DNA of 64,000 bases from Blepharisma japonicum (lineage: Eukaryota; Ciliophora; Heterotrichea; Heterotrichida; Blepharismidae): positions 1 to 64,000 of the forward strand of contig CATKHK010000135.1 of the NCBI GenBank assembly GCA_949751835.1. The letters are read 5' to 3'. Both the position numbers and the translations under genes were made by a program. The notes under the pieces are model-generated. The model made no database searches and was not told the DNA's origin. It worked only from the letters and a program-made list of their open reading frames with translations. Position 1 is the first letter of the stretch, and each line of letters opens with the position of its first letter. Of this stretch, positions 1-64,000 are shown piece after piece.

Positions 1-1663
1 TAACCTTCTTCCCAAAACAGCCCAACATCAAGAGATTGGCCTCTTAAGTTTATTAGCAAAGAATGCAAATTCTGCTAAACTCAGTTTAAATATCCTGACA
101 ACCCTAATCAGTGAGTTACCTGAGCTATATATGGTACAAACCAAAACGTGAAAAAATTATTTTGGCATAGGAATACACACTTGAGGAATTTTTAAGCTTG
201 ACTACAGCAAAAAATGAATCGGATTTCCCCACTTTTTGTTATAAATCTCTGGAAAAGAAGTTGTGGCTACTTTTTCAGAATATCTGCTGAAAGATTGTGA
301 AATTCTTCTGAAGACTATGCAATTTTGCAGAATTTCTTACAGAGCAAAGACGAATGCAACCAAAATTGCAAGGGTTTTGTGGAGGAGAGAATGAAAAATA
401 AGTATTTTACTCTCATAAACCTCAAAAAAGTGTCAAGAAGACTCAAGAAAGGTACTACTATTGCTTCAGGGCTCTCTTTTAGAAGTAATAAGCTTATGCA
501 TAATATAAAAACGCCGTAATAATGAACCCAGTGTCTCAATCTACTAGCTGTCTTTTAGACCAAACCCGAGAACGCCTTTAAGTAGAAAATTTCTAACAAT
601 GACCGAAAAATCCAACAGTTACCTAGTAAAATTTTGTGAAGTCTTTTCTACTGCTGTATCTAAAAACAAAAAGCAACGATTGTTATGACCCAAATGCATC
701 TACTGATACTTCAAGCCAAGAAGACCACAATAAAGAATTCATAGTTTTCACTAAAGATGTAGATAGCTGCTACGCCATTGAAGCTATTCGAAAATTACTG
801 AAATCGAGCTTATGGTATACCAAATAGTGGAGTTTTTAAATTTAAAAATATTTAAGCACCATGGGCTGAAAGGAGTTGTCCTTGATTTTGTGAAGGATAA
901 GCACAATAATTGGTATTTATTGGATTGTAAAGAACATATTGTTGACTATATGATCCCAGTTGATTTTGAGAAATAAAGGAGAAAAACAGTTATTGAAAAA
1001 TCCAAACTCTGGAGCAGTTTGAAAGATCTGCATCATGCGTCCACAGTAGCGAATTAGAATTCATGCGGCAAGACTCTCTTCTTAATGAGGGCTACCTCCA
1101 TGAAATAAAAGAAGACACTCAATTGTCTTGCTCCTTCAAAGCAGGACAAAGTCGAAGAAAATAGAACACGATCCTGTATCCGAAAAAGGTTTAGCAAAAT
1201 CAATTCAAAAATCGATAGACTTGTGCTCCAGTAATACACAATGCAGTCTATAAGTTCTATGCCTCAAGGGCATATCAAAACATTGCTCCATCCTTTATAG
1301 GTATTGAATATTAAATTTTAAAATTGAAAGTTATTTTTATTAAGATTATTTTACATCTAAATTAATTGGTGTTTGGTTATTTGGATTGAGTCTAAAGTGA
1401 TTAGATAGTCAGCTAATAAGAATATCCAAATGATCTGCTAAGCTTTTGATAAATAAATTCTTTTTAAGATCAGAATTCCTATCTTCATTTGGAACTGATA
1501 AGGCACTTTTATGTGCAAATATTAACGATTGCCTTATATGTTCATTTTGATATCAATTAATTGTTTATCAATTCATACTAATAAGCTATATTTGAGATAA
1601 TAACGATGTTGAGACTTAATTTCCTTAGGAGTCTAAATTAATGAAAAATATAATCCTAAGAAT
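1..1663. other. Gene-poor left edge with decayed coding remnants
   Basis: No intact gene is visible. Short protein-like stretches remain on the plus strand, for example around 1-150 (Leu-rich, helical-looking) and 600-1000. They are broken by TAA and TAG, which are true stops elsewhere in the window, and they shift frame. The last 300 bases before the TPR gene are plain AT-rich DNA. Confidence 0.5.
600..1240 (+). pseudogene. Decayed unidentified protein-coding gene
   Basis: Plus-strand reading gives a patchy protein. One segment near 640-825 has acidic and Ser/Thr-rich text ending in SLWYTK. A second, near 855-975 in another frame, reads KGVVLDFVKDKHNNWYLL and DYMIPVD. TAG and TAA interrupt the frames, and at least two frame changes are needed to follow it. 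It has the look of a host gene that lost selection. I do not recognise the family. A real gene split by several short introns is possible but less likely, since no clean donor and acceptor pairs were seen. Confidence 0.35.
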
Positions 1664-3139
1664 ATGAGTGCCATAAGATGCTATCAGCCAAAATGTGACC
1701 GAGAAGTTGAATTTTCATGCAACTGCACTTCTCCAGATACGTATTCTTGCAAGGAGCACTGTGGAAGCCATTGCAGATCTAGTAAAGGACCTCATAATTT
1801 CATCTCACTATTTTATGGGCCTGTTGAAGGCACAAAAGAAGCGATCCTTAGCTTTCTTGAAGAAGAAAAATCAAAAATTGAAGAAATAAAAGTAAATATA
1901 ATTACTTCTTTTTCTCAAACTCTTTGCCGTCATCAAAATATCCTTGAACAAGTTTTAAAAGAAATTGACTCTTATTCTACAAAAATTGGCAATTATGTTG
2001 AAAAAATCTGGATAACACAAAATCTATCAAGATTGGAGAAAGATCCATATTTAAATTTGTTAGCTTTACAATCAAATGAAGCTATTGATAAAGTTAGAGC
2101 AATTTTTATAGCAAGATCAAATAATAGCATTAAGTTATTTTGCGATATAGAAAGACAAATTGATTCAATTATCAAGAGCTTCTATGAAGAAAAGTCCAAA
2201 TTTATTTCAGATGAAATATATTGGGAATTGAAAAGCAATCTTAAAGAGAGAATGAATTTTAAGAATGAAGAAATAAATTTACAGCCAGCACTAGACAAGT
2301 ATAAAGAAGCTATCAGAATTGATCCAAATCATGCACCTGCATACAATAGCATAGGAGATATTTTCTATAATGAAGAGAGATATGAAGAAGCAGTAAAACA
2401 TAACAACGGTGAAATTAGAATCAATCCAAATGATCCACTTTATTACACAAATAAAGGATTAGCTCTAAATGAGTTAGGCAAAAGAGAAGAAGCTATGGAA
2501 TGCTTTTTAGAAACTCTCAGAATTGATCCAAATGATGCTGATGCATACAATAGCATAGGAGATATTTTCTATAATGAAGAGAGATATGAAGAAGCATTAA
2601 AACATTACAACGATGCAATTAGAATCAATCCAAACTTTGCACTTTATTATTGAAATAAAGGAATGACTCTTAGAGAGTTAGGCAGAAGAGAAAAAGCTAT
2701 GGAATGCTTTTTAGAAACTCTCAGAATTGATCCAAATTATGCACATGCATACTTGAGCATAGGAGATATCTTCTATAATGAAAAGAGATATGAAGAAGCA
2801 GTAAAACATTACAACGATGCAATTAAAATCAATCCAAATTATGCATTTTATTATATATATAAAGGAAATGCTCTTAGAGAGTTAGGCAGAAGAGAAGAAG
2901 CTATGGAATGCTATAAAGAAGCTCTCAGAATTGATCCAAATCATGCACCTGCATACAAGAGCATAGGAGATATTTTCTATGATGAAAAGAGATATGAAGA
3001 AGCAGTAAAACATTACAACGATGCAATTAGAATCAATCCAAACTTTGCACTTTATTACAGAAATAAAGGAAATGCTCTAGTTCAGTTAGGCAGAAGAGAA
3101 GAAGCTATGGAATGCTTTAAGAGAGCTCACAATTTATAA
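1664..3139 (+). CDS. B-box-like zinc finger / TPR repeat protein
   Basis: A 491-residue protein read through one in-frame UGA (2651-2653), which falls where sister repeats have Thr, Ile or Arg and is read as Trp. Residues 6-36 form a zinc module with ligands C6, C11, C19, C21, C29, H32 and H36, resembling a B-box. Residues ~60-200 are helical and probably coiled coil. From ~residue 205 to the end there are about eight 34-residue TPR units ending in IDPN or INPN. TPR arrays bind peptides or other proteins, so a cytosolic scaffold or adaptor is likely. The TPR part is built from a ~68-residue (204-base) DNA duplication. The zinc spacing is the same as in the B-box/Kelch proteins at 37.7 and 42.1 kb. 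Start is the ATG directly before the zinc module. Confidence 0.85.
2283..3129 (+). repeat. Intragenic ~204-base tandem repeat encoding TPR pairs
   Basis: Four copies of a two-TPR block follow each other inside the TPR gene. Each carries the phrases SIGDIFYNE.RYEEA and NKG.AL.ELGRREEAMEC. The copies stay close in DNA sequence (the base string coding for GDIFYNE recurs almost unchanged), so the array expanded recently or is kept uniform by gene conversion. Confidence 0.85.
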
Positions 3140-3478
3140 AATGCATAATCTTATCAATAATAAAATATATCTTCCTATATCTCGATTAATATATATATAG
3201 ATTTATTAAAACCAGCAGTAAACAAACTTTAGTTTTAAAATAAAAGCTCAAAAGAAATGAATCTGTTTACATAAAAAGAGCAAAGTTTAAGCTAAGCCCT
3301 TTGAAATGAACTCAAATAACTTTTAATCCTAAAAGATGTCCTTTACTCTGTAGGTAAAGCAGCTATTACGATATTGGACTAACATTTCAAGAATAGTAGA
3401 TAGGAGAAATTCTTTAAATCAATGATGAAATGAAAAATTGCTGAAATAGGCTTAAATGGTTAAGATATGTTTGATTGA
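3140..3478. other. Intergenic spacer, convergent gene ends
   Basis: About 340 bases between the 3' ends of the TPR gene and the minus-strand Kp1. AT-rich. No RNA gene, repeat or conserved element was recognised. Confidence 0.5.
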
Positions 3479-4261
3479 TTAAAATAAATAGCAGAATGAT
3501 AGAGTAAAATAATATATCGAGCCATTATAATATGTATAAGGAGACAAATTTAGGTTCAGTAATGTATCATTATAATCACAAATAAAAGTTCACTCTGATA
3601 ATGGATCATCACAAAAATAAATTTTATTTCCATCTTCTGTTTGAGCAATCAAATAAAGCTTTCCTGATTTTTTTATCATCATTTGAAATATTGATCAATG
3701 CAATTTATTAATTGGAGAATGCTCGATGTATAAATCCAAATTTATATCATATATTACCATTTTGTAATCGTGCGAAATAATAATTAATTTTTGCTTAAAC
3801 CCAATGCATGAGTATATGTCAATATGCTTGTCAAGAAAATGAATTCAGCTATTTTGCGAAATTGAATATCTTTTAGCATGATGACTAATTGCTCGATTTC
3901 TAAAAGAACTATATGTTCTCTCGTAAATAAAAATCGAGTCTCCATAAAAGCATGACGATAAGCTGCGATTGGCATAAGGCTGAAAAGTTGATGTTTCTAT
4001 TATTTTTATATTGAAATATTCATCTAATATAAAAAGTTGCCATAAATTATTATATCGCCCCGAGCACTTAACCCCAAAAATTTTATTATTAGTAATCATC
4101 ATGCAGTTTATAAGACTTTCAGAAAATTGCTTAGAAAAATCAATTGTAAGGTCAACTAAGTTTATTCGATGTATAGTTTTATTTCCGTGAAAGACAAATA
4201 GATATTTTGATTTGACTTCATCTTGGTCAGCATCTTTGTCAACTATCTGACTTAATCTCAT
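3479..4261 (-). CDS. Kelch-like propeller protein Kp1 (DQNEIES family)
   Basis: 260 residues with three UGA Trp codons. The N-terminus is a variant of the family motif (DKDADQDEVKSKYLF). Propeller-strand signatures follow: NNKIFGVK, SCFYGDSIFIYE, RYSISQNSW, YSCIGFKQKLII, KSGKLYLIA, DDPLSEWTF and NGSIYYF. The protein stops shortly after the last of these, so the final LYEF-L strand of its relatives is missing or replaced by a short unrelated tail (TLSFCYLF). Closest neighbour is Kp2, upstream on the same strand. Function is unknown; Kelch propellers usually bind partner proteins. The shortened tail may be natural or early decay. Confidence 0.78.
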
Positions 4262-4577
4262 ATTTTATTAATATTACTACAATTTTGTTTACAAAGTAAA
4301 TGAAATTATTGTACTTATATATAGTTTTGATTACCTTAGCCAGAGCAAATAAAGTAAAGAACATCTGCACACATTAATGAGGAGATTGCCTTAAAATACT
4401 ATCACCATTGCAATGAAGACATTGAATTTATAAGCCGATCACTATAATAAAATAAAATAAATATAAAGCAGATGGCCAATGAATTTAAAATAAATTTTCA
4501 AATAAAATTATAAATTATTACAATAAAATAAATATATAATGCACTTCATGATTAAATATATATATTGAATAATGTGC
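4262..4577. other. Kp2-Kp1 spacer with a possible zinc-module remnant
   Basis: Holds the Kp1 promoter (minus strand). On the plus strand near 4390-4445 a short frame reads KYYHHCNEDIEFIS and then stops. This resembles the start of the B-box/Kelch proteins (KCWKDQCGNKLEFAC) with two cysteines lost. It is too short to be sure. Confidence 0.35.
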
Positions 4578-5405
4578 TTACATATACGTTTTAATATTAA
4601 TTTCTTTTGTTCTAAATGTATTTAAAGAAAACTCATAGTAATTTGGATATCTAAAATAATAAATTGAGTCATTATAATATGCATGAGGGAAAAAAACTGA
4701 CCCAAATAATTTCTCTCTATGATCACAAATAAAAGTCCACTCTGATAAAGGATCATCGCAACAGTAAATTATATATGCATCTATTGTTTGATTAATCAAA
4801 TAAAGCTTGCCTGATCTTTTTACCATCATTTGATTTATTGATGCATTCCCACTTATTAGAAAATGTTGGCTATAACTATTTGTAAACGTATCATACATTA
4901 TCATTTGAAGACCATGGGAAGCAATAATAATTTTTTGCTTAAACCCTATGCATGAGTATGGGTAAAAATGCAATCCAGGCAAATCAATCCACTTATTTCG
5001 TGATATTGAGTACTTTTTAGCATGACGACCTATCGTTCTTCCTTCATCAGAGTTAAATTCTTTTTCAAAAGTAAAAATCGAGTCATTATAAAAGCATGAG
5101 GATAAACAACGGTTGACAGAAGGCTTAGCTTGAATTGTTTCTATTGTTTTCATGTTAAAATATTCATCTAATATAAAAAGCTGCCGCATATTGCTGTCAG
5201 GTCCTCCAAGCTTAACACCAAAAATTTTATTATCTGTAATAGTCAGATAGTTTATCATAGGTATAGAAGACTGCTTGGAAAAGTCAATTGAAAGTTCAAC
5301 TAAATTAATTCGGTGTATTGCTTTATCTCTGCGAAAATTTCATATATGTTTGGATTCAATTTCATTTTGGTCTACTTCTTTATCAATTATCTGACCTAAT
5401 TTCAT
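4578..5405 (-). CDS. Kelch-like propeller protein Kp2 (DQNEIES family)
   Basis: 275 residues. I place the start at the ATG that opens the family motif (MKLGQIIDKEVDQNEIESK), 147 bases upstream of a later internal Met. One in-frame UGA is read as Trp right after that motif. The two Trp positions that many paralogues encode by UGA (NKW and SEW) use TGG here. Strands seen: NKIFGVK, LFILDEYFNMK, SCFYNDSIFTFE, YSCIGFKQKIIIAS, SGKLYLI, DDPLSEWTFICD and NDSIYYF, with a complete last strand ending YEFSLNTF. Divergently transcribed from Kp3 across a ~390-base spacer. Confidence 0.88.
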
Positions 5406-5795
5406 ATTTATCAATATAGGAGTGCACACCCTTGAATCAAGACAATTCCAAATCGATTAGATTATGCATGAGCTGGTCATATTAAGTTCAAGCAGATTTT
5501 TAAGTTATAATTGACTAAAATTTTACTTTTTAAATATTCAATTGCGATATAAAATATGATTCTAAAAAGCCTGGAATAGAAATTTTTAAACATTTTTTGT
5601 AACTGGAAAATTATTTTAATAAAGCAGGAATTAAAATATTGGATTTTATATAAAATTTTGAAAACTTAATCAGCTATGATCTAGCGTAAAGATAAGTACA
5701 AAAGATGATTCAGTCACTTAATTTTTATTTAAATATTCATCTAATCTAAAGTCTCTATAGTTATTAAAATATAAGAATCATGCTATTTATATAAA
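5406..5795. promoter_or_regulatory. Divergent promoter region Kp2/Kp3
   Basis: About 390 bases of AT-rich DNA between two divergent Kelch-like genes. It must hold both promoters. No defined motif beyond A/T runs before each ATG was recognised. Confidence 0.5.
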
Positions 5796-6665
5796 ATGAA
5801 AATAAGCCAAATAGTTGACAAAAAAATTGATCAAAATGAAATAGAATCAAAATACATATGATGCTATACATCGAGATCAATGAGCCAAATTAACTTATCA
5901 ACACTTGTTGCAGGTATTTCTTGAACATTTCTAGATGGTTTTTATATGATACCTTATATGGCACTTCCTAATGATCAAATATACGGGTTTGGAGTAAAAT
6001 CACGTTCAGAGGGTTTCCAATACGAGTTCATAATAGATGAAAATGCTAATATAAAAAGAATACAAATTCCTAAAACAATTAATAAATACTTTACAAACTT
6101 CTTCACCTCTTGTTACTATGAAGACTCAATTTTTACCTTCAAATACGGATCTGATTTTAACTATAAATGCATATCAAATTTAGCTAAAAGATACTCAATT
6201 TCGCAGGATAAGTGGATCAGTCTGTGTCCTTTACCTTTTAATTCTCCAGTTTCATGCATAGGATTCAACCAAAAAATTCTTATTTCTGCCAATGCTTCTG
6301 AAGCATCTGGATTATGAGTATATGACATAATTTTGGATTCTTATAGCCACAGCATCCTCAATAAAAAAATTGCACAAAATTGTCCCAGAAAAATGTTTAA
6401 AAGTAATGGAAAAGTTTATTGCATCATCTTTTATGAAATTTATGCCACTGAAGATCCTTTTTCAGAATGGATGCTGGTATATAACTACTTGGATCGCGTA
6501 TTAAATTTAAATTTTCCTATTAAAGTGCTTTATGAAGGATCAATTTACTATCTTAGAGATTCTTCATTTTTATATCAATTTAATTTATCAAAATTTACCC
6601 CAAAAGCAGTTGCAGACTTAAATAGTATATGCGCAAATGCAAAAAATCAAAAAATATTGCATTAA
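5796..6665 (+). CDS. Kelch-like propeller protein Kp3 (DQNEIES family)
   Basis: 289 residues with three UGA Trp codons (KYIW, ISW, GLW-VYD) beside two TGG (DKW, SEW). The frame is open from the family ATG at 5796 to TAA. Propeller landmarks: LPNDQIYGFG, SCYYEDSIFTFK, RYSISQDKW, SCIGFNQKILIS, VYDIILDSYS, SNGKVYCI, EDPFSEW and YEGSIYYLRD, ending with a YQFNLSKF strand and a 25-residue polar tail. The closest relative in the window is Kp4, 1.1 kb downstream beyond the HMG-box gene. A decayed minus-strand sequence near 19.3-19.9 kb is also close. Confidence 0.88.
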
Positions 6666-7047
6666 TTAAGAAATCTTCAAAATAAACTGATCATTTAATA
6701 GAAGTAATCATGGAGAAATGCAAAACTGGCGTAGAAGTCCCAAAAATGCAATTTTGTAAAATTGTTTTTTTGGGTTTTTACAAAAATGCATTTGTTTTTA
6801 AGTTTTTCAAATAATCATATTTAAGATCTGTGAAAAATTAAATTAATTATGAATTAGGCTAGATAGATGATGCTTCATCAAATAATATGTTTGGATAATA
6901 GTAAAATTAATGTTTTATTAGAAATATTACACAATATTTAATAATTAGACATAATATAAAACACGATATAAAAGTTTTATACTGTTATATAGTTTCACAA
7001 GTAAGGAGTGTGATTCGAGTATTAAAATTGCCTCTAAAATAATTATT
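6666..7047. other. Spacer before the HMG-box gene
   Basis: About 380 bases, AT-rich, with a run of Ts and As near 6755-6800. It carries the HMG-box promoter. No other feature seen. Confidence 0.45.
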
Positions 7048-7353
7048 ATGGAAAAGGAAGCAGAAAAGCTAAAGGTGGCAAAAAGAGCAAGGAGGGTAAA
7101 GAAGAATCAACCAAAGAAGCCTAAATCTGCTTTTATGATCTTTTGCGATGATAGAAGAACAGCACTTAAAACAGAACAGCCTAATCTAATTACCAAAGAA
7201 TTATTAAGAATAATAGCAGAAGAATGGAAGATATTATCTGATTCAGATAAAGCGCCTTATCTTGAGCAATCAAATCAAGATAAAGAAAGATATTATTTAG
7301 AAAAGGCAAAGCAGCTTGCAGATGCTGAAGGAGAACATAAAAATGAAGGATAA
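7048..7353 (+). CDS. HMG-box DNA-binding protein (HMGB-type)
   Basis: 101 residues with no UGA codon. A basic N-terminal arm (residues 1-24) leads into one HMG box at ~25-92. The box opens with the PKKPKSAFMIFCDD core, has the central E-EWK-LSDSDKAPYLE segment, and continues through a DKERYYLEKAK helix. A short acidic tail follows. HMG boxes bend DNA non-specifically and act in chromatin in the nucleus. Length and layout fit small ciliate HMGB proteins. It is the only clearly conserved housekeeping-type gene in the left part and stands alone between Kp3 and Kp4. Confidence 0.93.
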   Translation: MEKEAEKLKVAKRARRVKKNQPKKPKSAFMIFCDDRRTALKTEQPNLITKELLRIIAEEWKILSDSDKAPYLEQSNQDKERYYLEKAKQLADAEGEHKNEG

Positions 7354-7772
7354 GAAGAGAGTGATTAAGCTTTTAAAATTAAATAGATCTAAATTAATAA
7401 ATAATAATTAAAAGCGAATTTTAAATATAATATTGCTAAGAAAATAATCAATAATTTACTTTTAGAATTAGTAGGGATAAAATTTAACCTCTGAAAATCC
7501 ATAAAATCTTGTATTATTATGAAAAGTAAGACACTTTCTGATTTAAAAAGAAAGATGAACAATAGATTATTATAACGAAGCAATTAAACGTAAACCAAAT
7601 TATTTTAAAGCTTAAATATCATATCTAACTGCCTGTATGAAAAGTGCTTATCTGCATCATAGATTTTTTTCAAGATTTTCATTCAAAAGAATTTTTATCT
7701 TGCTTGATTCTTCAACTTCAGTCAACAGATAATAGCTTAAAATATTAAACTTTGTTGAGTTAATAAATAAAC
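7354..7772. other. Spacer HMG-box gene to Kp4
   Basis: About 420 AT-rich bases. No coding or structural signal recognised apart from A-rich sequence just before the Kp4 ATG. Confidence 0.45.
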
Positions 7773-8624
7773 ATGAAAATAGGCCAATTTACTGATACAA
7801 AAGTTGATCAAAATGAAATTGAATCAAAATACCTTTGAAATTATACAGGATCTAAAGACATGAATCGAATTAACCTATCAACACTAACTCTAGATTTCTC
7901 TTGAAAATTTCCAGATGATTATTCTATGACTCCCTATATGGCCCTACCCAATAATCAAATTTATTGAATTGGGATTAAAATTAGTCCTAAGAGTCTTAAA
8001 TCTCAATTCATTATAGATAGAAATTCCAAAATAAAAGTAATACAAATTCAAAAAAATTACAAAAAACCTGACAAAGGCTTCTTTACCTCTTGCTATTATG
8101 AAAATTCAATTTTTACATTCGAATTTAGTTCTGATAATGCACACGCAACAAATTTAGTTAAAAGATACTTAATGCCACAAGATAAGTGGCTTAGCTTATG
8201 TCCTTTACCTTTCAAATCTCTAATTTCATGCATAGGATTTAATAAAAAAATTCTAATTTCTTCCAATTTTTATGGTAATTATTGAATATGAGTATATGAT
8301 ATACTTTTGGATTCTTATAGCAATGATATTCCTATTAATAATACCAGCTGTATAAAAAACATTAAAACAATGATTAAAAATGAAGGAAAAATTTATTTAA
8401 CTAGCTTTTTCGAAATTTATGTGACTGAAGATCCTTTGTCAGAATGAACTTTTGTATCATACTATGTAAATCAATTAGTTCATATAAGATTTTCACTTAA
8501 AGTGCTTTATGAAGGAGCAATTTATTACCTTAATAAAAATGATTGTTCTTTATATGAATTTAATTTGACAGATTTTACATCAAAGGCAGTTCTGGTAAAG
8601 ATTAAAGATAAACATAAAGTGTAA
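7773..8624 (+). CDS. Kelch-like propeller protein Kp4 (DQNEIES family)
   Basis: 283 residues, hidden under the standard code because six of seven Trp codons are UGA. Read by hand, the frame has no TAA or TAG from ATG 7773 to TAA 8622. The family motif (TKVDQNEIESKYLW) is followed by LPNNQIYW, SCYYENSIFTFE, RYLMPQDKW, SCIGFNKKILIS, IWVYDILLDSYS, NEGKIYLTS, EDPLSEWTF and YEGAIYYLN, with a last LYEFNL strand. It resembles Kp3 in the first half, and the pair probably arose by duplication around the HMG-box gene. Confidence 0.87.
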
Positions 8625-9159
8625 GTTTGCATTTAATAATTAATTCTCTTTATCATGCTCAAGGTTGTACAGTTGTAAAACTACTTGCTGGATTCGTATC
8701 ATGAAAAATAAGACCCCATTTAAATTTTAATATAATTATCAGATCTCTATCGAAAGAAGCTAATATCAATCTACATGTCTATGGTATGAAGTTATGCTTA
8801 TTTATATTAAATTTTACCTCGTATCAAATATATTTTTGACTAGATTCTTTAATTTTGGTTGATTGAATCTGAATTAAATTATTTTGGTAATTCTAGACAT
8901 TGTAATACTTTTTCCTCTTCATTTTAATATTTATATACAAAATTAAATACCTAGTGCTTTTAAGTTGATCCCTCTTTTGAATTTCTTATTAATATTTTAT
9001 ATTATGAGATTCAATTTACTTTTTAAATTGGCTCACAATATTAATAAAGAAGGCAGATTTAATTAGTTTTCTAATGCTAATAAGATTAAGAAACATAGTG
9101 ATTACGTTTTATAAAATCTTTTTTGAAGTTCACATTAGCACAGAATAATTTCGATTCAT

Positions 9160-9305
9160 CATTTATTATTAAAATTGCATATCCATAGACTTAATGCTAC
9201 AAAAGAAAGATCAATAGCATGCGATTGAACAAATAAAAATTTGATAATAACGGTGTAATAGCATGCAAGTTCGAATCACGATATATAATAATTGCAATTC
9301 TTTAT
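9160..9305 (+). repeat. Diverged repeat, copy 1, with tRNA-like T-arm text
   Basis: Shares an ordered set of blocks with 9838-9990: an aaaattgca start, then taatgct / taaatgct, then gaaagat-catagca, and last tagcatgcaa followed by ttcgaat. The final block looks like a tRNA T-arm (GTTCGAATC). No full cloverleaf could be folded by eye. Confidence 0.45.
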
Positions 9306-9837
9306 ATAAAATATCATAATATGGCGTCATCCAATATTTTCTTAGAGATTCAACTATTATCAAAAATTAGAGCTAAAAATTTAGATAAAGATATAATATA
9401 TCAATATTTATGAGAATAAATAAATAATATGCTTAATAAGAATGATTATCTTCGCTATTTATAAATGAGATTTTTATATATGCCTTAATTCAAGACTGTC
9501 TTATCAGAAAAATTTCTTATTAATTAATTATTCAAGAAGGTGGCGAATCACAATCTTTAGTATTTATCATTTTTCGTTAACTATAAAATCCTAAAATTTT
9601 TCTTTTTTTAATTAAGGAAGCAAAAATAATAAATGACAGAATGCATGCAATTTAAAGGATTAATATTTTAAATCTCTAGTTTTTTTACAAACAGACAACT
9701 AGATATAATGTTTGATTTTAATAATAAAAGGACGTTCTGCTTTTAACTTCACCAAACAGTAGCAAATAATGATTAGAAATGATAAAATTTTATTTAAGTG
9801 TGTCTTTATAAAAATTGAATATCAGAAAATATGGTTT

Positions 9838-9990
9838 CAGAGTGAATTTTGTATTTATAAATAAAATTGCAGAGCTAAGATTAAATGCTTATTATATATA
9901 AGAAAGATTCATAGCAATTATTAGGCAATTAAATCTATAATAAATATAATAATAAATCACTAATAGCATGCAAATTCGAATATCAAGATA
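9838..9990 (+). repeat. Diverged repeat, copy 2
   Basis: Second copy of the block series at 9160-9305. It is more decayed, and the T-arm-like part reads attcgaatatc. Spacing between blocks differs by insertions. Confidence 0.4.
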
Positions 9991-10091
9991 TTATGCTTAT
10001 CTTTTAAAATATAAAATTAAGTTATTCTACATTAAAATCATATATATTCGTTCTAACATATTTATTTTTAAGTTTAATGCACGCTTGAATA

Positions 10092-10913
10092 TTACTTAAA
10101 GCTAAGTTCTTTTCTTATAAAAGTATCTAAAGAAAATTCATAATAGTGTGGCTCTCTAAAATAATAAATCATGCCATTATTGCAAGCATAAGGAAAGTAG
10201 CACATTCCAAAAACTACGCCTTTATAGTTGCAAACAAAAGTTCAGTTTGATAAAGGATCGTCACAGCAGTAAATTTTATCACAATTTAGTCCCATGGAAA
10301 TCGAATAAAGCTTTCCTGATTTTTTTAAGATTATTTGCCATACTGCATCATACAAAATTTGAGAATGATGGCTATAAGAATCCAAAATTGTATCATATAT
10401 TATTATTTGAGGGCTATCTGAGGTAATAATAATTTTTTGATTAAATCCAATGCATGAGTATGAATACAAAGGTAAGCCAGACAAGTAAATTCATTTATCT
10501 TGTGAAATTAAATATCTTCTAGCGCGACAACTTATAATTTCGTTTTTATTTCTGATATTATATTCGCTTTCAAAAGTAAAAATCGAGTTATCATAAAAGC
10601 ATGAAGCTAAACAATGACCAATAGAAGGGTGAATCTGAGAAGTTTCTAGTATTTTCATGTTAAAAAACTCATCTGATATAAAAAGTTCACGGACTTTGTT
10701 GCTAGGAGTGGGGCATCCAAATCTTACCCCAAATATTTTTTCATCTGCTATCGTCAGATGGTAATAGATAGATTTTTGGGGTTGTACGAAAAAATCAATA
10801 TCTCGTGTAGATAAATTAACTCTTTGTGACGGTTGATAACAAAAATTTCATAAGTATTTTGCTTCAATTTCATTTTGGTCAATTTCTTTATCAACTATCC
10901 AACTTAGTTTCAT
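10092..10913 (-). CDS. Kelch-like propeller protein Kp5 (DQNEIES family)
   Basis: 273 residues with three UGA and two TGG Trp codons. Family motif DKEIDQNEIEAKYLW. The strands match Kp2 most closely: KIFGVRFG, LFISDEFFNMK, SCFYDNSIFTFE, RYLISQDKW, YSCIGFNQKIIITS, YDTILDSYSHH, KSGKLYSIS, DDPLSNWTFVC and YYFREPHYYEFSLDTF. Like Kp1 and Kp2 it is on the minus strand, which suggests these three descend from one inverted ancestor. The complete last strand shows what Kp1 has lost. Confidence 0.87.
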
Positions 10914-11523
10914 GATTATATTAAGTTTTGGCTTAATTTCACTGCAAAGAAAACAAATCCTTGTTTATTATGATGTATTCCTTATTGAAATTGAAAAATC
11001 AATTCGTTATGATGGATGCTTGAAGGCTGGATTTAAAATATAATTCCTGTTGAGTGCCTGGCCCAAAAATAGATGGGTAAATTCAGGTAAGACTGCAGTG
11101 TCACTATATCTTCAAGCTTAATTTAGCTTATTTAATAAAACCTGATAACTTTAGACTAAAAAATGTAACTTTTAAGAACGAAATTACTTTTAATCAGTCA
11201 TCTCTTTGCAATCAACAAATAAATTCATGCAAAAAGCTGCTAAATAATTGCTATTAGTACATATGATGCAAGTCAATATTTGATTCTCAGCTCAGTAAAA
11301 TACTTAATAAATAAAACTTGAATTATTTAATACAACCTATCTATGCAATAAGTCTGGATTTTCTTCTCATTTCAATTGTAAATTTTTTTTCAGAATTTTA
11401 ATCAATTTCATTTACAATAATTTTATATTAAGTATAAAAAATATGTTGCAATACATAGATTCAGTATTTTTGTAAATTAAGCGTTTACTCAAAATTGTTT
11501 ATAATAGCTATACATAAAATTAG
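10914..11523. other. Spacer with no recognised gene
   Basis: About 600 bases upstream of Kp5 (minus) and of the headless Kelch pseudogene (plus). A zinc-module start would be expected here for the latter, but none is readable. Confidence 0.45.
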
Positions 11524-12341
11524 GCAATCCTTTGAGCCAGGTTGTACAGTCCATCACAAGATGCTGATAATCACCAAAATGCATCTCTTTATTATATTGA
11601 ATGTAATAATAAAAGAACAGATAAGAGATATAATTTATGAACTTATAACATTGATTGTAAAATCGAGCAAGCCATAATTTTGAAAAACCAAAATGGCATC
11701 AATGAAGACACTAGCATAACTCTGCTTCCAAATGGCAAATTTTTCTTTTTTAGTAGCTATTACTGCTCTTGTACAGCGCTGATAGTTGATAAGAATGGTC
11801 AATTTCAGCAATTACCATCTACATCTTCCCACTATTCCTCAGCAGTTATCTATTTCAAGAAAAGTGTCTATTGTTTTGGAGGATCATTTTATGGGGCTCT
11901 AGATTTATCTTCAAGATTTGATTTAGATAAAAATCGGTGAGCTCAATTGCCTCCATTGCCAATGTGCATTGAATGTTGCAATAGTGTAATCTGCGGTGAA
12001 AATATTTTGATTGCTGGAATTTTGAGTGAGAATATTTTTCTATATTCGATGGAGATTAAATCTTTAGACAATTCTTACGAGTTTGGATTGGATAAATCAA
12101 GCAAGATGATAATAAATTCAGACGAAAGACTGTATTTAATTGAATAGGTTGGTCTTTATGAAAGCGAAATTGAAAGCTACACTGATTGGAGACGAGTTGG
12201 AGACTCAAGAATTTTTATATGCCTGGTCAGGTTTCCTGGTCATATAATAAAGGGGATATATTCATTGTGTACAATTTCGGTGGAAGGAATATCAAATACT
12301 ACAAGTTTAATTTAGATGAAAAGAGATTGACTAAACTTTAA
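11524..12341 (+). pseudogene. Headless B-box/Kelch-type pseudogene
   Basis: A Kelch reading frame is open from 11524 but has no ATG. The text runs LPNGKFFFFSS, then ALIVDKNGQ, SAVIYFKKSVYCFGGSF, RFDLDKNRW-AQLPPLP and NSVICGENILIAG, then a TAG at 12145. Beyond the TAG the frame continues to about 12205 and then moves. The last blade (KGDIFIVYNFGG-RNIKYYKFNLDE) lies in another frame and ends at TAA 12339. It matches the propeller half of the proteins at 37.7 and 42.1 kb, more classical in its FGG and W-LPPLP signatures. The zinc finger is absent. Missing start, internal stop and frame change together point to a pseudogene. Confidence 0.7.
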
Positions 12342-12968
12342 TATATATTTTAAAAGGGGTTTTTTAGCTTTATTAATTATATTCTATGTATTTTTATACT
12401 AGGGCTTCAGATTTTCTGTGTCCCATAGGCATTTGAATAGAATATTTCAACCACTTTTGCTCTCTTCATCGTTTAGATCTAGATTTGTTAAATTAATTAG
12501 TCGAAAGCTGACCCCTTCATGCTGTGGTAACCGTTAATTTATATTTATAAATTATTATTTGCTTTAATAAATAGTAAATATAAATGATAAAAAAATGTTT
12601 ATTTAATTAAATGGAGGCGTTCAAAGATTTCTTGAATTTGCTTTATTATCATAGTAAAATCTCAATTGTATGTATTTTAAATACTTAGAGATATAAAAAT
12701 CTAGCCATCAATTTTTCTCCAAAAAGTGCAATTAGACTAACAGATCATTTTTTCACATTTATTTCGCTTCAATTTATACAATTTTGTATAATGATTATTA
12801 AAATCCTTATTATAAATCATAAATGTTAAATTAAAATCAGAACTCGAAGAACGAATATCTTTATTGAAATTCTGTCACAATAAATAAATTGCTCTCATTA
12901 AAATAAATCAAGCTTTCAAAGGCTAATACATCACTTAAAATAAGCCATAATATTAACTTGTTTAGCAG
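12342..12968. other. Spacer before Kp6
   Basis: About 630 AT-rich bases with Kp6's promoter at the right end. No repeat shared with other Kelch promoters was recognised. Confidence 0.45.
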
Positions 12969-13889
12969 ATGCTGCTTAGCTTTAAAGAATATAAAGCTGA
13001 TCAAAGCCAAATTGTATCACAATATCAATGGTATATCAATTGCAGCTCATTTCCAGCATCAATAAACCGTATTAACCTTTCCTCACTTGAAATCGATTTT
13101 TCTTGAGAATTCCCAACTCAAATTTCAGTTGAAATCCTTATGATTCTTCCAAATAATCACATTTTTGGACAAATATTTGATAATGATCTCTTGGATCGTC
13201 AACACTTATTCATATCAGACGAAAAATTTTCAAAAATCAAGATAATAGAAACTGCTATAATAAATAACTCTATTCGCAGTGAAATTTGTGCTTGCTTTTA
13301 TGATGACTCAATATTTGCAATAGAAAAAGATGTAGATTTTGTGCGTGGAGATAGATTTCCCCCAGAACTTAAAAGATACTTAATTTATCAAGATATGTGA
13401 GTTCATTTACCACGCTTGCCCTTTAATTATCCAAATTCATGCATAGGATTTAACCAACAAATTATTATAATTGGGGAAGCCCCTGGATTATGAATTTATG
13501 ACATAACTTTGAGTTCTTATAGTCATCATTTACCGATTAGAAAATTTGAGAAAAAAGCTAACCAAATGCTCTTTAAGTATGAGAGAAAGCTTTATTTACT
13601 AATTTTTTCAAGCTTGAATGGAATTTACTGCTGTGATAATCCTTTATCAGAGTGAATTCTATTGTTGCGCATAAAAAAAAATATTTGCCTTAGACCAATT
13701 TCTATTAATAAAATTGGTCCCTCGCATTATGAAGGGTCTTATTATTATCTTAAAGAATCAATTATAGTTAAATTTGATCTTTCCAATTTTAAAACAGAAG
13801 CAATTGGTAACTATAAAACCTTATATTCAACTCATATAAATACTTTAAAAATTATGATTATACGTCTAAATATTTTTGGAATATTATAA
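12969..13889 (+). CDS. Kelch-like propeller protein Kp6 (DQNEIES family)
   Basis: 306 residues, the longest complete member, with four UGA and one TGG Trp codons. The N-terminus is diverged (MLLSFKEYKADQSQIVSQYQW), keeping only the spacing of the family motif before RINLSSLEIDFSW. The propeller is typical: LPNNHIFGQIF, LFISDEKF, ACFYDDSIFAIE, RYLIYQDMW, SCIGFNQQIIIIG, IYDITLSSYS, YERKLYLL, DNPLSEW and HYEGSYYYLKES. The tail after the last strand is long, hydrophobic and unlike that of relatives. Confidence 0.85.
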
Positions 13890-14157
13890 ACATTAAAAAT
13901 ATGAAGTTTTAATCATTATGTTTTAAAGTAGCATTAATTATAATACTATGAATCTATCTCCAATTAGCATGTCCCATTTAAATACATTATTTTAAATTCG
14001 ATATTTAAAATTTAAGCTATAAAAATTTTTTTAGTTCATAAATCATGATAATTTAGCTGAGTTTTAAATGAAATTCTATGAAAATATGCATACAAATTTT
14101 TGAAGAATATCTCTCATATATATATTTAATCAGAGACTATAAAAAATTTTTATAAAT
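13890..14157. other. Spacer Kp6-Kp7
   Basis: 268 AT-rich bases. Ends with the Kp7 leader, whose last bases before ATG are tataaat. Confidence 0.4.
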
Positions 14158-14991
14158 ATGAAGCTAAGTCAAATCGTTGACAAAGAAGTTGAACAGAATG
14201 AAATCGAGTCAAAATACATATGATACCCTGCTTTAAGAGGTATAAACCGAATCAATCTATCAGCATTTGCAATTGACTGTTTTGTTTCACTCCCAAATTC
14301 TATTTCCATTACTCATTGCATGCCACTTCCTAATAACCAAATCTATGGCATAGGATTCGAAAATTTTGGGAAGCACCATCAATGTCAATTCATATCTGAT
14401 GAAAATTTAAACATAAAAATAATAGAAATTTCAGCAAAAAATGCATATAATCATAGCTATTTTGCTCGCTATTATGATGGGTCGATTTTTACATTTGAGC
14501 GTACGATTACAACTTGCCGAGCACAAAGATATTTAATTTCACAAAATAAATGAATCCAAATGTATAATTTGCCCTTCAAATTCCCAGTTTCTGTCATAGG
14601 GTTCAACCAAAAATTACTGATTACTGTGGATAACTCTGAGCTTTACGGGATATGAGTTTATGATATAAATTTAGATAATTATAGCCACTTTACAGTTAGT
14701 AATTTCTATAAAAAGGCTTGCAAAACAGTCTTTAAATATGAAGCAAAGATTTATTTGGTGACTTTTCGAGAATTTTATGAAATTTATGTTACTGATAATA
14801 TTTTATCAGAATGAACTTTTGTAAGTGAATGCAAAGAAAATAAGTTTTTTTGGCAATTTTGTCCTAATGTTTTATATGATAAGTCTATTTATTATCTTAG
14901 AGATTTAACTTTATACAAATTTGAGTTGATGAATTTCGAATTAAAAGCAGTCGCAAAATTAAATGGCACAAGTGTTAATGAGATAATTTAA
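14158..14991 (+). CDS. Kelch-like propeller protein Kp7 (DQNEIES family)
   Basis: 277 residues with four UGA and one TGG Trp codons. Motif QIVDKEVEQNEIESKYIW. Landmarks: LPNNQIYGIG, QFISDENLNIK, ARYYDGSIFTFE, RYLISQNKW, VIGFNQKLLITV, GIWVYDINLDNYS, YEAKIYLVTF, DNILSEWTF, YDKSIYYLRD and a LYKFELMNF end. The blade-2 cysteine of the SCFY signature is changed to Arg. The final ~75 bases and the 3' flank are duplicated near 19.99 kb next to the second RAP-like gene, which marks the left border of a large duplication. Confidence 0.87.
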
Positions 14992-15275
14992 AAGACTTCA
15001 TAGTATTTGTATAATTTTTAATAACTTAATAAAATATTTCTATCGATAATTATGATAGGAAATCAAATTCGTTATATTACTTATTAATATCCATTTTATT
15101 AATTATATCATTCATCTATGGCTCTCTTAACTGCCTATATTTTTTGAATTTAGCTTCTTACTAATAAATATGAAAATAAAAGAGATGAATATATAAAATT
15201 TCTCCAAAAGAAAGAAGTTTTATAATTAATTGCTAGATTTTAAACTAATAAACTGTTGAAATTATATTAGGAATC
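14992..15275. other. Convergent spacer Kp7 / RAP-like A
   Basis: 284 bases of AT-rich DNA, closely matched by 20070-20354. It holds the 3' ends of two convergent genes. Confidence 0.45.
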
Positions 15276-18200
15276 TTAAATTGTAAAAAATTGCCTAATA
15301 CCTCCAACTTCTATCTTATTTGTCTGGTCTTCATTAAGAATAATCAAGTCTTTTAACTTTTGTTGCATCTGAGTTCTATGCATTGCAAATTCTCCTCTAG
15401 CAATTTTTGAACGATATAGAAGTATGGAATTAGTCACAGGCCATATAGCTGCTTTTGTGCTTGGAATGTAAAAAGGTATCCAAACTCCATCAAGAAATGT
15501 TCCAGCTTTTACTTCAAGATTTTCTTTATTTAATGATGATTTAATAAGACTGATAAGGGGTGCATCAATTCCAAAGTGCTTAAAATAGTCAAAATCATGC
15601 ATATACTGCAGAGTATTTTGCTTTAAAAACCTTATTCCTTTATAATCTGGGTCCATCTTAAAATGATTTCCAAGTAAAAAGTGCTTAAAAGTTGGCACTT
15701 CGCACTCAAAATATTTACTATTTTCTATGTTTCTCATAATAATTGATTTATTTGCTTTAAAAGCAACAAGCCCGTATATTCAATTGATATATTCTAAATC
15801 GCTTTCAAAAGTTATATATTTATCCTCTGCATAATCTATAAGCTTATTAGCCAATTTGTTGGCCCATATTGCTTTTTCAAATCTCAATTCTGCTAAACAT
15901 GAAATAGTTTCTGCCAAATAAGCTGATCTGAGGTTATCTTCTTTATTGCAAATAGATAAAACTGCATCTCTGCTAGATAATCCTACAGATTTAATTTTTT
16001 CAATAAGTTTTTCTCTACGAAATTCTCTATTTTGAAGTTTGATCATTTTTTGACTTTTTCGAATCAAATCTCCAATATCAAAATCTATAGGTAATTGATT
16101 TTGAGCAAAACTAAGCAAGCTTGTAAGGTGAGTGAACAATAGTCTATCAGCATTGGCTAAAACCATTTTTTTTGCTAGGGCCATCATAGCATTAAATAAA
16201 TCTAAATGCTTATTGATATTAATTCCTGAAAGCTTATTAATCGCCAATGTTATAAATCAAATACCATCCATATCTTGAGCTGGGACCATTTTTTTCAATA
16301 AATCTATAATATAATCATCAATTTCTTTAGTTTCTGGATGATACCAATATCTATAGAGAAGCGGAGAAAGATTACTAAGATCTAAATTTTCATTGAAAAC
16401 CCTTTTTATCATTTTTTCTCTTAGCTTTGAATCGCTGCATTTTGAAGAAATAATTAGCATACTTCATTCATCAAATATGCTCATGTAGTCACAGTTAGAT
16501 ATTATAAGCTCAGCCAGTTCTGGTGTTAACTTGCCAAGAATAGACGCAAAGCTAACAATTTTGATATTTTGATTCCTGAAAATATAATCTATAGGCAGGT
16601 CTTTTAGTAACTCGCATGCACCAGCAAATAATTCTGATAGTAAACTTGCATCAGAATTGTTGAAAATATAATTAAATGATTCAGCTTGTGAAAAAATCAT
16701 AGGATCATTTAATAAATAATAAGGGTCTATTTTGTTTAAGATTCGAGCAAAATCATTTATAACTTGAGAGTCTTGCACTTCATAAATTCTTTGCAATGCA
16801 ATACCTATTCAATTCGGAGCAAGCTTTTTTTTATACGTTTGCAGCAAAAAGATAATTGCCTCGAAGGGACCTTTATAATACCTTATTGCGTTAGAAATTG
16901 CTGTAATCGAAAAATTATTTTTATTTTCAATTAAAAATTCTCTCCATTTTTCAGTATCAGATTCATAAAAATATATTGATCTCAATAAACTAAATTCTTG
17001 ATCTAGCTGTAATTTCAATAAACTAAAAATTGTAGATTGTAATGGCTTTAAAGTTTTAATAAGTAAAGAGTTATATTCTCTATTCTTCGCTTCATGATAA
17101 AGCTTTTCAAAATTTAGGGCATCTAATGGGAGTCACATTTTTAGGTAGTCTATAATAAGATCTTTTTGTCTCTGTAGATTATAAAGATTGCTCTTTGTTA
17201 ATATAATATTAAACAATAAATTTATTTTGTCCTGCTCCATAAGTTCAATTTTGTTTGAAATTAAATCTATGAAAGGAAAAAGCTTCCCTTCCTTATTCAC
17301 AGATATCAATGAAGCCTTTTGTAAAATTTCAGAAAATCTTTCTTGACGACACCTGCTTACTTGGTTGGCTAATGTGATTGCAATTTCATAATCCATTGTT
17401 GGATTCATAGCATCAATTAATTTTATCTTATATTTATAGCTTATTGGCCCTAATTGAAGTTTCTTTGTAATTATTTTTAAGCTCTTTGAAACTATTTCAT
17501 CCTCAATTGGATTATGTCCTATATCTTTTTTTAAAAGAGAAACCAATTCGATTGCAAATTCTATAGGTTGATCATTGTTAAGTGAACTATTGACCATCTC
17601 TAAAGCTCTGGAAAACGTGCCTAAATAGATATTGCGATGATTTTCATAAAACTTTAGTATTGAAAGCAAATCATTCTCTTTCCACCTTGGCAACGTCTTT
17701 TCAATTGCAATAGCAAAATTGTTTAAATAATCGTTTACATGAGAGTAGGTTGGAATAGCCAAAGCATCAAAAATTTTAGCTAAGTATTTCACATCATGCT
17801 TTTCTTTTAAATTCAAGAATTTGTCAATGCAAATGAAAAATCAAAATTTGTTTTGTGTATAAATAAATTTACCGCATCCTGTTAAAATTTGAGAAATTTC
17901 CTTCAAAGTTAATGGAGTATTAGTAATTTTGTCAATTTCAATATCTAGATCTTCTATTTTAATACTTCGAGGCGTCAAACTTTCATGAATTGCTAAAATT
18001 TGTGCTCGATTTCATGAGCGATTCTTTAGAAACTCATTTATGCGTGAAATCAATATTTCTTTTTTTTCTATCGATAAATATGCTTCCTTTCCGAATAACC
18101 CAGACTTTGTAATCCACTCACAAAAATTGATGATGCTATGGGGATCAAGTTTATCCAAATTATTCATAACTTCATCTCGGATTTCAAATAATTTGCATCT

Positions 18201-18419
18201 TGACGTATATATAGGCATGTCTGGGGTATCTTTAGTAATTTTAAGTATGTATGTAAGCATTGGAAGAGAAGTTTTGGATATCTCTACATCTTTTAGAAAT
18301 GAATCTAAAGACAGACTTGAAAATTTCATATCGATAATTGTTTTTTCTTTGCTATGCTGAGGCTCAAAGATAGAAAATGAGCGAGAGAATTTCTTGACAA
18401 GAAATCTAAGCCTCAGCAT
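15276..18419 (-). CDS. RAP-like mitochondrial RNA-binding protein, paralogue A
   Basis: 1,047 residues in one frame, with at least seven UGA Trp codons and no TAA or TAG. I checked the long gaps between standard-code pieces base by base. The first ~20 residues (MLRLRFLVKKFSRSFSIF) are Arg/Ser/Phe-rich without acidic residues, which fits a mitochondrial presequence. The middle is a long alpha-helical array without clear sequence repeats. Residues ~965-1035 resemble a RAP domain: a hydrophobic FLDGVWIPFYIP strand, AIWPVTNS, then a RGEFAMHRTQMQQKL helix. Helical-array proteins ending in RAP (FASTK and OPR types) act in organelle RNA processing and translation. RAP is assigned by pattern only. 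Confidence 0.6.
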
Positions 18420-19319
18420 TTATTTTATGACTGAATTATTAACATAAATTTCATAGTTAATATGGTTTGAAATATTTTAAGAATAAAATTATTCAAATTT
18501 TCATCCAAAATTCAAGTTCCACTGGATAAATAGAACCAAAATGATTGTGTTTTCTAGAGATCAATATTAAAAATCATACTTCCTTAATCAAGGTTTAAGG
18601 AATATGCACATTTATGAAAATATTGAATAATAATTTAAAAGCATCTTCTCTACTTTTCTTTGTTAGAAATATAGAAATTTGTCAATTTTAATGCAGATAA
18701 ATTAATTCTTTTAATTTTTTTAATTTTTGGCATCATAAATATTTTGATTTATTTCATTTTGATTAATTATTGCATCAACTGCTTGTTTTTTCTAATATTA
18801 AATCAATAAGGATAATTTCTATTATATCGAAATTTTTTGTTTGATATAGCACAGATAAAATGGAGATATCGTGGTTCTCAAAATAGTCAGATTGGCCTAA
18901 AATAATACGGGGTGGAGTTGTGGGCACTTAATATTTATGCCTAGCTTATATTTATATTTTATTATTACCTGATACTTGAGGCTTAAAAATATTTATATGC
19001 TATAAACATATATAAAAGATGTAAATATTAATTTAATAAATTTGGGCAAGTTTTATTATAGAATAATTTATAATTTTAAATTGTATAATAATCCTAATAA
19101 AACATTCAATTTTAATTATTCAAAAAATATGATCTATAAATTCGTCTATTTTAGCCTAGGAGGAGAAGCAATAAGGGAAAATTAGGAATATTTATTTATC
19201 TTTTTTTCATCGTAGCTGCATCTTGAAATGATAATATTAATTCTGTTTGCATAGCTCTGATGGAACTCATTAATTTTAGAAGCAATTGTTATTATTATTC
19301 ATCTATTTTATCGGAGATT
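18420..19319. other. Promoter side of RAP-like A and AT-rich spacer
   Basis: The first ~130 bases upstream of the RAP-like A start share blocks with the same position upstream of paralogue C (gaataaaattatt ... actggataaa-agaacc), so they may be promoter sequence. Near 18865-18905 a short piece (gttctcaaaatag, ggccta) resembles a decayed Kelch blade also seen at 24.2 kb. The remainder shows nothing. Confidence 0.45.
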
Positions 19320-19885
19320 AAAATTGTGTTTATTTGTGGCATACTAAAATATATGATTCATAAAAGATCGTACCAAAATAATTAACTAAAAATGGAATAG
19401 GTACTTCATAAAGCACTTTCATAGGAAAATGGCAATTAAATATTCGATCTAAGAAGCTACATACTAGCGCTCATTCTAAAAAAGGATTTTCAGCTACATA
19501 AATTTCATGAAATACTATACAATAAATTTTTCCATTAATTTTAAATATATTTCTAAGACAGATTTTGTCAATTTTGAAAATAATGAGGCTGTAAGAATCC
19601 AAGATTATGTCGTATACTCATATTCCAGATGCTTCTTGAGCATTGGTAGTAATAAGAATTTTTTGTTCAAATCCTACGCATGAAACTGGAGAATTGAAAG
19701 GAAAAGGACACAAGCTGCTCCACTTATCCTGCGAAATTGAATACCCTTTAGCTAAATTTGCTAAGTGTTTATAATTAAAACCAATCCATATTCAAAAGTA
19801 AAAACTGAGCCTTCATAGTAGCAAGAGGTAAAGCAGTTTGCAAAGGATTACTTATTTTTTAGGAGTTTGTATGCATTATATTGAT
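19320..19885 (-). pseudogene. Decayed Kelch-like gene (Kp3-like), minus strand
   Basis: The minus strand reads SCYYEGSVFTFE, YSISQDKW-SSLCPFPF, SPVSCVGFEQKILITT, EASGIWVYDIILDSYS, NGKIYCIVFHEIYVAE, NPFLEW and FPMKVLYE. These follow the Kp3 protein step by step from its second blade on. The N-terminal motif is gone, the upstream part slips frame, stops interrupt it, and the last blade is degraded. A clear dead copy of Kp3. Confidence 0.75.
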
Positions 19886-19984
19886 TTTAGTGCTTTAAAA
19901 ACAAATTTATCAATTATATGTATCAAGAAAAACACCTTAATAATTTATACTTTTATATGTTAAGCAATTTTATACGATATCGAG

Positions 19985-20075
19985 TACAGATTTGAGTTGG
20001 TGAATTTCGAATAAAAAGCAGTTGCAAAATTAAAAGGCACAAGTGCTAATGAGATAATTCAAAAGACTTCTTAGT
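19985..20075 (+). pseudogene. Orphan 3' end of a Kp7 copy
   Basis: About 85 bases match the last codons and stop region of Kp7 (ttgag-tggtgaatttcga, then gcagttgcaaaatta). A TAA lies inside the former frame. This is the left edge of the second copy of the RAP-like duplication. Confidence 0.7.
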
Positions 20076-20354
20076 ATTTACATAATTTTTAATAACTTAA
20101 TAAAAATATTTCTCTCAATAATTATGATAGGAAATCAAACTCGCTATATTAATTATTAATAGGCATTTTATTAATTAATCATTTATCTATAGCTCTCTTT
20201 GATTGCCTATATCTTAAATTTAGCTACTAAAAATTTTATAAGAAATTTGAAAAATAAAATAGATGAATGTATAACATTTTCTCCAAAAGAAAGGAGTTTA
20301 TAATTAATTACTAGATTATAAAACTAATAGATTGTTGAAATGATATTAGAAATC

Positions 20355-23300
20355 TTAAATGTTAAAAAATTGCCTAATACCTCCTACTTCTATCTTATTT
20401 GTCTGGTCTTCATCAAGAATAATCAAGTCTTTTAACTTTTGAAGCATTTGAATTCTATGCATGGCAAATTCTCCTCTAACAACGTTTGAACGATATAGAA
20501 GTAGGGAATTAGTCACAGGCCATAAAGCTGCCTTTTTACTTGGAATGTAAAATGGTATCCAAACTCCATCAAGAAATGTTCCAGCTTTTACTTCAAGATT
20601 TTCTTTATTTAATGATGATTTAATAAGACTGATAAGGGGTGCATCAATTCCAAAGTGCTTAAAATAGTCAAAATCATACAAATACTGTAGTGTATTTTGC
20701 TCGAGGAACCTTATTCCTTTATAATCTGGGTCCATCTTAAAATGATTTTCAAGTAAAAAATGCTTAAAAGTTGGCAGTTCACACTCAAAATATTTAATGT
20801 TTTCTAAATTTCTCATAATAACAGACTTATTTGCTTTAAAAATAATAAGCCCATAAATTCAATTGATATATTCTATATTGCTTTTAAAAGTTATATGTTT
20901 TTCCTCTGCATAATCTATGAGTTTATTAGCCATTTGGTTGGCCCATTTCTCTTTTTCAAATCTCAAATCTGCTAAACATGAAATAGTTTTTGATAGATAA
21001 GCTGAGCCTAAGTTATTTCTTTTATTGCAAACTGCTAAAACTGCTTTTCTATCAGATAATCCTACAGTATTAATTTTTTCAATAAGATCTTCTCTTGGAC
21101 CCTCATTAATATAAGACTTTTCCTTTATTTGACTTTTCCATATTATATAGGCAAAATCAAAATCTATAGGCATTTTTTTTTCAGCGAGACTAAGCAGCCT
21201 GTTAAGATAAGTGAAGTTTAATTTTCAAATATTGCTTATAATCAAATTTTTTAAAAGAGTCACTATAGTATCATATAACTCGAAATGTTTATTGGTATTC
21301 ACTTTTGAAAGATTTTTAATTGTAAGAGTCATAATTCAGATACCATCGAGTCCTAAAGATGGGATTTTTTTTTTTAAAAAATCTATAATATAACTATCAA
21401 TTTCTTTGGTTTCTGGATGCAACCAATATCTATCGAAAAGAGAACAAAGTTTTTCCAAATCTAAATTTTCATTGAAAATATGTTTTATTATGGTTTCCCT
21501 TAGCTTCAAATCAGTACATTTTGAAGAGATAGCAACAATGGATCACATATCGTATTCTCTTATATAACCATAGTTATGCATAACAAGATCAGCTAATTCT
21601 GATTCTAAATAACCAATTTCAGCTGCAAATCTGAGGATTTTGATATTACTATTATTGAAAATATTAATGAGAGGCAAATCTTTTATCAAGCCACATGCAC
21701 GAACAATCAACTCTTTTACTGAACTATTTTCGGAATTTTTAATAAGATAAATAAATCCTTCAAGTTGCGTATATATGTTATGATCATTTAATAAATAATG
21801 TGGGTCCATTTTGCTTAGGATCTGAGCGTAATCATTTATAATTTTTAAATTTTTTACTTCAAAAATTCTTCGTAAAACAGCATTTATTCACGTTGTGGAA
21901 AGCTTACTTTTATAAGTTTGTAGCAAAAAGATAATTGCTTCGAAAGAACCTTTATGAAGCCTTATTGCTTGTAAAATCGCTTTAGTTGAAAAGCTATTTT
22001 TGTTTTCGATTAAAAATTCTTGCCACTTTTCAGGATCAGATTCATAAAACATCATTGAATAGGTTAAGCAATAATCTTCAGCAAGCAATCATTTTAGTGA
22101 ACTAAAAATTGAATTTACTAAAGGTTTCAATTCCTTAAAAACTAAAGAGCTATATTCTCTATCCTTAAAAACAATAAAAAAGTGTTTCAAATTGTCGATA
22201 TTTAATGTGAGCCACCTTCTTAGGTCAGTAATAAGAATTTCTTTTATTTTCTGCAAACCATAAAACTCATAATTCTTTGTTTGTATAATATCAGCCAATG
22301 TATCTATTTTGTAACGATAATTCATATATTTTCTAAGTTTTATTTTTTTTGAAATTAAATCTATCATTGGAAAAAGTTTTCCTTCCTTATTCACACTAAT
22401 CCATGAAACCTTTTGAAATATTTTACTATTTCCATCTTCTCTACTGTTTATTTGGTCTGCTAATTGGAGTGCAAATTGATAATCAACAGTTGGCTTCACA
22501 AAATCAATTATTTTTTCCAAATTTTTGTCATTTATTTGCGCTCTTGGTAATTTTTCTTTAATTATTTTAAAACTCTTGGAAACTATTTCATCATAAACTG
22601 GATTTAATTTTATATCTTTCTTGAAAAGAGAAACCAGTTTAATTGCAAGTTCTATAGGTTGATCGTTTTCGAGTAAGTCTTTAATGCGATTTTGTGCCTT
22701 AAAATATGTATCCATATAAAATAGAAAACCATGATCAACCTTAGTAAATCTAAATATTGAAATTAAATCGTTTTCTTTCCACCTTGGTATAGTCTCTTCA
22801 ATAAATTGCAAAAATCTGGATATATAGTCGGATAAATAGGAGGATAAACTTCCATGTGTTTCATAAGTCAAAGCGTCCAAAATTTTCGCTAAGTATTTCA
22901 CATCAAGCTTTTCTTTATTAAACATGAAGATTTTTTCCATGCATTTAACGAGTCTGCTTGCTTTTGAAGTATAAATAAATCTGCCACATCCAGTCATAAT
23001 TTGTGAAATTTCCTTCAAAGTTAATGGGGTATCAAGGATTTTGTCAACTTCATTCTCTAGCTCTTCTATTTTAAACCCTTGAGGTGTCAAATTTTCATGT
23101 ATTAAGAGAATTTGTTTTCTGTCAAAAGAGCAACTTTTTATAAGCTGAATTATACGTGAAATCAATATTTTCCTTTTCTCTTGGGATAGATATCCTTCCA
23201 TTTCTCATAAATCACCTTTTGCAATCCACTCACTAAAATTGGCGATGCTATGGGATTCAAGTTTATCCAAATTTCTAGTAACTTCATCTCAGATTTCAAA

Positions 23301-23531
23301 TAGCTTGCTTCATGATTCTTTTTGAAGTTCTTGTGGATGATCTTTAGTAATTTTAAGTATGTATGGAAGCATTGGAAGTGAAGTTTTGACTACGTCTGTA
23401 TCTCTTAGAAATGAATCTAAATTTGAACTCGAAAATTTCATGTCTATTATTGCTTTGTCTTTGATATACTGAGGCTCAAATACTGAAAACGAGCGAGAGA
23501 ATTTATTGATAAAAATTCTAAGCCTTAGCAT
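20355..23531 (-). CDS. RAP-like mitochondrial RNA-binding protein, paralogue B
   Basis: 1,058 residues in one frame with several UGA Trp codons. The stretch 21174-21542, which shows no long piece under the standard code, was read codon by codon and contains only UGA, no TAA or TAG. N-terminus MLRLRIFINKFSRSFSVFEP keeps the presequence-like pattern. The last ~150 residues are nearly the same as in A, including DGVWIPFYIP and the G-E-F-A-M-H-R motif, while the helical middle differs much more. A conserved end with a diverged array suggests the two copies bind different RNA targets, if they act as RAP proteins do. Start chosen at the ATG shared by all three paralogues. Confidence 0.6.
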
Positions 23532-24149
23532 TTATATTATGGCTGGGTTTTGTCATAAATTCCGTAGTCAATATTTTGTAATTATTATTTGGTTTCCGAA
23601 GAAGACGCTATCTCAGTCGTTACTTGTCTTTAGGCAGTCACGATACCTATAAACTTTAAAGCCTATACAAAATAGACACTAGAAATCTTCCATAGGGAAA
23701 AAAGCTTAGTAATTTTACCTAAAATTACTAATCCTTTCTTATCCTTAATCGAGCAATACTATTATAAGTTATCTAAAAATGTGAAAAATAACCTCCATTA
23801 TTGATTGATGGATTTTCCTATAGCCATGCATGAAATCTACTTTCCAACGCCTCAAATCTAGCTAATTATTATTTATACTAATGAATTTTAGATTGCATAA
23901 TATAATCGGTTCTAAAATACTCTAAACAAGCTAAAAATTGAATTTATCTATCAATATTCGGCCGATTTTCTCAGATTCTAGATAATACTCACGCTACTTA
24001 TTACAAAATTATCCTAATAAGTAAGTGTATGATAAAGCGCAGAAAAATTAATAAGAAATGAAACTTTGCTGGGCCTTTATTTATATTGAGCGGTAGTTTT
24101 ATATCAGAAAACTCTTATAAACCTCTATTTAAACATAATTATATTAGCA
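23532..24149. other. Upstream spacer of RAP-like B
   Basis: About 600 bases. A slightly GC-richer island near 23590-23660 is not shared with paralogues A or C. No gene recognised. Confidence 0.4.
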
Positions 24150-24345
24150 CTTTATGATGCCTCAATATTAATTTTTGAATGCTATTGAGACTGAAAGACC
24201 ATAAAATTTCGGAGAGATAAACGATGATTAAGTTCTCAAAATAAATAATTAGGCCTATCTATCTTGCTTGACTACTATTGTAACGTTTTACTCATGAACT
24301 CGACTTTCTCAAAATAATTATCATTACAAATAATCAAAAAGATTA
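24150..24345 (+). pseudogene. Kelch-like gene fragment (Kp8-like)
   Basis: Bases match Kp8 around its second and third blades: the ctcaatatta-ttttttgaa stretch, then gagagataaacgat, ttctcaaaataa and a tcatga-ctcgactttctc block. Stops and frame changes are frequent. No start or end of the gene is left. Confidence 0.6.
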
Positions 24346-24617
24346 CAGTATTTATTGCTTATTTAATGCATTTAGCATTATAAAAATATTTTTATTAGAT
24401 TTATTACAATATTTTTAAAATATAAAAATTCTAATTAATCAAAATCAGTAGTTAATTTTATTACTAATTATTTTATCAATAATGTAATAATCCATTACAA
24501 AATTTTAAATTTTACTTTTATATTACAGTAATAATCTTTAAAGAAATAGCAGAAGCGCATCGATGAATTTCAGGATTTTATAGTTGAAAAATTTTAAAAC
24601 TAATGATCTTAGGAATA
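24346..24617. other. 3' spacer of RAP-like C
   Basis: About 270 very AT-rich bases. It does not match the 3' spacers of A and B, so paralogue C came from an earlier or different duplication. Confidence 0.4.
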
Positions 24618-27600
24618 TTAAATATTAAGAAATTGCTTGATTCCTCTTTTCTCTATCTCGTTTATCTCAGTTTTATTAAGAATATGTAAGTTTTTTAATT
24701 TTCCATGCATCTGATTTTTATGCATATAAAATTCTCCTCTTAAAATTTTTGAACGATATAGAAGTATGGAATTAGTAACAGGCCATAAAGCTGCATTTGC
24801 ATTTGGAATATAAAAAGGTATCCAAATTCCATCAAGAAATGCCCCAGCTTTTACTTCAAGATTTGCTTTATTGAATAATGATTCAATAATACTGATAAGT
24901 GGCTTATCAATTCCAAAATGCTCAAAATAATCAATATCATGCAAATATTGTAGCGCATTTTGTTTAAGAAACTCTACTCCTTTATAATCTGGGTGCGCTC
25001 TAAAATGATTTTCAAGTAAAAGGTGTTTAAAAGTTGGTAGTTTGAACTCCAAATATTTACTGTTTTCTATATGTCTCATAATGACTGATTTATTAGCTTG
25101 AAAAGTAACCAGCCCATATATTCAGTTGATATACTCTGCATTATTTTCAAATACAATTTGTTGATCTTCTGCATAATATATGAGTTTATTAGCCATTTCG
25201 TTTGCTCAATTCTCTTTTTCAAATCTTAATTCTGCTAAGCATGAAATAGTTTCTGCTAAATAAGCTGAGCTGAATCTGTCTTGTTTATTGCAGACTGCTA
25301 AAACTGCATTTTTATCCGATAATCCTACAGTTTTAATTTTTTCTATGAGCTTTTCTCTTGAATTCTCATTATTGCTTCCTTTTTGACAGTTCTGTATTAC
25401 ATAAGCAAAGTCTAAATCCACAAGTAAGTTTTTATGAGCTAAATTAAGCAAATCATAAAGCAATGGGAATCTTAATCTTGGAGTATTATATAAAATCAAG
25501 TCTTTTGTTAGAGTTATTAAAGTGTTATATAACTCTAGATGATTATTGACATTCAATTTAGAAAGCTTATTAATCGTCGAAATCAGACACGGAATACTAT
25601 TTAATCCTGAAGATCGGACAACTTTTTTTAATAAGTCTATGATATAGTTATCAATTTCTTTTGTTTCTGGATGATATCAGTATCTATAGAGAAGTGAAGT
25701 GAATTTTTTAAGATCTAAGTCTTCATTTAAAACTTGTTTTATTATTTTTTCCCTTAGTTTCGAATCAGTACATTTTGAAGAAATAGCCAGCATGCTTAAT
25801 AGATCAGATTTATTCATATAGCCATAATCAGAAAAAACAAGATCAGCTAGTTCTGGTTCTAATACTCCAAGTAATGATGCACAGCTGAGCATTTTAATAT
25901 GATTTTTACTAAAAATAGCATCTAAGGACAAATCTTTTAACCTATTGCATGCATCAGCAAATAAATTTTTAAGTAAATTGCAGTCAGAATTATCAAAAAG
26001 ATACATAAATACTTCAGCTTGTGTATATATGAGATTATCATTTAATAAATAATAAGAATCCATTCTGTTTAGGATTCGAGCAAAATCATTTAGAATTTGA
26101 ACATCTTGCACTCCATAAATTCTTTGCATAGCTGCACCTATTCACAATACAGAAAGCTTTTTTTGAAAAGTTTTGAGCAAAAAGATGATTGCCTCAAAAG
26201 GTCCTTGATAATATCTAATTGCTTTTAAAACAGCTTCATCAGAAAAATTATTTTTATTTTCAATTACAAAATCTTCCCACTTTTCAGGATCAGATTCATA
26301 AAACATCATAGAGAAAAATAAGCTGCGATGATTATTGAAAAGTCTTGTGGTTGAATCAAAAATTACATTTTGCAAAGGCTTTAAAGCTTTAAATAGTCTT
26401 GAGTTATATTCTCTATCATAAAGTAGAGCTATAAACAATCTAAAATTATCATCTTTTTCAGTAATGAACTTTTTAATGTCTTCAATTAAAAATTCTTTTA
26501 TTTCATGTAGGCCATTCTGCTTATAGTTCTTTGTCAAAGCAATATTAATCAAAATATTAATTTTGATTCGAATTTTCATATCTTTTATTTTACTATCATT
26601 CATTCTTTCTGAAAGTAAGTCTGTCAAGGGAAAAAGTTTTCCTTCTTTATTCACACATATCCATGATGCTTTTTGGAGGAGTTCTAAGCTTTCTAAGACC
26701 AAAAATCGGCAACTATTTATTCGATCTGCTAATTTCAGCGCAGTTTGGTAGTCAAGAATCGGTTTCATTACGTCAAGTATTATTTTCAAATTTTTAAAGT
26801 CTATTGACTCGCATGACAATTTCTCTTTAATCATCATTGAACTTTTTGAAACTATTTTATCAATAATAGGATTATATTTTATATCTTCTTTTAAAAGTGA
26901 AATCAGTTCAGCTAAAATTTCTACAGGCTGATAGTTGTCGAGTAAATTTTTAAATTGCTCTAATGCACAATAATACATTTTGAAGCTGACACCATTACTT
27001 TTCTTATAAAACTTGATGATTGAAAGCAGCTCATTTTCTTTTCATCTTGGCAAAGTATATTCAATTAATTTGACAAACTCGGATAAATAATCTATTAGAA
27101 AGACATTAGATTTACCACTTAAAGTATCTAAAATTTTGGCTAAATATTTTGTATCAAGCTTTTCTTGATTTAGCTCAAATATTTTATCCATGCAGACACA
27201 GAATCATTTTCTCTTTGAAGTGTAAATCAAATCTCCGAATCCTATAAAAATTTGCGAAATTTCTTCTAATGTTAGTGGGCTATCAGCAATTTTTTCAATC
27301 TCATTTTCTAGTGCTTCTATTTTTATTCCTTGAGGCGCCAAATTTTCATAAATTGATAAAATTTGCTTTCGATCAAAAGATTTGCGCCTTATAAGTTCGT
27401 TTATGCGTGAAACCAATATTTTCTTTTTCTCTATTCGTAAACTTGTAATGTATGATCATACATTGGAGTTAGCACATCAATCAGAAAAATCGACGATACT
27501 TTGGAAATCAAGTTTATCAAGGTTAAGGATTACTTCATTTCTTATTTCAAGAAGCTTTTTTGAGGCTTCTAATTGAAATTTTTGTGGTAAATCTTTTGCA

Positions 27601-27785
27601 ATTTTAAGTGTGTATGAAAGCATTGGCAAAGAAGTTTTAGAGACATCTATGCTGTCAAGAAATGCTTCTAAAGATTTAGAATTCGAAAATTTCATATCAA
27701 TTATAGCCTTTTCTGCACTACGCTGAGGTGTAAATACTGAATACGAGCGAGACAAATTCTTGAAAAGAAATCTAAGCCTCAGCAT
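24618..27785 (-). CDS. RAP-like mitochondrial RNA-binding protein, paralogue C
   Basis: 1,055 residues in one frame with UGA Trp codons (for example at 25677, 26142, 27042 and 27204). Both long gaps between standard-code pieces that I checked contain no TAA or TAG. The presequence-like start is MLRLRFLFKNLSRSYSVF. The C-terminal RAP-like segment reads FLDGIWIPFYIPNANAALWP and later RGEFYMHKNQMHGKL, so the proposed RAP residues are kept although overall similarity to A and B is lower. It is the most diverged of the three. About 130 bases of its 5' flank share blocks with that of A and not with that of B. Confidence 0.6.
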
Positions 27786-28237
27786 TTATATTATGGCTGA
27801 ATGCAATTTATAAAATATTATAGTTGATATTTTTTAGATTTTTAGTTTTCAATTAAGACTTTCTCTTAAATTGTTATTTAATCACCTACGGTCTTTAGGG
27901 CAGCACCCACGCGAGCCAATTTCGAAGAATATAACATGGTCTAAAATGGGCTTTTATAAGAATAAAATTATTACAATTGTCATCTAAAATCATCAAGTCC
28001 TACTGGATAAACAGAACCAAAACTCTAATAGAGAAGATATATATTAAAATCGTTCTCTCTGGCAGTAAAAATTAAATATATCTAAAGAGATATCGAAATT
28101 ATGAGGAAAATATTCTAGTAGATTCGCATTAGCCCCTTGAGATTATTTAAGTTAGAGCACATTTAAAACTTTATATAGATAGTGCAGCGGAATTAACATT
28201 TTATTTAAGTATCATAGTTATATAAGATAGGATAAAT
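27786..28237. promoter_or_regulatory. Divergent promoter region RAP-like C / Kp8
   Basis: About 450 bases between divergent genes. The part near 27955-28030 (gaataaaattatt, then actggataaacagaacc) is shared with the upstream region of RAP-like A and is a candidate promoter element of that family. Confidence 0.5.
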
Positions 28238-29089
28238 ATGAAAATTAGTTGATTAATTGATAAAGAAGCTGACCAAAATGAAGTTGAATCAAAATACCTA
28301 TGATATTTAAAAGAAAACATCACAATTCGAATTAACCTATCTACATTTACAGTAGATTTTTCTCAGCCACTTGAGGATAATACCCAAATCGCATATCGCA
28401 TGGCTATTCCAAATAATCGAGTTTATGGTATTAAAAAAAAACAAAATTCTAAGTATCTGTTCATATTAGATGAAATTTTTAATAGCACGAAAATAGAAAC
28501 TTTTATAGACCCCTCTCTTCAGCGCAATTCTATATCTTGCTTCTATGATGACTCAATATTTTTTTTTGAACACTGTCGTGATTGAAGAAGCACAGAAATT
28601 TGGAGAGCTAAACGATATATAATTTCTCAAAATAAGTGAGCCTATTTATCTGGTTTGCCTTCTATTGCGCCATTTTGCTCATGCACTGGAATTTCTCAAA
28701 AAATAATTATAGCTGTCAATAAATCTGGATGATTTTCAATATGGATATATGATATAATATTGGATTCCTATAGTCGGCATTTTCCATTCCAGAAATGATT
28801 TCAAGTAATGCCTAATCAAATATTTATTAAAAGTCAATGCAAAATTTATTTGATATTGTTTTCAAATGAAATTTATGCCTGTGATGATCCTTTATCTGAA
28901 TGAAAATTAGTTTTAAAATATGACGGAATAAAAATAGGGGATGAATTTCGTATGCGGGCTTATTATGAAGGGTCAATTTATTACCTTAGAAATTCAATAA
29001 TATATAAATTTGATTTGTCTAAATCCACACCAATAGCAGTTGGAAATTTAAGCAAGCATTTAATTAATAAAAAAATTAAAAGGATTTAA
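28238..29089 (+). CDS. Kelch-like propeller protein Kp8 (DQNEIES family)
   Basis: 283 residues with seven UGA and two TGG Trp codons, tied with Kp15 for the highest UGA count, so almost invisible under the standard code. Motif DKEADQNEVESKYLW. Landmarks: IPNNRVYGIK, LFILDEIFN, SCFYDDSIFFFE, RYIISQNKW, CSCTGISQKIIIAV, IWIYDIILDSYSRH, SQCKIYLIL, DDPLSEWKL, YYEGSIYYLRNS and IYKFDLSK. The first blade lacks the loop of about 10 residues found in Kp3 and Kp4. A fragment of a close copy lies at 24.2 kb. Confidence 0.87.
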
Positions 29090-29519
29090 ATAATTACTAC
29101 AGCAATATTCTCAAATAAAGAAGATATATTTAGCTATTTCATACATTGGATTTAAGAAATTATTTTGTATCAAAAATGTTGGTTTAGAGAAATTCTGGGC
29201 TCATAGCCAATCTGGATAAATATATTTAATATAAAACTTTAAATGCTATTAATTTAATGTTGGTTCCTGATTGATAAGGCTATTAGCTACATACAAAATT
29301 ACATTTGTGATGTGATTTGTTAGATTGGAATTTCATTGTGGATCTAAAATTTACCACTAAATCAATAAGAAAGCTTTTCGTCTATCCTTGGGTTAGTATT
29401 ATTTTGCTTATAATGATAATATTATATTTTAAATTGAATAAAAGAATTTAGCTAAAATTTATGATTTAAATTGTAATTAATAAAAATGCAAATTTATTAT
29501 TTAAAGCTGATAAAATAAT
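29090..29519. other. Spacer Kp8-Kp9
   Basis: 430 AT-rich bases. The last ~35 bases (aaatttattatttaaagctg, then ATG soon after) are an early form of the leader shared by Kp9-Kp15. Confidence 0.45.
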
Positions 29520-30371
29520 ATGAAACTAGATCAACTAGTTGAAAAAGTTGCTGATCAAAATGGGGTTGAGTCAAAATATCTATGATATTGCCGTTACCCA
29601 TATCCAAAAAACATATTTCGTATTAATCTATCCACTCTGAAGATTGACCTTTCTGTGACATTATTACATCTCACCCATATTAGGCATTTCCAGATTCTCC
29701 CTGACAACAATTTATTTGGTGTTAATGTAAATCGATCTCAACGCCTATTCATATCAGATGATAATTTTAACACTCAACCTCTAAAGCTTCCAAAGAATAA
29801 TGACTTATTTGACATTGATTATATAGATATAGCCTCGTGCTTTTATGATGACTCAATTTTTTTCTTCGAGCAGGGTGATGATTTTTACAGGAATGAAAAT
29901 AACAGTTTTTATTGATTTAAAAGATACTCTCTGTCTCAAAAGAGGTGGACGAGCTTAGCAACTCCTTCTTTCTATATTTTATCTTCATGTATTGGATATA
30001 ATCAAAAGATCCTCATTTCTAATGGAAACTCAGGAATATGAGTTTATGATATAATTTTGAACTCCTACAGTGAATTTTGCAAAAATATTTTTCCAGTAGA
30101 ATCATCAAAAATATTCATTAAAAATTGTGGAAAAGTATATATAATAAATCAATCTTTTCCTCATTGAATTTACTCTTGTGAAGGCAATTTATTAGATTGA
30201 ACTTTTATTTGTGAATCCCAATATTCCTTTCAACTTGGTTATTTCCTAAAATTTTACTATCATGCGTATTATGAAGGATCAGTTTATTATCTTAGTGATT
30301 CCTCTTTATTTAAATTTGATTTGAAAAAGTTAACGCTAGCAAGATTAAATAATTATAGAGAATTGAAATAA
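29520..30371 (+). CDS. Kelch-like propeller protein Kp9 (DQNEIES family)
   Basis: 283 residues with five UGA and one TGG Trp codons. It belongs to a subgroup with Kp10 and Kp15 that starts MKLDQLVEKVADQNGVESKY or similar. Landmarks: LPDNNLFGVNVN, LFISDDNFN, SCFYDDSIFFFE, RYSLSQKRW, SSCIGYNQKILIS, GIWVYDIILNSYS, NCGKVYIIN, CEGNLLDWTF, YYEGSVYYLSDS and LFKFDLKKL. The blade-4 aspartates (CDDPLSEW in other groups) are replaced by CEGNL-DW. Confidence 0.88.
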
Positions 30372-30534
30372 AATGAGTGTATTAAGCTTTATATAATCAT
30401 TTGAATTTAATTTAACACTATTATACTGATTTATTATATATCTTTAAGGATATTGCCCTTAGCTAAAATTTATCTTCTAAGTTGTAATTAAATAAAAATA
30501 CAAGATTTATTATTTTAGGCTGTTGAAAATAAAT
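30372..30534. promoter_or_regulatory. Short spacer and leader of Kp10
   Basis: Only 163 bases separate Kp9 from Kp10. The final ~40 bases carry the conserved leader (caagatttattatttt, then ggctgttgaaaataaat before ATG). Confidence 0.55.
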
Positions 30535-31398
30535 ATGAAGCTAGATCAACTTGTTGAAAAAGTTACTGATCAAAATGAAATCGAGTCAAAATATCTATGA
30601 TATTGCTCTCGCCCATATCCAAAAAACATATTTCGTATTAATCTATCCACACAGAAGGTTGACCTTTCAAAGAAATTATTAAAACTCACCCATATTAGGC
30701 ATTTCCTCATTCTCCCTGACAACAATTTATTTGGTGTTAATGTAAATCGATCTCAACGCCTATTCATATCAGATGATAACTTTAACACTCAACCTATAAA
30801 GCTTTCAAAGCATAATGACTTATTTGACATTGATTCTATAGATATAACCTCGTGCTTTTATGATGATTCAATTTTTTTCTTCGAGCAGGGTGACGATTTT
30901 TACCAAGATTTAATTGAGAATGGAAATAACAATTTTTATTGATTTAAAAGATACTCTCTGTCTCAAAAGATGTGGACGAGCTTAGCAACTCCTTCTTTCT
31001 ATGATTTAACTTCATGTATTGGATTCAACCAAAAGATCCTTATTTCTAATGAAAGCTCAGGAATATGAGTTTATGATATAATTTTGGACTCTTACAGTAA
31101 ATTTTGCACAAATATTTTTCCAGCAAAATCATCAAAAATTCTGATTAAAAATTCTGGAAAAGTATATATATTAAATCAATCGAGTCCTTATTCAATTTAC
31201 TCTTGTGAAGGCAATTTATCTGATTGAACTTTTGTTTGCGAATTCAAAAATTCTATTCAAATCAATTATTCCCTAAAATTTTGCTATCATGCATACTATG
31301 AAGGATCAATTTATCATCTTAGTGATTCCTCTTTATTTAAATTTGATTTGAAAAATTTTGAAATAACAGAAGTAAATAATTATAGAGAATTGAAATAA
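30535..31398 (+). CDS. Kelch-like propeller protein Kp10 (DQNEIES family)
   Basis: 287 residues with four UGA and one TGG Trp codons. Sister of Kp9: the DNA is close through the first ~400 bases, with a 4-codon insertion in the loop after FFEQGDDFYQD. The last strand reads LFKFDLKNFEITEVNN. Its 3' end and downstream DNA were copied to about 43.93 kb, where only the last ~80 coding bases remain. Kp9 and Kp10 lie in the same direction 163 bases apart. Confidence 0.88.
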
Positions 31399-32439
31399 AA
31401 ATAGTGTATTAAGCCTTATATAATTATTTGAGTTTAAGTTAACTCTATTATACGATTGATTATAGATCTTTAAGGGTATTGTACTTAATTTAAAAAGCAA
31501 TCTAACAATATATTTTATATTGTAATAAGACTGAGCAAGATCAGGTTTTAATTTTATGACTTTCTTATGTCATTTCATTGCTCTAATTTATCTATTTAAT
31601 TTTATAAGATCTGCTCCTTATTAAAATAAATCTCATTATAATCAAAAATATTAGCCTTAGTATAAATTATATACTTATATGCTTTAAAAAGTATTTCTGT
31701 ATAGATATATTTAATATAAAATTTAAAATGTTATTAGCTCGGTAATAATTTTGATTAATAAGCTTATTTGCTTAATTAAAAGATTCTCTTGTGATGCAAA
31801 TTAGAGATTAAACTTTTCTTCATGGATTTGAAAATTTGCTATCTTATATAATTATTATTATTATTATTATTATTTTGCATAGCCTTATTTTATCTGTGGC
31901 TATTACGTTTTTTTAATCGTAAAATATTGCATAATTAATAATAATCCTTTGAATAAATGTTATTGAAAAAGCTGATTAATTAAAGGTTTTTAGAGGTAGC
32001 ATTATAATTTTCTTCATATATTCATATTATTACTATTAAAGCAGCAAAGGAGTTTATAGCGATATCCTTAAGCTATTATTATTCATTAAATATTATGATA
32101 GGTAAATTTATATCTTGCACTTTTCTTTTTTATATTAGTAATTTTTTGAACTTATTATACCTCAACACCATTATAATTAATCTTCGTAGTCCTCTTTTAC
32201 CTTCCCATAAAATTCCTTTTTTTAATTCGAATCAAAGTAAATGCTACTTATATCCTCAAATCTAAAAGTTTCGTAGTGTGCTTGCTACACGCATTATCAT
32301 AGATACCTTTTGTGTAATGAATATGTTTTAAAAAATCAAAATTTTATTTAATTAATTGGATATTTAGAACTAATATTATATTCAATTTTAAATTGATAAA
32401 ATAAAATTAATTAAGGTTTTAAGTTGCAATTAAATAACA
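31399..32439. other. Spacer Kp10-Kp11 with duplicated sequence
   Basis: About 1 kb without a gene. From ~31910 on it matches 33845-34370 base for base over long runs, and parts match ~44345-44690. A simple (ATT)n run is at 31851-31876. The shared DNA includes the string gtgtgcttgctacacgc, which has short inverted symmetry (gtgt / acac). Confidence 0.55.
31851..31876 (+). repeat. (ATT)n simple repeat
   Basis: Eight to nine ATT triplets in a row. A shorter, impure version lies at about 44300 in the duplicated copy of this spacer. Confidence 0.85.
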
Positions 32440-32479
32440 ATACAAAATTTATTGTTATTTAAGTCTGTTGAAAATAAAT
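32440..32479 (+). promoter_or_regulatory. Conserved leader motif of Kp9-Kp15 group
   Basis: The bases aaaatttattgttatttaag followed by tctgttgaaaataaat lie directly before the ATG. Near-copies precede Kp10 (30496-30534), Kp12 (34371-34410), Kp13 (44695-44734), Kp14 (46310-46348) and Kp15 (48988-49023). Kp9 has a weaker form. Distance to the ATG is nearly constant, so this is probably the core promoter plus a very short 5' leader. Conservation may partly reflect recent duplication. Confidence 0.55.
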
Positions 32480-33343
32480 ATGAAACTCGAAGAATTTGCT
32501 GATACAGCTATTGATCAAAATGAGATTGAATCAAAGTATCTATGATTATGACATGCTAGCCATAGACCAAAAACCGTATACCGTATTAGTCTATCCTCAC
32601 AAGAGATTGATTTTTCTAAGAAATTATTAGATCCTCCTTATACTAATCATTTCCAGATTCTCCCTAACAACAAGCTATTTGGGGTTCATGTAAATAATTC
32701 TCAATACCTATCCACATTGGATGATAACTTTAACATCAAATATATAGACGTTCCAAAGCATAACGGTTTATTTCATCTTTATCCTCTAGATGTAGCTTCA
32801 CGCTTTTATGATGACTCAATTTTTCTATTCGAGTATGGTGGTATTTTAAACAGAGAAAATTTAAAAGATGGAATAAGTGATTTCTATGTATTTAAAAGAT
32901 ACTCTCTGACTCAAAATAAGTGAAGGAGCTTGACTACTCCTCCTTTCTCTTCTGTAGCTTCATGCATTGGATTCAACCAAAAGATCCTCATTTCTGATGG
33001 AAGCTCAGGAATATGAGTTTATGATATAATTTTGGATTCTTACAGTCAATTTTGTACAAATATTTTTAAAAAATATTCACCAAAAATATTCATTAAAAAT
33101 TGTGGAAAAGTATATATAATAAATCAATCGACTCCATTTTCAATTTACTCTTGTGAAGGCAATTTATCAGATTGAACTTTTGTTCACAAATCTAATTCTT
33201 TTGAAATGAGTTTCTTTGATAAATTTTTCTATTTTGCGTATTATGAAGGGTCAATTTATTACCTTAGCTATTCCATGCTATTTAAATTTGATTTGAAAGA
33301 GTTGAAGGTAACAAAATTAGAGGATTTTAAAAATATAAAATAA
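32480..33343 (+). CDS. Kelch-like propeller protein Kp11 (DQNEIES family)
   Basis: 287 residues. All five Trp codons seen are UGA, two of them close together (YLWLW) after the family motif. Subgroup Kp11-Kp14 starts MKLEE.ADKAIDQNEIESKY (here ADTAIDQNEIES). Landmarks: LPNNKLFGVHVNNS, LDDNFNIKYIDVP, SRFYDDSIFLFE (blade-2 Cys replaced by Arg), RYSLTQNKW, SCIGFNQKILIS, GIWVYDIILDSYSQF, NCGKVYIIN, CEGNLSDWTF and YYEGSIYYLSYS. Ends in a short basic tail. Confidence 0.88.
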
Positions 33344-34370
33344 AAATAAATTATTTAATTCTTCTTATATAATATATATTTAAATTTATTCTATTAATTT
33401 AGCAGGGATACTTTTTTAGAAATTTCATCACAATGCGTTAAAGAGAAATATTAATTTAAAAATTGGATGATCTATATTTGCTAGTTTTTCTGTTCTAATT
33501 AACTTATCAGAATTGCCACATTACCATATTTGACGGCGATAAAATGCTGATACCTGAAATTATCTTTACATCTATTAAAAGATGGAATACTCATGTGATT
33601 GCAGCTGCCCTAGCTCTTCTCCAAAAAATCAGCAAAAGTGGAACTGTGAGAAGATACGTTCAACCAAATATCGAGCAATGATGAAATAAATGTCACTCAA
33701 TTCAAATTCATTGAGTGTAATTGAAGATGGAAGCCTTGTCAAGCAAAGTTTATTTTATTATCTAAGAGAAAATTTATTTATTAAAAATAGTTTTATTAGC
33801 CACTGGCAAATTCTATATTATGCATCTATGATAACATATTTTTTTATTGGTAAAATATGGCAAAATTAATAATAATCTTTTGAATAAATTTGATTGAAAA
33901 AGCTGATTAATTAAAGTATTTTAGAGGTAGCATTATAATTTTCATCATATATTCATATTATTACTACTAAAGCAGCAAAGGAGTTTATAGCGATATCCTT
34001 AAGCTATTATTATTCATTAAATATTATGATAGGTTAATTTATATCTTGCAATTTTCTTTTTTATATTAGTAATTTTTTTGCACTATTATACCTCAACACC
34101 ATTATAATTAGTCTTCATAGTCCTCTTTTACCTTCCCATAAAATTCCATTTTTTTACTCAGAATCAAAGTAAATGCTACTTATATCCTCAAATCCAAAAA
34201 TTTCGTAGTGTGCTTGCTACACGCATTATCATAGATACCTTTTGTGTAATGAATATGTTTTAAAAAATCAAAATTTTATTTAATTAATCGGATATTTAGA
34301 GGTAATATTATATTCAATTTTAAATTGATAAAATAAAATTAATTAAGGTTTTAAGTTGCAATTAATAAAA
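33344..34370. other. Spacer Kp11-Kp12: 300-base 3' element plus duplicated 5' spacer
   Basis: Holds the conserved ~300-base element (33465-33765) and then the 5' spacer of the next unit. No gene was recognised in it. Confidence 0.55.
33465..33765 (+). repeat. ~300-base conserved 3' element, copy 1
   Basis: A less AT-rich block found downstream of Kp11, Kp12, Kp13 and Kp14 only. It contains gacggcg, agctgccctag and gtggaactgtg strings, then an 8-base inverted repeat (cactcaat 33694-33701, attgagtg 33710-33717) around an 8-base loop. Its end reads caagcaaagtttattttatt. No open frame is kept in all copies. It could be a relic gene, a non-coding RNA or a small mobile element. Confidence 0.6.
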
Positions 34371-34410
34371 ATATAAAATTTATTGTTATTTAAGTCTGTT
34401 GAAAATAAAT

Positions 34411-35271
34411 ATGAAACTCGAAGAACTTGCTGATAAAGCTATTGATCAAAATGAGATTGAATCAAAGTATCTATGATTATTGCCTGCTTACCAAAGTCTA
34501 AAAACCGTATACCGTATTAGTCTATCCTCACAAGAGATTGATTTTTCTAAGAAATTATTAGATTTCTCTAATATTAAGCATTTCCAGATTCTCCCTAACA
34601 ACAAGCTATTTGGGATTAATGAAAATTATTATCAATACCTATCCACATTGGATGATAACTTTAATATCAAATATATAGACGTTCCAAAGCATAACGATAT
34701 ATTTGATATTAATCCTCTAGATATAGCTTCACGCTTTTATGATGACTCAATTTTTCTATTCGAGTATGGTCGTGTTTATCACAGAGAAAATAATATTGGA
34801 ATAAGTGATTTCTTTGTATTTAAAAGATACTCTCTAACTCAAAATAAGTGAAGGAGCTTGACTACTCCTCCTTTCTCTTCTGTAGCTTCATGCATTGGAT
34901 TCAACCAAAAGATCCTCATTTCTGATGGAACCCCAGGAATATGAGTTTATGATATAATTTTGGATTCTTACAGTCAATTTTGTACAAGTATTTTTAAAAA
35001 ATATTCATCAAAAGTATTCATTAAAAATTGTAGAAAAGTATATATAATAAATCAATCGATTCCAAATTCAATTTACTCTTGTGAAGGCAATTTATCAGAT
35101 TGAACTTTTGTTCACAAATCTAATTCTTTTGAAATGAGTTTCTATGATAAATTTTTCTATTTTGCGTATTATGAAGGGTCAATTTATTACCTTAGTAATT
35201 CCATGCTATTTAAATTTGATTTGAAAGAGTTGAAGGTAACAAAATTAGAGGATTTTAAAAATATAAAATAA
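34411..35271 (+). CDS. Kelch-like propeller protein Kp12 (DQNEIES family)
   Basis: 286 residues with four UGA Trp codons. Near twin of Kp11. Clusters of replacements lie in the surface loops (LPAYQSLKTV after the motif, ENYYQYLS, YGRVYHRENN), while strands such as SRFYDDSIFLFE and KRYSLTQNKW are unchanged. A Cys-Arg replacement in NCRKVYIIN alters a blade-4 turn that reads NCGKVYIIN in Kp11. Loop-centred change is what one expects if the propeller face binds varied partners. Confidence 0.88.
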
Positions 35272-35400
35272 AAATAAATTATTTATTTCTTCTTATATAA
35301 TTTTATATATTTAAATTTATTCTATTAATTGTAGCAGGAATACTTTGTTATAAACATTTCATCACAATGCGTTAAAGAGAAATATTAATTTAAAAAATTG
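35272..35400. other. Short 3' spacer of Kp12
   Basis: AT-rich and matches 33344-33465. It leads into the 300-base element. Confidence 0.4.
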
Positions 35401-35698
35401 GATGATCTATATTTGCTAGTTTTTCTGTTCTAATGGAAGGATCAGAATTGTCACATTATCATTTTTGACGGCGGCAAAATGCTGATACCTGAAATTATCT
35501 TTACATCTATTAAAAGATGGAATACTCATGTGATAGTAGCTGCCCTAGCTCTTCTCCAAAAAAAAGCAAAAGTGGAACTGTGAGAAGATACGTTCAACCA
35601 AATATCGAGCAATGATGAAATGAATGTCACTCAATTCAAATTCATTGAGTATATTTAAGATGGAAACCTTGTCAAGCAAAGTTTATTTTATTATCTAA
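35401..35698 (+). repeat. ~300-base conserved 3' element, copy 2
   Basis: Same block as at 33465. Its right end (tttattttattatcta) is the exact border where the ISWI-type pseudogene sequence starts, so the unit boundary is sharp here. Confidence 0.6.
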
Positions 35699-35704
35699 CA
35701 ATAA

Positions 35705-37340
35705 TATTAAATTTCCCTATCATTTGCCCTCTTTCACATATATCTGCTGAGCCATCTAGTCCGCAGTAGCAATGTCCTTTATGTGAGCAATAATCTTCAA
35801 TTATGTCTAGCATCTGTGAAAAATCAAAACCTGTGAGCCATTTTCTTTTATCTCAAAAAAATGTGTCCTAATAGTTTCATTTTTTCTGAGCACGCAATTA
35901 GTCCTTCAAAATAAGTTGTAGCATTTTGATCTTCAATGCTTGGAAAAAAGGAATGGGTGATGCAGGCTTTTGCTAAGCTGCATGACAAACTTAAATAATG
36001 GCTTTTACTATCAAACTTCACTAGTTCATTTGCTAATTTATTTTATATAAATCTCCTTATTAGAGCAGTTATTTTTGTGCCACTAATATTTCTTTTCTAG
36101 ATTGGATTCCTTTTTCGACTTCAGATTATGCTCTTCTCAATATAAAAGGCTTAATTTATTTTATGAAGATGCTGTACAAATATTATTCTCGATTTCTTCA
36201 GTCTTGAGACCTTCTTCAGTGCCTAGATTAAACCATTCATCGAATTCTGATGACGAAGAAAATAAATCAGGATCAAAAAGTTCATCATGCTTAAAAGCTC
36301 ATGCAAATTATTATGTGATTAAAATGAGATGACCACTATGCAGCTGTCTCAAAATTGAGTGAGATTGGATTTATCAGTTTTTTATTTTATGAGCTTCTTC
36401 TATAATAATCTAATTTTGGGGAATAAAGATTCTTTCATATGAAGTAACACAAAAATCAAATTTTTCTGCAATAAGCTCATTTTTAAGGATTTTTTCTCGA
36501 TAAGGTTTGGATGCAATTAATTTTACAGTGTGAAATGATAGGAATAATTTAGAAAATTCAGTCTTCCAGTTTCCTAAGGTGGCTTCGGGACAATTATGAG
36601 ATTTGGACCTTCTATTTTTTATATTTCTTCAAGATATGCCAAGAAACCAATAGTTTGGACCGTTTTTCCAAGGCCCATTTCATCAGCAAGGATTCAATTT
36701 ATTCCCAATTTATCTCCCTTATTTAATATTGATGCAGTGTGACATTTTTATTATAGAAGGCTGAATTTCTATTCAAGCAATAATATACAAGAATTTGACA
36801 CAGCGAGATAGATTTGCAGGCTTTCATTTGAAATTTTGTAATTTAGCATAAGGAATTCTAACTTTATTCAACCATAATTTCTATTGCATTGTGCTATGTG
36901 CAATTCACCAATATATAATAATTCTTCATTACTTTCAACTAAATATAATAAGCCTTCTAATTACAGCCTAATTGAGTTTTCTTTTTTCATGGATAACTCT
37001 GCATCTTATTAAAGCTATAAACATTCTTTTCTTTTGATTCTTTTTAAAACTAACTAGTTAATATTTTCATTCCTGATTTCTTTATGAACTTTGATTGCCA
37101 GTTCTTCTACTAATTCGAATGAGAGCTTTTCCTTTTCGCCGATTTGTTAAAAATTGATTTGCAAATCATTTGGATTTATGCTAGACCAAAGTATTTTCCA
37201 TTCAGTTGCAATCAAATTTTCTGGTTCTCATATTGCAGAGATTGACTTTGAATTGAAACGAATGCGGCAAATCTATGCTAATATCTTCCATCACAATTAA
37301 TTCATTCTGAGGAGACAATATCATATCTGCTTGAGTCAGC
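35705..37340 (-). pseudogene. ISWI-type SNF2 chromatin-remodeller pseudogene
   Basis: The minus strand holds SNF2 helicase text in the right order. Near 36640-36700 it reads GINWILADEMGLGKTVQTIG (motif I), near 36600 GPNLIIVPK (Ia), near 36450 FDFCVTSYERI, and near 36390 IIIEEAHKIKN (motif II). Near 36225 it has SEFDEWFNLG, and near 36110 RRIKSEVEKG in pieces. Near 35860-35760 it has QVLIFSQMLDIIEDYC and CGLDG (ISWI: VLDILEDYC...CRLDG). Stops and at least four frame changes separate these pieces. The helicase core ends at the border with the Kelch unit, so the HAND-SANT-SLIDE part is missing. The N-terminal third (36840-37330) is only weakly readable. A functional ISWI gene must exist elsewhere. 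Confidence 0.8.
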
Positions 37341-37651
37341 TAACATAATTAAATACTTTTTACTAAAGTAAATAAAATAAATTTTTAATATAACATATGC
37401 ATGTGTAAGACAAAGATCTCTTTTAAAATAGTTAAAAATATTAGAAATAATTAAAATTTTGTTACTCTTGGCAATTGAACATCTTTAATTTCTTTTTCTA
37501 GAATTCTGAGCTGTCATCTTGGACTGTAAATTTATTTTCTCGGCTTCTTGACATGCGAAATTCATCGTCAATTACCAAGACTTATACTATTAGCAATGAA
37601 TGATATCAGTAGTGTACTTAGGCTATTAATTTTTGTAGATTAACTTATAAA
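37341..37651. other. Upstream region of B-box/Kelch gene BK1
   Basis: About 310 bases, matched by 41840-42109 upstream of BK3 (shared gcatgtg-aagacaaa, attagaaataattaaaattt and gaattctgagct blocks). It may hold the promoter, though the similarity comes from duplication of the whole block. Confidence 0.5.
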
Positions 37652-38911
37652 ATGAAGTGCTGAAAGGACCAATGCGGAAATAAGTTGGAATTTGCTTGTC
37701 CATGCAAAAATCCGCCTGTTTATTCATGTGATATGCATATCGTAGCTCATATGAAAACCGCATCTAAATCTAAGCATCTTCCTGATTCCTTAACAGCTTC
37801 ACCAAATCCAGAAACAAAAAGAGCTCTTATTGATTTTCTTAACAAATCGCTATCAGATTTGTATGAGCTAAGGAGAAAAACTTTTTTAGATTTTTCAATA
37901 CAAATTAAGCAACTTAACGAGAAAATGCAAATTACATTGGAATCATTCGACGAATCTATAAAAAAGCAGCGCAAAATAATATCTGAAATAAAGCTAACAG
38001 AAGCTATATCAAATTTTAACAAGACTAAAATAGATGAGATGTTGGCTTCAGAACCAGAAAAAGCAATTAAGTGCCTTAAAGACTCTTTTGATATTTTTGA
38101 TGGGTCTAACTTCTTTATAGATGATGAAGGGAAATTAACAAAAACAGAGCCTTTTATAAATGAATCAAATAGATTTATTCTTTTTCGTAATAATTCCACA
38201 AAAATTGTGCAAACGGATTTAAATAATTACTCATCAACTGAATTCAATATCTCATTGGATAGCCCAAAAAGCCGTTACATAGCAATGTGCTTAATTCCTG
38301 AAAACTCAATTTTTTGTTATGGGAATTATCCAAATGAAAATACTGCATTTATTATTGAATCGAATAATAATGTTAAACAAGTAGTTAATGCAAAGCATAG
38401 TCTGTATGCAAGTGGCTCTATTTATTATAATAGCTGTGTTTATATTTTTGGAGGTTGTACTGGAAGTGGGTTTGCAAATAATGTATTTAGATATAACTTA
38501 TTAGAAAACAAATGAAAAAACTTAAATCCTTTGCCAGTTGCATCCCCACTTGTGTCATGCATGGCTAAAAATAATAAAATATTACTATCTGGTTATAAAC
38601 ACTCAAAGATCTATTGCTATGATATTATTCAAAATAGTTATATTGAGTTGCATAAAATTCAATCGAAAAGGATAAAAATTGTATGTGGAAATAATAAAAA
38701 TGCTTATATAATAGAAGCAGGCAGCTATATTTATGAAGGAAGCCATGAATGAAGAGCCTGGAGCACTATAGGTAGCTCAGGAATTGAAAATACCGACTTA
38801 ATTGGATATAGTGTTTCATGGCAAAATAAAGTTTATTTTGCTTTTGCCAGTTATGATTTATATGAATTTGATATGAAAGAAAAGAAATGCAAAAAGATCA
38901 AAACAATTTAA
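37652..38911 (+). CDS. B-box-like zinc finger / Kelch propeller protein BK1
   Basis: 419 residues with UGA Trp codons, one at residue 4 inside the zinc module. The start is the ATG before that module, 33 bases upstream of any start usable under the standard code. Ligands are C3, C8, C16, C18, C26, H29 and H33, the same spacing as in the TPR protein at 1.66 kb. Residues ~55-135 look coiled coil (helical, with FSIQIKQLNEK-like heptads). From ~180 a classical Kelch propeller follows: ENSIFCYGN, CVYIFGGCTG, FRYNLLENKW-LNPLP, NKILLSGY, IYCYDIIQNSY, AYIIEAG and KVYFAFA. The layout resembles TRIM proteins without a RING, so a ligand-binding adaptor is plausible. Cytosolic. Confidence 0.88.
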
Positions 38912-39037
38912 TAGATTAATAACTAAAGCTAAACTTAGCGATTAACTAGCAATATTTTAAAATTTGGATTTTATACCACAGATTATAACTTTATCATGAT
39001 TCGCAAGGCCTATTAATTTTGGACATTAACTTATAAA
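38912..39037. other. Spacer BK1-BK2
   Basis: 126 bases. The last part is a diverged copy of the leader of BK1 (attaacttataaaat). Confidence 0.4.
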
Positions 39038-39870
39038 ATAAAGCGCTGAAAAGACCACTGCCAAAATAAGGTGGAAATTGTTTGCCATGCAAAAATCCTC
39101 CTATTTATTCATAATATCTATCTCGCAGCTCATATAAAAACCGCATCTAAATCTAGGAATCTTCCAGATCCCTTAACAACTTCATCAAATCCAGAAACAA
39201 AAAGAGCTCTTATTGATTGTCTTCACAAATCGCTATCAGATTTGTATGAGCTAAGGAAAAAGATTGTTTTAGATTTTTCAAAACAAATTAAGCAACTTAA
39301 CGAGAAAATGCAAATTACATTGGAATCATTCGACGAATCTATAAAAAAGTAGCGCGAAATAATACCTGACAGAAGCTATATCAAATTTTAACAAGACTAA
39401 AATAGATGAGATGCTGGCTTCAGAACCAGAAGAAGTCATTAGTCTCCTTAAAAGATTCTTTTGATATTTTGATGAATCAATCTTCTTTATAGATGATGAA
39501 GGGAAATTAACAAAAGCAGAGCCTTTCAAAAAGAATCAAATAGATTTATTCTTTTTCGTGATAATTCCACAAAAATTGTGCAAATGGATTTAAATAATTA
39601 CTCATCAACTGAATTCAATATCTCATTGGATAGTCCAAAAAGCCATTACATAGCAATGTGCTTAATTCCTGACAACTCAATTTTTTGCTATGGGAATATC
39701 CAATTACAAATACTGCATTTATTATTGAATCGAATAATAATGTTAAACAAGTAGTTAATGCAGAGCATAATCTATATGCAAGTGGCTCTATTTATTATAA
39801 TAGCTGTGTTTATATTTTTGGAGGTTATAGTGGGACTGGGTATGCAAATAATGCATTTAGATATACATAG
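39038..39870 (+). pseudogene. Broken B-box/Kelch gene BK2
   Basis: A copy of BK1 and BK3 in which ATA replaces the start codon and the first zinc cysteine codon is now Arg. Several frame changes and a TAG interrupt the coiled-coil region. The propeller ends early after FGGYSGTGYANNAFRY, with TAG, and the last three blades are missing. Long DNA runs still match BK1 and BK3, so decay is recent. Between BK1 and the next block it shows that this locus lost as well as gained copies. Confidence 0.85.
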
Positions 39871-41170
39871 TTAGCACCAATAAAAATGGTTATCTACCAA
39901 ATATTTTAATTGTAAATCGTTGATACTGACTTAATTAATTGCCAAATAGGCCATAATTTGTAAACGGAGCTAGAACTGACATCAAGCGGCTCTCAAAATA
40001 GCATAGAAGACGATATTCTGCAAGATATTGCTATAGATCTAGCAACTGAGAGTTAAATTCAATCGTAACAGAATTTGTTTATGATAAATGTGCTATTGAA
40101 GAAAACACTGTAATAATTGTACAATCTACTAATAAAAATGATTGAATTTCTTTTAGACGCTATTTCCAACAAAGAGCGATATGCGTGAATTTCCCTCAAT
40201 TGAATTGGCTGAATTTTGTCCATTTAAGATGCATTGAAGAATTTTAAAAAATAGCAGGGAATCATTTTCAAACAGCAAGCAGAGTTATGGAATGCATACA
40301 AAGTTGAAAAGAATTATGAAGAAGATTAAAATAGATATCGATATTCAGTTTTTACTGCTTTTGAAAGTATATTGAGTAGGCAAGACTAAAACAATATTAA
40401 AAGAGTATGAGCAAACAAAGAAAACAATTTTTCATTTAATACCATAAGAGCAATTAGAAAATTATATATAAGTTATTGTTTAAATCACTATCAGAGCTCT
40501 ATTAATGATACTAAAGCAATTTATTTAGAGGATAATAGAGATGATGGGTTAATTATGCTTCGTAATGGCCTAAGATCTCCAAGTGATGGAAGAACACTAT
40601 TTGAATACCATAAAAAAATATTTCTGCAAAATTTGCTCAAGTTTTAAATCTTAGTGCTAAAAGACTACTTCTATTTCTCCTGATCTTTCATTATCAGAAG
40701 GAACGCAATAAATTAATTGATTCAATTCATCTGAAGTTTCATTTTTACGTCTTTAGAAGATATTTATAGCAAGCCTTTTGCAACTAAAAGAGACAGAGAA
40801 CACGTAAAATTGCTCAAAATTAATAGCAGATCTTTATTCGTTGAGAAATTTTTATAAAATTTTAGTAAATGAAACATCCACATATATGAATAGTATTAGA
40901 TAGAATAAATCTATGGAATTGATTGATGAAAATCTGTGACTATTAGATAAAAAAACTTAAAAAGAGAATTATATTCAAGATAGAACTTCGTTAGAACATT
41001 TACCGATGTTTTATACTAAAAGCATTCAAAAATATATTGTAAGTAATCCGAGTTCTCTTGAAAATAAACTATTTCCAGAGGTAATATTAATTAAGTTGAT
41101 CAGAAAACCCCATATTTTACCAGAAATTAAAAATCTGTTCATTCTAACATTGAAATTGAATTTGGCAATA
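39871..41170 (+). pseudogene. Decayed unidentified gene(s)
   Basis: Plus-strand protein-like stretches are interrupted by TAA and TAG. One near 40440-40615 is open for ~55 codons (RAIRKLYISYCLNHYQ, then YLEDNRDDGLIMLRNGL and SDGRTLFEYHKK). Another near 40900-41150 reads TSLEHLPMFYTKSIQKYI and LFPEVILIKLI. Codon use and composition are those of host genes. I do not recognise the family. It begins where BK2's propeller is cut, so the insertion or rearrangement that ended BK2 may have brought it in. Confidence 0.4.
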
Positions 41171-41760
41171 TGTTGATGAACTTGACACAGCGAGATAGCT
41201 TTGCAGACTTATATTTTAAATCTTGTAATTTAGCATAAGAAATTTTTAAGTTAGTTCAACCATAGTTTCTATTACATTTTTATGTGAAATTCATCGATAT
41301 TAATAATATCTTCGTTTCTTTTCTAAATATAAAGCTTTTATTTACTAAGATAAGCCTTTAATTTTGGCCTAATTGAGTTTTCTTTTTCATGGATTAACTC
41401 TGCATCTTACTAAAGCTATACCCACCATTCTTTTGATTTGTTTTTAAAAATAACTAGTTAATATTTTCTTCCTGAATTTCGACTTGAAAACTTTCATCCT
41501 TTTCTCTTTTTGCTAAGAAATTGATTTGCAAAATTATTTGGATATTAAGCAACATATTTTGATATCCAAAATATTTTCTATTCAGCTGTCATTAAATTTT
41601 CTGGTTCTCATATTACAGCGATTGACTTGGAATTAAAGGGAATGCTGATAAATCTATGTTTGCACATTAATCATAGGAAATTCATATTAAGAGACAATAT
41701 TATATCTGTTTGAATTGTCATAACAAATTCATTACTTTTACTAGTTAGGCGCCTGATTAG
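41170..41760 (-). pseudogene. N-terminal fragment of the ISWI-type pseudogene, second copy
   Basis: Matches 36800-37340 (shared blocks gacacagcgagatag, ctaattgagttttctttttc, aactagttaatattttc and attttctggttctcatatt). Only the part upstream of the helicase motifs is present; the DEMGLGKT region is absent. It decays further than the first copy and carries more single-base deletions. Confidence 0.65.
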
Positions 41761-42109
41761 ATATTTAAATTTCGAAATTTTATAGCATACTAAAATGGTT
41801 TACGAATAAATAATCCTGTCAGATCTAGATAATACTCTCCAAGAAGCATTTATAACACACGCATGTGAAAGACAAAAATATCTTTGAAAATAGCTAAAGC
41901 ATTAGAAATAATTAAAATTTTATTACTCTTGGTAATTAAGCAATTTTAATTTCTTTTTTTAGAGTTCTGAGCTCTCATCATTGACTGTAAATTCCTTTTC
42001 TTAGTTTCTTGCCATGTGAAATTTATAGTCAATTGTCAAGAATTATACTGCTACCCGTGAATTATATCGGTAGCTTACTTAGGCTATTGATTGTTGCATT
42101 AATTATAAA
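41761..42109. other. Upstream region of BK3
   Basis: About 350 bases. The right two thirds match the BK1 upstream region. Around 41750-41830 there is an unshared, slightly GC-richer stretch (ttaggcgcctgattag contains the palindrome ggcgcc). Confidence 0.45.
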
Positions 42110-43372
42110 ATGAAGTGCTGAAAAGACCACTGCGAAAATAAGTTAGAATTTGCATGCCTGTGCACAAATCCACCTGTTTATTCGTGTGATATGCATCTCA
42201 CAGCTCATCTAAAAACTGAATCTAAATCTAAGCATACTCCAGATCCCTTAATAATTTCACCAAATCCAGAAACAAAAAGAGCTCTTATTGATTGTCTTCA
42301 CAAATCGCTATCAGATTTGTATGAGCTAAGGAGAAAAATTGTTTCAGATTTTTCAATGCAAATTAAGCAACTTAACGAGAAAATGCAAATTACATTGGAA
42401 TCATTCGACGAATCTATAAAAAAGCAGCGCAACATAATATCTGAAATAAAGCTAACAGAAGCCATATCAAATTTTAACAAGACTAAAATAGATGAGATGC
42501 TGGCTTCAGAACCAGAAGAAGCCATTAGTCTCCTTAAAGATTCTTTTTATATTTTTGATGGGTCTAACTTCTTTATAGATGATGAAGGGAAATTAACAAA
42601 AATAGAGCCTTTTATAAAAGAATCAAATAGGTTTATTCTTTTTCGTAATAATTCCACAAAAATTGTGCAAACGGATTTAAATAATTACTCATCAACTGAA
42701 TTCAATATCTCATTGAATAGTCCAAAAAGCCGTTACATAGCAATGTGCTTAATTCCTGAAAACTCAATTTTTTGCTATGGAAATAAACCAATTACAAATA
42801 CTGCATTTATTATTGAAGCAAATAATAATGTTAAACAAGTAGTTAATGCAGAGCATAGTCTGTATGTCAGTGGCTCTATTTATTATAATAGCTGTGTTTA
42901 TATTTTTGGAGGATATAATGGATTTGAGCCTGTAAATAATGCATTTAGATATAACTTATTAGAAAACAAATGAGAAAACTTAAATCCTTTGCCAGCTCAA
43001 TCCTTTAGTGTGTCATGCATTGCTAAAAATAATAAAATATTACTATCTGGCTATAAACATTCAAAGATCTATTGCTATGATATTATTCAAAATAGTTATA
43101 TTGAGTTGCATAGCATCCAATCAGGAACCCTAAGAAAAATTGTATGTGGAAATAATAAAAATGCTTATGTGATAGAAGCAGACGGATATATTTATGAAGG
43201 AAGCAATGAATGAAAAGCCTGGAGCACAATAGGTAGCTCAGGAATTGAAAATACCGACTTAATTGGATGTAGTGTTTCATGGCAAAATAAAGTTTATTTT
43301 GCTTTTTACACTTATAATTTATATGAATTTGATATGAAAGAAAAGAAATGCAAAAAGATCAAAAAAATTTAA
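42110..43372 (+). CDS. B-box-like zinc finger / Kelch propeller protein BK3
   Basis: 420 residues. Same design as BK1: seven zinc ligands at the start (residues 3-33), a predicted coiled coil, then the propeller, with UGA for Trp at residue 4 and at two blade positions. Compared with BK1 the changes gather in the zinc loop (ACLCTNPP for ACPCKNPP) and in two propeller loops (GGYNGFEPVNNAF for GGCTGSGFANNVF; IQSGTLRKIVC for IQSKRIKIVC). The blade cores are nearly identical. The upstream ISWI fragment and shared 5' flank show that BK1 and BK3 were duplicated with their surroundings. Confidence 0.88.
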
Positions 43373-43928
43373 AAGATAAGCAACTAAAGTTAAGCTAATG
43401 AGTAATTAGTAATATTTTTAAATCTTAGGTTTCATGTCACTGATTATATGCAATCTAATTTTTTTTTTGAGTGTACAAATTAATAGCTTGTTATAATCAA
43501 AAAAATATTACTTTAGATTTAAATAAATCTGGCTAAATTACTGATCAGATTCTTAATGACTATCTCAGAGTACTATCAATAAAGGAAAATCAATTGTTAT
43601 TTATACCAGATTGGCTTTCACTTTCATAAGACTAATATGATTTCTAAATCAATTTATGATTTATAAGTAACCAAAATGGTGATAACAAAAGATTGAATGA
43701 AATATTAGAGCCGCTTATAATAATTGCATGTGATAATTTAAACACTTTATCAGAATCAAATTTAAGAATCAATTATATCATCTTAAAAAATTGTTAAATG
43801 TGATTTGAAATAGCAAGAGTTAAGGATATATGAAGAAATTAATCATCTAATCGATTTCTTCTAATTTTCATACTTTTTAAATTAATATTGTTAAAACAAA
43901 TTTTGGTCTTATTGTATTCTTATTATTT
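43373..43928. other. Spacer after BK3 with weak coding relics
   Basis: About 550 bases. One short plus-strand frame near 43680-43795 reads LNEILEPLIIIACDN but stops soon. Origin unknown. Confidence 0.35.
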
Positions 43929-44011
43929 TTCTTAGCGGTTCCTCTTTATTTAAATTTGATTTGAAAAATTTTGAATTAACAGAAGAAAATAATTATAGAG
44001 AATTGAAATAA
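43929..44011 (+). pseudogene. Orphan 3' end of a Kp10 copy
   Basis: The last ~27 codons match Kp10 (LFKFDLKNFELTE, then NYRELK and TAA). The DNA after it also follows the Kp10 downstream spacer. The sharp start fixes the left breakpoint of the block that carried Kp13. Confidence 0.75.
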
Positions 44012-44694
44012 AAATAGTGTATTAAGCCTTATATAATTATTTGAGTTTAAGTTAACTCTATTATACGATTGATTATAGATCTTTAAGGGTATTGCTCTTA
44101 GAGAGGATAAATTATATACTCATGTGCTCTAAAAACCATTTCTGCATAGATATATTTAATATAAAATTTAAAATGTTTAATAGTTCGGTAATAATTTTGA
44201 TTAATAAGCTTATTTGTTTAATTAAAAGATTCTCTTGTGATGCAAATTAGAGGTTAAACTTTTCTTCATGGATTTGAAAATTTGCTATCCTTATATAATT
44301 ATTATAATTATTTTGGGTATTATTGTCAATTTATTATCTTAGCAAGAGTGTTGATAGGCTAATTTATATCTTACACGTTTCTTTTTTATATTAGTATTTT
44401 TTTGAACTTTTTATACCTCAACACCATTATAATTAAACTTCATAGTCCTCTTTTGCCTTCCCATAAAATTCCTTTTTTTTTACTCCTAATCAAAGTAAAT
44501 GCTACTTATATCCTAAAATCTAAAAATTTTTTGTAGTTTGCTTGCTATACGCATTATCATAGATAACTTTTGTGTAATGAATATGTTTTAAAAAATCAAA
44601 ATTTTATTTTATCAATTGGATATTTAGAAGTAATATTATCTTCAAATTTGAATTAATAAAATTAAATAAGGCTTTAAGTTGTAATTAAATAAAA
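44012..44694. other. Duplicated 5' spacer of Kp13
   Basis: Matches 31399-32439 in order but is about 300 bases shorter: the part with gcagcaaaggagtttatagc is deleted. No gene. Confidence 0.5.
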
Positions 44695-44734
44695 ATACAA
44701 AATTTATTGTTATTTAAGTCTGCTGAAAATAAAT

Positions 44735-45595
44735 ATGAAACTCGAAGAAATTGCTGATAAAGCTATTGATCAAAATGAGATTGAATCAAATTATCTATGA
44801 TTATTTCCTGCTTATCATGATCAAAAAACCATATACCGTATTAGTTTATCCTCACACCAGATTGATTTTTCTAAGAATATATTAGATCTCATTAATTATA
44901 AGCATTTGAAGATTCTCCCTAACAACAAGCTATTTGGGGTTCATATAAATTATTCTCAACGCCTATTCACATTAGATGATAATTTTAACATTAAATATAT
45001 AGACCTTCCAAAGCATAACGATATATTTGATCTTAATCCTCTAGATATAGCTTCACGCTTTTATGATGACTCAATTTTTCTATTCGAGTATGGTCATGTT
45101 TATGACAGAGAAAATAATTATCCAATAAGTGATTTCTATATATTTAAAAGATACTCTCTGACTCAAAATAAGTGAAGGAGCTTGGCTACTCCTCCTTTCG
45201 ATTTTCTTCCTTCATGCATTGGATTCAACCAAAAGATCCTCATTTCTGATGGAAAACCAGGAATATGAGTGTATGATATAATTTTGGATTCTTACAGTCA
45301 ATTTTGCACAAATATTTTTCCAGCAAAATCTACAAAAGTATTCCTTAAAAATTCTGGAAAAGTATATTTAATAACTCAATCGGCTCCATATTCAATTTAC
45401 TCTTGTGAAGGCAATTTATTAGACTGAACTTTTCTTTATGAATCACCTTCTCTTGAAAGGAATTACTATTTTAGAATTTTCAATTTTGCGTATTATGAAG
45501 GGTCAATTTATATCCTTAGCAATGACTTCTTATGTAAATTTGATTTGAAAGAATTGAAGTTAACAAAATTAGCGAATTTTAATAGCATAAGATAA
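44735..45595 (+). CDS. Kelch-like propeller protein Kp13 (DQNEIES family)
   Basis: 286 residues with four UGA Trp codons. N-terminus MKLEEIADKAIDQNEIESNY. It shares the SRFYDDSIFLFE blade with Kp11, Kp12 and Kp14. It differs from them mainly in the first loop (FPAYHDQKTIYRI), the blade-3 loop (PFDFLPSCIGF) and the blade-4 to blade-5 loop (LYESPSLERNYYFRIF). The last strand reads ILSNDFLCKFDLKELKL. No sign of decay. Confidence 0.88.
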
Positions 45596-46309
45596 AAATA
45601 AACTATTTAATTCTTCTTATGTAATTAATATATTTAAGTTTATTCTATTAATTATGGCAGGATACTTTGTTATAAACATTTCATCACAATAAGTTAAAGA
45701 GAAATATTAATTTAAAAAATTGGATGATCTATATTTGCTACTTTTCTGTTCTAATGGACGGATCAGAATTGTCACATTACCATTTTGACGGCGGCAAATG
45801 CTGACACCTGAAATTATCTTTACATTTATTAAAAGATGGAATACCATGTGATTGCAGCTGCCCTAGTTCATCTCTAAATAATAAGCAAAAGTGGAACTGT
45901 GGGAAGATACGTTCAAACAAATATCGAGCAATAATGAAATGAATGTGACTCAATGCAAATTCATTGAGTGTAATTAAAGATGGAAACCTTGGCAAGCAAG
46001 GTTTATTTTATTATCTAGCAAGAGTGCTGATAGGTTAATTTATATTTGTAATTTTTTTAACTTATTATACCTCAACACCATTATAATTAGTACTCGTGGC
46101 TCCACTTTTACCTTCCCATAAAATTCCTTTTTTTACACCGAATCAAAGAAATGCTGCTTATATCCTAAAATCCAAAATTTTCTTAGTGTGCTTGCATTAT
46201 CATAGATACCTTTTGTGAAATAAATATGTTTAAAAAATCAAAATATTATATTATATTCAAATTTAAATTAATAAAATAAATTAATACTTTAAGTTGTAAT
46301 TAAATAAAA
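45596..46309. other. Spacer Kp13-Kp14: 300-base element plus leader
   Basis: Contains the third copy of the 3' element (45720-46017) and the shortened 5' spacer of unit 4. The strand opposite the element is open for ~70 codons (45777-45995), but the frame is not kept in the other copies. Confidence 0.5.
45720..46017 (+). repeat. ~300-base conserved 3' element, copy 3
   Basis: As at 33465. In the inverted repeat the left arm has one change (gactcaat for cactcaat) with no matching change in the right arm, so the stem is weakened here. Confidence 0.6.
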
Positions 46310-46348
46310 ATACAAAATTTATTGTTATTTAAGTCTGTTGAAATAAAT

Positions 46349-47209
46349 ATGAAACTCGAAGAATTTGCTGATAAAGCTATTGATCAAAATGAGGTTGCAT
46401 CAAATTATCTATGATTATGAGCTGGTAATAATGAAAGTCCCATATACCGTATTAGTCTATCCTCACAAAAGATTGATTTTTCTAAGAAATTCTTCGATTT
46501 CCCTTATATTAAGCATTTGCAGATTCTCCCTAACAACACGAATTTTGGGGTTTATGCAAATTTATCTCAATACCTATCCACAATAGATGATAACTTTAAC
46601 ATTAAATATATAGACCTTCCAAAGCATAACGATATATTTGGTCTTAATCCTATAGATATAGCTTCACGCTTTTATGATGACTCAATTTTTCTCTTCGAGT
46701 ATGGTTCTGTTTATCACAGAGAAAATTCAGAAGATGGAATAAGTGATTTTTATGTATTTAAAAGATACTCTCTGACTCAAAATAAGTGATGGAGCTTGGC
46801 TAATCCTCCTTTCTATTCTGTAGCTTCATGCATTGGATTCAACCAAAAGATCCTCATTTCTGATGAAAACCCAGGAATATGAGTTTATGATATAATTTTG
46901 GATACTTACAGTCAATTTTGTACAAATATTTTTAAAAAATATTCATCAAGAATATTCATTAAAGATTCTGGAAAAGTATATATAATAGATCAATCGACTC
47001 CATATTCAATTTACTCTTGTGAAGGCAATATATCAGATTGGACTTTTGTTCACAAATCTAATTCTTTTGGAATAAGTTTCTATGATAAATTTTTCTATTT
47101 TGCGTATTATGAAGGGTCAATTTATTACCTTAGCAATTTCATGCTATTTAAATTTGATTTGAAAGAATTGAAGTTAACAAAATTAACGAATTTTAATAGC
47201 ATAAGATAA
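46349..47209 (+). CDS. Kelch-like propeller protein Kp14 (DQNEIES family)
   Basis: 286 residues with four UGA and two TGG Trp codons; UGA and TGG stand next to each other at the end of blade 2 (NK-W-W-S). Motif DKAIDQNEVASNYLWL has Glu-Ser changed to Ala-Ser at its end. Strands are those of Kp11-Kp13. The blade-4 loop SNSFGISFYDKFFYFAYYEG is close to Kp11 and Kp12, while the tail (LKLTKLTNFNSIR) follows Kp13. This mosaic suggests gene conversion between units. Confidence 0.88.
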
Positions 47210-48987
47210 AAATAAACTATTTAATTCTTCTTATATAATTATATATATTTAAATTTATTCTATTAATTATGGCAGGATACTTTATTATAGACATTTCGTC
47301 ACAATGCGTTGAAGAGAAATATTAATTTAAAAAATTGGATGATCTATGTTTGCTACTTTTCTGTTCTAATGGACGGATCAGAATTGCCACATTAACATTT
47401 TGACGGCGACAAATGCTGACACCTGAAATTATCTTTACATCTATTAAAAGATGGAATACTCATGTGATTGCAGCTGCCCTAGCTCATCTCTAAATAATAA
47501 GCAAAGTGGAACTGTGGGAAGATACGTTCAAACAAATATCGAGCAATAATGAAATGAATGTCACTCAATTCAAATTCATTGAGTATAATTGAAGATGGAA
47601 ACCTTGGCAAGCAAGGTTTATTTTATTATCTGAATAAAAATTTTTTGTATATTAAATTTTACTAATAGCATATTACAGCAAATAATCCTTTTTAAATATC
47701 TCTCAACAAAATTCAAACGACATCCTCTCCAGCATGAATGCACTACTGCAGGTACTTTTTGATAGTTCATCCTTTAAAATAATTTCAGGTGTCAACCTTT
47801 TTTTTCATGTAAAAAATTACTGAAATGTTACAATTCCAATCAGTCTATTAAAATTACAAAAATGGCTAATACAGATTATCAATTCTAAACAATCAAACTT
47901 AATCTTACCGTTGTAAGGAAGGAATGGTTATGATATGTAGTCATTGAATCGATAATTTTATTATCCAAAATGTTTCGTCTGAAGCATCCTTATTGAGTGC
48001 TGAATGACAATGATCGAGAAAATGATCATGTATCTGAGTTTATTCGTAAAAAAGAAAAGAATTAATATATTGGTCTCTTTCACCTCACTAAATCTCTTCA
48101 AAAGGCTGATGACTCTGATTTGAATGTGGTGGATTCTGATGAATTTAGAATTTCTTTACCAAGGTCATCAATCTTGATGATGTCAGTTCCCTTTTCTATA
48201 ATTTTAATATATTTTTTGTAAGTTTTTCTCATGATTCGATTTTTTTGTGTTTTTCTTTTAATTGGTTGTGTGCGTATTTTTCTTCAATCAGTGGTAAAAA
48301 ATTTCTATCATCATTTCTTTTTAGATAATAATAAAATCCATAAAACTTCTGAAAATCTAAATTTATAGATATTCCTTGCTATGACAGTTATTTTCAATGC
48401 TCCATATAATCCCAATTTGCATTCATAGAAAGAATAATCAGCTACATAAAAAGCCACTCTAAGAATAATGGAGTTATAATTGAAAGATTAAGAGAGTCCT
48501 GTGATGAAGTTCAGCTGTGGATAATCAGCAATATAAACAATTTAATCCGCTCTATTTTAAAGAAATACGAATTAAAGCAATCATGTGCCATAATTTAGAT
48601 GATTAGATGGATGATCTTTTTAAATTACTTACAAGCAATATTCTGTGCAGCTTTTTTTTCAGACAAGATACAACTGTATCAATGACCTCTTTTGTCAGAG
48701 TAACATGTTCATGCTGTTCATTAGCGATGCATCAAAACCGACAGATGATGTAGAATCGACATGTAAAGCCTCTTCATGGCTTGGGCAGTACCTTGATTAT
48801 TATTTATTGAAGCAATAAGTTTTCAGGAATGGGAATAATTGCAGTGTATCTGCTATATATATTTATTATAGATATAGTTTTTTAATTAAAAAACCCAAAT
48901 TTTTATTTACTAACTGTGATAATATTATATTTAAATTAAATATAAATTTAGGCTTAATTTATGTTTTAAGTGGTAATTAAATAAAAA
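47210..48987. other. 1.8 kb spacer with 300-base element and decayed sequence
   Basis: After the fourth 3' element (47335-47635) comes ~1.2 kb not found elsewhere in the window. Weak plus-strand protein-like text occurs near 47920-48180 (MFRLKHPYWVLNDNDREND in a UGA-Trp frame) and 48420-48600 (IIERLRESCDEVQLWI), broken by stops. I cannot assign a family. The last ~150 bases lead into the Kp15 leader. Confidence 0.4.
47335..47635 (+). repeat. ~300-base conserved 3' element, copy 4
   Basis: As at 33465, with the inverted repeat cactcaa / ttgagt kept except for its outermost base pair. Confidence 0.6.
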
Positions 48988-49023
48988 TACAAAATTTATT
49001 ATTTAAGGCTGTTGAAAATAAAT

Positions 49024-49890
49024 ATGAAACTAGATCAACTTGTTGTAAAAGTTGCTGATCAAAATGAAATTGAATCAAAGTATTTATGATATTGCCCAAT
49101 TAGCCCAAATCCAAAAAACATATATCGTATTAATCTATCTACACAAAAAGTTGACTTTTCTATGACATTATTACATCTCACCCATATTAGGCATTTCCAG
49201 ATTCTCCCAGACAACAATATTTTTGGTGTTAATGTAAATTGATCTCAATACCCATTCACATCAGATGATAGCTTTAACATTCAACCTATAAAGCTTTCAA
49301 AGCATAATGACTTATTTCATATTGATTCTATAGATATAGCCTCGTGCTTTTATGATGACTCAATTTTTCTCTTTGAGCACGGTGATGATTTTTACAGAGA
49401 TTTGATTGAGGAAGGAAATAGCAATTTTTATTGATTTAAAAGATACTCTCTGTCTCAAAAAAGATGAGCGAGCTTAGCTACTCCTTCTTTCTATTCTTTA
49501 ACTTCATGTATTGGATTCAACCAAAAGATTCTCATTTCTGATGGAAGCTCAGGAATATGAGTGTATGATATAATTTTGGACTCTTACAGTCAATTTTGCA
49601 AAAATATTTTTCCAGCAAAATCATCAAAAATATTCATTAAAAATTGTGGAAAAGTATATATAATAAATCAATCGAGTCCTTATTGAATTTACTCTTGTGA
49701 AGGCAATTTATCAGATTGAACTTTTGTTTGTGAATCTAAAAATTCTCTTCGAATGGATTATTCACTAAAATTTTTCTATTATACGTATTATGAAGGATCA
49801 ATTTATCATCTTAGTGATTCCTCTTTATTTAAATTTGATTTGAAAAAGTTAAAGATAACAAAAGTAAATAATTATAGAAAATTGAAATAA
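49024..49890 (+). CDS. Kelch-like propeller protein Kp15 (DQNEIES family)
   Basis: 288 residues with seven UGA Trp codons and none of TGG seen. It groups with Kp9 and Kp10 (MKLDQLVVKVADQNEIESKY). One UGA replaces a CGA Arg codon of its sisters (VNWSQYPF against VNRSQRLF), a simple C-to-T change that is harmless only because UGA is sense. Landmarks: LPDNNIFGVN, SCFYDDSIFLFE, RYSLSQKRW, SCIGFNQKILIS, NCGKVYIIN, CEGNLSDWTF and YYEGSIYHLSDS. Confidence 0.88.
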
Positions 49891-50918
49891 AATGAATGTA
49901 TTAAGCCTTATATTATTATGTGAATTTATGTTAAGCGGAAGCTAGATCAGGCTTGAGTTTATAACTGCTCAGCTGCAGCATTCTATTGCTTCAATTATTC
50001 TATCTAGTTTATAAAAGCAATATATTATTGCCATGAGGCTGAGGAAGATCAGGTTTTAATTTTATGATTTTCTTATAGCAGTCAATTACTTGAATTTATC
50101 TATTTAATTTTATAAGAGCTACTCCTTTATTAAAATAAGTCTCTGGGTATATCAAAAATATTCGTTCCAGGATAAATTGTATACTTGTGAGCTCTAATAA
50201 CCATTTCTGCATAGATATATTTAATATAAAATTTTAAATGCTTAATAACTCGGCTATGACCCTTGATTGATAAGTCTATTTGTTTTATAAAAAGTTTACT
50301 CTTGTGATACAATTTAGTAGATTAAACTTTTCTTCGTGATTTGAAATTTGTTATTAACAACAAAAGCTTATCGTGATATCCTTAAATAATTATTATTGTT
50401 TTGCTCATTAAGGCAAAAAATAATTTCTTTTATATTAGTTTTTCTCGAAGCAGGGTTGTCCTGATAATATAATTCCTCTAAAATTTTTGCTAAAAATGAT
50501 TGGTCATCTAAAAATCCCACATCTAACGCGAAAAAACTGCAAATGGAAAAGCATTGGAGGGAATAACCACGATGACAAGGATTACCCTGCTTTTTGTATG
50601 AAAAAATTATTAAAAGACATTGCTACATGATTGTGTGGCAAGTAGCTAATAAACTAATTTTAATATATAAATTTTTTTTCTTTGCTAAAGCACAATAATA
50701 ACTGTTAAATGAAATAAGAAATATAAAGCATTTAAATCGATATTTGTTGTAAAATGAATAATTATTTTGAGTGAAAAACATTAAAATAAATTTAGTTATA
50801 CTTGTATTTTTTATCATACCAATATTTTCTATAGGTATAGATTAATAAGTATTAAAAGCTACATCCTAGTGCCTATCACCCTTCCATCCTCATATATATT
50901 AATTTTTCGAAGGAAATT
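49891..50918. other. Spacer Kp15-Kp16
   Basis: About 1 kb. The left half resembles the region after Kp10 (gaggaagatcaggttttaatttta near 50040; compare 31530). The right half is unshared AT-rich DNA. No gene found. Confidence 0.45.
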
Positions 50919-50939
50919 TATATTTTGTATAATATAAAT
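50919..50939 (+). promoter_or_regulatory. Leader shared by Kp16 and Kp17
   Basis: The sequence tttgtataatataaat stands directly before both family ATGs (also 52009-52024). Further upstream both have ctatcaccct-c-catcctcat blocks, in Kp16 near 50873-50893 and in Kp17 near 51961-51981. Confidence 0.5.
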
Positions 50940-51809
50940 ATGAAACTTTCACAAAGAATAGACAAGCTTGTTGACCTAAATGAAATTGAATCTAAATATA
51001 TATTTGACATTCAAGAAAACTTACTGAGAAGAATTAATTTATCCTCACTTACAATTGAATTTTCTCAAATTTTACCAAATCCAATTTCTTCATATCAAAT
51101 CTTTGCTATCCCTGATAAAAAAGTATTTGTATCAATTATAGACGATCGAGGAGCAGAAAGTATTTGCCAATATCTCATGATATCAGAAGATGACTTTAGC
51201 ATAAAAGAAATAGATCCACCTCTATGTGAAAAATCTGCTACTGCTCGTTATCTCATTCTTGGATCCTGCTTTTATGATGATTCAATTTTTATATTAAAGC
51301 GTAATAATGGACCCAGGCAAATAGAATTTCACCAGCCTATTTGATTTAATAGATATTGCATCTCACAAGACAGATGGATCAAATTGTGTGCCCTGCCTTT
51401 TGGATTCTTAGTATCATGCATTGGTTTTGATCAAAAGATCATCATTACTGGGCCTGTTCCTGGACTATTAGTTTATGATATAATTTTGGATTCTCATAGT
51501 CAATTTTGCACTGATATTTTTGGTAATGCGCAGCCAAAATGTTTATTTAAAAATTTTGGGAAACTTTATTTAATAAGTTTATCAACGCCATATAGAATGT
51601 ATTCTTGCGATGGCACTTTATCTAAGTGAACTTTTCTAATTGAGACTTCTAGTCAAATATGATTAAGATCATGATTCTACCCATCTAATCAAGTAATTCA
51701 TGAAGGGTCTATATATTACCTTAGTGATTTAGCTTTATATGAATTCGACCTTAAAAAGTTAAAATCAAAAAAAATCAAATCTTATCCTAAGAGTTTAACC
51801 AAAACTTAG
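50940..51809 (+). CDS. Kelch-like propeller protein Kp16 (DQNEIES family)
   Basis: 289 residues, stop TAG, with four UGA and one TGG Trp codons. An in-frame ATG 15 bases upstream exists, but I start at the Met that begins the family motif (MKLSQRIDKLVDLNEIESKY). Here Gln of DQNE is changed to Leu. Strands: IPDKKVFVSII, YLMISEDDFSIK, SCFYDDSIFILK, RYCISQDRW, SCIGFDQKIIITG, LLVYDIILDSHSQF, NFGKLYLIS, CDGTLSKWTF and IHEGSIYYLSDL, with a LYEFDLKKL end. The SEDDFSIKEI segment and ITGP-PG loop set Kp16 and Kp17 apart as a subgroup. Confidence 0.88.
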
Positions 51810-52008
51810 GTAATTAAATAATCATATATTTTAATAAAAAGTTACAAAATTAAATAATTAGATACAAATAATGCTTATTGACTAGTGTAAGTTATAATAA
51901 TGTTAACCTTAGTTATTCTTTTATCTATAAAAATATTTTCTATAGATATAGATTGATAATCCTATCACCCTCGCATCCTCATTTATAAATTTTCGATAAA
52001 ATTTATAC
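51810..52008. other. Spacer Kp16-Kp17
   Basis: About 200 bases, largely a copy of the upstream region of Kp16 with short deletions. Confidence 0.45.
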
Positions 52009-52024
52009 TTTGTATAATATAAAT

Positions 52025-52897
52025 ATGAAACTTTGGCAAAAAATTGACAAGCTTATTGACCTAAATGAAATTGAGTCTAACTATATATTAAGCATACAAG
52101 AAAACTTGGTGAGAAGAATTAATTTATCCTCACTTGAAATTGAATTTTCTCAAATTTTACCAAATCCAATTTCTTTTCCTAAAATCATTCCATTCCCTGA
52201 TAAAAAAGTATTTGTATCAGGTATAAACAATAGCGGAGCAGAAAAAAGTGTTCAATATTTCGTGATGTCAGAAGATGACTTTAGCATAAAAGAAATAGCT
52301 CCACCTCTATGCGAGGAATCTTCTGCTGCTCGCGATCTCACTCTTGGCATCTGCTTTTATGATGATTCAATTTTTATATTAAAGGATTATAGAACATCCA
52401 AGCACATAAAAGTTCGCCAACCTATGTTATTTAATAGATATTGCATCTCGCAAGACAGATGGACCAAATTGTGTCCCCTGCCTTCTGGATTCTTAGCATC
52501 ATGCATTGGATTTGATCAAAAAATCATCATTACTGGGCCTGATCCTGGGCTATTAGTTTATGATATAATTTTGGATTCTTATAGTCGGTTTTGCACTAAT
52601 ATTTTTAATAGCGAGCAACCAACATTTTTATTCAAAAAATCTGGAAAGCTTTACCTATTAACTTTATCAATGCCATATAGAATTTACTCTTGTGATGGCG
52701 TTTTATCCAAGTGAACTTTTCTGCTTGAGACTTCTCGTACAATATGAGAACAAGGATGGTTCTACGACAGATCTTATATAGTAATTCGCGAAGGATCAAT
52801 TTATTACCTTAGGCACTGAGCTTTATACGAATTCGACCTTAAAAAGTTAAAATCAAACAAAATACAGTCTTATCATGAGAGCGTAACTAAAATTTAG
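52025..52897 (+). CDS. Kelch-like propeller protein Kp17 (DQNEIES family)
   Basis: 290 residues, stop TAG, with three UGA and three TGG Trp codons. Tandem copy of Kp16, 215 bases downstream. Differences gather in the N-terminal third (WQKIDKLIDLNEIESNYILS) and in the loops before RYCISQDRW, while the blade-3 DNA is almost the same. The last blade has IREGSIYYLRH-W-ALYEFDL with UGA. The upstream in-frame ATG (MYNIN prefix) is present here too, so a five-residue longer protein cannot be excluded for either copy. Confidence 0.88.
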
Positions 52898-52980
52898 ATA
52901 ATAAATTATCTTTGATTAAGTGATTAAAATAATTTAAGTATATAGTAGAAATTCTATCTAATAAATAATTTTAAATAATT

Positions 52981-53871
52981 ATGAGATTACGCCAAATATT
53001 CGATGATGCAATTGACCAAAATGAAATTGAATCAAAATACCTATGATATCGCCTTAGTAGCTACCCACCCATATCCGTGAATCGGCTTGATCTCTCTACA
53101 CTTACAATTGATCTTTCCCAAACCTTATCAGATCTTATCTACATTAAGCACTGTCAGCCTCTTCCAAATAACAAAGTTTTTGGTCTTAGTATAGATTGAT
53201 CAGTATTAGAGTTTGATCCCCAGTACCTTTTCATATCAGATGATAATTTCAAAATTAAAGCTCTTGAGCCGCCACATAACGAAGAAATTTACGCGCATAA
53301 TTCAGTCATTACAGTCTCATGCTTTTACAATAATTCAATTTTTCTTTATGAGCATGACTGAGACTCTCCTCAAGTGGATGGTAGCTGCCTTCATTGATTT
53401 GGAAAATTTGATACCTTGCAAAAGAGATGGACTAAACTAACACCTCTTCCTTTCACTTTTCCAACTTCATTTGTAGGCTATAATCAAAAAATCCTTATTG
53501 TTGGGGATACACTTGGAATATTAGTGTATGATATAATTTTGGATTCTTATAGTAAATTTTGTATGGATAAATTTAATGAAGACCCACCAAAGATGCTTAT
53601 AAAAAATGATGGGAAAATTTATTTGATAAGTTTATCGCAACCATATTGAATTTATTCTTGTGATGGTAATTTATTAGATTGGACTTTACTTTTTAAATCA
53701 GAAGTTCCACTGTTTAATGATTTCAAATATCAATTTGGTTTAGAGATGTCTAATTATCTTTATTATGTGTACTATGAAGGCTCTATTTATTTTCCTAGTG
53801 AATACTCTTTATTTAGATTTGATTTGAAAGAGCTAAAACTAAGAAAAATTAAGGACCTTAATAAGAACTAA
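52981..53871 (+). CDS. Kelch-like propeller protein Kp18 (DQNEIES family)
   Basis: 296 residues with five UGA and two TGG Trp codons, only 83 bases after Kp17. Motif MRLRQIFDDAIDQNEIESKY. It stands between subgroups: LPNNKVFGLSID and FISDDNFKIK recall Kp9, while VGDTLGILVYDIILDSYS recalls Kp16. The blade-2 signature is SCFYNNSIFLYE. There is a longer loop before the last blade (about 8 residues more than in Kp9). Ends YFPSEYSLFRFDLKEL. Confidence 0.88.
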
Positions 53872-54555
53872 ATAAAAATCAGACATTTAAATTATATATA
53901 TTAATTATAATTCTTTCTATTAGGCAATATTCTTAATATCACCCTAAATCTCTACTTCATTTTCTATAGCATCTTGCTATCTTAACTCTATCATAAAATA
54001 TTTAAAATTGCAATTAAATAAAATGACAATAATTGACTTTCTCATTAAGAGTATTTAGATAATGGACGAGCAAAATTGCTTTTTACTGAAATATTATCCA
54101 AAATTGCTGTCCTAGGAAGCACATTGCTGAGAGATGAAAGAATATTTGGCATAAATCATAAATGATTTGCTCATCTCTAGCAATAATAAGGATTCAGGAA
54201 ATAAAACTTAAAGGAGAATCAAATTTGTCATAGGTTTAATAAATTCAATAATAAGCAACCTATAGATTTAATTAAACACAATTTATGGCTAAGGCTTTTT
54301 AAATTAATATTAAGAGCAGCATGTCTTTGTAACTGATTATTTTGAGTAATTTCTAAATTTTAAAGTATAATTATATAGAAAAATGTTAACGTTTCATTTA
54401 TTGATGTAAAACCTTAAAAAAATTAGAATTATTAATCACTTGCTATTCCATATATTAAAATTTCTAGCAATTATTTGACATGCATATGAATTTTGATAAT
54501 AGCTCTCCTTTAAGTAATAAAATTTTAAGACTATTTTGTTGAAATAAAATAAAAA
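53872..54555. other. Spacer after Kp18
   Basis: About 680 AT-rich bases. No gene or repeat recognised. Confidence 0.4.
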
Positions 54556-54715
54556 CTATTGATAAAGCTAGATCATAACGAGGTTGAATCAAAATACTTA
54601 TGGAATCATCCTAAAATTATATCAATCAGCTATATAAACAGAGTTAATCTGTTCTCTGGCAATTGATTTTTCTCAGAACTTACCAAATATCATTTACACT
54701 CTACACAATTTGTGA
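54556..54715 (+). pseudogene. Fragment of a Kelch-like gene 5' end
   Basis: Plus-strand bases read the family start in shifting frames: gataaagct..gatcataacgag, gttgaatcaaaatactta, tggaatcat, then aacagagttaatct and attgatttttctca. These match the DKA-DQNE-VESKYLW ... RINL ... IDFS section of family members. The fragment ends just before Kp19, so Kp19 may have landed in an older gene. Confidence 0.6.
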
Positions 54716-54736
54716 AAAGTGTTGATTAAAAATAAT

Positions 54737-55534
54737 ATGAAGTTAAACCAAATATTTGATCCAAAATTAGATCAAAACGACATCGAAGAGCAATATATAT
54801 GGAGTCTTGAGAAGATAGCGATATCTAAAAACATACTTCGAATTAATTTGTCAACTTTAAAGATAAATCGTTCTTTTAAGAAGTCATACTTATCTCAAAT
54901 GTATATCACTCACTATACAGCTCTACCAAATAATCAATTTTTTGGGCGATTTATATTAGAAAATCAAGGTATATCTTATCTATTTATATCAGATGAAAAT
55001 TCAGACATAAAAATAATAGAAACTAAAGAAGAAGCCCATGGTGCTACATATACTTTTGCCTCTTGCTTTTATGATGACTCAATTTATGTTTTTAGAGATA
55101 AAAGATGTGCTAAAAGATATATAATGCCAGAAAATAGATGAATAAGCTTAACAAATATCCGAGCCATCCCAAAATCATGCATTGGATTCAACCAAAAAAT
55201 TTTAATAACTGATTATGATTCGAATATTTTATTATATGATATTATGTTAGATTCCTATAGTAATGATTTGCCACTTGCAAGAGACGATGGGCAAATAATG
55301 GTTAAGCACGAAGGGAAAATTTATTCAATTGGTTTAAATTGTTTTAAATCGATAAAATATTGCTTTGGTCCTTTTTCAGATTGAAATTCAGTACGCTTTT
55401 CTTATAAGAAAGAAGTTGACTTTAATTTGTGTTTTTATGTGTATTTGAAAGGATCAATTTATTATCTTAAATATAGAGCTTTATATAAGTTTTCACTGAA
55501 GACATTTAAAGAAAAAATCTTGATAGCTATTTAA
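54737..55534 (+). CDS. Kelch-like propeller protein Kp19 (DQNEIES family)
   Basis: 265 residues with two UGA and one TGG Trp codons. An ATG 18 bases upstream is in frame, but the family motif (MKLNQIFDPKLDQNDIEEQY) starts at 54737 and the twin gene Kp21 has no such extension. Here DQNEIES becomes DQNDIEE. Landmarks: LPNNQFFGRF, LFISDENSDIK, SCFYDDSIYVFR, RYIMPENRW, SCIGFNQKILIT, LYDIMLDSYS, HEGKIYSIG, FGPFSDWNS and LKGSIYYLK. Among the shortest complete members, with a smaller blade 2. Confidence 0.87.
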
Positions 55535-56440
55535 ATAATAAAGATAGAAATTATTTAAATTTACTAAGCATAAACCTTAAATTGCATGGTTAATGTCATC
55601 TAGCACATCAAAATTTTAATAAGTCTCCCCTAATAATACTTTTATTAGGGAAGCAAGTAGTTCTATCTAAAATTTATCTATCACATCATTCTTAGCATAG
55701 TGTTTCTAGTTAGCTCATTCACGTTCTTCCATTGATGTAACTTATCATTACATCTTTTTCTATGATCCGAATTTCATTCCTTTAAAATTTTTCCTGAACA
55801 GATTGCGTTTAAATTTTCAAAAAAACTATTCTTTTGAAATAGTAAAAGCTCTACAGATGCATATGGATGCATGCTGTGCATCATTGGATTTTATCATTAT
55901 TATCATCTTCAAATTATGAGATAAATATCATACAGGTAAATAGCGACCAATTAATAATTCTAGTGAAAATAAATTTGACAAGTCAAAATAAATAAAAAAT
56001 TTAGGAAGCACTAGAATGCAATGATTAATGTTAAGCAATCTTAGGGCATTTACTAAAAGTTAAATTCTATTTATTTTAATAAATTTTTAGTCTACTATAT
56101 TTTCTTAATTATGAATTTAACCCCCCATTTCTACTCAAGAGAAAAAATATACTTTTTGATAAGTTTTATGGTCTTATTTTAATTAATTGCATAAAATTAA
56201 AAGAGAAATAACAAATTTTTATCATTATAAAGTATCTAAAATTTATCTTATCATCCTTAGCATAGAGTTTTTGATTTACTAATTATCTTCTTCCATTGAT
56301 GCATCTTATCTTTATACCTATTTCTATAATGCGAATTTTATTCCTTTAAATTTTTGTTTAATAGATTGTGCAAAAAAATAATATGGAATTTTATATTTTT
56401 CAAATATTCAAAAAGTGCAATTCAACAGATACATATGGAT
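55535..56440. other. 3' flank of Kp19
   Basis: About 900 non-coding AT-rich bases, matched by 61078-61980. It contains an inverted repeat near 55625-55655 (ctcccctaataat and attaggg-ag) that is kept in the other copy (61169-61197). Confidence 0.5.
55624..55656. terminator. Stem-loop after Kp19, kept after Kp21
   Basis: tcccctaataat and attattaggg-like arms (cccctaata / tattagggg minus one base) flank a short loop with acttt. It lies ~95 bases after the stop in both duplicates. Terminator or 3'-end role is an inference; it may be conserved only by recent duplication. Confidence 0.3.
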
Positions 56441-56830
56441 TTATGCTCAGCACAATTTGATTTTATATAATCATATATTAAAACGGCGAGAGCTCCAGTT
56501 TGACTTTATCTTATACAAATTTTTTTCATTTTCATCAAGAATACAGCCACAGCTAAATAAAGGAGTTGGAGCTAAAAAGAGTAATATATCTGATATCATC
56601 TGTGAGTAATAAAGCCAAAAATCAAGCATAAGTAAAATCCTTAATAGGCATGTTGTCATTCCGAGATAAATTAGCCGCATAATTTTCCTCATCTTTCACC
56701 CACCTTTTTGTTTGGGCTTAATTATGCACCCGGCTAAAAATAAGAAGACAATACTAAATTCTGATACTAAAATACTGATAACTACAAAGTCGAGCCTTGA
56801 TTCTCGGTCTTTCCAATCATTATCAATTTA
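56441..56830 (-). pseudogene. Fragment of a multi-pass membrane protein gene
   Basis: The minus strand is open for ~129 codons (stop TAA at 56441). Two or three hydrophobic segments are visible: FVVISILVSEFSIVFLFLAG, a basic loop KPKQKGGW-KMRKIMR, then LGMTTCLLRILLMLDFWLYY and ILLFLAPTPLFSC. The first ATG is internal at 56692, and the open part upstream lacks a start. It borders the end of the Kp19 duplication at ~56475. The topology might fit a TOM1/THH1-type seven-helix protein, but similarity is too weak to claim. Probably a gene truncated by rearrangement. Confidence 0.4.
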
Positions 56831-57798
56831 TTTTTTTATTTTGATTCAATTTGTTTGATCGACAGCTTTAATAGCAATTTAGCCTTGTTTCATATTAAAT
56901 AGTTGTAATATATTTGATAGAAATTTATTATATAGAAAAATTAAATACTATCACCCAACAAATAATAGCAAGGATTTGCACATATTTTTAATATTATAAT
57001 TATTGTATCTTTCAATGTATAAATTAATTGAATAATCTTTTATATCGAGATTTTCAGACTTTGTCTGAGTTTTCTAAAAAATTGATATTCCGTAAACCGT
57101 TTAATAGTCTAAGAATATTGCCCCAGGAAGAGCTAATAGAAGCCAGAAGAGGTGATCTTCTTGCAAATAAAATTATCCTATCAAATACGAGAGAAATCTG
57201 GGCATCAACTGTAAAATTTAATAACAAGAATAGCAAACCACTTAAAAAATAGTATTAAATCATCATATTCATCTTAATCAACAAGCCTGATTTTAATTTT
57301 TATCTGATTAAAAGAGATGTTGAAGATAAGAATTTAATATCCAATAATTCAATTATTGTAAAGAATCGCTCAAGAGCAAAGAACACTAAATTATGTGTGC
57401 AAATAAATTTTTGCTGCAAGGTTTTAATTAATTGGTTATTCGAGATTTCAGGGATAATTTATTCGATTTTATTTTTGTAAACCTCTTTATCAACTGCATT
57501 TATTAATATGATAAATTAATTTGTTTAACTATAAAAAGAGTTATTAGTCAGTCTAGTGTTTGTGTAGAAAAAGGTATTATTTTTATAGCGAAATTCGATG
57601 CGAGAAATGGAAAAACTGTATTTTAACCAGTTGGTTTGTTAAAGGATAGTTGAATTCAAACCAAAAATCTAATGAATTAAGGAGAGTTAATTAGAACTAA
57701 TGAAATTTCTACCTTTTACATGAAGACACAAGCTTCCCAAGTTTTCACTTGAATTTGATTCAGATGCTGACAGCTTGAATTCATATAACTCTGATTCT
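56831..57798. other. Spacer with short frames
   Basis: Nearly 1 kb. A 70-codon plus frame (57028-57252; FQTLSEFSKKLIFRKPFNS, then EARRGDLLANKIILSN) lacks an ATG and looks like a relic of a host gene I cannot name. The rest is AT-rich. Confidence 0.4.
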
Positions 57799-58638
57799 CT
57801 AAGTTGATTTCATAATATTGAATTCTACTTCTAATATATATATCTCATATATTTTTAATAATATTAATAAAAGGGTAAGATAGTAAATAGATCCACCAAA
57901 GTACACTCGATGAGTAGGTCTATAGCAAAACAAATTTTCTTTGAACTCACAAATAAAGTCTCACTCCGATAAAGGATTTTCACAGCTATAAGTTCTATAA
58001 AATGTCGAAAGAATTATCATATAAATCTTGCCTTTACATTTTGCCATCATAGAACCTTCTCCTTCGTCATAATTTTTTATTGGAAAATGATGGCTATAAG
58101 AATCCAAAATTAAATCATATATATATATTCCTTCTTTCCCAGGTGCTTCGGTAGAAATAATGATTTTCTGATTGAGCCCAATACAATTGACTGGATGCTC
58201 AAATAGGGAAGCACACAAATAGATTCACTTATTTTCTTTAATCAAATACCTTTTAGCACGGCGATTTACGCATTTTGTAGACCAATGAGAACTATACTCG
58301 AATTTAAAAATTGAATCATCATAAAAGCATGCACAATTAGAGATATGCTTAATAAAGGCTTTTTCTGGAAGATGCTTTATTTTTTTTATTTTAAATTTTG
58401 GGTCTGATATGAATGAGTAGCAATCTCCAAAAGATTGATTCATTACCCCATAAAAGTAATCTTCTGGGATAGCTATTGTTTCGATGACCACTTGATAATA
58501 GTCTAATGTTAAACAAAGGTCAACTGTAAAAGTAAGCAAATCAATTCGGTTCATACCTTGTGGTGCTCTATATCAAATGTATCTAGATTCAATTTCACTC
58601 TTATCAACCTCTTTATCAATTATTCTGCTTATTTTCAT
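57799..58638 (-). CDS. Kelch-like propeller protein Kp20 (DQNEIES family)
   Basis: 279 residues, stop TAG, with three UGA Trp codons. Start is the ATG of the motif DKEVDKSEIESRYIW, 84 bases upstream of an internal Met. Strands: IPEDYFYGVM, FISDPKFKIK, ACFYDDSIFKFE, RYLIKENKW, NCIGLNQKIIIS, IYIYDLILDSYSHH, CKGKIYMII, CENPLSEW and FGGSIYYL. After this the sequence departs from relatives: a hydrophobic TLLLILLKIYEI tail in place of the LYEF-L strand, as in Kp1. A late frame change may have created this tail, yet the rest is intact. Confidence 0.78.
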
Positions 58639-59334
58639 ATTTATGCAACAGCTGTTTGCATTGTTTCATATTATTGTCTATATTAATAAATAAAAAGAGC
58701 AGGCATTCCATGATAATTTTAATCGGCGTTTGCTCATATGATGACATAATTCTGTTTCTTAGTCTTTAGAAAGACACAATTTTAAGGTAATTAATTTATT
58801 ATATAATTAAGGAATTAATTAAGATTTTTACTTAATTTATTATATCAAACTGACTTGCTATTCTGCTTTAAACTTTAGCTTGCTAATTCTATTCACATAA
58901 TATCATAGATTTTTTAATTTTTAAAATCAAATCAAGCAAACTAAAATTAATACATTTGAATTTAAAAAAGTATAAATAATGAACTTTCCTACCTAGAGTA
59001 TTCACCTCTTTATTGCGAGATCAAATTCCTTTATATAAACTAGAAAAAAATCATTAATTTAAACAAGAGAGTAATATAAGGACTGAACCTTTATAAGAAT
59101 ATTAAGATTAGAGGTATAACTGAATATTGGAATTATAAATTTAAAATTCAAATCTGATAAATATTTAACTATAGTAAGCTTTATATATTATGACTGTCTT
59201 ATCAAATAAATTTTTATATCATTTTTAATCAACACTTTTCACACTCTTCTTCTTATATTTTTATGCAAATCTGAAAAGAGAACAAAAACATTCTTTAATA
59301 TAAACTATTTAGATAAATTTTCAAATTATAGATC
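58639..59334. other. Spacer upstream of Kp20
   Basis: About 700 AT-rich bases with the Kp20 promoter at the left. No gene found. Confidence 0.4.
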
Positions 59335-59600
59335 CTTTTTGACTCGATTATTATAACCTCATGCTTTTATGATAACTTAATATTTATTTTTGAGTATGAC
59401 CAAGAAGTTTATCAGACAAATAGTAGTAGCCTTCATTGATTTAAAAGGCATTCTCTATTACAAAGCAGGTGGGTTACACTAGGAATCTCGCCTTTCATTT
59501 ATCCAATTTCATACATTTGCTTTAATCAAAAGTCTGGATGTTGATGAAAGTTCAGAAGTATAGACAGACATATGATATAATTCTTGATTCATACAGTCTT
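59335..59600 (+). pseudogene. Kelch-like gene fragment (middle blades)
   Basis: Plus-strand text: SCFYDNLIFIFEYDQEVYQ, then SLHWFKRHSLLQSRWVTLG, PISYICFNQK, later in another frame a YDIILDSYSL equivalent. This equals blades 2-3 of a Kp9/Kp18-like protein. Both ends of the gene are missing and frames break near 59540. Confidence 0.7.
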
Positions 59601-60145
59601 AGAACCTATAGATTACTTGGAGTGTTTAAAGTATTGACCGGCTCCGCAGAGTGATTAAATAAGTCACATGGACTTACCAAGTAAAAACCAAACTAGTGAT
59701 TTCACTGGGCATTCCTCATTACACTTTTCAGATTGAAGGACCATCTAAGTAAATTACGACTAACCTGATCACCACAGAGCTCACAAGACTTGCTGCCTTA
59801 GCACTATAAATCCAGAGTATATATCAAAGGGTAGTTAATGGCTCATCATGTAATAAAAATTAAAAATTTGTAGCATGAGTTTTGTTTTAAGCAGAAGGAT
59901 AGATTTTTAACAAAGCAATTCCAATTTGCTATGAATATTAGCACTTAGATATGCTCAAGACACGAAGACTTGAAAGACGCCGTCGAAATCCGAATACCTG
60001 AAGCCAAGCGACTATTTAGATAAAGACCAGATTATTTAAGACGTAAGATCGGCAGGCATTGAATCAGGAGAGGAAGCCCATATAGGTAACGCGATATTGG
60101 ACGTTAAAGCAAGATTAACCATAATATAGTTTGATGTTAAAAAAG
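59600..60145. other. GC-richer unexplained segment
   Basis: About 540 bases clearly less AT-rich than the DNA on either side, with strings such as gacgccgtcgaaatccgaat and gcgatattggacg. The plus frame from 59953 is protein-like (LKPSDYLDKDQII, DVRSAGIESGEEAHIGNAIL) but is crossed by TAA and TAG, which are stops in all other genes here. It starts where a Kelch fragment ends. Not recognised as rRNA, tRNA, SRP or spliceosomal RNA. Confidence 0.45.
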
Positions 60146-60279
60146 TAATTTTTACTGTGCAAAATGATATGAAAGAATAACAGTATACTTTCATGATTAA
60201 TAAATAAAATATTGTTAAATAAAAAAAATATAAATTTTGGTAAAGATTAATAGAAAATATAAGTCAACTTGCAATAAAT
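60146..60279. promoter_or_regulatory. Leader region of Kp21
   Basis: AT-rich. It does not match the DNA before Kp19, so the two twin genes have unrelated promoters and may be expressed differently. Confidence 0.4.
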
Positions 60280-61077
60280 ATGAAGTTAAATCAAATATTT
60301 GATCCAAAATTAGATCAAAACGACATTGAAGAGCAATATATATGGAGTCTTAAGAAGAGAGCAGTATCTGAAAACATACTTCGAATTAATTTGTCAACTT
60401 TAAAGATAAATCGTTCTTTTGAAAATTCATACTTATCTCAAATTTTTATCACTCACTATATAGCTCTACCAAATAATCAATTTTTTGGGCGATTTATATT
60501 AGAAAATCAAGGTATAGCTTATCTATTTATATCAGATGAAAATTCAGACATAAAAATAATAGAAACTAAAGAAGAAGCCTATGGTGCTTCATATACTTTT
60601 GCCTCTTGCTTTTATGATGGCTCAATTTATGTTTTTAGAGATAAAAGATGTGCTAAAAGATATATAATGCCAGAAAATAGATGAATAAGCTTAACAAATA
60701 TCCGAGCCATCCCAAAATCATGCATTGGATTCAACCAAAAAATTTTAATAACTGATTTTGATTCGAATATTTTATTATATGATATTACATTAGATTCCTA
60801 TAGTAATCATTTGCCACTTGCAAGAGACTATGGGCAAATAATGGTTAAGCACGAAGGGAAAATTTATTCGATTGATTTAAATTGTTTTAAATCAATAAAA
60901 TATTGCTTTGATCCGTTTTCAGATTGAAATTCAATACGTTTTTCATATAAGAAAGAAGTTGACTTTAATTTTTGTTATCATGTGTATTTGAAAGGATCAA
61001 TTTATTATCTTAAAAATAGAACTTTATATGAGTTTTCACTGAATACATTTAAAGAAAAAGTCTTGAAAGCTATTTAA
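60280..61077 (+). CDS. Kelch-like propeller protein Kp21 (DQNEIES family)
   Basis: 265 residues, twin of Kp19, with the same two UGA Trp positions. Over the first 134 codons I count 13 codons with amino-acid changes and 3 silent ones relative to Kp19. Changes cluster at residues ~25-34 (LKKRAVSEN for LEKIAISKN) and ~47-56 (ENSYLSQIF for KKSYLSQMY). Blade 2 has SCFYDGSIYVFR, with Asp changed to Gly in a signature that is otherwise very stable. The frame is complete to TAA. Confidence 0.88.
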
Positions 61078-62015
61078 ATAATAAAGATAGAAATTATTTA
61101 AATTTACTAAGAATAAACCTTCAATTGCATGGTTAATGTCATCTAGCACATCAAAATTTTAATAAATCTCCCCTAATAATACTTTTATTAGGGAAGTAAC
61201 TAGCTCTATCTAAAATTTATCTATCACATCATTCTTAGCATAGTGTTTCTAGTTAGCTCATTCACGTTCTTCCATTGATGTAACTTATCATTACATCTTT
61301 TTCTATGATCCGAATTTCATTCCTTAAAATTTTTCCCGAACAGATTGTGTTTAAATTTTCAAAAAAACTATTCTTTTGAAATAGTAAAAGCTCTACAGAT
61401 GCATATGGGTGCATGCTGTGCATCATTAGATTTTATCATTATTATCATCTTCAAATCATGAGATAAATATCATACAGGTAAATAGCGACCAATTAATAAT
61501 TCTAGTGAAAATAAATTTGACAAGTCAAAATAAATAAAAAATTTAGGAAGCACTAGAATGCAATGATTAATGTTAAGCAATCTTAGGGCATTTACTAAAA
61601 GTTAAATTCTATTTATTTTAATAAATTTTTAGTCTACTATATTTTCTTAATTATGAATTTAACCCCCATTTCTACTCAAGAGAAAAAATATACTTTTTGA
61701 TAAGTTTTAGAGTCTTATTTTAATTAATTGCATAAAATTAAAGGAGAAATAGCAACTTTTTATCATTATAAAGTATCTAAAATCTATCTTATCATCCTTA
61801 GCATAGAGTTTTTTGATTTACTAATTATCTTCTTCTATTGATGCATCTTATATTTATACCTACTTCTATAAATGCGAATTGTATTCCTTTAAATTTTTGT
61901 TTAATAGATTGTGCAAAAAACTAATATGGAATTTTATATTTTTCAAATATGCAAAAAGTGCAATTCAACAGATACATATGAATTTATGCTCTCCACAATT
62001 TGATTTTATATTATC
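60280..62015 (+). repeat. 1.7 kb duplication, copy 2 (Kp21 and 3' flank)
   Basis: Partner of 54737-56475. Beyond ~62015 it continues into sequence not found after copy 1. Confidence 0.85.
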
Positions 62016-62358
62016 ATCAAATTATGGGGTAATTATCATACAGATAAATAGATACCAATTAAAAATACAACAAAATAAACTTGACAAATCAAAATAAAAA
62101 AAATTAGGAAATGCTAGTTGGGAATAAGTTAAATGTCTCTTATTTTATTAAATATTTTAGTCTACTATATTTTAATTAAGTCTAATATCGATTTTCTACT
62201 CAATAAGTTTTAAGTTTTAAAGATTATTAATTGCATAAAATTAAAGAAAAAGTTGCAATTTAGTTTTTGTTAATTTAAAATACTAGACATCTAATAAATT
62301 AATCTTCATAAAGGCAGAATCATTTTGTATTCAGATTAGCTATTTAATAATAAAAAGC
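61078..62358. other. 3' flank of Kp21 and spacer to Kp22
   Basis: The first ~900 bases are the duplicated flank. The next ~340 bases (62015-62358) contain shortened echoes of the same flank (gacaaatcaaaataaaaaaa, ttttagtctactatatttt), so an older duplication underlies it. Confidence 0.5.
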
Positions 62359-63177
62359 ATGGAGTCAGGCCAAATATTTGATCCAGAAGGAGATCAAAAT
62401 GACGTTGAATCGCAATACCTATGGAATCTAAAATGCAGAAGGGATAACGAAAAATTATTTCGAATTAATCTGGCTACATTAAAGATTAACTACTCTTTTT
62501 CAAAATCTAGATTATCTCAAATTATTATCACTAATTGAAATGCTCTTCCAAATAATCAGATTTTTGGCAGATATGAAGAAAAAGACCAAGATATGTCGTA
62601 TCTATTTATAGCAGACGAAAATGCCAACATCAAAATAATAAAATCTGCTTCATTACGCTCTGATAAATATGCTTTCTTTGTCTCTTGCTATTATGATGAC
62701 TCAATTTTCATCATTGCCAATGGAGGACATGCTGAAAGATATTTAATATCACAAAATAGATGAATCAATTTGACTAAATTCCCATCTCGCTTCGATAGTC
62801 CAAAGTCATGTATTGGATTCGAACAAAAAATTCTTATTTCTAAACAATCTAATCCTGGATTATGAGTATATGATATTATTTTAGATTCCTATAGTGACAT
62901 TAATGCTCTTAAAGGGGATGAACGGGTATGAATGATTAAAGATTCAGGAATTATTTATGCACTAGATTTAAGTTATTCCACAACAATAAAATATTGTTGG
63001 AATCCTTTTTCAAAGTGGAGATATGTTAATTATTGCGATGAACTTAAAGCTGACTTTGATTATACACCTTTTGCATATTTTTATGGATCAATTTATTATC
63101 TTAGAGATGATATTTTATATGAATATTCGTTAGAAACGTTTACGTCAAGAATAGCGAAAGTCATTCCAAAATTCTAA
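62359..63177 (+). CDS. Kelch-like propeller protein Kp22 (DQNEIES family)
   Basis: 272 residues with four UGA Trp codons and several TGG. Related to Kp19 and Kp21 at the start (QIFDPEGDQNDVESQYLW) but with its own loops. Strands: LPNNQIFGRYEEK, LFIADENANIK, SCYYDDSIFIIA, RYLISQNRW, SCIGFEQKILIS, GLWVYDIILDSYS, DSGIIYALD, WNPFSKWRY and FYGSIYYLRDD, ending LYEYSLETF. An N-terminal MESG replaces the usual MKL. Older member of the Kp19 subgroup. Confidence 0.87.
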
Positions 63178-63733
63178 TAGATTCTAAATTAACTAGGGAA
63201 TTAATAAGAAAGCTTTTTATAAAAGTTTTGATATTAAATTTTGAATCGAAAAATATGAAAATTCAAGGTCATTATAGAATTTCTCAAGTCAGATTTTTCA
63301 CTACCCTAAAACATTGTAGCTTAATATGCAAAAGCTCTGATACATATTATAAAATCCAATCAATTTTCATAAAGTAAGGTATCCTTAATGATAAAATATA
63401 CGATATGGATATTTTTAAAATCATTAAAACTTTAGAAATAAAAAAATTTATTTACTACTAAAATTAACAAATATAACTAGATTAATTATAAAAAAATGTT
63501 TTTTACTAATTTAAACAAATTAAAAATAAATTTAGATAAAAATATCTAAGCTAATAAGTTTTAGTTTTTCAGAATTATTAATCAGTCTAATTTTAAAGAC
63601 TTGCATAAAATTGATAATGTTTTTGACGTTATGAATAGAAAAATTAGATGTTTAATCAAGGAAATGAATTAACCAGTTCAGAAGCTTAAATTTCATAAAA
63701 TCATTAATATAAGTGCAAAATCTAATAATAAAT
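63178..63733. other. Spacer Kp22-Kp23
   Basis: About 555 AT-rich bases with the Kp23 leader (aataataaat before ATG) at the end. No other feature. Confidence 0.4.
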
Positions 63734-64000
63734 ATGAAGTTGAGTCAAATTATTGATTCAGAGCAAGATCAAAATGGCATTGAATCTCAATTCCTGTGGA
63801 ATCTTAATCGCCACTGAAATGAATCAAAATTTATGCGAATTAATCTCCGTGAATTGAAAGTCAATTTTTCTTTTTCAAAATCTCGATTATCTCAAATTGA
63901 GATCACAAAATGAATGGCTCTTCCGAATAATCAGATTTTGGGCACATATGAAGAAAAAGACCAAGATAAGTCGTATCTATTTATAGCAAACGAAAATGGC
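63734..64000 (+). CDS. Kelch-like propeller protein Kp23, cut by window end
   Basis: First 89 codons only. MKLSQIIDSEQDQNGIESQF starts it, then LWNLNRHW (UGA), RINLRELKVNFSFSKSRLSQ, a second UGA, ALPNNQILGTYEEKDQDKSY and LFIANEN. The YEEKDQD-SYLFIA part is nearly the same as in Kp22, so the two are tandem copies. No stop occurs in the visible part. Confidence 0.85.

Follow-up and report, generated by a model that had tools for sequence, protein, structure and literature searches.

The small Kelch-like proteins encoded in this stretch of the Blepharisma japonicum genome vary most in the predicted BC and DA loops on one face of the propeller, while the opposite AB/CD face and the N-terminus are constrained, and it is this contrast that is new here. 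At a probability of about 0.6, we read the family as a lineage-specific repertoire of stand-alone Kelch propellers, each copy of which would present one hypervariable face for ligand recognition. Homology, locus structure, the variability of one face and the site-model signal were computed directly; binding, the partner, the type of ligand, the location, and a purpose in foreign or self/non-self recognition are what we infer from them. A literature search, whose reach did not extend to most subscription journals, bioRxiv or supplements, found no paper on this family, and neither kelch nor B-box appears anywhere in the main text of PMC9942806.

The window, meaning the whole stretch of DNA analysed, spans 64,000 nt of a genome in which TGA encodes Trp (code 4) and the telomere repeats are CCCTAACA, both as in Blepharisma. 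It contains 22 intact single-ORF small Kelch genes encoding 260–306 aa and, when TGA is read as Trp, all of these ORFs end in TAA or TAG. On the minus strand lie K01 (3479–4261, 260 aa), K02 (4578–5405, 275 aa), K05 (10092–10913, 273 aa) and K20 (57799–58638, 279 aa). On the plus strand are K03 (5796–6665, 289 aa), K04 (7773–8624, 283 aa), K06 (12969–13889, 306 aa, with the diverged motif DQSQIVSQYQW), K07 (14158–14991, 277 aa, the query for the genome search) and K08 (28238–29089, 283 aa), followed by the members of subclade c7: K09 (29520–30371, 283 aa), K10 (30535–31398, 287 aa), K11 (32480–33343, 287 aa), K12 (34411–35271, 286 aa), K13 (44735–45595, 286 aa), K14 (46349–47209, 286 aa) and K15 (49024–49890, 288 aa, the reference for blade numbering). 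Also on the plus strand are K16 (50940–51809, 289 aa), K17 (52025–52897, 290 aa), K18 (52981–53871, 296 aa), K19 (54737–55534, 265 aa), K21 (60280–61077, 265 aa) and K22 (62359–63177, 272 aa). An edge copy (63734–64000, plus strand) goes on beyond the window and is an intact 269-aa ORF on the contig. The array, too, carries on past the window until the contig stops at 75,423, cutting through another copy.

Outside the annotated genes, tblastn found six places that match the small family and two that best match a second type of gene, with a zinc-finger-like head and a Kelch propeller. The six are a broken copy that is matched in two different frames and is 65% like K03 (19333–19862, minus strand), and, on the plus strand, a 3′ fragment like K07 (19958–20059), a weak short fragment like K08 (24141–24266, E 0.001), a 3′ fragment 83% like K10 (43922–44008), a weak 5′ fragment like K12 (54568–54678, E 0.0008) and a central fragment from the blade 3 region like K18 (59341–59645). 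ORF reading and tblastn together uphold the tally given by the sequence-only reading, namely 22 complete genes, one edge-cut copy and at least six fragments. The same reading had the genes filling the window, but the 22 ORFs occupy 29% of it, and the window also holds two zinc-finger-Kelch genes, a single TPR gene and a set of three large paralogs of a different type. No RNA families were found in the window, nor any tRNAs in an ARAGORN run with the bacterial code. The proposal that copies are born and die at this one locus fits both the fragments and broken copies and the gene-sized direct repeats of 1.6–1.9 kb, which share 88–96% DNA identity; growth would have proceeded by tandem duplication of units comprising a gene and its flank.

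Across the genome, at least 51 near-full-length matches to the family were found with K07 as query. A set of 48 copies, defined as ORFs of at least 240 aa at the retrieved loci and so leaving out shorter-ORF copies and the remaining genomic matches, was used for the tree, and all 48 fell into one clade (support 99/99), as expected if this is a single family; the tree was rooted at the midpoint and carries a program warning about the meeting of long branches. The edge copy was joined to this set for later analyses, giving 49 copies. No relative came up when viral and prokaryotic contigs were scanned by pattern plus tblastn.

None of the 22 small copies reaches the Pfam cut-off for Kelch (best E 0.15), and a profile built from the small copies matches no PDB chain at E ≤ 1. 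We nevertheless name them divergent Kelch relatives, because their profile matches that of the zinc-finger-Kelch proteins along the full length of the propeller, with probability 99.7 and E 4.7e-27, and 11 of 12 of those relatives match Pfam Kelch_1. The relatives' profile also matches Kelch chains in the PDB, including KLHL20 and Keap1, with E values down to 7e-30, although most of the Pfam and PDB signal comes from the region of blade 3. By these profile comparisons the small copies are divergent relatives of Kelch propellers, not members by the curated model, and the count of six blades per propeller comes only from reading the sequence and the profile alignment. Among the eight Pfam families matched by the 22 small copies at E ≤ 1 there is no RING, F-box or BTB, as had been claimed. 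The accompanying claim that signal peptides and transmembrane segments are lacking agrees with a crude hydropathy scan, in which none of the 49 copies has an N-terminal hydrophobic stretch, while in four of them some 19-residue window along the protein scores above 1.6. The small copies are probably cytosolic.

Strand and loop labels were taken from a motif reading of the sequence. On this labelling, mean identity is 0.14 in the BC loops and 0.16 in the DA loops, as against 0.52 in the AB/CD turns, 0.44 in the strands and 0.68 in residues 11–18 (BC and DA versus AB/CD, p 1e-13). The BC and DA loops, predicted to share one propeller face, are thus hypervariable, and the AB/CD turns of the opposite face are constrained along with the N-terminus. 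In Keap1 and KLHL3, it is the BC/DA face that binds substrates (PMC6650413). The same source reports the BC/DA loops of Plasmodium K13 as the most conserved blade positions, and the BC/DA face as a conserved patch in K13 and BTB-Kelch proteins (PMC6650413).

Site models were run on six subclades, which together comprise 28 of the 49 copies, with gapped columns dropped. M2a was favoured over M1a in three of the six: c7 (p 7e-6), c4b (p 1e-4) and c14158 (p 0.017), of which the last loses significance on correction for six tests and has an unrealistic omega estimate, leaving two. The remaining three subclades gave no significant signal, and loops alone were significant in only one of the six, c7 (p 0.0012). 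When ungapped codons were pooled over the six subclades, a posterior above 0.5 was obtained for 60 of 402 BC/DA codons, 37 of 956 strand codons, and none of the 171 AB/CD or 108 N-terminal codons. For 12 zinc-finger-Kelch relatives M2a was also favoured (p 2e-27 for all codons, 9e-9 for loops alone), with 13 of 14 high-posterior sites in labelled BC/DA loops. By the site models, codons under positive selection appear concentrated in the BC/DA loops, and the variable binding faces predicted from the sequence find support both here and in the loop identities. M2a is preferred, too, when only the codons outside the loops are used, in the relatives (p 1.8e-5) as in c4b (p 0.011) and c7 (p 0.049).

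A competing explanation is that the loops are merely unconstrained, with duplicates arising and decaying through array turnover and no ligand-driven selection. Consistent with this, when the loops are given their own synonymous rate, loop-average omega ranges from 0.36 to 1.38 over the six subclades and is nowhere significantly above 1, and that of c14158 is significantly below 1. A shared-rate test had given loop omega values of 1.43 (13 pairs) and 2.98 (7 recent pairs), and these were set aside as biased by the choice of low-dS pairs; the excess over 1 was lost once pairs were re-picked by total core distance and the loops were given their own rate (1.10 over 13 pairs). A count test of the loops against the neutral site ratio gave p 0.056. 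Held-out tests in the relatives pointed in the right direction (pN/pS 1.05–1.65) but were not significant in any of four splits; in these tests and in the relatives' site models, branch lengths were scaled from FastTree and not optimised. Of 19 relatives extracted, 18 entered the pairs used for recombination, head omega and held-out tests, and 12 the final site model. Recombination can inflate site models, and a recombination signal was detected in the relatives and in three of the four subclades tested, the exception being c7 (p 0.11). Simple turnover would also leave behind fragments and broken copies such as those seen here. Against this, the strands, AB/CD turns and N-terminus are under purifying selection (omega about 0.2–0.56), so the proteins are used, and site models restricted to loop codons reach significance in c7 as well as in the relatives. 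The conservation reported for the K13 BC/DA loops (PMC6650413) is also at odds with loops that are free to vary. On balance, we regard relaxed loops as a doubtful explanation of the whole pattern.

The first 22 residues had been singled out as unusually well kept, and they do rank first of 267 windows of that length, with mean pairwise identity 0.59 in the 48 copies; the next separate conserved stretch lies around blade 4 (0.57). Of the 27 genomic hits to DQNEIE, 25 belong to the 51 near-full-length matches; of the other two, one falls in a broken copy and one beside a fragment. The motif is family-restricted within this genome. The 22 residues had also been proposed as a stand-alone docking or localisation tag. 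Their strong conservation holds, but the idea of a separate signal is weakened, as the profile–profile alignment places residue 11 onward on the first propeller strand (blade 1 entry) of the zinc-finger-Kelch relatives, two distant members of which read DQTEIVFFR and ETNEIVFFR at this position. For residues 1–10 a docking role is possible, because they are constrained (omega 0.20 for the class of residues 1–18) and lie outside the propeller alignment with the relatives.

Two zinc-finger-Kelch genes sit inside the array on the plus strand, BK1 (37652–38911, 419 aa) and BK2 (42110–43372, 420 aa), each with a zinc-finger-like head, a linker and a Kelch propeller. Further tblastn matches, also on the plus strand, are a broken BK copy in two frames (39038–39864) and a more remote propeller fragment of BK type, which is 29% like BK1 and has no Pfam match (11713–12249). 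Genome-wide there are 103 matched stretches of BK type, some of which are pieces of one gene. The head, of about 170 residues, is homologous to that of the TPR gene (1664–3139, plus strand), in which TPR repeats replace the propeller. It has eight invariant Cys/His residues and resembles a B-box by eye only; the families listed for the 12 relatives include no zf-B_box match and, at E ≤ 0.01, no RING. The linker was called a coiled coil by eye. Omega is 0.37 in the head versus 1.07 in the loops. Genes combining RING, B-box and Kelch occur in this genome, in two of six proteins scanned.

The BK and small proteins share a homologous propeller, a common locus and the same variable face; BK proteins differ in their N-terminal head and in lacking the MKLxQIxDK start and the DQNEIES first strand. 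The small copies could therefore be headless decoys, competing with BK proteins for the same ligands or joining them in mixed assemblies, and the end-to-end alignment of the propellers, their place in one array and the shared variable face would all suit such a role. However, long branches separate the two kinds in the midpoint-rooted tree, so the present small copies do not track the present relatives, and we consider decoys unlikely. It is very unlikely that each propeller recruits one own-cell protein for turnover as a ubiquitin-ligase substrate receptor, in the manner of BTB-Kelch proteins: the binding face would be that of Keap1 and KLHL3 (PMC6650413) and the genome has the RING, B-box and Kelch genes just mentioned, but the small copies lack BTB, F-box and RING, and the face reported as conserved in K13 and BTB-Kelch proteins (PMC6650413) is the most variable part here.

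In our preferred reading, that of a recognition repertoire, each copy would carry a hypervariable BC/DA face on a conserved scaffold, with the opposite face and N-terminus constrained. Variation of a single face between copies, against an otherwise stable protein, is what would be expected if the family recognised numerous or quickly changing targets within the cell. The BC/DA face of every copy would bind a different or fast-changing ligand, and the constrained face or N-terminus would engage a common partner, possibly the multidomain relatives. By analogy, an intracellular repertoire working like the finTRIMs of fish seems most likely. More specifically, and tentatively, it is possible that in Blepharisma-type ciliates the repertoire is innate (immune or self/non-self), with naked propellers acting beside head-bearing zinc-finger/coiled-coil Kelch or TPR receptors and the BC/DA face diversifying under selection from pathogens or invading genetic elements. 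As candidate receptors with named loop residues, these proteins bear on how a single-celled predator distinguishes invaders, symbionts and self in its cytoplasm.

The finTRIM family of teleost fish is reported as a clustered, lineage-specific expansion with positive selection in its C-terminal recognition domain (PMC2657112). The present family resembles it, and mammalian TRIM5alpha, in its clustered, lineage-specific expansion and in the more conserved head kept by the zinc-finger-Kelch relatives. Selection is seen here in site models (three of six subclades, and the relatives) but not in loop averages or held-out counts. The recognition domain is a Kelch propeller here and B30.2 there (PMC2657112), RING was not found in these copies, the small copies are headless, and the family is not known to be induced by viruses. 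With the BTB-Kelch adaptors Keap1 and KLHL20 and with Plasmodium K13, the family shares the Kelch propeller and, by prediction, the BC/DA binding face (PMC6650413). It differs from these in lacking a BTB domain and in forming a large tandem family, and a Kelch family whose predicted binding face is its most variable part contrasts with the conserved face reported for K13 (PMC6650413).

The small Kelch-like proteins with the DQNEIES start motif belong to one large tandem family of divergent Kelch propellers in which the scaffold is constrained and a single face is hypervariable. Read with TGA as Trp, the window holds 22 intact family ORFs of 260–306 aa, all ending in TAA or TAG and together covering 29% of it. 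This agrees with the gene count of the sequence-only reading, as do a copy cut by the window edge, whose ORF extends beyond it to a total of 269 aa, and six family fragments (two of them weak), where at least six had been claimed. Two further places are of a related type, BK, in which a zinc-finger-like head and a linker precede a Kelch propeller. Interspersed with the family ORFs are BK1 (37652..38911, +), BK2 (42110..43372, +), one TPR gene and three large paralogs of a different kind. The contig, C135, totals 75,423 bases; beyond the window it carries the edge copy and three other near-full-length matches, and its terminus cuts the start of a further family copy.

None of the 22 small copies reaches the Pfam Kelch cut-off when searched singly, and no PDB chains were found with the small-copy profile. 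Profile-profile comparison with an alignment of 12 BK relatives aligns the small copies from residue 11 to the propeller end (probability 99.7, E 4.7e-27), and 11 of those relatives match Pfam Kelch_1. The BK profile also matches PDB Kelch chains (designed SAKe6 propellers, KLHL20 and Keap1), with six repeat matches to the best SAKe6 chain; the Pfam and PDB Kelch matches of the BK relatives are carried mainly by the blade 3 region. Six blades are predicted, with blade and loop boundaries read from sequence and profile. DQNEIES runs directly into the first strand in the profile alignment, a position occupied by DQTEIVFFR and ETNEIVFFR in two distant relatives; residues 1–10 lie outside the alignment with BK relatives. 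The start had earlier been described as well kept, and residues 1–22 indeed rank first among 267 stretches of 22 residues (identity 0.59), followed by the blade 4 region (0.57).

A genome search with K07, the copy at 14158..14991 (+), gave 74 matches, of which 51 were near full length with E below 1e-27: 26 on C135, 17 on C18, two each on C99 and C15, and one each on C22, C128, C17 and C158. A TAA or TAG falls within the matched stretch in 8 of these 51, in some cases just the terminal stop. Three more distant matches lie on C20, C57 and C98. The back-translated DQNEIE core occurs 27 times in the genome, against once for a reversed control. It is confined to the small Kelch family in this genome, because 25 occurrences fall within near-full-length matches, one belongs to a broken C99 copy, and one sits immediately 5' of a matched fragment on C18.

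Variability is concentrated on one side of the propeller. Across 48 copies, pairwise identity averages 0.14 in BC and 0.16 in DA loops, 0.44 in strands, 0.52 in AB/CD turns, 0.49 in residues 1–10 and 0.68 in residues 11–18. In 13 disjoint pairs picked by core distance, non-synonymous and synonymous differences stand at 413:87 in BC and DA loops versus 438:205 in strands, turns and the N-terminal class together (Fisher p 2e-8). By the counting method, omega comes to 1.08 for BC, 1.50 for DA, 0.56 for strands, 0.38 for turns and 0.20 for residues 1–18. Compared with the neutral site ratio the loops give p 0.056, and on their own synonymous scale an omega of 1.10, indistinguishable from 1. By subclade, loop omega on that scale ranges from 0.36 to 1.38 in the six examined, significantly above 1 in none and significantly below 1 in one.

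Site models, run with repeated starts, favour a class with omega above 1 in three of the six subclades: c7, which holds K09–K15 (p 7e-6), c4b (p 1e-4) and c14158 (p 0.017, with an unrealistic fitted omega of 259). After correction for six tests c7 and c4b stay significant but c14158 does not; c5, c4 and c3 give no significant signal. Loop codons alone are significant only in c7 (p 0.0012; 0.11 to 1 in the other five), and core codons alone give p 0.049 for c7 and p 0.011 for c4b. Over the 28 copies of the six subclades, posteriors above 0.5 fall on 60 of 402 BC/DA codons, 37 of 956 strand codons, 0 of 171 AB/CD codons and 0 of 108 N-terminal codons; the BC/DA versus AB/CD difference has p 2e-10, the AB/CD turns being an imperfect control, short and possibly constrained by structure. 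An in-house PHI-type test, applied to c7, c4b, c5 and c14158, gives a recombination signal in c4b, c5 and c14158 (p 0.02–0.05) and p 0.11 in c7.

For the 12 BK copies, the selection model is preferred with all codons (p 2e-27), with loop codons alone (p 9e-9) and likewise with non-loop codons alone (p 1.8e-5). In the whole-protein run, 13 of 14 high-posterior sites lie within labelled loops (208, 253, 269, 273, 274, 299, 300, 315, 316, 342, 357, 358 and 382) and one, 391, outside them. The loop sites occupy the DA loops between all adjacent blades and BC loops 3, 4 and 5, with none in BC 1, 2 or 6. In the nine disjoint pairs compared, loops have the highest omega (1.07), followed by the linker (0.60), the zinc head (0.37) and strands (0.33). 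When sites are identified in some of the pairs and then counted in the remaining ones, pN/pS is 1.05–1.65, significant in none of four splits, and the PHI-type test indicates recombination (p 0.002).

The TPR gene (1664-3139, +) carries a zinc-finger/linker head homologous to that of BK (profile, 92 bits over residues 5–157), and thus one head type bears either TPR or Kelch ends. It also contains an internal direct repeat (2305-2924 / 2509-3128, 89% identity). In the genome, at least 150 stretches encode a head similar to the TPR gene's (150 of 577 candidates scored) and at least 103 match BK (100 of 1317 scored), some stretches in each set being pieces of one gene. RING and B-box accompany Kelch in two of six other Kelch-bearing proteins scanned; at L001 and L002 this ciliate has TRIM-like genes with Kelch ends, whose RING, B-box and Kelch parts have Pfam support.

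Duplication units at the locus comprise gene and flank, as in 31908-33765 / 33839-35698 (94% identity), 54731-56480 / 60273-62024 (96%) and, for the BK relatives, 37389-38987 / 41851-43448 (89%). Genome-wide, 7 of 13 manually grouped family clusters are no more than 15 kb from a contig end, versus 15% expected (p 0.0012); the cause may be a genuinely subtelomeric position or breaks of the assembly at repeats. Two blocks in the tail of C135 (1.3 and 1.2 kb; L061 and L062) match stretches within the first 4.6 kb of C18 (L017 and L021) at 92% and 91% identity, which may mean that the two arrays are linked, that a block was copied or that the copies are allelic. In the 45.19 Mb assembly of 224 contigs, runs of three consecutive CCCTAACA units have 168 exact matches (reversed control, 0), the listed places being at contig starts, or at contig ends where checkable, and TGA is decoded as Trp. 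This is a Blepharisma-type macronuclear genome, since the same telomere-repeat type and TGA=Trp are both reported for Blepharisma stoltei (41 Mb) in PMC9942806.

The three large paralogs, each of about 1050 aa (15276-18419, 20355-23531 and 24618-27785, all on the minus strand), share a basic MLRLRF...SRS start that by eye resembles a mitochondrial targeting sequence. Pfam searches of the whole proteins and their C-terminal parts gave nothing near significance; they may be RAP or OPR-like RNA-binding proteins. A short ORF (7048-7350, +) has by eye the look of an HMG-box protein.

We favour recognition as the role of the small Kelch family, with a probability of about 0.6. In the cytosol, the hypervariable BC/DA face would bind ligands that differ between copies or change fast, and a shared partner may be engaged by one of the constrained parts, the N-terminus or the AB/CD face. 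That this serves an immune or self/non-self purpose is possible but less likely than not.

The BC and DA loops of a Kelch propeller lie together on one face, with AB and CD on the opposite one; in Plasmodium K13, according to PMC6650413, BC/DA are the most conserved blade positions and form a pocket resembling the substrate-binding pocket of KEAP1 and KLHL3. Compared with K13 as portrayed there, the order of conservation is inverted, BC/DA being least conserved in the small copies. Membership of the TRIM family is rejected, as RING and Pfam B-box were both tested and neither was found. In evolutionary behaviour the finTRIM family is the closest analogue; according to PMC2657112 it forms clusters, with a near-identical RING/B-box head and positive selection in the recognition domain.
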